From Gammaproteobacteria bacterium 53_120_T64 (GTDB lineage: Bacteria; Pseudomonadota; Gammaproteobacteria; Pseudomonadales; Porticoccaceae), in NCBI GenBank assembly GCA_002162815.1, contig MAAT01000037.1, forward strand, positions 1 through 56,292: a stretch of DNA of 56,292 nt, written 5' to 3'. Made by a program: the position numbers and the translations under genes. The notes under the pieces are model-generated. The model made no database searches. It had not been told where the DNA came from and was given only the letters and a program-made list of their open reading frames with translations. Below are positions 1-56,292 of the stretch, one piece after another (within the stretch, counting starts at the first letter, position 1; every line of letters starts with the position of its first letter).

Positions 1-84
1 TGGACAATGCCAATTAGAAACTGGAAGCCCGCCCTCAATCGCTTTATGATCGAGTTCGAAGACCGCCTTACTGATTACATTTAA
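1..84 (+). CDS. IS256-family transposase, C-terminal fragment
   Basis: Frame 1 reads 27 codons to a TAA at 82-84. The peptide contains WTMPIRNWKPALN followed by F.IEFEDRL, which is the conserved extreme C-terminus of IS256-family (Mutator-like, DDE) transposases. The catalytic residues lie upstream, outside the window, so whether the copy is active cannot be judged. The fragment is cut by the window edge, not visibly by a mutation. Confidence 0.8.
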   Translation, partial: WTMPIRNWKPALNRFMIEFEDRLTDYI

Positions 85-117
85 CCCCGACAGTTACACA
101 GAACTATTTACAGGCTC
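1..117 (+). mobile_element. Right end of an IS256-family insertion sequence (partial)
   Basis: The window opens inside an IS element. A transposase C-terminus ends at 84, and about 10 bases later comes a stretch at 94-114 (ACACAGAA then TTTACAGG) that resembles the terminal repeats I know from IS256-family elements. The boundary is therefore probably near 114-117. The other end lies outside the window, so target duplication and inverted repeats cannot be checked. The element stops about 20 bases past the stop codon of the DUF2914 gene, so it inserted immediately downstream of that gene without cutting it. Confidence 0.7.
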
Positions 118-133
118 ACCTATCCTGGCAGTA

Positions 134-1048
134 TTAGTCCAATACAAACTTAGCACGTGCGAGCACCACACCGCTTGCATTTTCAAGACTGACACTCCAA
201 CGACCCTGCATCGTATTTTGTATCACTTTGCTCGAATAACTCCGCCAACGCTCGCCATGAATAGCCACCTTCACCTTGGCTTGATCTGTGCCGTTAAGCC
301 GCCAGCGATAATAAATAGCTTCGCCCTGCAAACCACGGACATCTGAATAGGCATAGACACTGGCAACACCGTCACTACTAAAAGAAACGCCCCCAATAGT
401 GCCAACTGGTTCTTTACGAAAAATTCTCTGGGCCAGGGAAAAGCGCCTTACCCGCGACGAAAACACCTCGACCTCAGCGGCCGTAAACACACTGGCGTCC
501 CGCGCCCTGACTTGTCCAACAATGGATTTTGCTACAGGAGCCTTAACAGCCGTAGCGTCAAGGATAGTGGTACGGACACTGGTGTTTTCTCGATGTAGCG
601 ATGCCGATGCCGGCTCAACCGTCGCCTTGGCAAGCTCTTTCCCTTCCAGGCTAACAAGCTGCTTTGTATTGGGATCGATATTTGCCAGAACAACAGCATC
701 CTTACCTCGGGGCGAGCCTCCTAAGGGTTCAACCGAGTTATGGCTTGTCGAGTTATCGCCTTCCTTAGATATGAAGGGCTCGGCACTGCCAGATACAGCA
801 AAAGAGCTGATTTCAAGCTCGGCTTTACTCCCGTCGACCCCGCTAAGCACAATGTTCTGGTCAACAAGTCCGCGCTCTTCATCGCTTAATAGAGAGCGAA
901 GACCCCAACCGGAAAATACAAGAGCAAGCACCAACAACAGTCCGGCCATAATTATCCGGTTCCAATGGTAGATAATCTCTGGACTATCTAAAAATGTCTG
1001 CCTCGGAGTGAGTTGGATTTTAATATTTAAGCTTTGATTTTCACTCAT
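134..1048 (-). CDS. DUF2914 domain membrane-anchored protein
   Basis: 304 residues. Residues about 30-50 form one hydrophobic segment (MAGLLLVLALVFSGWGL) after a short cytoplasmic head, so the protein is probably a single-pass inner-membrane protein with a periplasmic C-terminus. The middle (about 60-200) is low-complexity and polar. The last 90 residues match the DUF2914 pattern: VYAYSDVRGLQG, YRWRLNG, a WR.YSSK motif and a GRWSV...G.VLA end. The function of the domain is not known; it is thought to be a small beta-sandwich. The gene stands alone, with 170 bases to the dUTPase upstream, and an IS256-family element sits just beyond its stop. Confidence 0.75.
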   Translation of the reverse strand: MSENQSLNIKIQLTPRQTFLDSPEIIYHWNRIIMAGLLLVLALVFSGWGLRSLLSDEERGLVDQNIVLSGVDGSKAELEISSFAVSGSAEPFISKEGDNSTSHNSVEPLGGSPRGKDAVVLANIDPNTKQLVSLEGKELAKATVEPASASLHRENTSVRTTILDATAVKAPVAKSIVGQVRARDASVFTAAEVEVFSSRVRRFSLAQRIFRKEPVGTIGGVSFSSDGVASVYAYSDVRGLQGEAIYYRWRLNGTDQAKVKVAIHGERWRSYSSKVIQNTMQGRWSVSLENASGVVLARAKFVLD

Positions 1049-1218
1049 TCACTATATCCAGAAATTGAAAGTGACCAAACAACAAGCCATTTGTTTTCGT
1101 CTAACAGCGAAACCTATAAATCGCGAACATTCGGCATCTAGTAGCACTGCTGTTACTTTCGGTAAAAACGGCACAGATTATAAATGGGTGACACTTTGGC
1201 AATATCAGCCTTACATAC

Positions 1219-1851
1219 CTAATCCGCCGATACTTTATAGCGAGCCGCCAAACCCGCATAAATTGCATCTTTAAAACCAGGGTCATTGCTATCGAGTTCG
1301 CCACTCAGCTCCACAAGGTGTTCGTTATCTTCCCGCCCAGCCCAGACTTTACGGTAAGTACCCTCCTGATAGCCGTGGTCTTGGCGAAAGAAATTGAGAA
1401 CATTTTTGCCAATATAGCGGGTGTAAAGTTCATCGAAACTAAGGTCTACCGTTTGCAGTAGCAGGGCAAATTCAGTGGGGTTAAAGTCGCGGGTGCCGAG
1501 GGTACTGAGCGTAAAAGTTTCGAGCTGATCGCGAAAATCGAGCGCCCCGCCACCACTCTCGCTAACGCTGCTAAAAACCTCAACCAGCTTATCCGCCACC
1601 GCTTCCGGGTCTTTATCCCCGAGTAGTAGCTGGCTTAGGCCAAAGTGCCAGATATCGATGAGTTCGAGCTTGACCTGCTCCATATCGGGTTGTTGGTGCT
1701 TCCACCATTTCCAACCGTAGTGGTCGAGCAGTTCTGCGCATTCGACCCAAATTGCCCGATACCAGGGGAAGCCCTGCTCTCGCCAATCGGGGTTAACTTT
1801 GCGGTTCATGGCATCTTGCAAGTCGAGCATGGAGTTCAAGCGGGATTTCAT
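1219..1851 (-). CDS. All-alpha (dimeric) dUTP diphosphatase
   Basis: 210 residues. The N-terminal half holds the NTP-PPase motifs of the dimeric dUTPase family (dUTPase_2): a leading W.R.AIWVECAELLDHYGWKWWK, where the E-C-A-E and the later E..DIWHF supply Mg2+ ligands, and W residues that pack on the uracil ring. It hydrolyses dUTP to dUMP and pyrophosphate, which keeps uracil out of DNA and feeds dTMP synthesis. It is unrelated in fold to the trimeric Dut of Escherichia coli. The start is supported by GAAGGA seven bases upstream. Family assignment is firm; activity on dUTP rather than another dNTP is inferred. Confidence 0.85.
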   Translation of the reverse strand: MKSRLNSMLDLQDAMNRKVNPDWREQGFPWYRAIWVECAELLDHYGWKWWKHQQPDMEQVKLELIDIWHFGLSQLLLGDKDPEAVADKLVEVFSSVSESGGGALDFRDQLETFTLSTLGTRDFNPTEFALLLQTVDLSFDELYTRYIGKNVLNFFRQDHGYQEGTYRKVWAGREDNEHLVELSGELDSNDPGFKDAIYAGLAARYKVSAD

Positions 1852-1996
1852 CTGTCGTCCTTCATTTAGCGAGCTGTAGTCGATAACGCCGAAGCGCTAG
1901 ATATTTTAACTTATGTCAGCCGTGAACAGGGCCAAACTGCACACTTGCGTTAGAATAGGCGGCTAAGTAATACGCCAGAAGAGACCAATCAGCCCC

Positions 1997-2218
1997 ATGC
2001 CCAGTCGTTTTTTTAGTCTCAGCATTTCAGCTCAGGAATATCTGCGTGTTTACCGGGGCAGCGCTCGACAGGTGGTGGTGCGTGGCGCAGATGGGGCCAG
2101 CTTGAGCTTTCCGGCGGAACATTTGCGACGCTTTGTCAGCCACGATGGTGTGCAGGGCCACTTTCAGCTGAAATACGATGCCAGCAATAAGTTTGTCTCG
2201 CTAGAAAAGGTCGGTTAA
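1997..2218 (+). CDS. DUF2835 family small protein
   Basis: 73 residues. The whole protein matches the DUF2835 pattern seen in gammaproteobacteria: a start F.LSISAQEYLRVYRGSAR.V, a middle SFPAEHLRRFVSHDGVQGHF and an end K.VSLEK. The phrase 'amount of substrate-like residues F-P-A..LR.FV..DGV.G.F' is diagnostic and the length is the family's usual length. No function is known. It is divergent from the dUTPase and convergent with the suc operon, separated from it by a hairpin terminator. Confidence 0.75.
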   Translation: MPSRFFSLSISAQEYLRVYRGSARQVVVRGADGASLSFPAEHLRRFVSHDGVQGHFQLKYDASNKFVSLEKVG

Positions 2219-2285
2219 CCCTGCCTATATTAGCTGCCTGTCTTTAAAGATCGACAAGTACCCCTACAAAGCCCAGACACAAAAA

Positions 2286-2303
2286 AAGCGGCCGAAGCCG
2301 CTT
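2286..2303 (-). terminator. Rho-independent terminator of the sdh-suc operon
   Basis: Read on the minus strand this is AAGCGGC, a TTCG tetraloop, GCCGCTT and then a run of Ts (As 2281-2287 on the plus strand). The stem is seven pairs with the very stable UUCG loop, placed about 20 bases after the sucD stop. It also faces the DUF2835 gene, whose side has only a short T-rich stretch. Confidence 0.9.
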
Positions 2304-2323
2304 CTTTCTTCACTTCACTAAAA

Positions 2324-3196
2324 CTACCAGCCAGTGATTTCTTTCAGACCATTGCCAATTTCGGCAAGGCTGCGCACGGTTTTAACACCGGCATCTTCAA
2401 GGGCGGCAAACTTCTCGTCGGCCGTGCCTTTACCACCAGAGATAATCGCACCGGCGTGACCCATGCGCTTACCTGCAGGTGCGGTAACACCGGCAATGTA
2501 GGAAACAACGGGCTTGGTGACGTTGGCTTTGATGTAGGCCGCCGCTTCTTCTTCAGCGGTACCACCAATTTCACCGATCATGACGATGGCTTCGGTCTGC
2601 GGATCCTTCTCGAACAGCGCGAGAATATCGATGAAGCTGGAACCGGGAATGGGGTCGCCACCAATACCGACACAGGTTGACTGGCCGAAACCAAAATCAG
2701 TGGTCTGCTTCACGGCTTCATAAGTCAAGGTACCGGAGCGTGAGACAACACCGACCTTGCCGGGCAGGTGAATGTGGCCGGGCATAATGCCGATCTTGCA
2801 CTCACCGGGCGTGATAACACCGGGGCAGTTAGGACCGATCAGTATGGCACCGAGGTCGTCACACTTCACTTTACATTCCAGCATGTCCAGCGTTGGAATG
2901 CCTTCGGTAATGCAGACAATTAACTTGATACCGGCATTCGCCGCTTCAAGAATAGAATCTTTACAGAAAGGTGCGGGAACATAAATAACCGATGCATCGG
3001 CGCCAGTCGTCGCGACCGCTTCGGCAACGGTATTAAACACCGGCAAACCCAAATGCGTTTGTCCGCCTTTACCCGGCGTTACACCACCGACCAGCTGCGT
3101 ACCATATTCCAAGGCCTGCTCGGAGTGCATGGTGCCCTGTGAGCCGGTAAAACCCTGGCAAATAACCTTGGTGTCTTTATTGATTAATATGCTCAT
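2324..3196 (-). CDS. sucD: Succinyl-CoA synthetase alpha subunit
   Basis: 290 residues, full length. With SucC it makes succinate and ATP or GTP from succinyl-CoA in the TCA cycle. Visible are the N-terminal CoA-binding Rossmann segment ([19 protein letters not shown]), the GPNCPG motif, and the active-site histidine in [14 protein letters not shown] that carries the phosphoryl group. The start ATG shares one base with the sucC stop (TAATG), so the two are translationally coupled. It is the last gene of the operon and is followed by a strong terminator. Confidence 0.97.
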
Positions 3197-4362
3197 TATT
3201 TACCCTCCGCTGCTTTAACTACTGATTCTGCTGCGTCGGTCAAACTGGTGGCAGCGATAATATTTAAGCCACTGTCGGCCAGTACTTTAGAGCCAATTTC
3301 TGCGTTGTTGCCTTCGAGACGCACGACAACCGGTACGTTGACGCCCACTTCTTCAACCGCGCCAATAATGCCTTCGGCGATCAAGTCACAACGTACGATG
3401 CCACCAAAGATATTCACCAGTACAGCTTTAACGTTGGTGTCAGAGAGGATGATTTTAAACGCCTCTGTAACACGCTCTTTGGTTGCGCCGCCGCCTACGT
3501 CGAGGAAGTTAGCGGGGAAACCACCGTGAATCGCGACGATATCCATGGTACCCATGGCCAAACCAGCACCGTTAACCATGCAGCCGATAGTGCCGTCGAG
3601 GGCAACGTAGTTCAGCTCCCAAGCAGCAGCTTGTGCTTCGCGTGCATCTTCCTGGCTGGGGTCGTGAAATTCTTTCAGCTCGGGATGACGGTACATGGCA
3701 TTGCTATCGATGGTCATTTTTGCGTCGAGGCAGTGAAGGTTGCCTTCGTCGGTAATGACCAGCGGGTTGATTTCGAGCAGCGCCAAATCTTTATCTTCGA
3801 ACAACTTCGCAAGACCCATAAAGATTTTAGTAAATTGGCCAATCTGTGCGCCCTTCAAGCCGAGAGCAAAAGCCAGCTCGCGACCCTGGTAGGGCTGGGC
3901 ACCGGTCAAGGGATCGATTTCAGCCTTAAGGATTTTCTCCGGCGTCTGTTCGGCAACGGTCTCAATTTCAACACCGCCTTCAGTAGAGGCCATAAAGATG
4001 ATACGACGTGTTGAGCGATCGACCACAGCGCCGAGGTAGAGCTCATCGGCAATTTCGGTGCAGGTCTCAACCAGAATGCGGCTGACGGGCTGGCCGTTGG
4101 CATCTGTCTGATAGGTGACCAGGTTTTTACCTAACCACTGCTCGGCGAAGGCCTTAATTTCTTCCTTCTTGGTAACCAGCTTAACGCCGCCGGCTTTACC
4201 GCGACCACCAGCGTGCACCTGAGCTTTAACCACCCACTTGTCACCGCCAATTTTATCGGCCGCTGCTACTGCTTCTTCAGCAGTTGCGGCAGCAATGCCT
4301 TTTGATACGGGCAAGCCGTATTCGGCAAACAGTTGCTTGCCCTGATATTCATGTAAATTCAT
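3196..4362 (-). CDS. sucC: Succinyl-CoA synthetase beta subunit
   Basis: 388 residues, the family's usual length. The N-terminal ATP-grasp domain begins with the typical [22 protein letters not shown], with [16 protein letters not shown] as the nucleotide-binding segment; the C-terminal ligase domain shows [18 protein letters not shown]. The subunit binds nucleotide and succinate and determines ATP or GTP preference. It is 83 bases downstream of lpd and overlaps sucD by one base. Confidence 0.97.
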
Positions 4363-4445
4363 GTTGTAGTCCCAACTCGTTAACGAGAATAAAAACGATA
4401 AGCCATTGCATGGAAACTATTTTGTCCCCTATGCGCAGAAATCGA

Positions 4446-5915
<1,470 letters not shown>

Positions 5916-5930
5916 TCAATAAGATAGGAC

Positions 5931-7160
5931 TTATATCTCAAGTAAAATCTTTGCAGGGTTCTCGATCATATCTTTAATGGCAACAAGGAAGAGCACGGCA
6001 TCGCGACCATCGATAATACGGTGGTCATAGGACAGCGCCAGGTTCATCATCGGCCGAATGACCACCTTGCCATCTTCCGCAATGGGCCGCTCTTTGATGG
6101 CGTGCATGCCGAGAATAGCTGCTTGTGGCGGATTCAAAATCGGCGTCGAGACCAGTGAACCAAAGACGCCACCATTAGTAATCGTAAAGGTTCCGCCGGT
6201 AATTTCATCGATACTCAGCTTGCCATCGCGGGCCTTGCCACCGTACTCGGCAATTTTATTTTCTATCTCGGCAATGCTCATCTGGTCGACATCGCGCAAT
6301 ACCGGCACCACCAAACCGCGGTCACTGGATACGGCAACGCCAATATCTTGGTAGCCGTGATAGACCACATCGGAACCATCGAGCGAGGCATTAACGAGTG
6401 GGAAGCGCTTCAGTGCCTCTACCGCCGAACGCACGAAAAAGCCCATAAAACCCAATCGCGTACCGCTGTGCACGGAGGCAAATTGGTCTTTAAACTGGCT
6501 GCGTAAATCCATAATGCGGTGCATATCCACTTCATTAAAGGTGGTTAGCATCGCCGTCGTTTGGGTGACATCGAGCAAGCGCTCGGCAATACGCGCACGC
6601 ATGCGGGTCATTGGCACACGCTTTTCGATACGCTCACCAGCGTTTAAGGTCAACGCACTAGCGCCAGCCACTGGTACAGCAGGTGCGGCACTGACAACTT
6701 CGGGGGCAGCGGGGGCCAATTGCGCGGGTACAAAGTTCACCACATCTTCTTTGGTGATGCGCCCATCCTTACCGCTGCCGACCACGGCCGCGAGGTCAAT
6801 GCCGCGCTCATCGGCAAGCTTGCGCGCCGCTGGGCTAGCCGCAGCTATATCGCCCTCAATTTCGGGCTCGCTCGCCGTGTCCTTGACGGCGGTAGAGTTT
6901 CCCGCTTCGGTGCTAGCGCTGGCACTGCTGTCTAGGCGCGCCATAATCTCACCACTGAGTAAGATCGCGCCCTCTGCCTTTAGTATTTCCACCAATACGC
7001 CGCTCTGAGCGGCGACCACTTCAAGTACGACCTTGTCGGTTTCAACATCGACCAATAAATCGTCCCGCGATACCTGGTCTCCCACCTGTTTATGCCAAGT
7101 GGCCACTTCGCCTTCCTGCACAGATTCTGGAAAAGTTGGGACTTTAATATCGATTAGCAT
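5931..7160 (-). CDS. sucB: Dihydrolipoyl succinyltransferase (E2 of oxoglutarate dehydrogenase)
   Basis: 409 residues. Domain order: one lipoyl domain (residues 1-80, lipoylated Lys43 in [11 protein letters not shown]), an Ala/Pro linker, a peripheral subunit-binding domain ([16 protein letters not shown]...GRITKEDV, about 110-145), a second Ala/Pro linker, and the catalytic domain ending in the active-site motif [12 protein letters not shown]. It transfers the succinyl group from lipoamide to CoA and forms the core of the complex. One lipoyl domain and a SucB-type catalytic region, plus the position after sucA, separate it from pyruvate dehydrogenase E2. Confidence 0.97.
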
Positions 7161-7211
7161 CGCTTAGTTTCCTTGCTAGTTTAAACGGATCAATTAGTGC
7201 GCTTCTGACAA

Positions 7212-10046
7212 CTAATAATTGAGATCCAGGGCCTCATTAACAAACTTCTTTTGCTCCTCCAAATGCACTGACATATAACCACCTGCCGGTGCCGCACGCG
7301 CAGGGCGACCTGCATAGCGCAGGTAAAGCGGGCTATTGCAGGCGTGAATCGCCTTGCGTATATGGTGCTGGCCGTTAAACCAAAGACCCTGGTTCAAGGG
7401 CTCTTCCTGGCACCACATAATATCTTCAAGATTGGCATAACTATCGATCAAGCGGCTCAGTACCTCCTCATCGAAGGGGTAAACCTGTTCGACACGCACC
7501 AGGGCAACATCGGTCTGACCCCGAGATTGACGTTCCTCGAGCAAGTGGAAATAGACCTTGCCACTACACAGCACCACTCGCTTTACTTTGTCGCGCTCGA
7601 GATTATCGGGAATGATGGTCTGAAAGTGGCCTTCGGATAAATCTTCAAGGGATGAAGTCGCCTCTTTGTGGCGCAAAATCCACTTTGGGCTCATGACGAT
7701 CAATGGCTTGCGCAAGGGCCGGATCGCTTGGCGACGCAGCATATGGAAGAGCTGGGCTGGGGTCGTCGGATTACAGATTTGAATATTGTGCTCGGCAGCC
7801 AGTTGCAAGAAGCGCTCCAAGCGAGCCGAGGAATGCTCCGGCCCCTGCCCCTCATAACCGTGGGGCAACAGCATGGTGAGGCCACTCAAGCGCCCCCATT
7901 TTTGCTCACCGCTGGTAATAAACTGGTCGATCACCACCTGGGCTCCGTTGGCAAAGTCGCCGAACTGGGCCTCCCAGATCACCAAGCCCTGAGGCGTAGC
8001 GGTACTGTAACCGTACTCAAAGGCGAGCACCGCCTCCTCCGACAAATAGGAATCGTAGAGATCGAATAGCGGCTGATCGTCTTTAATATGTAATAAGGGC
8101 GTGTAAGCTGCGCCATCTTTTTGATTGTGAGCCACGGCATGGCGATGGGAAAAGGTACCCCGCCCCGAGTCCTGCCCGGTCATACGAATGCTATAGCCCT
8201 GCTCTAACAGAGTGCCATAGGCGAGAATTTCGGCCATGCCCCAATTTAAGGGCAGGGCACCGCCGCCCATTTTGCGGCGGTCATCATAAATTTTCTGTAC
8301 CTGACGCTGCACCACTATCCCCTCGGGAATGTGGTTCACCTTCTCTGCCACCTGCTTTAATAAATGCAGGTCGATAGAGGTATCACCGGGTGCATCCCAG
8401 TCGTGACCAATATAGGGTGACCAATCGACAAATAACTCTTCATTGGGCTCGGACACCAGATTGCTGGCAACGTGTTCACCACGGTCTAGTCGGTCGCGAT
8501 AATCATCCAGCATCACCTGTGAGGCATCATCCGCTATTAATGATTCAACCACGAGCTTCTGCGCATACAAGACACGCGTAGTTTTATGTTGGCGAATTTT
8601 TTCATACATCAAAGGCTGGGTGCCGGAGGGTTCATCGGTTTCGTTATGGCCGCTGCGGCGGTAACAAACTAAATCAATGACCACATCCTTACTGAACTGG
8701 TAGCGATAATCCATCGCCAGCAGCGTCGCAAACATCACCGCATCGGGGTCATCGCCATTGACGTGAATAATCGGTGCCTGCACCATTTTGGCAATATCGG
8801 TACAGTACTCCGTAGAGCGGGAATCCTCGCGCCGACTGATGGTAAAGCCGACCTGGTTATTCAGCACGATGTGCACCGTACCGCCGGTTTTATAGCCGCG
8901 GGTCTGTGACATCTGGAAGGTTTCCATTACCACGCCCTGACCGGCAAAGGCGGCATCGCCGTGAATGATCACCGGCACCACTGCCTTACCCTCGCTATCA
9001 CCGCGCCTATCTTGGCGAGCCCGGGTCGAGCCCTCAATCACCGGTGCCGAAATTTCTAGGTGAGAAGGATTAAACCCCAACGCCAAATGCAACTCACCAC
9101 CCGGGGTCATCACATTCGACGAAAAGCCCTGGTGGTATTTCACATCGCCTGAGGTATTGAGTAATTTCTTGCCTTCAAATTCCTCAAATAATTCCGCTGG
9201 ATTTTTACCCAGTACATTGACCAAAACATTGAGGCGACCGCGGTGAGCCATGCCGAGAACGATTTCTCGGGCACCGTATTCGCCGGCGCGCTGAATTAAA
9301 CCGTCGAGCATCGGGATCATGCTCTCCGCACCCTCGAGGCCAAAACGCTTGGTACCGGGGTACTTTGAATCGAGGTGTTTTTCCAAGCCCTCGGCAGCGG
9401 TTAGGCGTTGCAATACGCCAATGCGCGCCTCATCCCCATAGCTGGGCCGTGACTGCACCGACTCAAAACGCTGTTGCAACCACTGCTTTTCCGCTAGCGA
9501 GGTGATGTGCATAAACTCGGGGCCGACCTGACCACAGTAGGTCGCCTCCATATGCTCGGTAATTTCCCGCAGGGTTGCTTCTTCTTTACCGATGTAGAGT
9601 GGGCCTGTTTGGTAGGTGGTGTCGAGGTCGGCATCGGTTAAACCGTGAAAACCCAACTTTAAATCGGGGACGTCCTCCCTCTCCATTAAACCCAGAGGAT
9701 CGAGATTGGCTTTCTGGTGACCGCGCTCGCGATAGGAGGCGATAAGCTGCAGGACTTTAACTTGCTTGCGCTCGTGCTCGACATTGACGCCACCCGAACC
9801 GGGTGCCGGCAGGGGCCTAGACCGCTTGCGGCCCAGCAATTCAAAGTGATTTTGAATGGTCGCGTGGGAGGAATCCGCACCGGCAAAGCCGTTTATGTGG
9901 GGCAGAGAATCAAAAAAGGCGCGCCATTCTTCTGGCACGCCATTGGGATTATGCAGGTAGGTTTCGTATAGGCCTTCGATATAGGCCGCATTGCCCCCCG
10001 AAAAATGGGACGAACTGAGAAACTGTTCCATGATGCTGTCTTGCAT
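7212..10046 (-). CDS. sucA: 2-oxoglutarate dehydrogenase E1
   Basis: 944 residues, full length. Thiamine-diphosphate enzyme that decarboxylates 2-oxoglutarate and succinylates the lipoyl group of SucB. The N-terminal segment (SSHFSGGNAAYIEGLYETYLHNP) is the E2-binding helix of this family. Further on are the AHRGRLNVL motif, the ThDP-binding GDAAFAGQGVVMETFQMS, and HNETDEPSGTQPLMYEKIR. It sits 91 bases after sdhB and 51 bases before sucB, within the same operon. Confidence 0.97.
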   Translation of the reverse strand: MQDSIMEQFLSSSHFSGGNAAYIEGLYETYLHNPNGVPEEWRAFFDSLPHINGFAGADSSHATIQNHFELLGRKRSRPLPAPGSGGVNVEHERKQVKVLQLIASYRERGHQKANLDPLGLMEREDVPDLKLGFHGLTDADLDTTYQTGPLYIGKEEATLREITEHMEATYCGQVGPEFMHITSLAEKQWLQQRFESVQSRPSYGDEARIGVLQRLTAAEGLEKHLDSKYPGTKRFGLEGAESMIPMLDGLIQRAGEYGAREIVLGMAHRGRLNVLVNVLGKNPAELFEEFEGKKLLNTSGDVKYHQGFSSNVMTPGGELHLALGFNPSHLEISAPVIEGSTRARQDRRGDSEGKAVVPVIIHGDAAFAGQGVVMETFQMSQTRGYKTGGTVHIVLNNQVGFTISRREDSRSTEYCTDIAKMVQAPIIHVNGDDPDAVMFATLLAMDYRYQFSKDVVIDLVCYRRSGHNETDEPSGTQPLMYEKIRQHKTTRVLYAQKLVVESLIADDASQVMLDDYRDRLDRGEHVASNLVSEPNEELFVDWSPYIGHDWDAPGDTSIDLHLLKQVAEKVNHIPEGIVVQRQVQKIYDDRRKMGGGALPLNWGMAEILAYGTLLEQGYSIRMTGQDSGRGTFSHRHAVAHNQKDGAAYTPLLHIKDDQPLFDLYDSYLSEEAVLAFEYGYSTATPQGLVIWEAQFGDFANGAQVVIDQFITSGEQKWGRLSGLTMLLPHGYEGQGPEHSSARLERFLQLAAEHNIQICNPTTPAQLFHMLRRQAIRPLRKPLIVMSPKWILRHKEATSSLEDLSEGHFQTIIPDNLERDKVKRVVLCSGKVYFHLLEERQSRGQTDVALVRVEQVYPFDEEVLSRLIDSYANLEDIMWCQEEPLNQGLWFNGQHHIRKAIHACNSPLYLRYAGRPARAAPAGGYMSVHLEEQKKFVNEALDLNY

Positions 10047-10137
10047 CTTTCAATTCCTGACTGAGTAATTACCGAATTAAGGGGCTTACAAAACCAGGGG
10101 GAATTGTGCTTCCCCCCAGCAGAACAAGGGCACTTTA

Positions 10138-10842
10138 TCAGGTGCCGCTGCTTAGTAACATACTACGAATATGGCCAATCGCCTGGGTGGGATTGAGACC
10201 TTTCGGGCAAACCGAGACACAGTTTTGAATACCGTGGCAACGGAACACCGAAAAGGGATCATCCAGATTCGCCAAACGCTCTTCGGTGGCGGTATCGCGG
10301 GTATCCGCCAAAAAACGGTAAGCCTGTAACAGGCCAGCCGGGCCGATAAATTTATCGGGGTTCCACCAGAAAGAGGGGCAGCTGGTCGAACAACAGGCGC
10401 AGAGTATGCACTCGTACAGGCCATCGAGTTTTTCCCGCTCTTCCGGAGACTGTAAACGTTCAATCGCCGGCGCCGGATTATCGTTGATCAGATAGGGCTG
10501 TACTTTTTCGTACTGGGCGTAAAACTGCGCCATGTCGATCACCAGATCGCGAATTACCGGTAAACCCGGCAGCGGACGCAAGATCAAGGTGTTCTTCTTC
10601 ACACATTCCGACAAGGGCGTGACGCAAGCCAGACCGTTTTTGCCGTTCATGTTGAGGCCATCGGAACCACAGACGCCCTCACGACAGGAGCGACGGAAAA
10701 CCAGGGTCGGATCCCCTTCCTTCAGCATCTCCAGTACGTCTAGCACCATAATATCTTTGCCTTCGGTGTCCAGCTGAAAATCCTGCATGTACGGCGCTGA
10801 ATCCGTATCGGGGTTATAACGATAAATACTTACTTTGAGCAT
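10138..10842 (-). CDS. sdhB: Succinate dehydrogenase iron-sulfur subunit
   Basis: 234 residues. Three cysteine clusters are intact: CREGVCGSDGLNMNGKNGLAC for the [2Fe-2S] centre, CILCACCSTSC for the [4Fe-4S] centre, and CHGIQNCVSVCPKG for the [3Fe-4S] centre. It passes electrons from the FAD of SdhA to the quinone site of SdhCD in the inner membrane. It lies 22 bases downstream of sdhA. Confidence 0.97.
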   Translation of the reverse strand: MLKVSIYRYNPDTDSAPYMQDFQLDTEGKDIMVLDVLEMLKEGDPTLVFRRSCREGVCGSDGLNMNGKNGLACVTPLSECVKKNTLILRPLPGLPVIRDLVIDMAQFYAQYEKVQPYLINDNPAPAIERLQSPEEREKLDGLYECILCACCSTSCPSFWWNPDKFIGPAGLLQAYRFLADTRDTATEERLANLDDPFSVFRCHGIQNCVSVCPKGLNPTQAIGHIRSMLLSSGT

Positions 10843-10864
10843 ATCTTAGGCAACCCTACTTAGA

Positions 10865-12640
10865 TTAATAAACACGCGCTTTCGGAGCGAAGGCTTCGCG
10901 GGTAACGGGGGCGAAGTTAACAGCCCGCTTAGCTACAGTTTTATCATCGGGGAAATAAACCGAGTGGCACAACCAGTTTTCATCATCGCGCTCGGTAAAG
11001 TCCTCACGGGCATGGGCACCGCGACTCTCTTTACGCTCTTCGGCGGCAATCGCCGTCGCCTCGGCCACTTCCAGTAAGTTCTGTAATTCCAGCGCTTCGA
11101 TACGCGCGGTGTTGTAAGCCGCAGATTTATCTTCCAGCTGTACATTCTCAACACGCTTGCGCAAATCGGCCAATTTCTTCACGCCTTCCTGCATAAAGTC
11201 ACCGCGACGGAAGACGCCGAAGTGGTTTTGCATAATGGTTTGCAGCTCTTTGCGCAGGTCGGCAGTCTTGCCACCACTTTCATCACTACCGTTCAAGCGA
11301 TTGAGACGAGCACAGGCTGTATCAATATCTTCTTCGCTGGCATCCGACAGGGCAGCACCCTCGCGCAGTGACTTTTCAATAAACAAGCCGGCGGCACGGC
11401 CAAAGACCACCAGGTCAAGCAGCGAGTTACCGCCGAGACGATTGGCACCGTGTACCGATACACAAGCCACTTCGCCACAGGCGAACAGGCCGTCGATGAC
11501 TTCTTCTTTACCGTCTTTATCCAAGGTTAAAGCCTGACCGCTGACATTGGTCGGGATTCCGCCCATCATGTAGTGGCAGGTGGGCACCACGGGAACCAAA
11601 TCGGTCACCGGGTCGACGTGGGCAAAGGTTTCGGACAGCTCACAAATACCCGGCAGCTTGCTGTGCAGCACTTCTTCACCGAGGTGATCAAGCTTCAAGT
11701 GCACGTGATCGCCGTCGGGGCCACAACCTCGGCCCTCGAGAATTTCCAGCACCATCGAGCGGGCAACAACGTCGCGACCGGCAAGATCTTTAGCATTCGG
11801 CGCGTAGCGCTCCATAAAGCGCTCGCCATCCTTATTGACCAGGTAACCACCCTCGCCCCGGCAACCCTCGGTGACCAGTACGCCAGCACCGTGAATACCC
11901 GTGGGGTGGAACTGCCACATTTCAATGTCCTGCACCGGAAAGCCGGCACGCAACGACATACCAAGACCGTCACCGGTATTAATATGGGCATTGGTGGTTG
12001 AGGAGAAAATACGCCCTGCACCACCGGTCGCAAATACTGTCGCCTTCGACTTCACGTAAACCGTTTCACCGGATTCGATATCGATAGCGATAACACCGAC
12101 CACAGCGCCATCTTTGTTTTTCACCAGGTCAATGGCAAACCACTCGTTAAGGAAAACCGTCTTAGCTTTCAGGTTGGCCTGATAAAGCGTGTGCAACAGT
12201 GCGTGACCGGTACGATCCGCTGCTGCGCAGGTGCGCGCGGCCTGACCGCCATTACCGAAGTCTTTCGACTGACCGCCGAAGGGACGCTGATAGATGCGGC
12301 CCTCTTCGGTACGGGAAAAAGGCAGACCCATGTGCTCGAGCTCGAATACCGCCTCGGGGCCGACCTGACACATATACTCAATCGCATCCTGATCACCGAT
12401 GTAATCGGAACCCTTAACAGTGTCATACATATGCCACTGCCATTTATCTTGCGGATCATCACTGGCGATAGCGCAGGTAATACCACCCTGTGCCGATACC
12501 GTGTGGGAGCGCGTTGGAAATACCTTGGTGATAACCGCTGTCTTGTAACCGGACTCTGCCAACTGCAAAGAGGCGCGCATACCCGCACCGCCGCCGCCAA
12601 TAATGATGGCATCAAAAGAGATCGTTCTCATTGTAGTCAT
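10865..12640 (-). CDS. sdhA: Succinate dehydrogenase flavoprotein subunit
   Basis: 591 residues from the chosen start. The open frame extends 16 codons further up, but those codons overlap sdhD and do not look like SdhA; the ATG at 12640 gives the family length and starts [21 protein letters not shown]. An alternative is the ATG at 12631. FAD-binding [17 protein letters not shown] is followed by the flavinylated histidine in [10 protein letters not shown], the catalytic segment with HPTGIHGAG, and the C-terminal R/E-rich domain. It oxidises succinate to fumarate. Five bases separate it from sdhD's stop. Confidence 0.96.
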
Positions 12641-12644
12641 TAAC

Positions 12645-13016
12645 CTAGTTCCCCCAGAGAATAGCGACAGTCCAGACCACGTAGACAAGAATGACCGCGA
12701 TCATGCCCAACTGCAAAAACACCCTCAACAGGGTAGCTTTCGGTCCCATCAAGCGAACCGTGACATAGTCGGTCAACACACCCCACATACCAATCCAGGC
12801 ATGGGCGGCGAGCGACAAGACGGCAAAAACCGTTAACAGACGCATGCAAAGCCCGCTGTTTAGAGCCTTCCAGCTAGCGAAATCGACTTCGGGGGTGAGC
12901 AGCAAATAAGCGGCAATCACCAGCAAGTACACGGTCAGCACCACACCACTGACGCGCTGCACGACCCAGTCGGACAACCCGCTGCGACCAAAACTTGTTA
13001 CATTTGTTACAGCCAT
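12645..13016 (-). CDS. sdhD: Succinate dehydrogenase membrane anchor subunit D
   Basis: 123 residues with three hydrophobic segments (about 20-45, 58-80 and 95-120). The heme-ligand region reads [18 protein letters not shown], where the His and Asp/Tyr fit heme b and quinone-site residues of SdhD. It begins 10 bases before the end of sdhC, so translation is coupled. Confidence 0.93.
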
Positions 13017-13384
13017 ACCCAGGCTCCTGCGAAAAGAATCAATAATGCAGCGATGTAGAGTACGAGCTTCGCACCCAAGATGCCGCCCTCAAGCGACTCA
13101 CCAACACCGAAGTCCATAAACATATGCCGAATGCCCGCTACCATGTGGTAGGCCAGCGCCGCCAACATGCCCCACAGCACCAGCTTAACCAAGGGGTGGG
13201 TGAGCACCCCTTGTAGAGCTGCAAAGGTTTCTGCGGAGGTGAGACTGCGATCCAGCATCCATATAAACAGGCCGCTAATCACAAACAGCGCAACACCGGA
13301 AATACGGTGGAGAATGGAAACATAGGCGGTAATTGGAAGATGGATCGTTCCAATATCAAGATTGACAGGTCTTTTATCGTTCAC
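13007..13384 (-). CDS. sdhC: Succinate dehydrogenase cytochrome b556 subunit
   Basis: 125 residues from a GTG start at 13384. The frame is open 35 codons further, but SdhC proteins begin just before the motif KRPVNLDIGTIHLPITAYVSILHRISG, and a GAGG lies 11 bases ahead of this GTG; the upstream codons run into the promoter region. Three membrane segments follow. The heme histidine is in LAYHMVAGIRHMFMDFG. SdhC and SdhD hold heme b and the ubiquinone site. Confidence 0.92.
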   Translation of the reverse strand: MNDKRPVNLDIGTIHLPITAYVSILHRISGVALFVISGLFIWMLDRSLTSAETFAALQGVLTHPLVKLVLWGMLAALAYHMVAGIRHMFMDFGVGESLEGGILGAKLVLYIAALLILFAGAWVWL

Positions 13385-13509
13385 AACTAGCTGTACCTCA
13401 AACCCATAACGGGCGTTATTTTTTAGGCGCCAAATAAAAAGAAAAATATAAATCGTTACCGAAAAAGCCCCGTCGACTGCCAGAGCCAAGGCAACTTTGA
13501 ACGCGGGGC

Positions 13510-13538
13510 ATTATAGGAGTATTGACCTTCAATTACAA
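13510..13538 (-). promoter_or_regulatory. Sigma-70 promoter of the sdhCDAB-suc operon
   Basis: On the minus strand TTGTAA (13538-13533), a 17-base spacer and TATAAT (13515-13510). The -10 is perfect and the -35 has four of six bases. The transcript would start near 13503, giving an untranslated leader of about 120 bases before the sdhC GTG. The leader length leaves room for post-transcriptional control, as known for sdh leaders, but no specific site is seen. Confidence 0.75.
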
Positions 13539-13695
13539 CGCATCATGGGCAGCTCAAGGCGTCACTCCAAAGCCCTAAAACACCCATAAATGCAGGCATA
13601 ATCGCGAAAACCGCCCTCTTCTTGTGCGCCCCAGGAAAAGCGTGCACCACAATATTGCCACCCTCAGAGAAAGACCAATAAAGGCCCGATGCAAA

Positions 13696-13725
13696 TTGAC
13701 AAACGCAGGCCTAGAAGGCTAGAGT
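13696..13725 (+). promoter_or_regulatory. Sigma-70 promoter of gltA
   Basis: A perfect TTGACA at 13696-13701, an 18-base spacer and TAGAGT at 13720-13725 (four of six). It lies about 60 bases ahead of the gltA start, with GGGGA seven bases before the ATG as ribosome-binding site. Confidence 0.6.
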
Positions 13726-13788
13726 CGCGGGCTTTGCAATGATGTCAGCCGAAGCTGCTGGCATCAAAATATCTTTCAGGGGAACCCT

Positions 13789-15078
13789 ATGACCGACAAG
13801 AAAGCCACTCTCAATATTGAGGGCCACGCCGACGCCATTGAACTGCCCGTCCGCACTGGCACTCTCGGCCCCGATGTGATCGATGTTGCCGCGCTAACGA
13901 GCAATGGCGTCTTTACCTTCGACCCCGGCTTCACGTCCACCGCCTCCTGCGAATCGAAAATCACCTTTATCGATGGCAACGAGGGCATCCTGCTGCACCG
14001 CGGCTACCCCATCAACGACCTGGCGCAGAACACCACCTACCTTGAGACCTGCTACCTGTTGCTCAACGGCGAGCTGCCCAACGCCACCGAGAAGAGCGAT
14101 TTCGAGAAGCTGATCAGTAGCCACACCATGGTCAACCGCTCCATCGAGCAGTTTTTGTCCGGCTTTAGTTACGATGCCCACCCCATGTCGATCATGTGCG
14201 GCGTGGTTGCCGCCATGTCCTCCTTCTATCACGATTCCCTGGACATCGCCGACCCCCAGCACCGCAAAATCACCGCGCACCGCCTGATCGCCAAGATGCC
14301 CACCCTCGCCGCCATGTGCTACAAGCACTACATTGGCCAGCCGTATATGTACCCCCAGAACAACATGAGCTATGCCGAGAACTTCCTGCACATGATGTTC
14401 GGCACGCCCTGCGAAGAACCCAACGTCAATCCGGTACTCGCTAAGGCTATGGACAAGCTCTTCATCCTCCATGCCGACCACGAGCAAAATGCATCAACCT
14501 CAACCGTGCGCCTTGCCGGCTCATCCGGTGCCAACCCCTTTTCCTGTATTGCCGCCGGCATTGCCGCGTTGTGGGGCCCCTCTCACGGTGGCGCCAACCA
14601 GGCCGTACTGGAAATGCTCAACGAAATCGGCGACGAAAAGAACATCGACGCCTTTGTAAAACGCGCCAAAGACAAAAACGACCCCTTCCGCCTGATGGGC
14701 TTCGGCCACCGCGTCTACAAAAACTTTGACCCCCGCGCCAAAGTGATGAAGGAAGCCTGTGACGAAGTATTGGCTGAACTCGGTATGGAAAACGATCCCC
14801 TGCTGAAAATCGCCAAACGCCTTGAGGAAATCGCCCTCGAAGATGAGTACTTTGTCAGCAAGAAACTCTATCCGAATGTCGACTTCTACTCCGGCATCAT
14901 TATGAAAGCCATCGGCATCCCCACGGAGATGTTCACCGTTATCTTCGCCACCGGCCGCACCGTTGGCTGGATTGCCCACTGGGACGAAATGATTAGCAAC
15001 AGCTATAAGATTGGCCGTCCACGCCAGCTCTATACCGGCCCCACAGAGCGCAGTGTAACGCCTCTCGACAAACGCTAA
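13789..15078 (+). CDS. gltA: Citrate synthase (type II)
   Basis: 429 residues, the length of the hexameric, NADH-sensitive Gram-negative enzyme. It condenses oxaloacetate and acetyl-CoA. Catalytic parts are visible: [10 protein letters not shown] with the first histidine, [15 protein letters not shown] with the second, and NVDFYSGI with the aspartate, followed by [12 protein letters not shown]. The N-terminal beta-domain with [18 protein letters not shown] is of the allosteric type II form. Transcribed divergently from sdhCDAB-suc, the common gammaproteobacterial arrangement, and followed by a strong terminator. Confidence 0.97.
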
Positions 15079-15097
15079 CTAGTTTGCATGAAGTAAT

Positions 15098-15125
15098 AAA
15101 AAGCCCGGTTTATGCCGGGCTTTTT
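15098..15125. terminator. Terminator after gltA
   Basis: AAAAAGCCCGG, a six-base loop and CCGGGCTTTTT: an eleven-pair stem including the A and T tracts, 20 bases past the gltA stop. The A tract on the left makes it usable in both directions. Confidence 0.92.
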
Positions 15126-15416
15126 ATTGGCTGAATTTTAGCCCAACAAATAAATATTTGACTCAGACGACCGACACTTACACCTTAAAGCCATGGCGCC
15201 ACAAGCCATTGATTATTCGCTATTAAGCAAATAATCAACGAATTCGACAATCGCTGCATAGAGCAACCCGAAGGCAGAGTCGCGCACCAATCCAGCTCCA
15301 TATATTTGACCAAAGTAAAGCCCAAAAAATTGACGGACGCTAAGGATTAATATTTTGGCTGCGCTTTAAAACAAGAGCCGTCATTATGGTGTGCTAATTC
15401 AACTTAAGGGCCGCAA
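15126..15416. other. Intergenic region, nothing recognised
   Basis: About 290 bases between the gltA terminator and the end of the kinase-phosphatase gene. No open frame of note, no clear terminator for the minus-strand gene and no repeat was found. Confidence 0.6.
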
Positions 15417-17156
15417 TTAATAGACCAACGACAAACACAAAGCGACAAACAATAAGCCGGAGAGCGCCTGCCAAAACAACAGTGGATTGGCATCGAGCAA
15501 GGCGATATTGTGACTTTTTTTGTATTTAGGATTGGGCTTTTGCAACTCGTGTAAAAACTCAAACACATCGTCATAGCGCCGCTCCGGTTTAAAACGCAAA
15601 CCCTTTTTCACCGCACCATCAATCCAGATGGGAATAAGAGGATTGAGCTCATAACAAGGAACGTATTTAGTCTTCAGGTAGGCCTTGGAGCTACGGCATT
15701 CCTCCAATTTACCACCGAAAGGCGGCACCCCCGTCAGCATTTCATAGACGATTACCGCCAGTGAGAAAATGTCGGACTGCACCGTACTTTTACCGTTCAA
15801 CACCACTTCCGGCGCCGAATAGGCGGCAGTGCCCAGCACCCCACCTCTTTCCAGCGGGGTGGCAATTTCGGCAATACCCTGAATAAAACAGGAGCCAAAG
15901 TCGATAATTTTCACCTGGCCATTCTTATCGATCAAAATATTACCCGGCTTAATATCCTGATGCAGGGTTTCGCGATTATGAAAGGCTCGCAAGCCCTTGA
16001 TCATTTGCTGCACCAGGTAAATAACATCTTGCACGGCCGGCTTAGGGTTTTCGGCTATCCATCGCTCCAGCGTGGTGCCATCAACATATTCGGTGAGGTA
16101 GTACAGGCAGGACTTTGCTCGCCCGCCCTCGATAACGCGTGCCACGTGGGCATTATCCAGGCGACTGCCTATCCAGCTCTCCATCACGAAACGGTCGATA
16201 TAGGCCAGGTCATCATCAAAGTTCACCGAGGGCGTCTTCATGCAGTAGCGCGCGCCGCTTTCAACTTCGCAGACCAAATACACTTGGCTGCGACTACTGG
16301 CGTGCAACTCTCTCTCGACACGATAACCATCGAGAATCATGCCCGGCTCGAGAGCTGGCGGAAAAGGCAACACCGATAACTTGCGGCTAACATCGTCCAT
16401 GCTCTGTGCAGGTACGCTATCCACCCGCAATATCTGACAACTTAAATTATCAGCGCTATTATTTTCGAGGGCGAAGGTAATTAAGGCCCTGCAGCAAGCG
16501 GCAAACTTTTTCTCACCGGGCTCACTCGCTAGCGGGCCTAAGGCTGCTCGTAAATCCCGGTCTTTGACAAAATCGTGGATGCCATCGGTACTGAGAAAGA
16601 ATATATCGCCGATGGCGAGGTCGACGCTGCGATAGTCGACATCGAGTTTGACATCCAGGCCCATGGCGCGCGCTAAGTAAGACTGGCCCTCGCCAATAAA
16701 CGTAGTGTGGTCGCGAGTCAGTTGCTCCAGGTCATTACCTCGCAAACGATAAATGCGCGAATCACCGACATGGAAGATATGCGCCATTTGCGATTTAAAA
16801 ATCACCGCACTAAAGGTGCTGACATAGCCTTTTTGGGCATCGTTATAACTGCGCCCCTGACCAAACAACCAGCGATTTAAGGCCGTTAATACCTGGGTAC
16901 TGGATTTTTTGACACCCCAGCTATCGGGCGTTGAATAGTAATCCGAGAGGAAATTATGTACGCAGGTCTCACTGGCCTCCTTCCCCGCTTCGGCCGCACT
17001 GACACCGTCGGCAATCACCGCGACCGCGCCCTTATTGGTAAGGGTTAAGCCCTCGGGAATGCGAATACCGAGGGCATCTTCATTTTGCGACTTGGCGCCG
17101 GTCTCCGAGTGTTGCGCCACCGTAAAACCTAAGTGTGTTGCCGACTGATCTGCCAT
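15417..17156 (-). CDS. PP2C phosphatase / Ser-Thr protein kinase fusion
   Basis: 579 residues. Residues about 1-245 are a PP2C-type phosphatase with metal-ligand motifs QNEDALG, VIADGVSAAEAG, HVGDSRIYRLRG and LSTDGIHDF. Residues about 265-535 are a Hanks-type kinase with a weak glycine loop, Lys in YCMKTP, the catalytic loop HQDIKPGNIL (near residue 398) and IDFGS as the DFG motif. A hydrophobic C-terminus (about 555-578) can anchor it in the inner membrane. Kinase-phosphatase fusions of this type are found next to nitrate transporter and assimilatory nitrite reductase genes in Pseudomonas. Here it follows the nitrate transporter by 86 bases, so a role in nitrate uptake or assimilation is a fair inference; the substrate is unknown. 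Confidence 0.88.
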   Translation of the reverse strand: MADQSATHLGFTVAQHSETGAKSQNEDALGIRIPEGLTLTNKGAVAVIADGVSAAEAGKEASETCVHNFLSDYYSTPDSWGVKKSSTQVLTALNRWLFGQGRSYNDAQKGYVSTFSAVIFKSQMAHIFHVGDSRIYRLRGNDLEQLTRDHTTFIGEGQSYLARAMGLDVKLDVDYRSVDLAIGDIFFLSTDGIHDFVKDRDLRAALGPLASEPGEKKFAACCRALITFALENNSADNLSCQILRVDSVPAQSMDDVSRKLSVLPFPPALEPGMILDGYRVERELHASSRSQVYLVCEVESGARYCMKTPSVNFDDDLAYIDRFVMESWIGSRLDNAHVARVIEGGRAKSCLYYLTEYVDGTTLERWIAENPKPAVQDVIYLVQQMIKGLRAFHNRETLHQDIKPGNILIDKNGQVKIIDFGSCFIQGIAEIATPLERGGVLGTAAYSAPEVVLNGKSTVQSDIFSLAVIVYEMLTGVPPFGGKLEECRSSKAYLKTKYVPCYELNPLIPIWIDGAVKKGLRFKPERRYDDVFEFLHELQKPNPKYKKSHNIALLDANPLLFWQALSGLLFVALCLSLVY

Positions 17157-17196
17157 TGGGTCTCACTCGGCCCGCAAGAGACCTGATTTATTATTA

Positions 17197-17218
17197 AGAC
17201 GCCCTCTAACGGGCGTCT
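17197..17218 (-). other. Hairpin between transporter and kinase genes
   Basis: AGACGCCC, a six-base loop and GGGCGTCT. On the minus strand it is followed by TAATAATAAA rather than a T run, so it is more likely a weak terminator or mRNA-stabilising stem that lowers kinase expression relative to the transporter than a full stop. Confidence 0.5.
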
Positions 17219-17242
17219 CGTGCCAACGCATCCGCAGGGGCG

Positions 17243-18709
17243 CTAGTGGACCTCGATAAGCTGCACGGTACCGTCGGGCATAACTTCTGCCATTGTACCC
17301 TTGGGTTCGTCGAGAAAGAACGCACAACACATGGCAAAAGCGATGCCGCCGGCAATGGTTAAAAAGAACACCGAGGGTGACACCAAAGAAAATACGGTCA
17401 AAAATAACACCGCACCGATATTGCCATAGGCACCGACCATACCGGCAATTTGTCCCGTCAGGCGACGCTTAATCAGCGGCACCACGGCGAACACACAACC
17501 CGCTGCCGAACCGAGGAAGAAGGAGCAAAACATCATGGTGGCCACCGCCAGAGCGATCGGCCACTCGGCAGTAATTTGCGCCATTAAGAAGAAACCCACC
17601 GCCGCGCCACCCAGTAAGATCACCAGCGAACCCTTGCGGCCATATTTATCACTAATAAAACCACCGGAGGGGCAGGAAAACACATCGATCACCGCAAAAC
17701 AGGCACCAAATAGTCCGGCCAGCGCCACCGGTATCAGGAAGGTTTCTTTAAAAAACAGCGGTAGCATCGACACCACAGCCAGCTCAGCGCCAAAGGTCAC
17801 CGCGTAGGCAACACTGAGTATCGCTACCTGCTTAAAGTTGTACTGCATTAACTCCTCAACAGGGGTAACAAAGATCTCTTTATTGACCTTGTATAAATGG
17901 TGCGTCTGGAAGAGATAGAGGCCAATTAATAGGCCATAAATCAGCGTTGCGGCGCTTTCACCGATCAAGCCGAGTACCGCCACCTTCCAAGTCAACACCG
18001 CCAGGGCGCCAAACATCGGCAGGTTCATCAACACACAGAAATAGAAGTCACGCTTACTGGTCAGCTCCAAACCACCGGATTTTTTCGGTTTGAAATAGGT
18101 CGATCCCGCCGGGGTATCGCGCACCGCACGATAAAAGAAAAAAGAAAACACCAGGGCAATGACACCGGTGATGGCCGTCGCATAGCGCCAACCATCATCG
18201 CCACCAAACATAATCGCCAGCGTTGGCAGGGTCACGGCGGCCACCGCAGAGCCGACATTGCCCATACCCTTATAGATGCCCTCGGCCAAACCTAACTGTT
18301 TAGCGGGGTACCACTCACTGATGAGGCGAATACCGATCACAAAACCGGCGCCGACAAAGCCCATCATAAAACGTGATAAGGCCAGCATTTCAAAGCTGTT
18401 TGCCGTGGCAAAGAAGAAACACAGCCCCGCTGTGGCCAACAACATCGCGGTGTAGGTTTTTCGTGGCCCGTAGCTATCGACCAGCATGCCAGTAATAATC
18501 CGCGCCGGAATCGTTAGCGCGACATTGAGGATCAACAGGGTCTTAATTTGCTGATCACTCAAGCCCATCGATTCCTGAATCATACTCAGTAGCGGAGCAT
18601 GACTGAACCAGACCAAGAAGGTGACAAAGAAAGCCATCCAGCTCATATGCAGAATTTTGGCCTTTCCACTAAACGACAAAAAACTGCTTTCCGGTGTCGA
18701 TTGGCTCAT
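17243..18709 (-). CDS. NarK/NasA-type nitrate/nitrite transporter (MFS)
   Basis: 488 residues with about 12 membrane segments. Features of the nitrate/nitrite porter family: an N-terminal TFLVWFSHAPLL segment, RIITGMLVDSYGPRKTY as the signature between TM2 and TM3, GFVGAGFVIGIRLISEWYP with the substrate-binding arginine, the glycine-rich GMGNVGSAVAA, and the second half with GGFISDKYGRKG and GMVGAYGNIGAVLF. The start is supported by CGGGAG eight bases upstream. Most like the assimilation-type carriers that are paired with a kinase-phosphatase gene. Nitrate versus nitrite and direction of transport cannot be decided from sequence. No nitrate or nitrite reductase gene lies in this window. Confidence 0.88.
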   Translation of the reverse strand: MSQSTPESSFLSFSGKAKILHMSWMAFFVTFLVWFSHAPLLSMIQESMGLSDQQIKTLLILNVALTIPARIITGMLVDSYGPRKTYTAMLLATAGLCFFFATANSFEMLALSRFMMGFVGAGFVIGIRLISEWYPAKQLGLAEGIYKGMGNVGSAVAAVTLPTLAIMFGGDDGWRYATAITGVIALVFSFFFYRAVRDTPAGSTYFKPKKSGGLELTSKRDFYFCVLMNLPMFGALAVLTWKVAVLGLIGESAATLIYGLLIGLYLFQTHHLYKVNKEIFVTPVEELMQYNFKQVAILSVAYAVTFGAELAVVSMLPLFFKETFLIPVALAGLFGACFAVIDVFSCPSGGFISDKYGRKGSLVILLGGAAVGFFLMAQITAEWPIALAVATMMFCSFFLGSAAGCVFAVVPLIKRRLTGQIAGMVGAYGNIGAVLFLTVFSLVSPSVFFLTIAGGIAFAMCCAFFLDEPKGTMAEVMPDGTVQLIEVH

Positions 18710-19088
18710 TCATTTACTCCCGTTAGATTATGGTAACAAGGCACAATTAAGCAAAATACAGGCCAATTATGAAGTATGGCTATATTTAGCTATAGCACTG
18801 AGTTTACGTGCTTTAAATTCTTGCACCCTCTGCAAGCTGCACCTGCAATTGGCACGGAAACATTTGACGCACCAAAAACAACCACGCCCTTGAGTTAATA
18901 AGGCGCGATCGCGATCTTCCGAGATTTCATCATCGTAGAAAAACGTCGCGAAACCACCCCAAGGGTCTTTGCAAAAGACAGTGCAGAATGCAAAGGCGCC
19001 CTACAGAGCACCTTACTCAATATCGCCAGCAAACAACGGAAACACTTCAACCTGCTGTTTTTAAAGGACTTATAAATTTATCTCCGAC
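18710..19088. other. Divergent region between the nitrate transporter and the syp-type locus
   Basis: No gene. The distal part (18968-18994) carries TTTGCAAAAG and TGCAAAGG, part of a motif shared with the other sigma-54 promoters of the locus. No clear promoter for the transporter was found. A longer open frame from 18988 would run through the sigma-54 promoter and is not taken as coding. Confidence 0.55.
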
Positions 19089-19104
19089 TGGCACAGTCCC
19101 TGCT
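19089..19104 (+). promoter_or_regulatory. Sigma-54 promoter of sypABCDE
   Basis: TGGCAC, five bases, CTGCT. Ten of eleven bases match the consensus TGGCAC-N5-TTGCW with the invariant GG at -24 and GC at -12 correctly spaced. It is 60 bases ahead of the sypA ATG and fits the sigma-54 promoter known ahead of sypA in Vibrio fischeri. Confidence 0.85.
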
Positions 19105-19164
19105 ATCTCCACTGTAAGAGAGATGGAAAGCCAATTGAAACCAACGACATTACGGAGATTTACT

Positions 19165-19515
19165 ATGAGACTAGAACATGTCAACACCGATGCCGGTGAA
19201 CTGGTTGTCACCTTCTTTGGTGAACTCGATGCCCTCGGCTGTACACATATACGCCCCGAACTCGAGGCCATTGTCGCCTCCAAAGACTCACAACGGGTAA
19301 CACTAAACCTCCGCGAGGTGAGTTTTATCGATTCCTCGGGTATCGGGGCCATTGTCTATTTATACAAGCGCTTAAAGAGCCAAGGTCGAATACTCGATAT
19401 CAGCGGAGCCCGAGGTCAAGCCCTCGAACTTATAGAATTACTCCGAATCGACACCGTAATCACCCTAAAGTCGAACGCCGCCCGCCTTAAAAACACCGGA
19501 GCAAGCCATGTTTAG
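19165..19515 (+). CDS. sypA: STAS-domain anti-sigma factor antagonist, SypA-type
   Basis: 116 residues. The ATG at 19165 is chosen because GGAG lies seven bases upstream and the longer frame would include the sigma-54 promoter. The protein is a single STAS domain: beta strand LVVTFFGELDALG, then VTLNLREVSFIDSSGIGAIVYLYK, with the phosphorylatable serine pair at 57-58 in D-S-S-G, as in SpoIIAA and in V. fischeri SypA. In that system SypE phosphorylates and dephosphorylates SypA, and unphosphorylated SypA promotes biofilm formation. Here sypE is three genes downstream. Its stop overlaps the start of the next gene by eight bases. Confidence 0.85.
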   Translation: MRLEHVNTDAGELVVTFFGELDALGCTHIRPELEAIVASKDSQRVTLNLREVSFIDSSGIGAIVYLYKRLKSQGRILDISGARGQALELIELLRIDTVITLKSNAARLKNTGASHV

Positions 19516-20356
19516 GCTCTACGCCCTTACTCTGTATCTGTGCCTCAGTGGTTGTACGCACTGGCCTCAGGGGGGGCACGGCGGTATGGCCGAGCGCGAA
19601 CGGGGCAGACACGCGCCGCTACTCGCAGATCAGCCGCTGGGGCCAAGGCAGAGCCTGCGCATCGACCTTGACCTGGCTGGACGCCACCTCGATATCCTTG
19701 TGCTCAGGGGCGCTAGGACTTGCTTCCCCGCCAGCACCCTGCTGGCTCGACAATTGGAACAACGAGCTGCACGGGAACTGGAGGGCGATCTGGTGTTCGA
19801 TGCCGCTCTCGACCTATTAGAGCTACGCCATGATCTAAGTGCCATTGAAAACAAACTAACCAGCATCGATGGCGCGACCTGCCGCCCACAAACGGCAACA
19901 GCGAGTACCAGGGCCCAGCTCGATATACGAGAGAGTAAGGCCATACTCGCCCGACAACAGCGTCAAAACCTAGCCACTAGTAAGCCCCTGCTCGCGCTAA
20001 ACCACGACAATCAATTTGCCTTTAACTCCAGCCAGCTCAACCCAAAATACCAGCAACATCTGGCAGGCCTCGTGCTCTGGCTCACCAAGCAGCCCCAGTA
20101 TCAATTGTTCATTACCGGCCACAGTGATGTGCTCGGTAGCGAATCTTACAACCAGGCGCTGTCAACAGCCCGGGCGCAGGCCGTTGCCGACTATTTAGTC
20201 AGCTTGGGTCTGAGCAATAGCCACTTAAAGGTCTGGGGTGTTGCCGCTGCACAACCCTTGTTTGCGGGTCGGGCGCCAGCGATTCGCCTGGTCAATCGTC
20301 GTGTCAGTATCGAACTGACCTTTGAACCCAAACGCCTACCCGGCGGAGGTAAGTAG
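19508..20356 (+). CDS. sypB: OmpA-family lipoprotein, SypB-type
   Basis: 282 residues. An N-terminal signal peptide ends in a lipobox LSGC (Cys16), so it is a lipoprotein. Residues about 40-160 are of unknown fold. From about 165 an OmpA-like peptidoglycan-binding domain follows: FAFNSSQLNP, ITGHSDVLGS, and NQALSTARAQAV (the N..LS..RA..V diaminopimelate-binding motif), ending in NRRVSIELTF. It probably ties the export apparatus to the cell wall. Overlaps sypA by eight bases and precedes sypC by two. Confidence 0.82.
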   Translation: MFRLYALTLYLCLSGCTHWPQGGHGGMAERERGRHAPLLADQPLGPRQSLRIDLDLAGRHLDILVLRGARTCFPASTLLARQLEQRAARELEGDLVFDAALDLLELRHDLSAIENKLTSIDGATCRPQTATASTRAQLDIRESKAILARQQRQNLATSKPLLALNHDNQFAFNSSQLNPKYQQHLAGLVLWLTKQPQYQLFITGHSDVLGSESYNQALSTARAQAVADYLVSLGLSNSHLKVWGVAAAQPLFAGRAPAIRLVNRRVSIELTFEPKRLPGGGK

Positions 20357-20358
20357 TA

Positions 20359-22473
20359 ATGAACGGTCTAGGCGCTCGCCCTCTATTCATGATCACGGCC
20401 CTGCTGCTGGCGCTACTCCAGCCAGTGCAACTTCAGGCGGAGCCCTACCGCGTACAGGTCGGCGACCTGATAAAAATCGACCTGCCCGGTGAATCAAGCT
20501 TGGAGGAGGCTTTTCTCGTCAATCGCCAGGGACGCATCCTGCTACCCGAAGTCGGTTTGGTCGCCGTTGCCGACAGTCTTGAGTCAGAATTAAAAAACCT
20601 ATTGAGCAGCCAGCTTGGTGAGGTCTTTCTCGACCTGAGTCTTCTACAGGTCTATATCGCCCAGCGACAACTGCTCATCAGTGTCTACGGCTATGTCAAA
20701 CAGCCCGGTGAATTCACCCTGCCCGCCAATGGCACCGTGCAAATGGCTCTTCATGCGGCAGGGGGACTGCGCACGGGGGCTCAACTCAATCGCATCCAGC
20801 TGCTCCGCGCCGGTGTGCGCCAGGTATTTAACTACAAGCAATACTTAGACAGCGGTGACCTAGCCAATCTACCGCAGCTGAAATCCCTCGACAGCCTCTT
20901 CATTCCCTCCTCACCGATGACCGGTAATATTGAAGTCGACTTCGACCCCACCAAGGCAGCCGATGCCGGTGATGCCGCCGAGGATCGCCGCGCCATCAAA
21001 ATCTTTGGTGAGGTCAACAACCCCGGCAGCTATTCCTATCGCGCCTCGGCCAGCCTGATTGACTTATTAATGCGCGCCGGCGGGGTAACGCGCTATGCCG
21101 GTATCGAGCAAATCCGGCTGATTTCTCAAGGTGAACCGAAGCTGTTCAACCTCAAACACTACCTCGACCAAGGTGACGGTCGCCTACTACCCCCAGTGGA
21201 GGCCGGGGCCACTATTTTTGTGCCCCATAAGGAAGAACAGGTGAAAACCGGCGGCAATATTATCTATGTGATGGGGGAAGTGGCGAAACCCGGCGCCTAC
21301 GAGGGCCAAAAGGGGGCAACCTTTATGGACATCCTCTCCAACGCAGGCGGCCCCACCCGCTTTGCCGAATCCCGACAAATTCGTATTCTGAGAGCCAATG
21401 GCGAGATTGTGCGCTTTGATTTAGCCGGTTACACCGAGGGCACCGTCAAGGCCTCGCCCCCGAACATACAAGCGGGCGATGCCATCTTTGTCCCGGAAAA
21501 AACCGATATGAATGAAAAATCCTGGCTAAAAGTGGCCCCCGATCGCGCGGTGCGCGTCATCGGCGAGGTGCTGCGCCCCGGTCGTATCGAGTGGTCCGAT
21601 GAAATGACCCTGCTCGATCTCCTCGCTCATGTCGGCGGGCCTAGCTCAACAGCAGACACCAGCAATATCGACATTATTGTTATCGACCCCCAGGGCCGTA
21701 CTCGCAATCGCCAATTCAACCTCGACGCCTTCATAAGCGGCGGCCACGGCGACCACCTACTACCACAAATTCGCGCCGGTGCCACCGTGCGCATTCACGA
21801 GCTACCTCGAGACCCCGCCAACAATAAAAGCCAATGGGTGCGTCAGGCCTCGGAAAAATCCATCTACGTGTTCGGCCAAGTTGGCGCCCCCGGACGCTAT
21901 ATGTTTACCGACACCATGCATTTTCTCGATATTTTGGCCGCAGCCGATGGCCCCACGGGCAATGCCGACCTACATAACGTACGCATTAGTCATCGTGGTG
22001 AAAAGCCGGCACGTATCAGTCGCTTAAACTTGGCCCTCTATTTTGAAACCGGTGATGAAGAATTACTGCCGGAGGTGCGCACCGGCGACACGATTTTTAT
22101 TCCCGAAAAGGACCGTATCTGGCTCGAGCAATCCAAGGAGACTACGGTGCGCGTTATCGGCGCCGTCAACAAACCTGGCCGCTATCGCTTTAATGACAAC
22201 ATGACCCTGCTCGACCTCCTCGCAGAGGCCGGCGGCCCCAGTTCGGACGCCTATATCCAAAAGATAACGGTCATTAATTTGTCCTGCTGTCAAAACCAGG
22301 CCCGTAGTTTTGACCTCGCCGACTTCAGCCGCAACGCTAGGATTGCCAACATTCCCGTACTGCGCGCCGGCGACACGATATTTATTCCCAATAAAAAAGA
22401 CAGCACCATGGGCAAAATACGCACCGTTATCAAAGACATCTTCCAAATTTCAGCACTTGCATTGCTACTCTAG
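20359..22473 (+). CDS. sypC: Wza-like polysaccharide export protein with six SLBB repeats, SypC-type
   Basis: 704 residues. A signal peptide ends near LQAEP; there is no lipobox cysteine, unlike Wza itself. Residues about 25-110 are the Poly_export domain (YRVQVGDLIKIDLPG). Then come six SLBB repeats, each with G.V..PG.Y.....T..D.L..AGG, starting near residues 112, 213, 310, 395, 498 and 590. Each is linked by a short D/E-rich strand that ends in 'GDTIFIP' or similar. The C-terminus is a hydrophobic helix-like stretch. It probably forms the periplasmic and outer-membrane channel. GGAGG lies upstream of the ATG. Confidence 0.85.
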   Translation: MNGLGARPLFMITALLLALLQPVQLQAEPYRVQVGDLIKIDLPGESSLEEAFLVNRQGRILLPEVGLVAVADSLESELKNLLSSQLGEVFLDLSLLQVYIAQRQLLISVYGYVKQPGEFTLPANGTVQMALHAAGGLRTGAQLNRIQLLRAGVRQVFNYKQYLDSGDLANLPQLKSLDSLFIPSSPMTGNIEVDFDPTKAADAGDAAEDRRAIKIFGEVNNPGSYSYRASASLIDLLMRAGGVTRYAGIEQIRLISQGEPKLFNLKHYLDQGDGRLLPPVEAGATIFVPHKEEQVKTGGNIIYVMGEVAKPGAYEGQKGATFMDILSNAGGPTRFAESRQIRILRANGEIVRFDLAGYTEGTVKASPPNIQAGDAIFVPEKTDMNEKSWLKVAPDRAVRVIGEVLRPGRIEWSDEMTLLDLLAHVGGPSSTADTSNIDIIVIDPQGRTRNRQFNLDAFISGGHGDHLLPQIRAGATVRIHELPRDPANNKSQWVRQASEKSIYVFGQVGAPGRYMFTDTMHFLDILAAADGPTGNADLHNVRISHRGEKPARISRLNLALYFETGDEELLPEVRTGDTIFIPEKDRIWLEQSKETTVRVIGAVNKPGRYRFNDNMTLLDLLAEAGGPSSDAYIQKITVINLSCCQNQARSFDLADFSRNARIANIPVLRAGDTIFIPNKKDSTMGKIRTVIKDIFQISALALLL

Positions 22474-22483
22474 GTAAAAAATC

Positions 22484-23212
22484 ATGCACTTCAATCCCCA
22501 GCATATGGAAATTGAGCAAATATACAGCCGCTTGCTGTCCTGTGGCCAACGCGCACTGTCGATTTGCGCGGCCAACCCTGGTGAAGGCGTGACCTCTGTG
22601 GCCCTGGCGTTGGCGCAACGCAATCTACTGGCCGGAAAAAGTACCTTACTGGTGGACTTCAACTGTTACCGGCCGACGCTGAAACCGCTTTTAAGCTTGG
22701 GAGGCAACAGCGCGAAGCACCCCGAAGAGATGCTCTTCAGTGCGGCGGCAGAGCCACAACTACTGGGCAGTGCCGAGGGGGAGTTGGCCATTACCGGTAT
22801 ACCCTGCCCCCAGCGTCGCGAATTTATCATGACATTGCGCAAACCCGGCATGCTGGAACAGTGCATTGAGCAGTGGCTGCAAAATTATGACAGCATTTTA
22901 TTCGACACCTCGGCTCTCAACCGCAGCAATGGCAACAACATCCCCCCCGAACGGGTCGCGGCTGCCTGCGATGGCGCCGTACTGGTTGTACTCGCTGGAA
23001 GTACCACGGAGGCCATGGCCGCCAGCGCCATCACCAGGCTGCAAGACGGAGGGGCGCAATTGCTGGCCTGTATTTACAACGATCGCGACAACCCCTCCCT
23101 AAAAAACGAATTACTGCGTGAATTAAATCGACTCGAACCTCGCTTCAAGGGCATTGTTCGGTACCTTGGCGCATGGCTGCGCAACAATCGTCTACTGGCC
23201 ATGTCAATTTGA
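22484..23212 (+). CDS. sypD: CpsD/CapB-like ParA-type ATPase, SypD-type
   Basis: 242 residues. It resembles the cytoplasmic half of Wzc/CpsD bacterial tyrosine kinases: a P-loop region AANPGEGVTSVALALAQ, a Walker A' LLVDFNCYRPTL and a Walker B DSILFDTSAL. The P-loop has valine where the lysine of GEGKT/S belongs, and there is no C-terminal tyrosine cluster (only Tyr227 near the end). It may therefore regulate chain length or assembly without classic kinase action. No Wzz domain is fused; that role is played by the later sypO gene. Ten bases after sypC. Confidence 0.75.
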   Translation: MHFNPQHMEIEQIYSRLLSCGQRALSICAANPGEGVTSVALALAQRNLLAGKSTLLVDFNCYRPTLKPLLSLGGNSAKHPEEMLFSAAAEPQLLGSAEGELAITGIPCPQRREFIMTLRKPGMLEQCIEQWLQNYDSILFDTSALNRSNGNNIPPERVAAACDGAVLVVLAGSTTEAMAASAITRLQDGGAQLLACIYNDRDNPSLKNELLRELNRLEPRFKGIVRYLGAWLRNNRLLAMSI

Positions 23213-23252
23213 ACTACGATCAATTGTGGAGTCACAACACGGCGGAATTAGC

Positions 23253-24857
23253 ATGGAAAAGTTACTCGTCACACTCAACGAACCCGTTACCCTGAATGGC
23301 ACCCGCGAGCTACGCCACCAGCTCGAACAGTTAATAAGCGACAGTATTGAGGAGCAAGTCCTCGCTCGACGCATCTTACTGTGCCTATCGGAAGTCTTGA
23401 ATAACCTGGTACTGCACGCAGGGCCGCAAACCCGTGACAAGCGTGAACGTGCAGCGCAGACCATGACGCTACGTTTTGCAGAGCTGCAAAACGGCTGGCG
23501 CTTAGAGGTTATTGATGACGGCGATCCCTGGGACCCGACCCTCTATCAGGCACCCGTATCTGATCAGGACCCCCGTTTGCGAAGTGTCGGGCGAGGTATT
23601 GAATTACTGCACAGCCAATGTGACCAGCTACAGTATTGGCCCGGAGATGATGGCGCGCATAATCGCTTGCAACTCATCTGGGGGGGGGACACAGCATCCA
23701 GGGCGTCCATCCTTATTGTCGATGACGACCCCACCCTACTGCGCCTTTATGCCGCTTACCTGGCGAAAAAATACAAAGTCGGCGTCGCCACCAGTGCCGA
23801 AGAGGCTATCGAGAAACTAAAGTGTAAAAAGGTCGACCTCATCATTTCTGACATCAACATGCCACAAATGAGCGGTCTCGGTCTCTGTAAACAATTACAG
23901 CTAAATCAACACACCGAAACCCTGCCCTTTATTTTTCTCAGTGCCCATGACAACTCTCACTTACAGCAACGCGCCAACGGTTTAGGGGTCGATGATTATC
24001 TGCGTAAGCCCGTCGACAAGCAGCGCTTAACCTGTAGCATTGAACGCGTTCTATCCCGCTCAAAAAAAATTCGTCGACAACTGTCCAAGAATTTAAACAA
24101 AAACATTACCAACTCACTGCCGATTCGCCTGCCAAAGCTCGTCCATAATTGGCAACTAGCAATGGCACAACTTAACGGTGGAACGGGCGGCGGTGACCTC
24201 TTACTCCACAAGGTTGGCGAGAGCCATTTACGACTGTTATTAGCCGACATTATGGGGCATGACGACAGCGCCAAGTTTTTTGCCCATGCCTGTGGTGCCT
24301 ACCTTCACGGCCTACTTCAAGCGCAAGAGGACAATACCAGTGCCGCACCACTGCTCGAAAAACTGTCAAACTTTGCCTTACAAGACCAGCTCTTATCGAA
24401 GATTACTCTAACCTGCTGTTCTGCCCTACTCCTGCCGGAAGGGCAAATTATGCTCGCGACGGCAGGTCACCCACCACCCCTGCTGATTAATGCCAAGGGG
24501 GTGACACCGATAGCCAGCAGCGGCATGCTACCTGGCTTGGTCAAAGACACGGAGTATCAAGATCGCCACCTCTGTTTACGCGCAGGTGAACGCCTGGCGC
24601 TGTACACCGATGGCCTGTTTGATTCCAGCAGCGACGCACTGGTGCGCGCAAAGAACGAGGAGGCCATTAACGCCACTCTAGCCGCAACACTTAACCAACC
24701 TCTGGACGTGGCATTAGAAAAAGTGATGGCAACATTCCAACAAGTGACTGGCACCACCATCAAAGATGACGTCCTATTGCTACTACTCGAGCGATCCTCG
24801 CAAGCCTCCGAGCCAGGCCCCGCAGCAGAAGATAAATCGCCATTAAACCTCCCCTAG
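23253..24857 (+). CDS. sypE: RsbW-like kinase / receiver / PP2C phosphatase protein, SypE-type
   Basis: 534 residues from the ATG at 23253, which has GGCGGA six bases upstream; the longer frame overlaps sypD. Domains: an N-terminal GHKL ATPase of the anti-sigma (RsbW) type (residues 1-140; N-box LCLSEVLNNLVLHAG, G1 box DDGDPWDP), a receiver (about 150-265; VDDDP and phospho-acceptor Asp200 in SDINMP, Lys in RKPVDK), and a SpoIIE/PP2C phosphatase (about 300-520; LLLADIMGHDDSAKF, TAGHPPPLL, LYTDGLFDSSSD). This exact three-part layout is that of V. fischeri SypE, which sets the phosphorylation state of SypA. It ends four bases before the opposed VanZ-like gene ends. Confidence 0.88.
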   Translation: MEKLLVTLNEPVTLNGTRELRHQLEQLISDSIEEQVLARRILLCLSEVLNNLVLHAGPQTRDKRERAAQTMTLRFAELQNGWRLEVIDDGDPWDPTLYQAPVSDQDPRLRSVGRGIELLHSQCDQLQYWPGDDGAHNRLQLIWGGDTASRASILIVDDDPTLLRLYAAYLAKKYKVGVATSAEEAIEKLKCKKVDLIISDINMPQMSGLGLCKQLQLNQHTETLPFIFLSAHDNSHLQQRANGLGVDDYLRKPVDKQRLTCSIERVLSRSKKIRRQLSKNLNKNITNSLPIRLPKLVHNWQLAMAQLNGGTGGGDLLLHKVGESHLRLLLADIMGHDDSAKFFAHACGAYLHGLLQAQEDNTSAAPLLEKLSNFALQDQLLSKITLTCCSALLLPEGQIMLATAGHPPPLLINAKGVTPIASSGMLPGLVKDTEYQDRHLCLRAGERLALYTDGLFDSSSDALVRAKNEEAINATLAATLNQPLDVALEKVMATFQQVTGTTIKDDVLLLLLERSSQASEPGPAAEDKSPLNLP

Positions 24858-24871
24858 TGCACTAGAGGAGG
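24848..24871. terminator. Palindrome holding both stop codons of convergent genes
   Basis: A 24-base near-perfect palindrome with one mismatched pair and centre TAGTGCACTA. The TAG stop of sypE (24855-24857) and the TAG stop of the opposed VanZ-like gene (24862-24864) both lie within it. It can form a stem on either transcript but lacks a T run, so it may stop or stabilise transcripts rather than act as a classic terminator. Confidence 0.45.
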
Positions 24872-25884
24872 CGAATGCTATCAATATACAAGCGCACAGG
24901 AACCGTCGGCTGATGGGTAAATAAACTCAGTGCTTGTATCAAACGCATATCCATATTGCGTTGCTGGGGTGCATTTTCGATGACCTGAAGCGGTATATTG
25001 ATGAAATTCCAGCCTGGCACAATAACAAGCGGGGTATTAAATTTATCATTAAAGTGAAAACCATTGCGTTGATAGTCCCGGTCAAAGACTTCCAGTTCAA
25101 AAGGTGTCGTCTGCTTGCTGGCGCTGTACACAGCGAGATGGAGGAATTGCAGGCTTGACCAATCGCCAACGAGGTGGTGGAGACTTACGCTCGGGTATTC
25201 CCCATTAAGAAATTGAACGTCTAGGGTATAACCACCCGAGCGGGGAAACGGTTGTGAACGATGCGCCACAACATTGGCAAACGTCCAGCGCTGTAATTGT
25301 ATCGATGTCTCAAAGTTAGCCAGGACGGGAAAATCACGTCTCATCGCCCACTCATCCAAGAGCCGAAGCTCTACATCCCGCAAACCCAAACCAAGCATAA
25401 GCACAATACCAAACCGTATTGTCAATCGCCCCCGCCCTGCGACCCTTGCCTTCTGCAATGCCAGTACCAGCAAGCCCAAATTAGCGCCAATGACATCGTT
25501 GAAAATATCAGCGACGGAAAAACTTCGCCCTAAGTGTAATTGCAAGTATTCAATTCCGGCCCCCAAGCCTAGGGCCGCGATATTACTCAATAACAGCCTA
25601 TAGCTAAGGGTATGGGCGGCCATGCTGAGACAAGAAAAATAGCCGTAACTGAGAAGACCAAAAAGGAGTAGATGCCCCGCATTCCAAAGGTCTCTCAGCA
25701 GAGGAGATCTCAGGCTGACACCTGCACCGAGCCCTACTATCATCAGCAAGATCAAGGTGATGATAAGCAGTGAGCCTATGACTAACTTTAGTCTCAACAT
25801 GGAAGTACTCGCTGAACTAACCAGTGATATGGACTTGGAGGAAATCTTTTTATAACAAAATTTAAACTTATAGAAACAAGCCAT
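24862..25884 (-). CDS. VanZ-like family membrane protein
   Basis: 340 residues from the first ATG; an ATG at 25800 (312 residues, starting MLRLKLVIG) is as likely since neither has a good ribosome-binding site. Hydrophobic segments lie near residues 30-55, 65-85, 95-115 and 125-165. The middle shows the VanZ-like pattern: LLLFGLLSYGYFS, then GAGIEYLQLHLGRSFSVADIFNDVIGANLGLL, which matches E.LQ....R..S..D...N..GA..G. The last 160 residues are a beta-rich periplasmic-like extension of unknown function. It is antisense to the syp genes and convergent with sypE, and is not part of the V. fischeri syp set. Confidence 0.75.
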   Translation of the reverse strand: MACFYKFKFCYKKISSKSISLVSSASTSMLRLKLVIGSLLIITLILLMIVGLGAGVSLRSPLLRDLWNAGHLLLFGLLSYGYFSCLSMAAHTLSYRLLLSNIAALGLGAGIEYLQLHLGRSFSVADIFNDVIGANLGLLVLALQKARVAGRGRLTIRFGIVLMLGLGLRDVELRLLDEWAMRRDFPVLANFETSIQLQRWTFANVVAHRSQPFPRSGGYTLDVQFLNGEYPSVSLHHLVGDWSSLQFLHLAVYSASKQTTPFELEVFDRDYQRNGFHFNDKFNTPLVIVPGWNFINIPLQVIENAPQQRNMDMRLIQALSLFTHQPTVPVRLYIDSIRLL

Positions 25885-25929
25885 TAATCACAACATCCGT
25901 ATGCATTTAGTGCTTTAGTTGTTAAATCC

Positions 25930-25935
25930 TATAAT
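25930..25935 (+). promoter_or_regulatory. Possible sigma-70 -10 box ahead of the receiver-sypF-sypG unit
   Basis: A perfect TATAAT about 110 bases before the receiver gene. A -35 is weak (TTTAGT at spacing 18). The regulators, unlike the polysaccharide genes, show no sigma-54 promoter, so they may be expressed constitutively to prime the system. Confidence 0.4.
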
Positions 25936-26045
25936 AAGCCCATAACTCAAGGAGACATCATCAACAATATTACAAGCAATTCACCTACAGCCAAATCGCC
26001 CACAGTTAAGGCTGCTTAAATGATGGCAGGAATAGGTATTTAACG

Positions 26046-26447
26046 ATGCCCTTTGGAAAAGACAAGAAATGCGTTCTAGTCATAGATGATGATGCCAGCT
26101 TATTGCGCCAGATCCGCTACCGGCTTGAGCACCACGAGGGCTTGGCAGTGACAGAGGCGATGGACGGAGAGCAGGGCCTGGAGCTAGCGAAGTGTGATAA
26201 CCCCGACATTATCATCCTAGATTGGATGCTACCCGGCATGCAAGGTCTCGAAGTACTCGAATACCTAAGAGCCATGAGTGTTACACAAAAAACACCGGTA
26301 TTAATGCTGACCGGTAAAAACAAGGTTGGCAATATTGAAGATGCTTTTCAGCTCGGCGCGCAAGCCTATTTAACTAAACCCTTTTCTCTGCAAAAGCTCG
26401 GCGAAAAAGTTCAGAGTTTACTCAGTAATAGCCTCGGTAACGGCTAA
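26046..26447 (+). CDS. Stand-alone response regulator receiver
   Basis: 133 residues, one receiver domain only. Acidic pocket in VIDDD, phospho-acceptor Asp59 in ILDWMLPGMQG, Thr in LMLTGKN and Lys in YLTKPFSLQKL. No output domain. It ends five bases before the hybrid kinase and is in the same unit, so it is likely a partner or phosphate sink of that kinase. It is an addition to the syp gene order known from V. fischeri. Confidence 0.88.
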   Translation: MPFGKDKKCVLVIDDDASLLRQIRYRLEHHEGLAVTEAMDGEQGLELAKCDNPDIIILDWMLPGMQGLEVLEYLRAMSVTQKTPVLMLTGKNKVGNIEDAFQLGAQAYLTKPFSLQKLGEKVQSLLSNSLGNG

Positions 26448-26452
26448 AGGTT

Positions 26453-29410
26453 ATGGCCTCTTTGCACACCGATAAAACCACACATCAACAGGCTCAGCCC
26501 CCGTCAATTCCCAAGGCATTACGATGGGGTATTCTTGCTATTTGCCTGCTACCGGCCGCCTTGCACCTGGTCGGCGTCGATTTCTCCTCGCAAAGTCCAG
26601 CCTTAGATAAAACCTCGGGGCTTGATACTCAAGAAATCGAGCTGCTTGAAAGTCAATTTGTGGCTTTTACAGGTGCTTTCACTCATGCACTATTGGAGTG
26701 GACAGCCTTTTGCATAGCCGGATTTGTCGTTTTTCTTGGTTTTAGCCACTATAAAACAACTCAGAATGACACCACACCCATTATCGCCGTTGCCTTTTTT
26801 ACCGCTGGCTGCATGGATGCCTTCCACACACTGGCGGCCGCCAGGCTTATCGACGCCGTAACCGACAATAGTGACTTTATTCCCTTTACCTGGGCAATAT
26901 CTCGCCTGTTCAGCGCCCTTATTCTGATCATTGGCGTCACTATCGCGATTTTTCGCAAGCCACAAAATCTACACAAACCAAATCTCAATTTTGTTGTTGG
27001 CGTAAGCCTAGCATTCGGTTTATGCACCTATATTATTATTGCCTTAGCGGCCACCTCACCCGCCCTGCCCCAGACAACCTATCCCGATGCCTTTGTTAGC
27101 CGACCCTACGATGCCCTGCCCTTACTGTTATTTATCATTGCCGGCCTGGTAATTTACCCCCTACTTTACAAACGCCACCCGAGTGTCTTTTCCTACTGTC
27201 TCATTATCAGCGCCGTACCTGAGGTGATGACACAATTACACATGACCTTTGGCTCTACAGCACTCTACGATAGTCATTTCAACATTGCCCACTTCCTGAA
27301 AATCATCGCCTACACCGTACCCCTACTCGGTTTAACACTGGACTTCACCCAGGCTCACCAGGAATTGCAGCTGGAAATTCACGACCGCAAAGACGCAGAG
27401 CAAGCCCTTAAAGAAATTGATATTCGCCAAAAAACGATTCTATCTACCGTCGCCGATGCCATTATCACCATTAGTAAGCATGGCTTAATCCAGAGCTTTA
27501 ATCCCGCCGCAGAAAAAATATTTGGCTATACAAAAAGCGAAGTTATCGGCACCAATATCGCAACGCTAGTGCCGATACAGAGCTCCGATAATGACAATGA
27601 ATATAGCGTCGGAAATCCAAACTTTCAGCCACCAAAGATCTTCATCGACAATAATGCGCTGCACGGGCGACGTAAAAATGGTCACACATTTCCCATTGAA
27701 TTTAATATGGCCAATATGAATATCGATGGCGAGACTGGCTATGTGGGTATTTTACGTGATATCACCGAGCGCAGTGAGAATGAACAAACCCTAAACCATA
27801 AAACCAAAGAGGCTGAGGCTGCCAACAACGCAAAATCGGGTTTTTTGGCGACCATGAGTCACGAAATTCGCACACCAATGAATGCGGTGCTTGGCGTGCT
27901 AGGGCTCTTACTTGATTCACCCCTCAATGAAAAACAACGCCATCTGGTACAAACCGGTCGTGACTCCGGTGAACTCCTACTTTATATTATCAACGATATT
28001 CTCGATTTTTCTAAAATGGAGGCGGACAAGTTTAAACTAGAACATAGCGCTTTCGATTTACACCGTTTATTGCATAGTAGCGTCGAATTATTGCGCCACC
28101 AGGCCGAGCAAAAAGGGCTCTCCCTACTGCTAATTCTAGACAAGGATCTACCCCAATATGCCAACAGTGATGCCGATCGGCTGCGCCAGATCCTCATCAA
28201 TCTGATTAACAATGCGATTAAATTTACCAATGAGGGCAGCATCATTGTCAGTGCGTCGGTAACTTACGATCAAGACGATAATTTAGTATTGCACTGTTCG
28301 GTTGAAGACACCGGGATTGGCATCCCCCTTGAGAAGCAACAATCCCTTTTTAATGAATTCACCATGGTCGACCATAGCTATTCACGCTATCAAGAGGGTA
28401 CCGGGCTGGGGCTAGCAATATGCAAGCGCTTAGTGATGATGATGGGTGGCGATATTCACTGTACCAGCGATATCAATAAAGGCAGTAGCTTCAATTTCAC
28501 CATTCACTTACAAGCCAGTTCTGAAGGTGAAGCCGTGATCCGTTCAGAAGTTTCAGAAATACTACCTGCCAGCGATACACGAATACTGCTAGCTGAAGAT
28601 AATCCTGCCAACCAGATGATTATTAAAAGCATTTTAGAATGCGCTAATCTGAAGGTCGATATTGTTGCCAATGGCCGTGAAGCCGTTGAGGCGGTCAGCA
28701 ACATACCCTACGACATCGTCTTAATGGACATTTCAATGCCGGAAATGGATGGTATGACGGCAACGCGTAATATTCGCGACTTACCCGGAGACGTCGGAAA
28801 ACTGCCCATTGTCGCCCTTACCGCCCACGCTTTGGCCGAAGACAAGCAGCGCTTTTTAGCAGCGGGCATGAACGATTATTTGAGTAAACCCATCGACCGC
28901 AACGCGGCTCTGTATTGTATCGCCAGCTGGACCTTAGCGATGACCGGGAAGGATTCTGGGGAGCAGGCCTTAGCTAAAAAGGCCATCGACCAAAATGGCA
29001 GTGGCAGTGGCAGTGGCAGTGGCAGTGGCAGTGGCAGTGGCAGTGGCAGTGGCAACAGTAGTGAATATGTCGATGAAGCGGTGCTACAACAGATGGTAAA
29101 GGACACGGCGGCTGAAATTGCACCCAAACTTCTAATACTTTATATCGAAGATGCGAAACAACGCAGCCTTATCATCAAGAGCGCGATCGAAAACCAAGAC
29201 TTTCCCACCCTCGAATTTGAATGTCATACCTTGGGTAGTAGTGCCGCTGCTCATGGCAATGCCAAACTGCATCAATTCGCTCGAAAAACCGAACAACTCT
29301 GTATTGACGGTCATCATCAACAGGCCTTGAGTACCGCAAACACCCTGCTAAACCTTAGCGATGAATCATTTCGTCAACTCGCCAAGCGCGCCCGACAAGG
29401 CTTTACATAA
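26453..29410 (+). CDS. sypF: Hybrid sensor histidine kinase with Hpt, SypF-type
   Basis: 985 residues. Eight hydrophobic segments in residues 20-300, with FFTAGCMDAFHTLAA as a MASE3-like motif, make an integral membrane sensor. A PAS domain follows (about 320-440), then HisKA with His470 in MSHEIRTPMNAVLG, HATPase_c (N-box INLINNAIKFT, DTGIGIP, GTGLGLAICKRL), a receiver with Asp759 in LMDISMPEMDG, and a linker of nine Gly-Ser pairs (849-866). The Hpt domain has His925 in CHTLGSSAAAHG. Order and Hpt match V. fischeri SypF, which activates SypG through its Hpt domain. The eight-segment sensor may differ from the Vibrio one. Confidence 0.87.
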   Translation: MASLHTDKTTHQQAQPPSIPKALRWGILAICLLPAALHLVGVDFSSQSPALDKTSGLDTQEIELLESQFVAFTGAFTHALLEWTAFCIAGFVVFLGFSHYKTTQNDTTPIIAVAFFTAGCMDAFHTLAAARLIDAVTDNSDFIPFTWAISRLFSALILIIGVTIAIFRKPQNLHKPNLNFVVGVSLAFGLCTYIIIALAATSPALPQTTYPDAFVSRPYDALPLLLFIIAGLVIYPLLYKRHPSVFSYCLIISAVPEVMTQLHMTFGSTALYDSHFNIAHFLKIIAYTVPLLGLTLDFTQAHQELQLEIHDRKDAEQALKEIDIRQKTILSTVADAIITISKHGLIQSFNPAAEKIFGYTKSEVIGTNIATLVPIQSSDNDNEYSVGNPNFQPPKIFIDNNALHGRRKNGHTFPIEFNMANMNIDGETGYVGILRDITERSENEQTLNHKTKEAEAANNAKSGFLATMSHEIRTPMNAVLGVLGLLLDSPLNEKQRHLVQTGRDSGELLLYIINDILDFSKMEADKFKLEHSAFDLHRLLHSSVELLRHQAEQKGLSLLLILDKDLPQYANSDADRLRQILINLINNAIKFTNEGSIIVSASVTYDQDDNLVLHCSVEDTGIGIPLEKQQSLFNEFTMVDHSYSRYQEGTGLGLAICKRLVMMMGGDIHCTSDINKGSSFNFTIHLQASSEGEAVIRSEVSEILPASDTRILLAEDNPANQMIIKSILECANLKVDIVANGREAVEAVSNIPYDIVLMDISMPEMDGMTATRNIRDLPGDVGKLPIVALTAHALAEDKQRFLAAGMNDYLSKPIDRNAALYCIASWTLAMTGKDSGEQALAKKAIDQNGSGSGSGSGSGSGSGSGSGNSSEYVDEAVLQQMVKDTAAEIAPKLLILYIEDAKQRSLIIKSAIENQDFPTLEFECHTLGSSAAAHGNAKLHQFARKTEQLCIDGHHQQALSTANTLLNLSDESFRQLAKRARQGFT
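28997..29050 (+). repeat. (GGCAGT)9 hexanucleotide repeat inside sypF
   Basis: Nine exact tandem copies of a six-base unit. They encode nine Gly-Ser pairs in the linker between the receiver and the Hpt domain. Each gain or loss of one unit keeps the frame, so copy changes would alter linker length, not stop translation. The following codons (GGC AAC AGT) look like decayed copies. Confidence 0.95.
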
Positions 29411-29427
29411 CGACCAAGGGAGGAGTC

Positions 29428-30876
29428 ATGAGCCATAAACCCAATGTATTATTAATCGAAGATAACGCCCCGCAGGCGAGGCTTTATCAACAATACCTAG
29501 CGAACGAAAAGATTGCGCTCAGTCTCATCGACAATGGCAAGGCCGCCAAAGAGTTAATATTATCTCAATCTCCCGAGCTAATATTACTCGACTTAAAGCT
29601 ACCCGATATGGATGGTCGCGAAATACTGCAATGGCTACAGAGTGAACAAATCTCCTGCTCCGTGATTGTCATTACAGCCCATAGCACGGTCGATATCGCC
29701 GTCGATGTGATGCGACTCGGCGCGGAAGATTTTTTAGAGAAGCCCTTCGGCGCCGACCGCCTGCGTATCACCATTCAAAACATGCTCAACCGCCGACGCC
29801 TGCAACATCAGGTCGAGGGCTACCAAGCCAAATTTGAACGAAAATCTTATCACGGCTTCATTGGCTCCAGCCTACCCATGCAAGCGGTCTATCGCATTAT
29901 CGATGCCGTGGCTGCCAGTAAAGCCACCGTATTTATTACCGGACAAAGCGGAACCGGTAAAGAGGTCTGCGCCGAAGCGATTCACCATCAGGGATCACGT
30001 GCCAACAAACCTTTTGTCGCCTTAAACTGTGGGGCCATCCCCCATGATTTAATGGAGAGTGAGATTTTTGGTCATGTCAAAGGTGCCTTCACGGGTGCTG
30101 TTAGTGACAGAAAGGGCGCTGCGGCTCATGCCGAGGGCGGCACACTTTTCCTCGATGAAATTTGTGAAATGAGCCTTGATCTACAAACAAAATTACTGCG
30201 TTTTATTCAAAACAGTAGCTTTCAGAAGGTCGGCAGTAGTGTCGAAGAAAAAGCCGACCTACGCTTTATATGCGCTACCAACAAAGACCCTCTAGAGGCC
30301 GTTGCGGCGGGGAAATTCAGGGAAGACCTCTATTATCGTCTTCATGTTGTACCCCTCCACCTCCCCCCCCTCGGTGAACGAGGCGATGACATTATTGAAA
30401 TTGCCCTGTTTTTTCTCAACAGTTATGCCAAGGAGGAAGGTAAAGATTTTATCGACTTCAGCCCTGAAACAGAGGTCATTCTGCGCAGTTATCATTGGCC
30501 GGGCAATGTTCGCCAGCTGCAAAATGTCATTCGCAATATCGTCGTTTTACACAACGAAAAGAGTGTTGCTAAAATCCATCTACCCTCCCCTCTTAATGCC
30601 CCATTACAAATCTTACAATCAACACCCTTAGGCCAAGAAGCACACAATAACCATAGCGCACAAGGTCACAGTAATGAACTCGCGGTGGATGCTTGCCAAG
30701 GCACTATAAAATCTCTTGCCGAGGTCGAACGTGACGCCATTGAGCGCGCCATCAGGTTTTGTGACGACAATATTCCCAAGGCCGCAGCCCTACTCAATGT
30801 CAGCCCTTCGACAATTTATCGAAAAAAACAGGGCTGGGATGAGTCAATACCTGCCGAGGACAATAACATTTCCTAA
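29428..30876 (+). CDS. sypG: Sigma-54-dependent response regulator, SypG-type
   Basis: 482 residues, NtrC family. Receiver (1-120) with Asp55 in LLDLKLPDMDG, AAA+ domain (about 140-375) with Walker A GQSGTGKE at 172-179, the sigma-54-contacting GAFTGA loop at 219-224, and Walker B LFLDEI. C-terminal Fis-type helix-turn-helix (AAALLNVSPSTIYRKKQGW). It should activate the sigma-54 promoters found in this locus. Eighteen bases downstream of sypF. V. fischeri SypG has the same layout and activates the syp promoters. Confidence 0.92.
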   Translation: MSHKPNVLLIEDNAPQARLYQQYLANEKIALSLIDNGKAAKELILSQSPELILLDLKLPDMDGREILQWLQSEQISCSVIVITAHSTVDIAVDVMRLGAEDFLEKPFGADRLRITIQNMLNRRRLQHQVEGYQAKFERKSYHGFIGSSLPMQAVYRIIDAVAASKATVFITGQSGTGKEVCAEAIHHQGSRANKPFVALNCGAIPHDLMESEIFGHVKGAFTGAVSDRKGAAAHAEGGTLFLDEICEMSLDLQTKLLRFIQNSSFQKVGSSVEEKADLRFICATNKDPLEAVAAGKFREDLYYRLHVVPLHLPPLGERGDDIIEIALFFLNSYAKEEGKDFIDFSPETEVILRSYHWPGNVRQLQNVIRNIVVLHNEKSVAKIHLPSPLNAPLQILQSTPLGQEAHNNHSAQGHSNELAVDACQGTIKSLAEVERDAIERAIRFCDDNIPKAAALLNVSPSTIYRKKQGWDESIPAEDNNIS

Positions 30877-30938
30877 CCCCCCTCCCTCAAACGTCTCTGT
30901 TATGGGTTTACAGAAAGTCATCCGCGCCGCTTATAAAC

Positions 30939-30960
30939 AGCCTGCAAGTGCTTACAGGCT
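30939..30960. terminator. Hairpin between convergent sypG and epimerase genes
   Basis: AGCCTG and CAGGCT flank a short segment that pairs on (AAG...CTT). It lies in the 85-base gap between two converging genes. There is no T run on either side, so the role is uncertain. Confidence 0.35.
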
Positions 30961-30961
30961 A

Positions 30962-31930
30962 TCAATACTGGTGAATCATTTTCGACGAAAATAGATATTG
31001 CTGCGATTGATACTTCTCAAAATTGTACTTTAACAATAGCCGCAAACCCTTAGATAAAGGTGTTTTTGCCGTCACTGACAAATACTGTCGAGCGGCAGCA
31101 GGGTCGCCAATAGAAACCCGGATATCGCCCTTACGTGAGGGTTGGTAGTTAATCGCCACCCTTGTATCACTCAGCGACATAATGGTTTTAGCCAACTGGT
31201 TAATACTGACAGCCGAGCCCCGACAAACATTAAATACCCGTGGCATTCTGCCAATATTTTTCATCGCCTGGCGCAAAAAATTGACCACATCAGCGACATA
31301 AATAAAGTCTCTTGTTTGTTCGCCATCACCATATATTGTCAGACCCTGTTTTTCTAAAACACTATCGACAAAGATTGAAATGACCCCAGAATAGGGTGAG
31401 TGTGGATTTTGACGCGGACCATAAACATTAAAAAAACGCAGGCCAGTGGTTGGCACCTCGTGAATCAATGAGGCCACTTGTGCATGTAACTCACTACCGA
31501 GTTTATCCGCACCATAGGAGGTGACTGGTCGTAGACCGGTATTTTCCCTTAGCGGTAATTCCGCGTTATCGCCGTATACTGCGGCCGAAGAAGCGTAGAC
31601 AACGGGCTTTTTCTTTTCGCGACAGACTTCGAAGACATTAATGCTCCCCGTTTGATTGACGTTATGACAGCGTAGCCACTGTTCATTACCCTGCTGCACC
31701 GAAGCTATTGCCGCGAGGTGAAAACACGCGTCGGCATCGACCATACAATCGCGAACCAATGACATCTCAGTCACATCACCGACAACCAGTTCACAGTGGG
31801 GCGGTAAATTCCTCTTTTTTCCCGTTGATAAATCATCGAGTACTCTCACACGGTGTCCATCAGACACCAAGCTACGCACTAAGTGGGAACCAATAAAGCC
31901 ACAGCCACCGGTTACTAAATATGTACTCAT
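30962..31930 (-). CDS. NAD-dependent nucleotide-sugar epimerase (GalE/WbpP-like)
   Basis: 322 residues, extended SDR. NAD site GGCGFIGSH near residue 8-16, serine pair in YASSAAVYGD (near 113-121), catalytic Tyr139 and Lys143 in SYGADK, and LRFFNVYGPRQNP and the GDGEQTRDFIYVADV segment typical of UDP-hexose 4-epimerases. It probably interconverts UDP-GlcNAc and UDP-GalNAc, or Glc and Gal forms, to supply this locus. AGGAGG lies upstream. It has its own sigma-54 promoter and is read divergently from sypH. Not part of the V. fischeri syp set. Confidence 0.8.
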   Translation of the reverse strand: MSTYLVTGGCGFIGSHLVRSLVSDGHRVRVLDDLSTGKKRNLPPHCELVVGDVTEMSLVRDCMVDADACFHLAAIASVQQGNEQWLRCHNVNQTGSINVFEVCREKKKPVVYASSAAVYGDNAELPLRENTGLRPVTSYGADKLGSELHAQVASLIHEVPTTGLRFFNVYGPRQNPHSPYSGVISIFVDSVLEKQGLTIYGDGEQTRDFIYVADVVNFLRQAMKNIGRMPRVFNVCRGSAVSINQLAKTIMSLSDTRVAINYQPSRKGDIRVSIGDPAAARQYLSVTAKTPLSKGLRLLLKYNFEKYQSQQYLFSSKMIHQY

Positions 31931-31965
31931 TGCTTTTTCCTCCTACGCCACTGATAAATTTATAT

Positions 31966-31981
31966 AGCAATCCTTACGCCA
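31966..31981 (-). promoter_or_regulatory. Sigma-54 promoter of the epimerase gene
   Basis: On the minus strand TGGCGT, five bases, TTGCT. Nine of eleven bases match, with GG and GC at the right spacing. It is 36 bases ahead of the ATG. Confidence 0.75.
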
Positions 31982-32027
31982 ATATAAATCCCCGGTATTT
32001 ATAGTGTTTATTGGTCATCCTGTTTAC

Positions 32028-32066
32028 TTTGCTTCGCAATCCAGCACGTTAATTGTCATTTGCAAT
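32028..32066. promoter_or_regulatory. TTTGC/GCAAT elements between divergent sigma-54 promoters
   Basis: TTTGCTTCGCAATC and CATTTGCAATC lie about midway between the epimerase and sypH promoters. Related TTTGC-GCAA pairs recur upstream of the other sigma-54 promoters, so this may be a shared activator (SypG) site. Low confidence. Confidence 0.35.
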
Positions 32067-32116
32067 CATTACTTGGCTCAAGCAGCCGGCATGCCTAGTC
32101 ATACCGAAATAAAACA

Positions 32117-32132
32117 CGGCATAACATTTGCT
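32117..32132 (+). promoter_or_regulatory. Sigma-54 promoter of sypH
   Basis: CGGCAT, five bases, TTGCT. The GGCA and TTGCT cores match and spacing is exact. It is 34 bases ahead of the sypH ATG. Confidence 0.75.
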
Positions 32133-32165
32133 CATTAAATTACATTTACAGCAAATGGCTCTACC

Positions 32166-33221
32166 ATGTTGACTCAAAACCACCCCAGTAAATCGTCCAT
32201 CTGGTTGTTACTCGACAGTCGTTGCGGCGGCGGTATTGAATCCCACGTATTACAATTAGCGCGCGGCCTCAATAAATACCAACAGCAGGTTTGCGTAGTC
32301 TTTATCAAAGACTACGGCCAACACCCTTTGCGCTGCGCGTTAAAAGCCGCTGGTATTGAGACCTTCAGCCTTGATGGCAACATCATCAGCCTGTGGCGCG
32401 CCCTGCAGCGGCATAAACCGACAATCATTCATAGTCATGGTTATAAAGCCGCGCTTTATGCGCGACTCGTGTTGGCTTGCAGTCATTCAAAACTGGTTTC
32501 GACGTATCATGCCGGCGAACAAAGCAGGGGACTGTTAAGGTTTTACTGCTGGCTCGATCGCCACAGTGCTCGCTGGAGTCAGCAGGTGTTTGCTGTTAGC
32601 CCACAAATTGCGGCACAGCTCCCTGACAACACCCAGCTAATTGACAACTTCGTCGACATGCCCGCCGCTATCAGCCAGCTACCGACACGCAATCGTGGCC
32701 AAATTGCCTTCGTAGGCCGACTCAGCCATGAGAAGGGTCCCGACCTTTTTTTGCGTATGGCGGTGCTTTATCCACGCCAGCAATTCCACATTTACGGCTG
32801 TGGCCCGATGAGTGCCGTACTGTCTGAACTTGCCCCCCAAAATGTCCATTTCCACGGTTATGTCAACGACATGAGCGACATTTGGCCGCGTATCGGGCTG
32901 CTTGTTATGCCCTCTCGTCAGGAAGGGCTTCCGATGGCAGCCCTTGAAGCCATGTCCCGAGGCATCCCCGTTCTGGCCACTCGCGTCGGCGCCCTCGATC
33001 AAGTGATTGCGAACGATCAAAACGGCTGGCTCGTCGAGCCTGAAAAACCCTTCGCCTTAGCGCGCTGTTTACATACATGGCTGACCATGAAACAACGCCA
33101 GCGCCTGGTTTTTCAGCAGGCCGCGCGACAACAAATTGCCCAACGATTTTCCAGTGATATCGCAATTCCAAAATTAATCCAGGCCTACCGATCACTCGAT
33201 GGTGTTCGCAGCAGCGCGTGA
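32166..33221 (+). CDS. sypH: GT4-family glycosyltransferase, SypH-type
   Basis: 351 residues, GT-B fold. N-terminal acceptor domain begins LLDSRCGGGIESHVLQLARGL. The C-terminal donor domain has FVGRLSHEKGPDLF and the E.......E motif in EGLPMAALEAMSRGIPVLATRVG. It adds a sugar to the lipid-linked unit at the cytoplasmic face. The sugar is not predictable. No strong ribosome-binding site is visible. Named by position after sypG. Confidence 0.78.
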   Translation: MLTQNHPSKSSIWLLLDSRCGGGIESHVLQLARGLNKYQQQVCVVFIKDYGQHPLRCALKAAGIETFSLDGNIISLWRALQRHKPTIIHSHGYKAALYARLVLACSHSKLVSTYHAGEQSRGLLRFYCWLDRHSARWSQQVFAVSPQIAAQLPDNTQLIDNFVDMPAAISQLPTRNRGQIAFVGRLSHEKGPDLFLRMAVLYPRQQFHIYGCGPMSAVLSELAPQNVHFHGYVNDMSDIWPRIGLLVMPSRQEGLPMAALEAMSRGIPVLATRVGALDQVIANDQNGWLVEPEKPFALARCLHTWLTMKQRQRLVFQQAARQQIAQRFSSDIAIPKLIQAYRSLDGVRSSA

Positions 33222-33345
33222 ATTTGCATGATGCGAGGCAATCTAAGAAATCTCGGGGTTTAAAGGCATTTACTGCCATATGAATAGACCTGATAGCAGC
33301 ACGACAAACCTTTAGATACCCCTGTTTCCCTGAATTAATCTCCGC

Positions 33346-33361
33346 TGGCTCAGCTCTTGCT
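33346..33361 (+). promoter_or_regulatory. Sigma-54 promoter of sypIJKL
   Basis: TGGCTC, five bases, TTGCT. Ten of eleven bases match the consensus. It is 38 bases ahead of sypI. V. fischeri has a sigma-54 promoter ahead of sypI as well. A candidate activator site lies at 33223-33249. Confidence 0.85.
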
Positions 33362-33399
33362 AAGTCAATAACAACGTCTTCAGTAACGAGAGTATTATC

Positions 33400-34710
33400 A
33401 TGCTAACGACCCCACCTACGACCATCCTGTTTACCCACTATGGCGATGATTGGATACGCGGTAGTGAACGCTGCTTGTTGGATCTATTACGCTATCTCGA
33501 TCGCAGTCTATTCCACCCTGTCCTCTGGTGTAACTCTGAAATCATGGCAAAAGCTGCGGCGGCACTTGCTGTTCCGGTCGAGGTATCGCCCTTGCCATTA
33601 TTGTTTGGTTCTCGCAAACCACGTTTCAGCATTGCCGCCTACTGCCGACTGTTGCGCCGGGGTCTCGACATTGTCGACAAGTACGGTGCAAAGCTGATCC
33701 ACGCCAATAGTGGCGCCCCCAGCCAGTGTTTGAATATCATCGCTAGGGCCCGACGCCTACCTCTCATTAGCCATTTGCATAGCCCCTACCCCCTCTACGA
33801 ACGTATTACTCTGGGTCTACACCACGCCAGTGTCTCCATAGCACCAAGCAACTCAGTGATTGACCAGTTGCGCGGTGACGGCGTACCCGCAAAATACTGC
33901 CATGTCATTCATAACGGCATTGACCACACCTCCTTGGATCAACAAAGGCCCATCGCTCTGCGTTCGGCGCTAAACATTGTTGAAGAGGACTTTGTGATTG
34001 CCACCACCGCTTCACTGATCCACCGCAAGGGCGTCGACATCATAATTAGGGCCCTTAATGATGTGCGCAAGCGAGGTTTACCGGCCCACCTTGTGGTCAT
34101 TGGCGAAGGGCCCGAGCGCCAGGCCCTTGAACATTTATGCCAGTCATTAGAACTCGGTCCTTATACGCACTTTTTAGGTGAACAAGATAATGTCAACGGG
34201 CTATTGCGCAGTGGTGTTGACCTTTTTGTCAGCGCGGCTCGACAGGAAGCCTTCGGACTGGTCCTTGCCGAAGCCAGTCTCGCCGGCTTACCGCTGGTCG
34301 CACCGGTAGTGGGCGGCATTCCTGAAGTCTTACTCGATCAGCACACAGGATTGCTTGTCCCTCCTGAAGATATACAGGCCTTGGCCGATAGTATTGCCCA
34401 ACTCTACGCCAGCCCCGCACTCCGTACGACACTGGGAAAGGCCGGTCGCCGTCATGTTCTTCAACATTTCACGATTGAACGCAACGTCACAGACTTTACC
34501 CGACTCTATCAGCACTGCTTAGCACAAACAGGCCTTTCCATGGCCTGGCACCGCCATTGGCGCTGGCGCCAAGTCAGCATCAAGATTTGCGCCCAAATCC
34601 TCACCCTCGCCCATCGTAAATTATCCACACTGTGCAAGCAGACCATACAACATCTCACCACAGCCTCAACTACAGGCTTAAACGTAGGTAGCGGGAGGAG
34701 GGGGCAATGA
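33400..34710 (+). CDS. sypI: GT4-family glycosyltransferase, SypI-type
   Basis: 436 residues. GT-B type with acceptor half (ILFTHYGDDWIRGSERCLLDLL) and donor half (TTASLIHRKGVDIIIRAL, HFLGEQDNVNGLLRSGVDLFVSAARQEAFGLVLAEASLAGLPLVAPVVGG). The nucleotide-sugar motif E.......E is intact. A C-terminal extension of about 60 residues is basic and Trp-rich (WHRHWRWRQ), possibly for membrane contact. The stop overlaps the next gene by four bases (ATGA). Confidence 0.8.
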   Translation: MLTTPPTTILFTHYGDDWIRGSERCLLDLLRYLDRSLFHPVLWCNSEIMAKAAAALAVPVEVSPLPLLFGSRKPRFSIAAYCRLLRRGLDIVDKYGAKLIHANSGAPSQCLNIIARARRLPLISHLHSPYPLYERITLGLHHASVSIAPSNSVIDQLRGDGVPAKYCHVIHNGIDHTSLDQQRPIALRSALNIVEEDFVIATTASLIHRKGVDIIIRALNDVRKRGLPAHLVVIGEGPERQALEHLCQSLELGPYTHFLGEQDNVNGLLRSGVDLFVSAARQEAFGLVLAEASLAGLPLVAPVVGGIPEVLLDQHTGLLVPPEDIQALADSIAQLYASPALRTTLGKAGRRHVLQHFTIERNVTDFTRLYQHCLAQTGLSMAWHRHWRWRQVSIKICAQILTLAHRKLSTLCKQTIQHLTTASTTGLNVGSGRRGQ

Positions 34711-35849
34711 AAAACCGCAAACATTTGTTGGTACTTGACCCTACTGCCTTTGCCGGCGGTTCCAAGGTCGCCACTGCGACATTACTCAACACCTTAAACC
34801 CCGACAACGTTACCGTCACGATACTCAGTGCCGACCCAGCGTCGTGGACAAACACTCGCTATAAGTGCTTAAAATTATATCAACCCAAATGCCTGAGCCG
34901 CTGTGAACAGGGGCTACCCTACTTTCTTCGCCACAGCTTTATCGCTCTCGCCATTATTCTCGCCAGACTACGCATCGGGAAAATTGACATTGCGGTGGGT
35001 GCATCCGGCCCAGGTGTTGACCTGGCGTTATTTCTCGTCAAACCCGGGCTCGGGTTTCAGCTGGTACAGATGATTCACGGGCCGGTAGCTTGCTCTAGAA
35101 CGATCGCCCGCTGTCTGCGCCTAGCAGACCACGTTCACTACCTGGAAAGCAGTAAAGACTCGCTACTCGCCGTTCTATCCTTAGACCAGAGTGAGGCCCT
35201 TGACCAACTAGACGAAAACTATTCTCTATTACCCAACGCCTTAGACCCCAGATGCTGGCCAACACCCTGCCAGAGGCAAACCCCTGTAATTTTTTGGGCC
35301 GCCTCCCTATTGAAATGGAAGGGCCTGGATACCCTGCTCGAGGCCTTGCAAGCCATGGCCCCAAAACAGCGCCCGCAAACCCACATCTGCTACATACAGC
35401 CTGTCGACTGTGCGCTACCCATAAGCCGAGCCCCGATCTATATTCGTGGCGTATTCTGGTATCAAAACCCACAACATTTAGATGCCTTACGCAGTAGTGC
35501 CAATATATTTGTCTCCACCAGTACCAAGGAGCCCTTTGGCCTCTCCATTCTCGAGGCCATGGCGTCTGGTCACTGCGTGCTAATTCCCCGCGACGGCGCC
35601 TACTGGGATCAAATTCTCACCGACAATATTCACTGTATTAAATACCGAGCTGGCGATGCCGAGGACTTACGCGCAAGGCTACTTGCCGTGTCTTATGACA
35701 TGACTCAGGTCATTCGCCTCGGTAAGGCCGCTGCAAAAATAGCTTTGGACTATCGTGCCGACACCCGGTTCGCCACCATCAAACAGGGCTTAGAAAAGCT
35801 CACTACAGCACCAGCTCAAAGCGTGATGACAGAGTTCAGCGAGCGCTAG
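34707..35849 (+). CDS. sypJ: GT4-family glycosyltransferase, SypJ-type
   Basis: 380 residues. Donor domain with VIFWAASLLKWKGLDTLLEAL and EPFGLSILEAMASGHCVLIPRDG; GT4 motif kept. The N-terminal half is less conserved. The start ATG overlaps the sypI stop by four bases, and sypK begins two bases after its end, so the four genes sypIJKL are coupled. Confidence 0.78.
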   Translation: MKNRKHLLVLDPTAFAGGSKVATATLLNTLNPDNVTVTILSADPASWTNTRYKCLKLYQPKCLSRCEQGLPYFLRHSFIALAIILARLRIGKIDIAVGASGPGVDLALFLVKPGLGFQLVQMIHGPVACSRTIARCLRLADHVHYLESSKDSLLAVLSLDQSEALDQLDENYSLLPNALDPRCWPTPCQRQTPVIFWAASLLKWKGLDTLLEALQAMAPKQRPQTHICYIQPVDCALPISRAPIYIRGVFWYQNPQHLDALRSSANIFVSTSTKEPFGLSILEAMASGHCVLIPRDGAYWDQILTDNIHCIKYRAGDAEDLRARLLAVSYDMTQVIRLGKAAAKIALDYRADTRFATIKQGLEKLTTAPAQSVMTEFSER

Positions 35850-35851
35850 AA

Positions 35852-37282
35852 ATGATGATTCGCAGACTCCCTGACGCCCTCAAGCAAGCCCTACTGTACG
35901 GCAGTAGCATCGCACTAATGAAGGGCATCTCTCTGCTAATGCTGCCCTACGTAGCCCACCATATGTCGACAGAGGACTTTGGCCGGCTAGAGATCATTGC
36001 GACCCTAGCCATCATCGCTAGCGTACTGATAGGAATGGGCCTCGATCACACCCTGTTCCGTTTCGCCGGCGTCTGCGACGATAACCACCAGCGCAGACGT
36101 ATCGGCGCTGAAATCTACGGGCTGGCACTGCTCATCGGTCTTTGTGCCTGGCTGCTAGGTTGGCATGGCGCGCCCTCCCTCGCTGTGGCCATGAACGGTG
36201 CAGCCAGCCCCTATGAATTGCGTTTGATGCTCTCAATCCTCGCTCTAGAGGGCTGTATTTCGATCCCCCTCGCTTGGCTGCGTATGCATAATAAAGCCAG
36301 CTGTTTTTTCCTTGCCACCACTGGACGAGCTGCCATTCAAGCACTACTGGTCGTCGCCCTGTTACAGGCTGAGCGGGGCGTGGCTGGCATGCTTGAAGCT
36401 GGCTTGATCGCCGCTATGCTGCAAGCCCTGGTGCTTAGCTACCTACAAATTCGCAGTACAGGCCTGAGTTTGAGCCGGAAAACTGCCTGGCAGGCATTGA
36501 TTTACAGCCTACCCTTGACCGGCAGTGGTCTGGTTGCCTTTACACTCAATGGTCTCGACCGCTGGATTCTCGCCCAGCACAACAGCCTCGATGAAGTCGC
36601 CCTGTTTAGTGTCGCCGCTAAATTCTCCCTACCGGTGGTGCTCCTACTACAGCCCTTTAGCATGTGGTGGGCACCGCGACGTTTTGCCATCCTTAAGGGC
36701 CATAATGGCCAGCAAAGAACCGCTAATTTCATTGCCCTCGGCCTCACCTTGGCACTCATTATTGGGGTCATGGTCGGCCTCTGTGCACCTCTCGTCATTC
36801 ACTGGCTAATGCCGGCAAACTATGCCGATTCCAGCCGCTATGTGATTGGTTTAGTGACCGTCCTATTATTGAAAGAAATGACCGAGTTAGTAAACCTAGG
36901 CTGCTTAAATGGAGAAACTACCGGAATACAGTTATTAATCAACACCGCTGCCGCTGCCGTGGGCCTACTACTGATGTTGTGGTGGACACCCCTTTACGGG
37001 GTCTGGGGCGTCATTGGCGCTCTGCTGTGCGCACAAGCCCTGCGCCTGATTCTATTTTTCAAAATCAGTCAGCGACTACTGCCCCTACCCTATCCGACAC
37101 ATTCAGTGCTACTGCTGGGTGGTATCAGCTTTGCCTGGCTCAGTGTCGCCCTGTTAAGTAAAAGCGACTCTCAACAAGTAATCCTCATTATTGTCGCGCT
37201 AAGTAGCCTGTTGGTGATCGCCAAGTTGCGCAAGCTAATTGTCTTTCCAGCACACTGGCAGCGTTCGATGGCGGGGCATTAG
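35852..37282 (+). CDS. sypK: Wzx-type lipid-linked oligosaccharide flippase, SypK-type
   Basis: 476 residues with about 12-14 membrane segments. The N-terminus (LLYGSSIALMKGISLLMLPYVAHHMSTEDFGRLEI) matches the polysaccharide biosynthesis flippase (PST/MVF) family, with the G.G.D.....F pattern at the second segment. It moves the undecaprenyl-linked repeat across the inner membrane. Between sypJ and sypL with gaps of two and three bases. Confidence 0.82.
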   Translation: MMIRRLPDALKQALLYGSSIALMKGISLLMLPYVAHHMSTEDFGRLEIIATLAIIASVLIGMGLDHTLFRFAGVCDDNHQRRRIGAEIYGLALLIGLCAWLLGWHGAPSLAVAMNGAASPYELRLMLSILALEGCISIPLAWLRMHNKASCFFLATTGRAAIQALLVVALLQAERGVAGMLEAGLIAAMLQALVLSYLQIRSTGLSLSRKTAWQALIYSLPLTGSGLVAFTLNGLDRWILAQHNSLDEVALFSVAAKFSLPVVLLLQPFSMWWAPRRFAILKGHNGQQRTANFIALGLTLALIIGVMVGLCAPLVIHWLMPANYADSSRYVIGLVTVLLLKEMTELVNLGCLNGETTGIQLLINTAAAAVGLLLMLWWTPLYGVWGVIGALLCAQALRLILFFKISQRLLPLPYPTHSVLLLGGISFAWLSVALLSKSDSQQVILIIVALSSLLVIAKLRKLIVFPAHWQRSMAGH

Positions 37283-37285
37283 GGC

Positions 37286-38683
37286 ATGGCCGATAGTCAA
37301 TTACCCTTACCCTCTGGGGAGCCCCACAAGCCCGCTTGGCGATTACCTGTCTTGGCGAGCTTGGCCCTGGCACTGTGTTGGTATGTGTTTCCCCACCCGG
37401 CCCTGATAGCAGTGATCGGCATTCTCCCTTTTGCCCTGCTGTTCACCCTCAAGCAACCCTTTTTATTGGTACTGGGTTTCGTTATTTTCTCCTTCTTTCG
37501 CATCCATGAAGTATTTCCACAAATCTACAATTTTAAAATTCCTCTACTACTATCAATGGCTTCACTCGGCGCCTTGTTCTGGCATTTACTGCTGAGCGCA
37601 GAAATCACCCCCTACTGGCGCCCCGAATTGACAGCCATTAGTGTGTTTTTTTTACTGGTCTTTATTGGCATTCCTCTGGCCAGTAATCGACCGGTGGCTA
37701 TCGCCTATTTCAGCGCCATCTATTGGAAAATCATCGTCATGACCTTTGCCATCGCCTGGCTATCGCGCCGCGCACAAGATTTTGCCCTCGCTAGCCGTCT
37801 AATTACCATCTCCGGTTTATTGGTCGGCATCGTCGCCTTGAGCAATAAGGCTCAGGGCATCGGTCTTGTTGAAGGCACCCGAGTCACCATCGGCAGGGCC
37901 ATCGGCTCCGTACTCGGTGACCCCAACGATCTGGCACTGGTATTGATGTTTCCCGTGGCCTTTGCCTTGAGCCTGGTGCTAAGCAAGGGCGTTGGACGCT
38001 TTAACACGGCCCTCGGCATAGTCAGTACCCCGGTTCTTTTTTTTGCCATCATCGCGACCCAAAGTCGCGGCGGGCTACTCGGTATACTGAGTATTTTTGC
38101 CGTCTTTGCCTATCGTCGCATTACTTCAAAAACCCTATTTTTTGGCCTCAGCGGAGCTGCGATCATGCTCGTATTTCTGCTCGCGGACATCTCAGGGCGC
38201 AGCTCAGGTGGTGTCTCCGAAACAGGTATCGACGAATCGGCCATGGGCCGACTCTACGCCTGGGAAGCCGCGACGGGTATGGCACAGCACAACCCCTTAA
38301 GTGGCGTTGGCCTGAATAATTTTTACGCTAACTACTTTTACTACAGCCCCCACTGGGACGGCCTCAACCACGCCGTACACAGCACCTGGTTTGGCGTCCT
38401 GGCCGAGACTGGTTTTCTCGGTCTCGGTGTATTCCTCGTGACCATCGGTATGTTAATCAAAACAGCTTTGCAAACGCTAGAGCGTATCGAGGCACATCAC
38501 CTTCCTGTTGACCCCGCGATCAACGCCAGCGCCCATGCCGTACTGGCAGGCTTACTGGGAACCGTTATTTCTGCCACCTTCCTGACCCAGGGCTTCACCT
38601 GGCCGATTTACATCCTGCTCGCCCTCGTTGTTGCCCTAGCGCATTGGGTCGACAGTCATTTAACGAGTGAATCTCTGCTGTAG
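37286..38683 (+). CDS. sypL: Wzy/O-antigen-ligase-like polymerase, SypL-type
   Basis: 465 residues with about 11 membrane segments. Wzy_C signature: the ATQSRGGLLGIL segment on the periplasmic side and, later, GVGLNNFYANYFYY in the large loop, with an arginine and a histidine (LNHAVHSTWFGVLAETGFLGL) that are usual in this family. It polymerises or transfers the flipped unit. Last gene of the sypIJKL unit. Confidence 0.82.
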   Translation: MADSQLPLPSGEPHKPAWRLPVLASLALALCWYVFPHPALIAVIGILPFALLFTLKQPFLLVLGFVIFSFFRIHEVFPQIYNFKIPLLLSMASLGALFWHLLLSAEITPYWRPELTAISVFFLLVFIGIPLASNRPVAIAYFSAIYWKIIVMTFAIAWLSRRAQDFALASRLITISGLLVGIVALSNKAQGIGLVEGTRVTIGRAIGSVLGDPNDLALVLMFPVAFALSLVLSKGVGRFNTALGIVSTPVLFFAIIATQSRGGLLGILSIFAVFAYRRITSKTLFFGLSGAAIMLVFLLADISGRSSGGVSETGIDESAMGRLYAWEAATGMAQHNPLSGVGLNNFYANYFYYSPHWDGLNHAVHSTWFGVLAETGFLGLGVFLVTIGMLIKTALQTLERIEAHHLPVDPAINASAHAVLAGLLGTVISATFLTQGFTWPIYILLALVVALAHWVDSHLTSESLL

Positions 38684-38941
38684 CCTGGGTCGCATAGATA
38701 ACGAAACAACACCTTTCGATACTCCCGCAGTAGGCCTGTTGGGTGAGATTCAAAACCCTATCGTCGGCATTGATGTTTTCCAAAGCCAGAGTGGCAATAA
38801 CAGCGGCAGTGAAATACGCACTATTTCCAATGAAAAACCAAACAAAGAGAAATTTTCTGAGATGCAATGCATTTTGCAAAATACGCCGCAATCAACACCC
38901 TAAAATCACCAAAAACCTCTTTATACAAGCATTTTTAAAAC
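38684..38941. other. Region ahead of the glmS-sypMNO promoter
   Basis: No gene. It holds a candidate activator site at 38855-38880 (TTCTGAGATGC then TTTTGCAAA) about 62 bases ahead of the -24 box. An opposite-strand open frame across the end of sypL and this region has no coding support. Confidence 0.5.
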
Positions 38942-38957
38942 TGGCTCAAACCCTGCA
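38942..38957 (+). promoter_or_regulatory. Sigma-54 promoter of glmS-sypMNO
   Basis: TGGCTC, five bases, CTGCA. Spacing is exact and GG and GC are present; nine of eleven match TGGCAC-N5-TTGCW. It is 38 bases ahead of the glmS ATG. In V. fischeri the corresponding promoter stands directly before sypM. Confidence 0.75.
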
Positions 38958-38995
38958 TTACCTTATCTAACAAGGAATATTACGGGCGAAAAATC

Positions 38996-40825
38996 ATGTG
39001 TGGAATATTTGCAGCTATTAATAAACAATCGGTAACCCGCCATCTGATTAAGGGTTTACAAAATTTATCCTATCGGGGTTATGATTCCGCTGGCATTGCC
39101 ATTGTTGACCACAGTGGCCTACAACGCCGACGTGCCGAAGGTAAAATAGAGCGTTTAATTCACTGTCTGGAAACAAAGCCTCTCGAAGGCCGTGTTGGCA
39201 TCGCCCACACACGCTGGGCAACCCACGGTGCTGCTAGCCAACGCAATGCCCACCCCCATATGACCTCGCGAGTAGCGGTGGCACACAATGGCATTATCGA
39301 GAACAGTCATCAGCTACGCACTGAACTGGAATCTCGGGGCTTTCATTTCGAGAGTGATACCGATAGCGAAACGATTCCCCAGCTGATCACCTTTTACCTC
39401 AATCTCGGTTTGGAGCACGATCAAGCCCTGCGCTCGGCCCTGGAGCGGCTCGAGGGCAGTTTTGCCATCGCCGCTGTATTTGATGATCTTCCCGATTGCA
39501 TCTTTGCCGCTCGCCGCGGTAGCCCCTTGGCCCTAGGCTATGCCAATGGTGGGCACTTTCTAGCATCCGACATCAATGCGCTCAAATCCGTCGCCGACCA
39601 AGCCTGCCACCTCGAGGATGGCGACCTGGCCCGCATCAGCCTGCTGCACATCGCCATTACCGATCAGCACAACAAGCGCGTAGATCGGCCCCGACAAGTG
39701 ATCTGTGAGCAGCAAAGTAATAGTGATCGTGATAAGCAGGGCTTTCGCCACTACATGCTCAAAGAAATACACCAACAAGCCGGCGTTATTAAGCGAACCC
39801 TTGGCAACTACTTACCCGGTGCCGACAATACTATCGACTTCCCCCTGCTGCCCTTTAATTTAGCCGAGTTACAACGCCTCAATATTGTCGGCTGCGGCAC
39901 TTCCCACTACGCAGCAATGATCGCCAAATATTGGCTGGAGGGTTTTGCCGGTTTAGCGGTCGAGGTCGATATTGCCTCAGAGTACCGCTACCGAGACGGC
40001 CCCGTTTGTGCCAGTACGCCCAGCCTCTTTATCTCTCAATCGGGGGAAACGGCCGATACCTTGGCGGCTCTGCGCCATGCCAAACAATGCGCACAACACT
40101 GTATATCCATCGTCAATGTCGTGGACAGTAGCATCGCCCGCGAGAGCCACGTCATCCTGCCAACCATGGCTGGCGCCGAAATTGGCGTCGCCTCGACGAA
40201 GGCCTTCACCGCCCAGTTAACCGTACTGTTTCTGTTCAGCTTAAAGGCCGCCGTCAGTAGAGGTCGAATTAATCAAACCGAAAAAAAGCGACTGCAGAGT
40301 CAACTCACCTTGCTGCCAAGCATCATTGATAACTTCCTTAACAGCGAACACCGTATTTTAGCGATTGCTCAAAAACTGCAGAATATCGAACATATGCTCT
40401 ACCTGGGCAGAGGTATCGCCCTGCCTCTGGCCCTTGAGGGCGCATTAAAGCTGAAGGAAATCACCTATATTCACGCTGAGGCCTACCCTGCCGGGGAGCT
40501 AAAACACGGCCCCATCGCCCTGGTTGACGCCTCAATGCCGGTCCTCGTGGTTGCGCCTCCAGGCCGGCTCTTTGCGAAATCCCTATCGAACCTGCGAGAG
40601 GTGAGTTCGCGGGGTGCCAAGGTCATCCTAGTCAGTGATCAACAGGGTATCGATGAGGCGCAAGATTATATCGATGCCGCCATTGCCATACCCACCATTG
40701 AACCCCTGCTGCAACCCTTTATTTATACCCTGGCGCTACAACTACTGGCCTATCACTGTGCGGTATTGAAGGGAACCGATATTGACCAGCCGCGCAATTT
40801 AGCCAAATCGGTCACCGTTGAATAA
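38996..40825 (+). CDS. glmS: Glutamine-fructose-6-phosphate aminotransferase
   Basis: 609 residues, full length. The amidotransferase domain starts MCGIF with catalytic Cys2 and has LSYRGYDSAGIA. Two SIS domains follow (VGCGTSHYAAMIAKYWLE and SQSGETADTLAAL; GRGIALPLALEGALKLKEITYIHAEAYPAGELKHGP), with the C-terminal signature DIDQPRNLAKSVTVE. It makes glucosamine-6-phosphate, the start of UDP-GlcNAc. In this locus it leads the sypMNO unit and is presumably an extra copy that raises precursor supply on induction. The main copy, usually by glmU, is not in the window. Confidence 0.95.
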   Translation: MCGIFAAINKQSVTRHLIKGLQNLSYRGYDSAGIAIVDHSGLQRRRAEGKIERLIHCLETKPLEGRVGIAHTRWATHGAASQRNAHPHMTSRVAVAHNGIIENSHQLRTELESRGFHFESDTDSETIPQLITFYLNLGLEHDQALRSALERLEGSFAIAAVFDDLPDCIFAARRGSPLALGYANGGHFLASDINALKSVADQACHLEDGDLARISLLHIAITDQHNKRVDRPRQVICEQQSNSDRDKQGFRHYMLKEIHQQAGVIKRTLGNYLPGADNTIDFPLLPFNLAELQRLNIVGCGTSHYAAMIAKYWLEGFAGLAVEVDIASEYRYRDGPVCASTPSLFISQSGETADTLAALRHAKQCAQHCISIVNVVDSSIARESHVILPTMAGAEIGVASTKAFTAQLTVLFLFSLKAAVSRGRINQTEKKRLQSQLTLLPSIIDNFLNSEHRILAIAQKLQNIEHMLYLGRGIALPLALEGALKLKEITYIHAEAYPAGELKHGPIALVDASMPVLVVAPPGRLFAKSLSNLREVSSRGAKVILVSDQQGIDEAQDYIDAAIAIPTIEPLLQPFIYTLALQLLAYHCAVLKGTDIDQPRNLAKSVTVE

Positions 40826-40852
40826 CGTCATTTCCGTAGAGGAGTCGCCACC

Positions 40853-41644
40853 ATGAACAGCCTACAAGACATCAAGCAGCACATTAAAACCAGCCCCCAA
40901 CCCTGGGCACAATTCACCTTCCGCCAACTCAAGGCACTGCGCCATATGGCGCTACCAGCACCCCGCTGGTTGTTCTGCCCCCTCTACAGTGTCCACTGCG
41001 GTTTGCGCGATAGCCTCACCAGCCTCACTCGGTTTTTCTGGTGGACGCCTCTTTTTAAGGGGCGTCTCAACCGTACTGGGAACCAGCTCTACCTCTACGG
41101 CGGCCTGCCCTTTGTCAGCGGATCACTGCAAATTTCAATCGGTGATAATTGTCGAATCAGTGGCCACACCACCTTCAGTGGCCGTACCTGTAGTCGACAA
41201 CAACCCCGATTACTGGTGGGTAATAACGTCGATATCGGCTGGATGAGCACTATCGCCGTGGGCCAGCGAATCAAGATTGGCAATAATGTCCGCATTGCCG
41301 GGCGCGCCCTACTCGCCGGTTATCCCGGCCACCCGCTCAACGCAAAAGACAGAGCGGCCGGCTTGCCCGAACTCGATTCGCAAGTCGGCGACATCGTGCT
41401 TGAAGATGACGTCTGGTTAGCCACCGGGGTAACCGTAACCGCAGGTGTGCACATTGGCTGCGGTACCATTGTCGCCGCCGGCAGTGTGGTGACGAAAAAC
41501 CTACCCGCAGGTGTACTCGCTGGCGGGGTACCCGCCAAAGTCCTTGCGAAAATACCCGCTGCTGACAAGGCCAACGGTGAGCTGTCCGGCGCTACTCGCC
41601 GTCAGTCCACGACCTGTAATCTTACCCACAACGCGGCGCGGTGA
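40853..41644 (+). CDS. sypM: Left-handed beta-helix acyltransferase (WcaF-like), SypM-type
   Basis: 263 residues. The middle half (about 85-225) is made of hexapeptide repeats (I.IGDNCRISG, LVGNNVDIGWM, IGNNVRIAGRALLAG, LEDDVWLATGVTVTAGVHIGCGTIVAAGSVVT), ending with LPAGVLAGGVPAKVL, the C-terminal signature of the WcaF/NodL acetyltransferases. It probably O-acetylates the polysaccharide or its precursor. GGAG lies upstream of the ATG, 27 bases after glmS. Confidence 0.82.
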   Translation: MNSLQDIKQHIKTSPQPWAQFTFRQLKALRHMALPAPRWLFCPLYSVHCGLRDSLTSLTRFFWWTPLFKGRLNRTGNQLYLYGGLPFVSGSLQISIGDNCRISGHTTFSGRTCSRQQPRLLVGNNVDIGWMSTIAVGQRIKIGNNVRIAGRALLAGYPGHPLNAKDRAAGLPELDSQVGDIVLEDDVWLATGVTVTAGVHIGCGTIVAAGSVVTKNLPAGVLAGGVPAKVLAKIPAADKANGELSGATRRQSTTCNLTHNAAR

Positions 41645-41650
41645 CCTACG

Positions 41651-42796
41651 ATGAAACCCCCTCTGATTGTCTTTGGCGAGGACTGGGGCGGCCTGCCCAG
41701 CAGCACTCAGCACTTGATTGAACATCTCGCCCAAGCGCGCAAAGTAATCTGGGTGAATTCCATCGGCCTGCGCCGCCCACGCCTCAATCGCCACGATATT
41801 TTACGTGCCTGGCATAAATTATGGCCGCGCAAAGCATCCTCGCCCCAGCAGCACCTCAAGTCATCACTACCGGCCAGTGACAATTTTTTCCTCGTCAATC
41901 CGCTAACGCTGCCCGCACCCCGCAGCCGTGTCGCCCGTTGGTTGGCGACACGGCTATTGCTCAAACAACTGCGGCCCCTGTTGCGCAGCCAGCAAATAAC
42001 AGCACCGCTGCTGTGGATCTCTCTACCAACGGCCGTCGATTTCATCGGCCACCTCGAGGAATCGGCGGTGATCTATTATTGCGGTGATGACTTCTCCGCC
42101 CTGGCCGGGGTCGATCACGATACCGTGGCCGCCCGTGAAGAGGCGCTCGTCGCCAGGGCCGATTTAATCCTCTGTGCCAGCCAAAGATTGGTGGCGAAGT
42201 TCCCCTGCGCGCCCACCCGCCTGCTCAATCATGGCGTAGATCTAGCACTGTTCGCCAAGCCCAGCCCCCGCGCCCTTGATCTACCCGACGATGGCCGCCC
42301 CATTGCCGGTTTCTATGGCAGTATTTCACATTGGCTCAACCTCGACTTACTCTGCACTGTCATCAAACAACTGCCCGAGTGGCATTTTATTTTCATCGGT
42401 AAAATAGTCGTCGATGTCAGCGCATTAGCTGGCCTCGACAACGTGCGATTTTTAGGCGAGCGGCCCCATCGGCAACTACCCAGTTACTGCCAGCACTGGA
42501 ATGCCAGCCTCCTGCCCTTTATTGACAACAGCCAAATTCGCGCCTGCAATCCGCTGAAACTGGTCGAGTACCTCGCCTGCGGGCGCCCCATTGTTACCAC
42601 CAACTTTCCCGCACTACAGGCCTACCGGGGGCTTGTGCAAATTGCCGATCAGGCGCCGGCCATGATCGAAGCACTGCAGGCCAGCCGCCAACTGCACGAC
42701 CTTGCTGGCTTTAGCCCAGCCACGCGCCAGACGGTCGCCGACAAAGACTGGGCCAGTCAGGCACAACTGACCGCGCAATGGCTCGATGCCCTATGA
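41651..42796 (+). CDS. sypN: Glycosyltransferase, SypN-type
   Basis: 381 residues. GT-B type; the C-terminal half has PIAGFYGSISHWLNLDLL and NPLKLVEYLACGRPIVTTNFPAL, the donor-binding region of GT1/GT4-like enzymes. The N-terminal half (VFGEDWGGLPSSTQHLIEHLAQ) is a variant acceptor domain. Six bases after sypM; its stop overlaps sypO by four bases. Confidence 0.75.
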   Translation: MKPPLIVFGEDWGGLPSSTQHLIEHLAQARKVIWVNSIGLRRPRLNRHDILRAWHKLWPRKASSPQQHLKSSLPASDNFFLVNPLTLPAPRSRVARWLATRLLLKQLRPLLRSQQITAPLLWISLPTAVDFIGHLEESAVIYYCGDDFSALAGVDHDTVAAREEALVARADLILCASQRLVAKFPCAPTRLLNHGVDLALFAKPSPRALDLPDDGRPIAGFYGSISHWLNLDLLCTVIKQLPEWHFIFIGKIVVDVSALAGLDNVRFLGERPHRQLPSYCQHWNASLLPFIDNSQIRACNPLKLVEYLACGRPIVTTNFPALQAYRGLVQIADQAPAMIEALQASRQLHDLAGFSPATRQTVADKDWASQAQLTAQWLDAL

Positions 42797-44211
42797 GTAT
42801 TCACTACCGTATTTTCATCATTCTGGTGGCCGCCTGGCGACGACGCTATGCTATCGCACTGCCCATCCTCCTCCTCCCCTTCATCGGTCTTGGCATCGGT
42901 AGCCTGAGTCCTCAGAACTACTCATCCCACACCAGTATGTTGATTCAGGAAACCGCCAAAATGAACCCGTTTTTGGAGGACCTCGCGGTCTCCGCCATGC
43001 TCAAAGAACGAATGAGCGCACTGCAAACCCTCCTGCACAGCCGCCATATTCTCGCCAGCGTCGCCTTAGAGCGAGGCTTACTCGATGCGAACAGCAGCCC
43101 CGCGGATCAAGACCGGGTGATTGGCGAACTCTCCTCGGCCATCTCTGTGCAAATGCTCGGCAAGGACCTTATCCGCATCGACTACACGGCCCGGCAACCG
43201 GAGGAGATCAAGGCCACACTCGAAGTCATCAGTCGCCAATTTGTTGAGCAGTTACTCGCCCCCGAGCGCTCATCGATGCATGCCTCCAGTCGTTTTTTAG
43301 CGCAACACCTCGAACAACGCCGCCAAGAACTGGATCTGTCCGAAGCGGCTCTAGCAGATTTTAAAAATCGCCACGCCATTGACCTCCCTGCGCTGCACCT
43401 GGGTAACATGACTCATCTGAGCTCACTAAAGCATCGTTTGGCGGAGCGTATGAGCGAATTGGCCGGCGCCACGCGACGCCTCGGAGGCCTCGACCAGCAA
43501 TTATCAAAAACCAACCCGGTACTAAGTCGTCTCGAAGAAAAGATTGTCCATATCGAGGGCAACCTGGTGTTACTGCGAGCCCGCTACACCGATCAACACA
43601 GTAAGATTCAGGGTGCCCTGCGCAATCTGCGCAGCCTGCAGACAGAGCGTTTGGATATTCTCCAGCAAAGCCAACCCAGCCTTAACGCCGAGCAACTCTG
43701 GGCAATCGCCAGTGGCACCTCACAGCGCGAGGGAGAACAAACCCTACTGGTTTCGCAGCTGGAAAACCTACAGCTCGTGCGCAGTAAGGTCGACGGTTTG
43801 AAGGAAGAACTGATCAGCCTCCAGGCAATGATTGCCAAAGGCGAAGTACAAGCGTCGAACTATGGTGCCAACGAAAATGAACTGTCACGACTGGAGAGGG
43901 ATATCAGTGTTAAGCGCGGGCTCTATGACGAGCTTCTGCAGCGCCATGAAAACGCTCGTATTACCCACTCACTGAGTATTTTTGAAGAAGACAAACGGAT
44001 TAAAATTATTGACCGTCCCTTTACGCCAACCAGCGATAATACCTTGCCCCTACCACTGTTTTTTTTCGGCGGCTTGATCGGCGGTATTATTTTTGGCGGC
44101 GGCTTAGCCCTCTTGCTGGAGGTCGGCGATACCAGCCTGCGTCGCGTCGACCGCCTGAGCGCCATTAGCGGCGTGCCCGTCTTAAGCCGCATTCCACCCT
44201 ACCCGCAATAA
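42793..44211 (+). CDS. sypO: Wzz-type chain length determinant, SypO-type
   Basis: 472 residues from the ATG at 42793, which overlaps the sypN stop as ATGA; the frame's first in-frame start, five codons earlier, is less likely. N-terminal membrane segment (ALPILLLPFIGLGIGSL), long coiled-coil periplasmic part with Q/E/L-rich heptads (about 160-390), a GNVR-like stretch with L.R....KRGLYDELLQRHENAR, and C-terminal membrane segment (PLPLFFFGGLIGGIIFGGG). It sets chain length by interaction with SypL. No kinase domain is attached. Confidence 0.85.
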   Translation: MSIHYRIFIILVAAWRRRYAIALPILLLPFIGLGIGSLSPQNYSSHTSMLIQETAKMNPFLEDLAVSAMLKERMSALQTLLHSRHILASVALERGLLDANSSPADQDRVIGELSSAISVQMLGKDLIRIDYTARQPEEIKATLEVISRQFVEQLLAPERSSMHASSRFLAQHLEQRRQELDLSEAALADFKNRHAIDLPALHLGNMTHLSSLKHRLAERMSELAGATRRLGGLDQQLSKTNPVLSRLEEKIVHIEGNLVLLRARYTDQHSKIQGALRNLRSLQTERLDILQQSQPSLNAEQLWAIASGTSQREGEQTLLVSQLENLQLVRSKVDGLKEELISLQAMIAKGEVQASNYGANENELSRLERDISVKRGLYDELLQRHENARITHSLSIFEEDKRIKIIDRPFTPTSDNTLPLPLFFFGGLIGGIIFGGGLALLLEVGDTSLRRVDRLSAISGVPVLSRIPPYPQ

Positions 44212-44474
44212 ACAACAACGCGGTACAGCGGCAGCGTCTCAAGCTTCAGTAATGACTTGCTACGCCTCCCTTCCGTAGCAGCCCTACAGCTCTCACACTG
44301 GCTAACAGCTCAAAGCCATTAGTACCTCGCCATTTTAGTAGCGCTCCATTATTGAAATACAAAAGCCTTTGCAAGCTCATACGCAATTTGCAGAGAACCC
44401 TGTAAATACAACCTATGGCATTCATTAAAACCACAACCTACTGTTTTTGAACACATTTTCACAAGCTCTAACAT
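44212..44474. other. Region ahead of the sypPQR promoter
   Basis: No gene. The stretch 44368-44397 contains TTTGCAAGC and GCAATTTGCAG, similar to the pair found ahead of the other sigma-54 promoters, about 78 bases ahead of the -24 box. Confidence 0.45.
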
Positions 44475-44490
44475 TGGCACAGCAAGTGCT
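44475..44490 (+). promoter_or_regulatory. Sigma-54 promoter of sypPQR
   Basis: TGGCAC, five bases, GTGCT. Ten of eleven bases match. It is 86 bases ahead of sypP. V. fischeri has a sigma-54 promoter ahead of sypP. Confidence 0.8.
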
Positions 44491-44576
44491 TAATCTATAG
44501 ACAAGGTGTTTCTACAGTGCGCAATGCTAAGGCTGCACCCGGTAACTGACAGCACGGTAGCCAACGGAGATCCATC

Positions 44577-45674
44577 ATGTCTAGAGTCGTTCAAGTCGTT
44601 CAGCATCTTCGCCCCGGTGGTATCGAAACCATGGCCCTCGATCTCTGTAGTTTTACACAGGGTAAAAACAAACCATTGATAATCAGCCTGGAGGGCAGCT
44701 GCCGCGAAGCACTTCAGCACTGGCCCCGTCTCAAACGCTACGCCAGTCGCGTCATCTTTCTCAATAAGCAGCCCGGCATCAAACCTTTCCTGGTGCTGCG
44801 ATTGAGCCGTTTATTGCGGCGTATTGGTGCCGATGTTGTCCACACTCACCACCTTGGCCCTCTCTTGTATGCGGGCCTAGCCGCACGTCTCGCTGGCATC
44901 AAGCATCTGATCCACACCGAACACGATGCCTGGCACCTCAACGACCCGCGCCACTGTCGATTGCAAAAAACCATCATTCGACTCACCCAACCCTTGTTGG
45001 TCGCCGATGCGCACACCGTCGCCAGTGCCATGTGCCGTCAGTTGAATATTGACAAGGTGGAGGTCGTGACAAACGGTATCGATACCGAGTATTTCAAACC
45101 CGGCCAACAAAGCTTGGCCCGAAAAAGTTTAGCGCTACCTCAAAACGTCCCCTTAATTGGCTGCAGTGGTCGCTTAGAGGCGGTTAAAGGCCACCATTTT
45201 TTATTCGAGGCACTGCGCGATTTACCTCAAGATGTTCACCTCGCTCTCGCAGGAGAGGGTTCAATGAAGCAAGCATTAGAACGTCTCGCCGAGGAGCTGG
45301 GCCTTAGCCGGCGTATCCATTTTCTTGGCCGTGTCGATTATATGCCGCGCTTTTATCAGGCACTCGATGTCTTTTGCCTGCCCTCAATCAACGAGGGAAT
45401 GCCACTCTCTCCTTTAGAGGCCCAGGCCTGCAATGTCCCGACACTCGTCACCGACGTCGGTGCGGCTAGCGAGACCCTGTGCCCCGACACCGGTGTACTG
45501 ATACCCGCCAAGGACGTCGATGCCCTAAGCCTCAACCTGCTGCGAGTACTGAATGCTCAATTAAAAATGCACAGCGCTACTGCGCCACCGAGCCCGCGAA
45601 CCTTTGTCCAACAACATTGCGATGTTCGCCTAATGGCTCAAGCCTACAGCCAACTGCAGACAAGGGAGCTTTAA
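44577..45674 (+). CDS. sypP: GT4-family glycosyltransferase, SypP-type
   Basis: 365 residues. GT-B fold with acceptor half (HLRPGGIETMALDL, VHTHHLGPLLYAGLAARLAG) and donor half (CSGRLEAVKGHHFLFEAL, FLGRVDYMPRFYQALDVFCLPSINEGMPLSPLEAQACNVPTLVTDVG). GGAG lies upstream of the ATG. Sugar not predictable. Followed one base later by sypQ. Confidence 0.8.
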   Translation: MSRVVQVVQHLRPGGIETMALDLCSFTQGKNKPLIISLEGSCREALQHWPRLKRYASRVIFLNKQPGIKPFLVLRLSRLLRRIGADVVHTHHLGPLLYAGLAARLAGIKHLIHTEHDAWHLNDPRHCRLQKTIIRLTQPLLVADAHTVASAMCRQLNIDKVEVVTNGIDTEYFKPGQQSLARKSLALPQNVPLIGCSGRLEAVKGHHFLFEALRDLPQDVHLALAGEGSMKQALERLAEELGLSRRIHFLGRVDYMPRFYQALDVFCLPSINEGMPLSPLEAQACNVPTLVTDVGAASETLCPDTGVLIPAKDVDALSLNLLRVLNAQLKMHSATAPPSPRTFVQQHCDVRLMAQAYSQLQTREL

Positions 45675-45675
45675 A

Positions 45676-46860
45676 ATGTCAGCAACAACGACCATCGTCC
45701 TCACCCTACTTAGCGGCCTACTGGTGATTTATCACCACCTTGGCTACCCTCTGATACTGCGCTGGCTACAGCGCAAGCACGGCCACAATAATGATGGCCT
45801 GGCGAATAAACCGCCACTCGACACCGATGACTTGCCATCCATTAGTTTATTGATCCCGGCCTACAATGAAGCGCAATGGATAGCCGATAAAATTCACAAT
45901 TTAGCCATCCTTAATTACCCACAAGACCGGCTTAATATTATTATCGCCTGTGATGGCTGCAGTGATGACACCGTCGCCATTGCACGCCAAACCGCCTCGC
46001 AAATCGAGTGCCAGCATCTCAATATCGAGGTACGCAATTTCCCCGCTAACCGCGGTAAGGTCGCGGTGATCAATGAGGTGATCGGGGAGCTTACTGGTGA
46101 GCTGGTGGCCTTAAGTGATGTATCGGCGCTCATATCGATCGATGCTCTACTGCTTGCGGCCCATTATTTTAGAGACCCTAAAGTCGGTGTCTTATCACCC
46201 CATTATCAATTACTAAACCCAGGTTCTGCGGGTGAATTGAGTTACTGGAACTATCAAAGTCGCATGAAAGCCTCCGAAGCGGCCTTGGGCGCGACTCTCG
46301 GGGCTCATGGCGCCTTCTATGTCTTGCGTCGCCGCTTGTTTACGCCCCTGGCCGCGGACACCATTAATGACGATTTTATTCTCCCCATGAATATTGTCAT
46401 GCAGGGTTTTCGCGCTGAATATGCCGCTGACATTCACGCCCTGGAACTGGAGCAGGCCAATGACAACCTCGATTGGCAGCGCCGCCAACGCCTCGGCGCC
46501 GGTAATTGCCAGCAGCTTTTACGTCTAAAAAAACTCCTGCTACCCCGCTACCGGGGCGTTGCCTTCGCCTTTATTTCGGGTAAAGGGCTACGTGTATTGA
46601 TGCCTTTCTGCATGCTAATTTCACTGCTCGGCAGTATCTACCTGGCACAACAATACGTGTTGTTTATACCCATTGCCCTCGGCCAGGTCCTGCTCTACCA
46701 GCTGGCACTACTGCAGGTTGTGCTAAAACCAAAACGCCAGATACCCCTAATGGCATCACTCGCCTACCTCGTCAGAGGCCACTGTGCCAGTTTAATGGGG
46801 ACCCTGCGCTATATAGCGGGCCTTGAACGCGGCCGCTGGCAATCTGTAAAGCCTGATTAA
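45676..46860 (+). CDS. sypQ: GT2-family membrane glycosyltransferase, SypQ-type
   Basis: 394 residues. An N-terminal membrane segment, then a GT-A domain starting ISLLIPAYNEA, with ACDGCSDDT for nucleotide binding, LVALSDVSALI near the usual metal-binding aspartate, and GAHGAFYVLRRRLF. The QRRQRLGAGN motif near residue 270 resembles the Q..RW acceptor motif of processive and chitin/cellulose synthase-like GT2s. Three hydrophobic segments follow. Twelve bases after the end of this gene come the sypR ribosome-binding site and start. Confidence 0.8.
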   Translation: MSATTTIVLTLLSGLLVIYHHLGYPLILRWLQRKHGHNNDGLANKPPLDTDDLPSISLLIPAYNEAQWIADKIHNLAILNYPQDRLNIIIACDGCSDDTVAIARQTASQIECQHLNIEVRNFPANRGKVAVINEVIGELTGELVALSDVSALISIDALLLAAHYFRDPKVGVLSPHYQLLNPGSAGELSYWNYQSRMKASEAALGATLGAHGAFYVLRRRLFTPLAADTINDDFILPMNIVMQGFRAEYAADIHALELEQANDNLDWQRRQRLGAGNCQQLLRLKKLLLPRYRGVAFAFISGKGLRVLMPFCMLISLLGSIYLAQQYVLFIPIALGQVLLYQLALLQVVLKPKRQIPLMASLAYLVRGHCASLMGTLRYIAGLERGRWQSVKPD

Positions 46861-46881
46861 TCACCTAACGGAGTGAAGACA

Positions 46882-47523
46882 ATGCATACCCACTGCCATA
46901 TCAGCCCCACTACCGCCTATAGTAAACGCCTATTTGACCTGTTTATCGCCACCGTCGGCATCATCATTACCCTGCCACTTTGGCCCCTTATTGCCGTGGC
47001 GATCAAGTACAAGTCACCGGGTCCGATTTTTTTCACACAAGAGCGCAGCGGTATCAGTTTTGCCAATTTAGCACCGACCTTCAAGATGATTAAATTTCGC
47101 ACCATGATCGACAATGCTGAAAAAAACTCAGGCCCCGTTCTGGCCACCGCAGACGACCCTAGAATCACATCGGTGGGGCGCTTTTTACGAAAGACCCGCC
47201 TCGATGAATTACCGCAGTTTATCAATGTACTGAAGGGAGAAATGTCGGTGATTGGCCCCCGGCCGGAACGCCCCGCTTTTTATCAAAAACTGGAACGGGA
47301 GATCCCCTTTTTCAGCGAGCGAACCTATTGCGTTACACCGGGTATTACCGGGCTCTCCCAGGTCAACCAAGGCTATGACACCTGCCTTGAAGACGTACGC
47401 AATAAACTCGGTTTTGATATCAGTTATGGCCTAGCACTGAGCAATTTTTGGTCGTGGTTAAAAATGGACTGCATCATCATCCTGAGAACCCTATTAGTGA
47501 TGTTTACGGCGCGCGGGCAGTAA
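46882..47523 (+). CDS. sypR: Undecaprenyl-phosphate sugar phosphotransferase, SypR-type
   Basis: 213 residues from the ATG at 46882, which has GGAG eight bases upstream; a GTG three codons earlier is possible. One membrane segment (LFIATVGIIITLPLWPLIAVAI) and then the bacterial sugar transferase domain: GPIFFTQERSG, KFRTM, SVGRFLRKTRLDELPQFINVLKGEMSVIGPRPERPAF. It attaches the first sugar phosphate to undecaprenyl phosphate and so starts the repeat unit. Its size is that of the short, single-segment class without the large N-terminal membrane domain of WbaP/WcaJ. Confidence 0.88.
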   Translation: MHTHCHISPTTAYSKRLFDLFIATVGIIITLPLWPLIAVAIKYKSPGPIFFTQERSGISFANLAPTFKMIKFRTMIDNAEKNSGPVLATADDPRITSVGRFLRKTRLDELPQFINVLKGEMSVIGPRPERPAFYQKLEREIPFFSERTYCVTPGITGLSQVNQGYDTCLEDVRNKLGFDISYGLALSNFWSWLKMDCIIILRTLLVMFTARGQ

Positions 47524-47621
47524 ACATTGCGCCCACTATACCAGACCTTAAGGGCCCCTCACTCACAGGCACTTATTCAAGCATTGCTTAACGACTTATG
47601 CTTGTTACATAGACAAATTAT

Positions 47622-47649
47622 TAGACAGTGCGGCCCTGTGGGCTATATT
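47622..47649 (+). promoter_or_regulatory. Sigma-70 promoter of the YbaK-like gene
   Basis: TAGACA (five of six), 16-base spacer, TATATT (five of six), 35 bases ahead of the start. The gene therefore does not need the sigma-54 system of its neighbours. Confidence 0.55.
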
Positions 47650-47683
47650 GAAATAAGGCAGTAAACCTTGAGAGGGCCTGATA

Positions 47684-48181
47684 ATGGCGATGGCATACAG
47701 CATAGAACAACACTTGCACAAGGTCGGCGTAGACTACAGCCTACTCCACCACCCTCACACCCATTCGAGCTTACACACAGCCCACATCGCGCACCTACCC
47801 GCGCGCGAAGTTGTCAAGGCCGTACTCTGCCACGATAGGGACAACTATCTGCTCTGTGTCATTCCGGCATCACACAGAATCGTCTTTCACTGGCTCAACC
47901 GAATGATGAATGGACAGTATCAATTGGCCAGTGAAGATGAATTAGAGAGCGTCTTTTTAGACTGTGAAATGGGAGCCGTACCCGCTCTCGGTCAGGTCTA
48001 TGGCTTTCACGTCATTTGGGATGATTGCCTACAAGAAACCGACGACATCTACCTCGAAAGCGGCGATCACGAGCATTTAATCCATCTCAACCACGGTGCA
48101 TTTATGCAACTGATGGGGCTGCAGGAACATATGACCATCAGCTGTCCCGAGGAGGAATACAGCGATCATTTGAGGATGTAG
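47684..48181 (+). CDS. YbaK/EbsC-like aminoacyl-tRNA deacylase domain protein
   Basis: 165 residues. It matches the YbaK/ProXp fold by pattern: an N-terminal EQHLHKVGVDYSLLHHPHTHSS, KAVLCHDRDNYLLCVIPASHRI as the core strand pair, and GAVPALGQVYGFHVIWDD as the strand with the usual G.V.P.G. This family hydrolyses mis-acylated tRNA. The specific substrate is unknown. The protein ends with a polar tail. GAGAGG lies upstream; a second ATG two codons in is also possible. Confidence 0.7.
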   Translation: MAMAYSIEQHLHKVGVDYSLLHHPHTHSSLHTAHIAHLPAREVVKAVLCHDRDNYLLCVIPASHRIVFHWLNRMMNGQYQLASEDELESVFLDCEMGAVPALGQVYGFHVIWDDCLQETDDIYLESGDHEHLIHLNHGAFMQLMGLQEHMTISCPEEEYSDHLRM

Positions 48182-48840
48182 GCCTTTGCCTGCTCCGTCT
48201 TATCCCTGAACCGCGAGGTGGCGCATCCCTAGCCACCTCGATTTGTTGATGCTCGCACCCAACCCTAGCTTGCGTGTGTTCGCTGGTTCCAAATCTATGG
48301 CGCTGGCTCACTGCATTTCGGATCGCCCTACGCACCCCCTTCCCACTGGCCCGGCCACTGCTGTAAATCTGCCCTATAACGGGGTCGCTATCACTCGTAT
48401 CAACAACTACCCCTGTAATCCCCTCTCCCAAAAACACCTGACAATAGACGGCTGTAATGCCGTCGTCTTTCGCCTCAAAACAACGGCATATTGAACTCAA
48501 CGGGAGCGATGACCAGCTCTGCCACTGCCCCTATGGGATGGAGGTAATTATCCCGCGTCACTTATAGTTTGTAGCCGAGTAGTCGCCGAGGAAATCCAGT
48601 CCCATCCACGCGCCCATGTGGATGATCATGGCCGGTGAATCGGTAGTGCGAATAATTCGCTTCCTCAATAGCGCTGAGACCCCCAATAGTCTCTTGCTCG
48701 AAACCTCTGCCTTGAATAACAAGCCTTGCCTTACCGGGCTATTTACTGGTCAAATCCCTTGGCAAATTATCACTGTCCGAGGCAACTACGGGCCAAAATT
48801 CACTTTGATCAACAACATTGACAACTGACTGGAGAATATT
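48182..48840. other. 659-base region without a supported gene
   Basis: It starts with the hairpin at 48214-48240 and then holds no clear gene. Small open frames on both strands have no recognisable family. On the minus strand a frame of about 60 codons ends at 48558 and reads like a protein end (SPAMIIHMGAWMGLDFLGDYS), so a decayed gene is possible but not shown. Confidence 0.5.
48214..48240. terminator. Hairpin after the YbaK-like gene
   Basis: CGAGGTGGC, nine-base loop, GCCACCTCG: nine perfect pairs 30 bases past the stop. Only ATTTGTT follows, so termination would be weak. Confidence 0.5.
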
Positions 48841-49590
48841 ATGAGTAGAGGACACGCACTCGTCACCGGCGCCATTGGCGGCCTAGGTACGGCCATCGTT
48901 AAACGGCTTATTGCGGCAGGTATTCCTGTGATCGGTACTGACCGACGGGTGACCGACATTGACCCCTGGATTAAAGCCGAACTCAACGACGAACAACAGG
49001 CGATGTTTACCGGCTATCCCCTCGACGTTGCCGTGGAAGAACAAGCCGATGCCCTGGCCAAAAAGCTCGCGGAAGATGGCATTCATATCGCCTACCTTAT
49101 CAACAACGCCGGTATTCAGGGCAACGCCAAGCCCTGGGAGCTGGACACGAAAACCTGGGACCGAGTCATGAAGGTCAATGCCAATGGCACCTTTTATTTG
49201 ACTCGCGCCTTCAGTAAGGCAATGGTCGACAAGGGCTTTGGCCGAGTGGTCAATTTTGCCTCAATGTACGCCTACCACCCTGGCACGGGGCAGTCGCCCT
49301 ACGCCGCCGCCAAGGCTGCCGTCACCGGGTACACCCGCTCCGTGGCCCTCGACCTCGCCAAACATGGCGTCACCGTGAATGCCATTGCACCGGGTATTAT
49401 TTGGCACGAACGCCTACGGGGCATACTGCCTCAGGACGAATTCGACAAGATGGAAGCGCGTGTTCCGGCCGAGCGCGTCGGCAAGCCCGAGGAAATTTCC
49501 GGTGTGGTGAATTTCTTCTGCTCGGAAGAATCCTCCTATGTCACCGGCCAAACCCTCCATGTAAACGGTGGTTTATACCTGCCTGGCTAA
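48841..49590 (+). CDS. Short-chain dehydrogenase/reductase
   Basis: 249 residues, classical SDR. NAD(P) motif TGAIGGLG at residues 9-16, NNAG at 88-91, catalytic Ser141, Tyr154 and Lys158 (YAAAK), and the C-terminal VTGQTLHVNGG. Acidic residue Asp34 after the second strand (GTDRR) leaves cofactor choice open, with Arg residues beside it. Substrate unknown. GGAG precedes the ATG. Confidence 0.9.
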   Translation: MSRGHALVTGAIGGLGTAIVKRLIAAGIPVIGTDRRVTDIDPWIKAELNDEQQAMFTGYPLDVAVEEQADALAKKLAEDGIHIAYLINNAGIQGNAKPWELDTKTWDRVMKVNANGTFYLTRAFSKAMVDKGFGRVVNFASMYAYHPGTGQSPYAAAKAAVTGYTRSVALDLAKHGVTVNAIAPGIIWHERLRGILPQDEFDKMEARVPAERVGKPEEISGVVNFFCSEESSYVTGQTLHVNGGLYLPG

Positions 49591-49616
49591 TGGCGGTATA
49601 ACTCGGTAGATCTTTC

Positions 49617-49663
49617 CCGCCGATCTCGCCTCGCTCTGTGATTAAGCGAGAAGGGATCGGCGG
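49617..49663 (+). terminator. Two-part hairpin after the SDR gene
   Basis: Outer stem CCGCCGATC with GATCGGCGG (nine pairs) and inner stem CTCGCT with AGCGAG. It lies 27 bases after the stop and is followed by CTTTAAT, a weak T tract. Confidence 0.6.
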
Positions 49664-50243
49664 CTTTAATCAAATGCCGCTGCAAAGTAATACATTCGAT
49701 TCAAACTCTAAAACATCAAAAACAAGCAACATCAGCTGGCATTTTTACCTCGCTGACATTGTGTGCTGCCACGCAAGGCAGACATACACGCCCTAGCATC
49801 GGAATAAATCGAAGGGATTTTCGGCGACCTTTAAAAACACCCCGCTAAGCATTGACCGAGTAGCACCCGTATTGAGTAGAAAACAGACACCGCCCCACCT
49901 TAAATAACAGCCACCCCCCACTCTTCTCCAGATGTCATCTGGCAGATAATCTGCAAAACCACCCTCGATTACCCTGCCAGCGAGCCAGTCTTATCAGCCA
50001 CGGCACAAGCCCCGAAAAACCATCGTGAAACGCTGCTTAATGACGCCAGCATATTCCCTACCGTGATAATCAACGACACTGAATATTCCATATTTATAGA
50101 CTAGACTTAAACCAACAAGGGATTTGTCACAATTTTAATGCCTACCTACGGCCCTGTTATCAATAGCGTGCAAGCCATGAATAACAAGCACACCCGGCCT
50201 CGGTAGACGTGAATCATAGCCATCAATAACAAGGGAATTCATC
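49664..50243. other. Long leader region of the dehydrogenase gene
   Basis: About 580 bases without a supported gene. The notable element is a pair of adjoining dyads at 49928-49954. No clear promoter or RNA element was recognised. Confidence 0.5.
49928..49954. promoter_or_regulatory. Two adjoining CAGAT/ATCTG dyads
   Basis: A 15-base dyad CCAGATGTCATCTGG shares its last G with a second dyad GCAGATAATCTGC. Both have the half-site CAGAT...ATCTG. Such tandem palindromes are typical of operator sites for two dimers. They lie about 290 bases ahead of the dehydrogenase gene. Confidence 0.4.
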
Positions 50244-51671
50244 ATGGTCGATAACGTGGGCTCGGAGTCCTTATCCTTTACTGAAAGCGTCAACCATATG
50301 GCAGACCGCGCTTTTGAAGTGCTGAATATAGACCCAGGGGTTGCAGCCGCCATCAAGGCCTGTACCGCCACGCTAGAAGTGCATTTCCCTGTCAACATTA
50401 ACGGTAAAATAGAAGTCTTTACCGGTTGGCGCTCCGTACACAGCAGCCACCGTTTACCGGCCAAGGGAGGCATTCGCTATGCCACCATTGTCGACCAGGA
50501 TGAGGTCGAAGCGCTGGCCGCCTTGATGACCTATAAGTGCGCCATTGTCGACGTGCCCTTTGGTGGCTCCAAGGGGGGCTTGTTAATCGACCCCACCAAG
50601 TACAGCCGTGAAGACATGCAGAAAATCACCCGGCGCTTTGCGCGGGAATTAATTCGCAAGGGCTTTCTCAGCCCGGCCACCAATGTACCCGCCCCCGATA
50701 TGGGCACTGGCGAGCGAGAGATGGCCTGGATTGCCGACACCTATAAGCACTTGCATCCCGAGGACGTTAATTACAGCGGCTGTGTGACCGGTAAACCCGT
50801 CGCTCATGGCGGCCTCCGTGGCCGTGCCGAAGCCACAGGGCGAGGCGTTGTCTATGTCTTGCGTGAGTTTTTTCGCAATCCCGACTGCGTTGCCGACACC
50901 GGCTTCAAGGGGGGATTAGGGGGCAAGCGCGTTGTCATACAAGGCCTGGGGAATGTCGGTTTTCATGCCAGCAAATTACTGCAGGAAGAGGATGAGTGTT
51001 TGATTACCGGCATCATTGAAAAAGATGGCGCGCTGGTCAAAGAGGATGGCCTCGACATTCAACATATCCACGATTACATTGTCGAACATAAAACCATTCT
51101 CGGTTATCCCGATGCAAGCCACGTTAGCGACGGTAAAAGCCTATTGGCAATGGACTGCGATATTTTAATACCCGCCGCCATAGAGGGGCAAATAACAGCG
51201 GACAACGCCGGAGCAATCAAGGCCAATTTAATTGTCGAGGCCGCCAACGGCCCCGTTACCTTTGAGGCGGACGAAATACTACGCCAGCGGGGTGTAACGA
51301 TTTTACCCGACGCCTATGTCAATGCCGGCGGCGTGACAGTCTCGTACTTCGAATGGGTTCGCAACTTAGCCCATATTCGCTTTGGCCGCATGGAGAGACG
51401 CTACGATGAAATGCGCGGTAGTCATATGCTCAGCGCTCTGAAAAGCATGACCCAGCAACCCATCCCCGAGTGGATAGAAAAAGAACTGGTACAGGGTGCC
51501 AATGAGCTCGACCTCGTTCGCTCCGGTCTCGACGACACCATGCGCCTATCATTCCAGCAAATAAAAGCCGTACTCGACAGTAACGACAGGGTCAATGATT
51601 ACCGCACCGCCTCTTATGTGGTTGCTATCGACAAAATATCCCGTTCCTATCTGGATATTGGCGTTTACTAA
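50244..51671 (+). CDS. Glu/Leu/Phe/Val dehydrogenase
   Basis: 475 residues. Substrate domain with GGIRYATIVDQDEVEALAALMTYKCAIVDVPFGGSKGG, including the catalytic lysine in the KCAIVDVPFGG region and PAPDMGTGEREMAWI. NAD(P)-binding domain with GRAEATGRGVVYVLREFF and VVIQGLGNVGFHA. The extended C-terminal part (after about 350) keeps ILPDAYVNAGGVTVSYFEWVRN. Most like glutamate dehydrogenases of the two-domain type, linking glutamate and 2-oxoglutarate. Specificity among glutamate and branched-chain or aromatic residues is not certain. Confidence 0.88.
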   Translation: MVDNVGSESLSFTESVNHMADRAFEVLNIDPGVAAAIKACTATLEVHFPVNINGKIEVFTGWRSVHSSHRLPAKGGIRYATIVDQDEVEALAALMTYKCAIVDVPFGGSKGGLLIDPTKYSREDMQKITRRFARELIRKGFLSPATNVPAPDMGTGEREMAWIADTYKHLHPEDVNYSGCVTGKPVAHGGLRGRAEATGRGVVYVLREFFRNPDCVADTGFKGGLGGKRVVIQGLGNVGFHASKLLQEEDECLITGIIEKDGALVKEDGLDIQHIHDYIVEHKTILGYPDASHVSDGKSLLAMDCDILIPAAIEGQITADNAGAIKANLIVEAANGPVTFEADEILRQRGVTILPDAYVNAGGVTVSYFEWVRNLAHIRFGRMERRYDEMRGSHMLSALKSMTQQPIPEWIEKELVQGANELDLVRSGLDDTMRLSFQQIKAVLDSNDRVNDYRTASYVVAIDKISRSYLDIGVY

Positions 51672-51736
51672 CAATGCCCTCCCCACCCGTCTTTCTAAGC
51701 CACCAGGGTCTTTCTATTACAGAGGCCTTAGGAGGG

Positions 51737-51754
51737 CGGGGCTTTAAAGCCCCG
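51737..51754. promoter_or_regulatory. 18-base perfect palindrome ahead of the persulfide dioxygenase gene
   Basis: CGGGGCTTTAAAGCCCCG, self-complementary. It lies 48 bases ahead of the ATG and 66 bases past the previous stop. It could be a regulator site or a stem of the preceding mRNA's end; no T run follows. Confidence 0.4.
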
Positions 51755-51801
51755 TCCATCCCGATTATGCTGGCCGTACAACAAGTATCCAAAGGCCAGC
51801 C

Positions 51802-52848
51802 ATGAGCACTGACACAGCACCCGGTTTATTCTGCAGACAACTCTTTGATCGGGACAGTTTCACCTACACCTACCTCTTGGTCGATACAGCCACCCATGAA
51901 GGGGCCATCATTGACCCGGTGATGGAGCAATTTGAGCGCGATTTACAATATGTCGAAGAACTCGGTATAGAGCTCCTCTACGTGTTCGAAACCCACGCCC
52001 ACGCCGACCACATTACGTCCGCCGGTATGCTGCGACAGAACACCGGTGCAAAAATTGTGTTTAGTCAAGCGGCAGGGATCGAGGCCATCGACATCGCCTT
52101 ACAGGACGGCGATCAATTAACGCTCGGCAACTACGCCATTAAAGCCCTCGCCACCCCGGGGCATACCAGTGGCTGCATGAGCTATTTCGTCGATGGCAAG
52201 GTCTTTACCGGTGACACCCTATTAATTCGTGGCTGTGGTCGCACCGATTTTCAACAGGGCGATGCAAAAACTCTCTATGACAATGTCACTAACAAGCTTT
52301 TTACCCTACCCGACAGCACCATTGTCTACCCGGCCCACGACTACAGGGGCAGAACCAGTTCGAGCATTGGCGAGGAAAAACGCTGGAACCCACGCCTGGG
52401 TGGCGAGCAGAGTGCCAGTGACTTTATCGAGACCATGAACAATCTCAACCTGGATATGCCAAAGAAAATTAACGAGGCCGTACCTGCTAATGTCGGTGTC
52501 GGGATTGATTACAACCCCCGACGCTTTGTCTATGAAGACTTTTCAATGAGTGACTTACACACCTCATGGCGGCAACTCGGCGCTAACGAGGTGATCGTCG
52601 ACAACCGGCGAGGGATAGAATTTGCCGAGGGCCATGTGCCGGGCAGTATCAATATCCCCTTGGGGAGTGAAAGTACTCACGCCGAGCAATTAAAGGCCTA
52701 CGACAAGGTTTATATGTACTGCCGCTCGGGGCGACGGGCACAAACCGCCCTCACCAACTTGTCATTGATTGGCCTTAACAATCTAGTCTGTGTCAGTCAC
52801 ACCGGCATGCCCAACTGGATAGCTGCGGGTTATCCGGTAGAACTTTAA
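51802..52848 (+). CDS. Persulfide dioxygenase-rhodanese fusion
   Basis: 348 residues. The first 230 are a metallo-beta-lactamase fold of the ETHE1 type: ligands in THAHADH (His65, His67, Asp69, His70), TPGHTSGCMSYF, FTGDTLLIRGCGRTDFQ and YPAHDYRGRTSSSIGEEK. The last 100 are a rhodanese domain with active Cys307 in CRSGRRA. The family oxidises glutathione persulfide to sulfite; the fused rhodanese passes sulfur to or from thiosulfate. It suggests H2S handling. Followed by a bidirectional terminator shared with recA. Confidence 0.88.
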   Translation: MSTDTAPGLFCRQLFDRDSFTYTYLLVDTATHEGAIIDPVMEQFERDLQYVEELGIELLYVFETHAHADHITSAGMLRQNTGAKIVFSQAAGIEAIDIALQDGDQLTLGNYAIKALATPGHTSGCMSYFVDGKVFTGDTLLIRGCGRTDFQQGDAKTLYDNVTNKLFTLPDSTIVYPAHDYRGRTSSSIGEEKRWNPRLGGEQSASDFIETMNNLNLDMPKKINEAVPANVGVGIDYNPRRFVYEDFSMSDLHTSWRQLGANEVIVDNRRGIEFAEGHVPGSINIPLGSESTHAEQLKAYDKVYMYCRSGRRAQTALTNLSLIGLNNLVCVSHTGMPNWIAAGYPVEL

Positions 52849-52897
52849 TCAAAGCCTGCCTTCATGTTGAGGTGATGGCGAGCTTATGAGAAAGCAT

Positions 52898-52931
52898 AAA
52901 AAATGGGCGCCTATATAGGTGCCCATTTTTT
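52898..52931. terminator. Bidirectional terminator between convergent genes
   Basis: A-tract and TGGGC at 52898-52908 pair with GCCCA and a T-tract at 52921-52931, with an inner CCTATATAGG stem. T runs are present on both strands. It serves the persulfide dioxygenase gene and recA. Confidence 0.9.
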
Positions 52932-52982
52932 ATTTTACAAAGCTTGCTGAAGAGAGACTCCCGAAGAGCCTCTTAGAGAAGC

Positions 52983-54038
52983 TTAGCCCTCAGCTTTACT
53001 ACTAGCATCGGCGTCCACTTCAGCCTCTTTCTTTTCGGCCTCTGGGTCACCCAGCAACTGCAGACGAATATTGTCCTCAATCTCCTGGGCAATCTCGGGA
53101 TGTTCGCGCAGATAGTTACAGGAATTGGCTTTACCCTGGCCAATTTTATCGCCCTTATAGGAATACCAAGCACCCGCCTTATCGACAAAGCCGCACTTAA
53201 CGCCGAGGTCGATAACTTCACCCATGCGATTGATACCAATGCCGTAAAGGATTTGGAATTCGGTCTGGCGAAAGGGCGGCGCCACTTTATTCTTCACGAC
53301 TTTGACCCGGGTTTCATTGCCGATAATCTCATCGCCGTCTTTCACCGCACCAATACGGCGAATATCGAGACGCACGGAGGAGTAAAACTTCAGGGCGTTA
53401 CCACCCGTCGTGGTCTCGGGGCTACCAAACATCACGCCAATTTTCATCCGAATCTGGTTGATAAAAATCACCAGACAGTTAGAGTTTTTGATATTACCGG
53501 TCAACTTACGCAGGGCCTGAGACATCAATCGAGCCTGCAAGCCAACGTGGTGATCGCCCATATCGCCTTCAATTTCAGCCTTTGGTGTTAAGGCAGCGAC
53601 CGAGTCAATCACCAGTACATCAATGGCACCCGAGCGCACTAACATATCGGTCACTTCCAGCGCTTGCTCACCCGTATCGGGCTGCGAGAGCATTAAGTTA
53701 TCGACATCGACACCAAGCTTTTCAGCATAGGTGGGATCGAGGGCATGCTCAGCATCGATAAAGGCACAGGTGCCACCCAACTTTTGCGCCTCGGCGATGA
53801 CCGAGAGAGTCAATGTCGTTTTACCCGAGGATTCTGGGCCATAAATCTCGATCACGCGACCCTGTGGTAAACCACCGATGCCGAGGGCGATATCGAGCCC
53901 CAATGAGCCGGTCGAAATTTTAGGGATGGCGACGTGCTCTTTATCCCCCATGCGCATTACGGTGCCCTTGCCAAACTGTCTTTCAATTTGGCTCAGTGCC
54001 GCCTGTAGTGCCTTCTCTTTATTGGGATCCATCGACAT
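52983..54038 (-). CDS. recA: Recombinase RecA
   Basis: 351 residues. RecA/ATPase with Walker [10 protein letters not shown] (67-75), Walker [11 protein letters not shown], the L1/L2 DNA loops and the acidic C-terminus ([19 protein letters not shown]). It forms filaments on single-stranded DNA, promotes strand exchange and triggers LexA self-cleavage. GAGG precedes the ATG. No recX follows; the next gene downstream is convergent. A LexA box lies about 150 bases upstream. Confidence 0.98.
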
Positions 54039-54188
54039 CGGGTTGTACCTCGTTCCACAAGTGTTATTTACTATCGGTAGTTGCCATCTGTATTTACTAG
54101 CCGTACTTAACGATCTTAATGCGCCATCGTAGCAGGGCCAAGCCGCTCATCCAAGATGGTGAAGTCAGCTTAATAGAAAACAGCCAAC

Positions 54189-54204
54189 CTGTATAGCCAT
54201 ACAG
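54189..54204. promoter_or_regulatory. LexA (SOS) box
   Basis: CTGTATAGCCATACAG, a perfect CTG-N10-CAG with mostly AT-rich flanks, as in the gammaproteobacterial SOS box. It lies about 150 bases before recA on one side and 107 before the epoxide hydrolase on the other. RecA is the obvious target. Confidence 0.88.
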
Positions 54205-54310
54205 TAAAATATAATCTCAGCACACTATTGACGCGATCTTCGGCAGCGGCTAGTTTGGAGCATAAATCACCTAACCATCAGATGCACCCTCGACTAACAG
54301 CAGGCTCACT

Positions 54311-55453
54311 ATGAGTAACGATGTCATCAGACCTTTTCAAATAGCCATCAGCGATGAAGTCCTCAACGATCTCACACAACGACTGAGCAACACCCGCTGG
54401 CCCGACCCAGAAACCGTCAACGATTGGTCCCAGGGCATCCCTCTAGCCTATACCCAAGAGGTCTGCGACTACTGGCTCAACAGCTACGACTGGCGGGCCA
54501 GAGAGCAAAAGCTCAACCAATACCCACAGTTTAAGACCGCGCTTAACGGCCTCGACATCCATTTTATTCACGCCCGCTCCGAGTACGCTGAGGCGCGCCC
54601 ACTGTTAATGACCCATGGCTGGCCCGGTTCCATTGTCGAGTTCCAGAAAGTCATCGGCCCCTTAATCGACCCGGTGGCCCACGGTGGTGATGCCGCCGAT
54701 GCCTTTCATGTGGTCTGCCCCTCGCTGCCCGGCTATGGTTTTTCGGACAAACCAACAGAGGTCGGCTGGAATATTGAGAAAATTGCCGCAACCTGGAATC
54801 AGCTAATGCTCAGGCTCGGCTACGAGCAGTACTTCGCCCAAGGCGGCGACTGGGGCGCGGCGGTGACCGCCGCGATAGGCATGCAGAACCTCGGTAACTG
54901 TCAGGCCATTCACCTCAACATGGTCATCGTCGAACCCGACCCCGCGACCCTGAATGACCTAACACCTCTTGAACAGAGCGCCCTGGCCGGCATTCAGCAC
55001 TACAGTGACCACGATTCAGGCTATTCCAAACAACAAAGCACCCGCCCACAGACGGTTGGCTATGGGCTGAGTGATTCACCCGTGGGGCAAATGGCCTGGA
55101 TACTGGAAAAGTACTGGGCCTGGATGGACTGCGATGGCCACCCAGAAAACGTCCTCAGCAAGGATGAGCTCTTAGATAACATCATGCTCTATTGGTGTAA
55201 CGCCAGCGCCGCCTCCTCCGCCCGCCTCTACTGGCAGAGTTTCAACGACCTGTCCCGCGACGATGTTGCCCTCGCCACCGGCTGCAGCGTCTACCCGAAA
55301 GAGATCTTCCGCGCATCGCGACGCTGGGCCGAGCGGCGCTTTAAAAACCTTATCCACTGGAATGAGTTGGAAAAGGGCGGGCATTTTGCCGCCTTCGAGG
55401 TACCGGAGACCTTTATTAACGAGGTGCGTAACTGCTTTCGCACGCAGCGGTAA
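54311..55453 (+). CDS. Epoxide hydrolase (alpha/beta-hydrolase)
   Basis: 380 residues. N-terminal EHN segment (residues 5-110, IRPFQIAISDEVLNDL..RL..TRWP), oxyanion motif HGWPGS, nucleophile Asp180 in GGDWGAAV, and catalytic His in GGHFAAFEVPE. It is the microsomal-type epoxide hydrolase family, which opens epoxides to diols through an ester intermediate. Substrate not predictable. It lies beside an integron-like site but is not clearly a cassette gene. Confidence 0.9.
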   Translation: MSNDVIRPFQIAISDEVLNDLTQRLSNTRWPDPETVNDWSQGIPLAYTQEVCDYWLNSYDWRAREQKLNQYPQFKTALNGLDIHFIHARSEYAEARPLLMTHGWPGSIVEFQKVIGPLIDPVAHGGDAADAFHVVCPSLPGYGFSDKPTEVGWNIEKIAATWNQLMLRLGYEQYFAQGGDWGAAVTAAIGMQNLGNCQAIHLNMVIVEPDPATLNDLTPLEQSALAGIQHYSDHDSGYSKQQSTRPQTVGYGLSDSPVGQMAWILEKYWAWMDCDGHPENVLSKDELLDNIMLYWCNASAASSARLYWQSFNDLSRDDVALATGCSVYPKEIFRASRRWAERRFKNLIHWNELEKGGHFAAFEVPETFINEVRNCFRTQR

Positions 55454-55520
55454 ATCCGCTTCATCAATGTGTAGAGCCTTGTCAACACTAGGTGCTAGCG
55501 AGGCTCTATGGCTTTACCCT

Positions 55521-55584
55521 TAACGCTGCGCTCTGCCGCAAAATTTGAATTCGGCAGAAATTTATCCGACAGCAGCGCCTTGTT
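55521..55584 (-). other. attC-like integron recombination site
   Basis: On the minus strand: AAC, three-base spacer, GCGCT-G-CTGTCG, a 28-base variable centre, CGGCAGAGCGC, three-base spacer, GTT. The arms pair over eleven positions (one G-T) with a single extra G in the left arm, which is the usual attC layout (1L AAC, 2L with one extra base, 2R, 1R GTT). The outer start TATAACAAGGCGCTGC resembles attC sites known from environmental gene cassettes. The gene fragment at 55689-55874 lies upstream of it on the same strand, as a cassette gene would. Confidence 0.55.
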
Positions 55585-55688
55585 ATAGGCCCCCTGCGTC
55601 AGGCTAGTTGCCAGCCCTTAAAACCAAAAACACCGGGGCGACAAGTGAGCCAATTATGGCCCGTTATTCCAAAGCCGGGGTCACCGCA

Positions 55689-55874
55689 TTAAGAGTTCTG
55701 CGTACAACCCATCTTTTTAACCGCAAATTTCAAGTGGATGTCCCTTAGCCTCACCTTAGCCTCAGTATTGCCCTGTTGCAGGCTGATGCAATAATCACTG
55801 GCGTCAATGACCGGTGCCTGCACAAGCTGTGTAAACACCGGCGTTGCTTTGACGTCAGCACCGGCTGTGTGTTC
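55689..55874 (-). pseudogene. Gene remnant cut by an IS3-family element
   Basis: 61 codons in frame to a TAA at 55689, with no start codon before the IS boundary at 55875. The peptide has coding-like composition (TPVFTQLVQAPVIDASDYC, VRLRDIHLKFAVKKMGC) but no family I recognise. The IS element ends exactly where the frame loses continuity, so the 5' part was lost or displaced by the insertion. It is followed by an attC-like site, so it may be a cassette gene. Confidence 0.55.
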
Positions 55875-56292
55875 TGGTCAACAAAACCGGACACATTAAT
55901 TTGCTAAATTCTCATACTCACTCGGCGACAAATCATTGTTCGACGAGTGAAGCCGGTCAAGGTTGTAATACTTAACATAAGCCCTGACATCTTTCGTCAT
56001 ATGCTCGCGAGTCGGCTGGTGAACCTTGAAGATCCAATCATACTTTAAGCTGCCGAAGAAACGCTCCACCACAGCATTGTCCCAGCAAGCCCCAACATCA
56101 CCCATTGAGGCGCGCACACCATAGTTCTCTAACAGCTCTCGATAAGATTTGCTGGTGTACTGTGAGCCCCGGTCACTGTGAAAAATCAGCCCCTTGAGTG
56201 GCTGGCGAAGGTTGTACGCCATGATCATCGCTCGACTGATTAAGCCGGTAGTCATGCGCTTGTCTGTCGCCCAGCCAATAATACGACGTGAA
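55875..56292 (-). mobile_element. IS3-family insertion sequence (partial)
   Basis: The end near the gene remnant reads TGGTCAACAAAACCGGACAC at 55875-55894, a plausible terminal repeat starting TG. The transposase lies inside it and continues past the window edge. The other end and target duplication are outside the window. Confidence 0.65.
55896..56292 (-). CDS. IS3-family transposase OrfB, C-terminal part
   Basis: The frame runs off the window at 56292 and ends at 55896. Visible are SRRIIGWATDKRMTT, HSDRGSQYTSK with the second catalytic Asp, and WDNAVVERFFGSLK with the catalytic Glu, as in the DDE integrase core (rve) of the IS3 family. The end reads YYNLDRLHSSNNDLSPSEYE. The first catalytic Asp and the N-terminus lie outside the window. 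No stop or frameshift is seen in this part. Confidence 0.92.
   Translation of the reverse strand, partial: SRRIIGWATDKRMTTGLISRAMIMAYNLRQPLKGLIFHSDRGSQYTSKSYRELLENYGVRASMGDVGACWDNAVVERFFGSLKYDWIFKVHQPTREHMTKDVRAYVKYYNLDRLHSSNNDLSPSEYENLAN

Follow-up and report, generated by a model that had tools for sequence, protein, structure and literature searches.

How the syp biofilm promoters of the squid symbiont Vibrio fischeri are insulated from LuxO was left to be determined by the authors of an earlier study (eLife 2023), and a syp-type locus that is likely from outside the Vibrionaceae brings the question up again. The locus lies in a 56,292-nucleotide stretch of DNA (contig MAAT01000037.1; the whole of it is termed the window here) of Gammaproteobacteria bacterium 53_120_T64, whose genome is probably that of a member of the Porticoccaceae. 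Judging from sequence comparison, we consider it likely that this is a complete 18-gene syp-type locus with four accessory genes, that it would be controlled by a SypF-to-SypG relay with LuxO-type elements at most of its sigma-54-like promoters, and that the LuxO-like code came first, an insulating change having occurred in a Vibrionaceae clade. The regulation is the new part. The initial annotation had placed the novelty in the occurrence of syp outside its known family, but syp/scv loci outside the Vibrionaceae are already on record from 8 orders and 28 genera, with Cellvibrionales and two genera of Alphaproteobacteria among them (PMC8941931). Those loci of aquatic bacteria share with the present one a spread over many non-Vibrio genera and a history of gene gain and loss; the passages of that paper cited here do not name the Porticoccaceae and treat neither the operators nor the SypG DNA-binding motif. 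We found no further prior art on syp operators in the literature.

By the list of open reading frames the locus spans 18988-47523 and includes sypA to sypR, complete and in order, together with four additional genes; all are on the plus strand unless noted. Genes were identified from ORFs and Pfam/NCBIfam profiles and their order was checked by tblastn against Aliivibrio S3MY1, which, rather than ES114, is the Fischeri-group reference throughout. The STAS protein gene sypA (19165..19515; Pfam/NCBIfam, start inferred) most likely starts at 19165, a position preceded by a GGAG, which genus-mate G003 has conserved. The longer frame is interrupted by a stop in G003, and for these reasons the 175-codon ORF listed from 18988 is probably too long. 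The start given in the initial annotation, 19089, lands on a predicted sigma-54-like site (19088) and not on the start of sypA. The sypB gene (19508..20356; Pfam/NCBIfam, tblastn) encodes an OmpA domain, and sypC (20359..22473; Pfam/NCBIfam) a Wza-like export protein with Poly_export and SLBB domains that is 65% identical to its Aliivibrio relative. The sypD product (22484..23212; tblastn) is weakly BY-kinase-like, lacks the Walker-A lysine (GEGVTS) and has no Pfam match. Downstream, with Pfam/NCBIfam and tblastn agreeing for each, are the GT4 glycosyltransferase genes sypH (32166..33221) and sypI (33400..34710), the glycosyltransferase gene sypJ (34707..35849), genes for a Wzx-like flippase (sypK, 35852..37282) and a Wzy_C polymerase/ligase (sypL, 37286..38683), the hexapeptide acetyltransferase gene sypM (40853..41644), a further glycosyltransferase gene, sypN (41651..42796), the chain-length protein gene sypO (42778..44211), the GT4 and GT2 genes sypP (44577..45674) and sypQ (45676..46860), and the polyprenyl sugar-phosphate transferase gene sypR (46873..47523). 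The products likely make and export a biofilm polysaccharide, as far as gene content can tell. No Rfam family reached its gathering score anywhere in the window.

The proposal that eighteen consecutive functions follow sypA to sypR in order and domain layout was borne out by the ORFs, the Pfam/NCBIfam profiles and tblastn collinearity, and the profiles also confirmed the layouts of the RsbW-REC-PP2C protein and of the hybrid kinase with Hpt. Aliivibrio S3MY1 has a relative of each of the 18 proteins in collinear order, with identities of 37-65%. GT4, GT2, Wzx, Wzy, chain-length and sugar transferase proteins belong to widespread families, and XrtA/PEP-CTERM models pick up SypO and SypC as well, as would be expected of a generic Wzx/Wzy capsule or EPS cluster whose likeness to syp arose by convergent assembly of common parts. 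Such an origin is, however, extremely improbable given the identical order of eighteen genes, the kinase-receiver-phosphatase SypE among them, and the orthology of SypG; we regard convergent assembly as refuted by gene order and orthology. The refuting condition of the initial annotation, a closer kinship to unrelated regulators than to Vibrio Syp proteins, was tried for SypG in both directions and did not hold: the protein forms a reciprocal best hit with the SypG of Aliivibrio S3MY1. The window protein scores 563.5 bits against Aliivibrio SypG versus 511.8 against the LuxO-like protein of the same genome; it is thus closer to SypG than to LuxO, and its gene lies inside the syp locus. A search of the genome with Aliivibrio SypG gave no second LuxO-like protein (next match 282 versus 562 bits). 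For SypF, searched in one direction, the syp SypF came out as the best Aliivibrio match (452.8 versus 249.4 bits), the sensor half remaining unaligned. On the syp contig of the genome 45_16_T64 there are two SypF-like proteins, and the higher score (583.8 versus 481.1 bits) does not belong to the one adjacent to SypE.

The origin of the genome outside the Vibrionaceae, as first suggested, is probable: the best named SypE relative among the matches listed is from a Porticoccaceae bacterium (82%), and the window SypG falls in a clade of 13 sequences (starred in the SypG tree; 97/95) without any Vibrionaceae locus. The locus itself might still be a recent horizontal copy from that family. A SypC match at 1e-140 occurs in 62 of the 101 Vibrionaceae-group genomes versus 4 of 369 in a class sample, SypE-based presence in the genus and family is 2 of 37, and genus-mate G002 cleanly lacks the locus at the same site, between mfs and ybaK. 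Against a recent copy stand the identities to Aliivibrio of just 37-65%, the placement of SypG (by the SypG tree only), and genus-mate G003, in which the entire locus occupies the same position and is 72-91% identical; we judge it very unlikely. The GC content, 52.0% in the locus versus 52.4% in the flanks, gives no signal of recent transfer. The clean presence/absence may mean that the locus came from some other lineage or that G002 lost it.

Four accessory genes were described initially as insertions, a description that appears to suit one of them. The VanZ-like membrane protein gene (24862..25884, minus strand; Pfam VanZ 30.0 bits versus a cut-off of 30.1, NCBIfam vanZ_1 21 versus 20) looks nearly lineage-specific from its database matches, with 6, including itself, in 5.8 billion proteins; a plasmid-borne origin was rejected, there being no plasmid match at 1e-5. 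The other three recur at the corresponding position in further syp loci. The lone receiver domain (REC) gene (26046..26447; Pfam/NCBIfam, tblastn) does so in one, 45_16_T64, where a 56% relative lies between sypE and sypF; the second glmS, for glucosamine-6-phosphate synthase (38996..40825; 47% to the other copy, on contig C53), in two, one of them a contig-end fragment; and the gene for a putative NAD-dependent sugar-nucleotide epimerase (30962..31930, minus strand; Pfam/NCBIfam) in five, namely after sypG on the opposite strand in Enterovibrio and four other Vibrionaceae loci. A scan of genome contigs kept 80 loci, of which 5 are in syp loci and 1 is a fragment, the remainder being mainly receiver-domain matches. 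The lone receiver, epimerase and glmS are thus parts that recur in other syp loci and are absent from the Aliivibrio locus examined. The additional GlmS and the epimerase would supply UDP-sugar precursors, and the lone receiver could be a third acceptor of SypF phosphate.

With V. fischeri the window shares all 18 genes and their order (compared on Aliivibrio S3MY1), the SypA serine and the SypE layout; it differs in its four extra genes and in a MASE3-PAS sensor on SypF. The sypE gene (23253..24857; Pfam/NCBIfam) encodes an RsbW-like kinase, a receiver and a PP2C-type phosphatase (HATPase_c_2-REC-SpoIIE), sypF (26453..29410; Pfam/NCBIfam, tblastn) a MASE3-PAS-HisKA-HATPase-REC-Hpt hybrid kinase, and sypG (29428..30876; Pfam/NCBIfam, reciprocal search) a sigma-54 response regulator (REC-sigma54 AAA-HTH_8) with an Asn-Ile-Pro HTH. 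By precomputed Pfam, all 120 listed of 463 SypE relatives, window SypE included, have the three-domain layout, and the conserved residues are invariant in 18 aligned relatives. Among the best 60 of 251 matches to solved structures, all match the receiver and none covers all three domains; one, 3eq2, spans the receiver and phosphatase parts. SypA has the equivalents of Ser56, the phosphorylated serine (PMC4517449), and of K67, R68, Q84 and R93; those of Ser56 and Lys67 are present in 9 of 9 aligned proteins. By analogy with V. fischeri, SypF would hand phosphate to SypG, for transcription, and to SypE, which on phosphorylation would turn from kinase to phosphatase and free SypA by removing its phosphate.

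The regulatory DNA, which the initial annotation did not cover, is the more informative part of the locus. Sigma-54-like sites, predicted by consensus and conserved in G003, lie on the plus strand before sypA (19088..19104; score 19.7, which ranks 4 among plus-strand sites of the window, and identical in G003), sypI (33345..33361; 19.4), glmS-sypM (38941..38957; 18.2, and 17.0 in G003) and sypP (44474..44490; 19.7, identical in G003). V. fischeri has such sites before the same genes A, I, M and P. The minimum score of the four was reached by none of 2000 random four-position sets, and at 3 of 38 other gene starts. The exact V. fischeri-type SypG operator, TTCTCANNNTGMDWN, has no site in the window and none at one mismatch in the promoter gaps, and the palindromic SypG-type operator has at least four mismatches at all four promoters. 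Instead of TTCTCA-type elements, the window has LuxO-type ones: GTGCAGAATGCAA before sypA (18981..18993; 1 mismatch against TTGCANNNTGCAA and 2 in G003, with 107 bp between it and the -24 site downstream), TTGCATGATGCGA before sypI (33224..33236) and ATGCATTTTGCAA before glmS-sypM (38867..38879), both with 1 mismatch and conserved in G003, and a weak ACGCAATTTGCAG before sypP (44381..44393; 3 mismatches, 2 in G003). The LuxO-type 15-mer stands at two or fewer mismatches before three of the four promoters, as in none of 2000 shuffles. A SypG-controlled promoter before sypH was rejected: the sigma-54-like site at 32116 has no upstream element (best 4 mismatches). SypG would bind TTTGCA-N3-TGCAAA, and the relay from SypF would activate the locus through these promoters. 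LuxO control of qrr (PMC10162802) shares the upstream element TTGCAWWWTGCAA and the Asn-Ile-Pro HTH, although the window regulator sits in a syp locus.

We surveyed operators upstream of sypA in 46 scorable loci, 39 from Vibrionaceae and 7 of 9 from elsewhere. Three loci were left out of these counts: Glaciecola and the Plesiomonas plasmid, where no sigma-54 site scores at least 17, and L217 (16.9); the shuffle comparison excluded the first two from the outset. A SypG-type site was found in 31 of the 39 Vibrionaceae loci versus none of the 7 others (Fisher p 1.2e-4), against a background of 2.0% in shuffles and 1/780 in coding stretches. Upstream of sypI, where 16 of 20 Vibrionaceae loci could be scored, 14 sites are SypG-type and none LuxO-type. 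Hybrid half-sites score equally for both types before sypA in 8 of 39 Vibrionaceae loci.

The operator split is paralleled in the HTH of SypG. Ile-Pro is read in the window, in three of four other non-Vibrio loci (G144 reads Val-Pro) and in both LuxO-like proteins; 19 of the 20 Vibrionaceae loci have Asn-Val-Leu/Ile, and a database protein, P0234, reads Val-Leu. The Ile occupies the position of LuxO Ile411, a residue that V. cholerae LuxO requires to bind DNA (PMC11407668). The sole Vibrionaceae exception, L229, has Ile-Pro with a perfect LuxO-type site, and L228 is a counter-example, with Val-Leu and a perfect LuxO-type site. In a SypG tree built without the HTH, the Val-Leu/Ile rows form one clade (95/87) and a single change is seen; the root is poorly supported, with long branches near it, and an earlier quick tree left the position of LuxO without placement. 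As the tree has the switch happening just once, co-occurrence of motif and operator is not independent proof.

The split might have arisen incidentally, from phylogeny and from intergenic sequence being AT-rich, with the window SypG binding something else. Besides the single event, the small number of non-Vibrio loci and the weak sypP site favor this, as does the LuxO-type contrast between groups, which at two mismatches is not significant by itself (Fisher p 0.083) because 12 of 39 Vibrionaceae loci also carry such sites before sypA. We nevertheless think it the less probable explanation, if a possible one: LuxO-type sites arise in just 1.7-3.5% of shuffles, those of the window precede the -24 site by 74-121 bp and are mostly conserved in G003, and the Ile-Pro protein of L229 is accompanied by a LuxO-type site.

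From the scorable loci and the tree, the LuxO-like operator code would be the older one. In one clade, that of nearly all Vibrionaceae SypGs surveyed, the start of the DNA-binding motif would have changed from Ile-Pro to Val-Leu and the operators to TTCTCA-N3-TGAGAA, and by these two changes LuxO would be kept off syp promoters. A fuller version, to which we give an even chance, is that SypG and LuxO had one ancestral code, TTTGCA-N3-TGCAAA, which the window has kept; that in the Vibrionaceae, where the two would have come to share one cell, SypG went from Asn-Ile-Pro to Asn-Val-Leu and its operator from TTTGCA to TTCTCA (two bases per half-site), insulating biofilm genes from quorum sensing; and that SypG kept a residual reading of LuxO sites at qrr1. 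The locus and its relatives thus suggest a testable answer to the question of insulation, a small change in a DNA-binding motif with a two-base operator swap, and natural SypG proteins of both kinds exist with which to test it. A probably non-Vibrio locus with LuxO-type sites hints at how the two switches could have stayed separate in Vibrio.

Eighteen genes, sypA to sypR in that order, occupy positions 18988-47523 of the window, as judged from ORFs and domain scans, which also place four further genes within the series: sypE and sypF are separated by a VanZ-like gene on the minus strand and a lone receiver, sypG and sypH by an epimerase on the minus strand, and glmS precedes sypM. A tblastn search with every window protein matched all 18 Syp proteins in identical order in the Fischeri-group reference Aliivibrio S3MY1, at 37-65% identity, which upholds the eighteen ordered functions proposed in the initial annotation; the four extra genes found no counterpart in that genome. 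The reciprocal search proposed there placed SypG first in both directions: window SypG retrieved Aliivibrio SypG (563.5 bits) ahead of a LuxO-like protein (511.8), and Aliivibrio SypG retrieved window SypG (561.9 bits; next match, 282.4). For SypF, searched in one direction, the top Aliivibrio match was the syp SypF. The syp contig of 45_16_T64, a genome outside Vibrionaceae, holds two SypF matches, of which the higher-scoring does not adjoin SypE.

The four extra genes reported initially are all present, but for receiver, epimerase and glmS relatives also occur in other syp loci. The receiver has a relative (56%) in 45_16_T64 only, there too between sypE and sypF. Relatives of the epimerase (60-65%) lie on the opposite strand after sypG in Enterovibrio and in four other loci of the Vibrionaceae group; sypH comes next in those four, and the Enterovibrio piece stops before it. 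This protein resembles UDP-sugar 4-epimerases but stays under the cut-off score of each NCBIfam model listed, and the likeness does not single out a substrate. In Agaribacterium glmS (52%) lies ahead of sypM, and in G144, another genome outside Vibrionaceae, the last 29 residues of a glmS stand at a contig end, ahead of sypN. The GlmS of the window locus is a second copy in its genome, with 47% identity to the other. A search of 5.8 billion proteins with the VanZ-like protein gave only 6 matches, one of them the query; one relative is found in Gammaproteobacteria bacterium 54_18_T64.

Of the named proteins among the matches listed, the best for SypE (82%) carries a Porticoccaceae annotation, a family assigned by NCBI to Cellvibrionales. 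The initial suggestion of a syp locus outside its known family is probably right as to placement and not as to novelty, since loci beyond Vibrionaceae have already been published (PMC8941931); PMC5801674 concerns Vibrionaceae. Counting its own genome each time, SypE is present at full length in 2 of 37 genus and family genomes and in 4 of 369 from a class sample. SypC at 1e-140 is found in the same 4 of 369, in 1 of 54 genomes of the family of genome G402, and in 62 of 101 Vibrionaceae-group genomes (47 of them above 900 bits). In the genus-mate G003 the locus is complete, on a contig of 51,362 bases. Because the neighbors mfs (90%) and ybaK (87%) lie about 410 bp apart in a second genus-mate, with no space for the locus, the locus was cleanly gained or lost at this site. 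GC content does not differ between the locus (52.0%) and its flanks (52.4%). The contig's right end holds an integrase-core (rve) ORF (55896-56255).

The full promoter set in V. fischeri lies ahead of sypA, sypI, sypM and sypP. Four syp operons are stated (PMC8941931), sypIJKL is one of the operons and sypM belongs to the adjacent one (PMC4263508), and PsypA and PsypP are named promoters (PMC10162802). In the window, the best sigma-54-like sites in the 250 bp ahead of each gene score 19.7 (sypA), 19.4 (sypI), 18.2 (glmS) and 19.7 (sypP). Of 2000 random four-position sets, none had all its members at 18.2 or above; this score was reached at three of the 38 other gene starts (mfs, epimerase and sypH). 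All four sites are kept in G003, where that of glmS scores 17.0.

No V. fischeri-type SypG element was found upstream of the putative window promoters. Candidate operators resembling TTGCANNNTGCAA lie 74-121 bp upstream, with one mismatch at sypA, sypI and glmS and three at sypP; only 8 such sites at one mismatch occur across the whole window, and none of 2000 shuffles gave a 15-mer with ≤2 mismatches at three of the four promoters. The corresponding places in G003 show 2, 1, 1 and 2 mismatches. As a check of the motif, exact copies adjoin luxO-like genes in Aliivibrio and Enterovibrio, these genes being called by SypG similarity together with the presence of those motif sites, not by annotation.

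Regions upstream of sypA were compared for 40 Vibrionaceae-group and 9 other loci, of which 39 and 7 were scorable (sigma-54-like site ≥17). Palindromic SypG-type sites (≤2 mismatches of 12) precede sypA in 31/39 Vibrionaceae-group loci versus 0/7 others (Fisher p = 1.2e-4), and LuxO-type sites in 12/39 versus 5/7 (p = 0.083); as a 13-mer at ≤1 mismatch, the LuxO-type site is found in 3/39 versus 5/7. Shuffle rates for SypG-type and LuxO-type sites were 2.0% and 3.5% for Vibrionaceae and 0 and 1.7% for the others, and coding-stretch controls gave 1/780 and 14/780, and 1/140 and 2/140, respectively. Upstream of sypI, 14 of the 16 scorable Vibrionaceae-group loci (of 20) have the SypG-type site and none the LuxO-type. 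At the other promoters read in non-Vibrio loci, a LuxO-type site (≤2 mismatches) precedes sypI and sypM of 45_16_T64 and glmS of Agaribacterium; none at that threshold lies ahead of sypP in 45_16_T64, Agaribacterium or G144.

The helix-turn-helix of SypG starts Asn-Ile-Pro in the window, G003, Agaribacterium and G296, as it does in both LuxO-like proteins (2/2), and Asn-Val-Pro in G144. Among the 120 relatives of window SypG listed, itself included, a pattern match assigned Ile-Pro to 116 and inspection by eye to another 2; the remaining matches have Val-Pro (1) and Val-Leu (1). Val-Leu or Val-Ile is found in 19 of 20 Vibrionaceae-group loci and likewise in S3MY1 and Enterovibrio. The exception, locus L229, combines Ile-Pro with a perfect LuxO-type site and lacks a SypG-type one; a counter-example, L228, has Val-Leu yet a perfect LuxO-type site. 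In a tree built without the motif, all Val-Leu/Ile SypGs, including the database relative P0234, group in a single clade (95/87) that excludes the LuxO-like pair, giving one change overall with the root fork not resolved. In an alanine scan of V. cholerae LuxO, Ile411, the Ile of this motif, was required for binding, and Pro412 is not among the eleven residues of that list (PMC11407668). At least several relatives of window SypG carry the source name "repressor protein LuxO", possibly a misnomer.

SypE of V. fischeri phosphorylates SypA at Ser56 and dephosphorylates it when signalled (PMC4517449), and phosphate reaches SypG by way of the SypF Hpt, SypG in turn driving sigma-54 promoters (PMC10162802). 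By analogy, the same switch and phosphate route would operate here. In alignment, window SypA retains the serine equivalent to Ser56 and K67, R68, Q84 and R93. Changing Arg27 to Ala releases V. fischeri SypA from SypE; the window has Thr at this position, and none of the 8 sequences aligned from outside Aliivibrio, those of the window and G003 among them, has Arg there. SypA and SypE may therefore make contact differently here than in V. fischeri. SypF (26453-29410) carries a MASE3-PAS sensor; its first ~440 residues do not align to Aliivibrio SypF, and its input signal is therefore probably different. A natural (Gly-Ser)n linker joins its REC and Hpt domains (28996-29054), encoded by 9.8 copies of a 6-bp repeat; since G003 has no GSGS string at the matching place, linker length may vary by slippage. 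SypD (22484-23212) is kin to polysaccharide tyrosine autokinases. Its Walker-A lysine is absent (GEGVTS and similar) in 9/9 loci first compared and in 19/20 further Vibrionaceae-group loci, those with a readable motif, and SypD may be a pseudokinase.

Gene order is rearranged relative to Aliivibrio and the window in 45_16_T64, Agaribacterium and G144 (loci L114-L117 and L121), where sypP-Q-R is followed by sypA. Two Plesiomonas shigelloides plasmids (L222, NZ_CP027853.1, ~396 kb; L223, NZ_CP062197.1, ~302 kb) bear a syp-like locus with a SypE-like gene and a sugar transferase immediately ahead of the STAS gene. No sigma-54 regulator appears in 42 kb of the L222 plasmid, for which the gene table is incomplete, and no sigma-54 site ahead of its STAS gene.

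In the literature searched, subscription papers apart, no title or abstract described the divergence of operators or the change of motif. The locus is ordinary in kind, and the regulatory variant is its new element. This variant makes testable the question of how syp promoters in V. fischeri stay insulated from LuxO.
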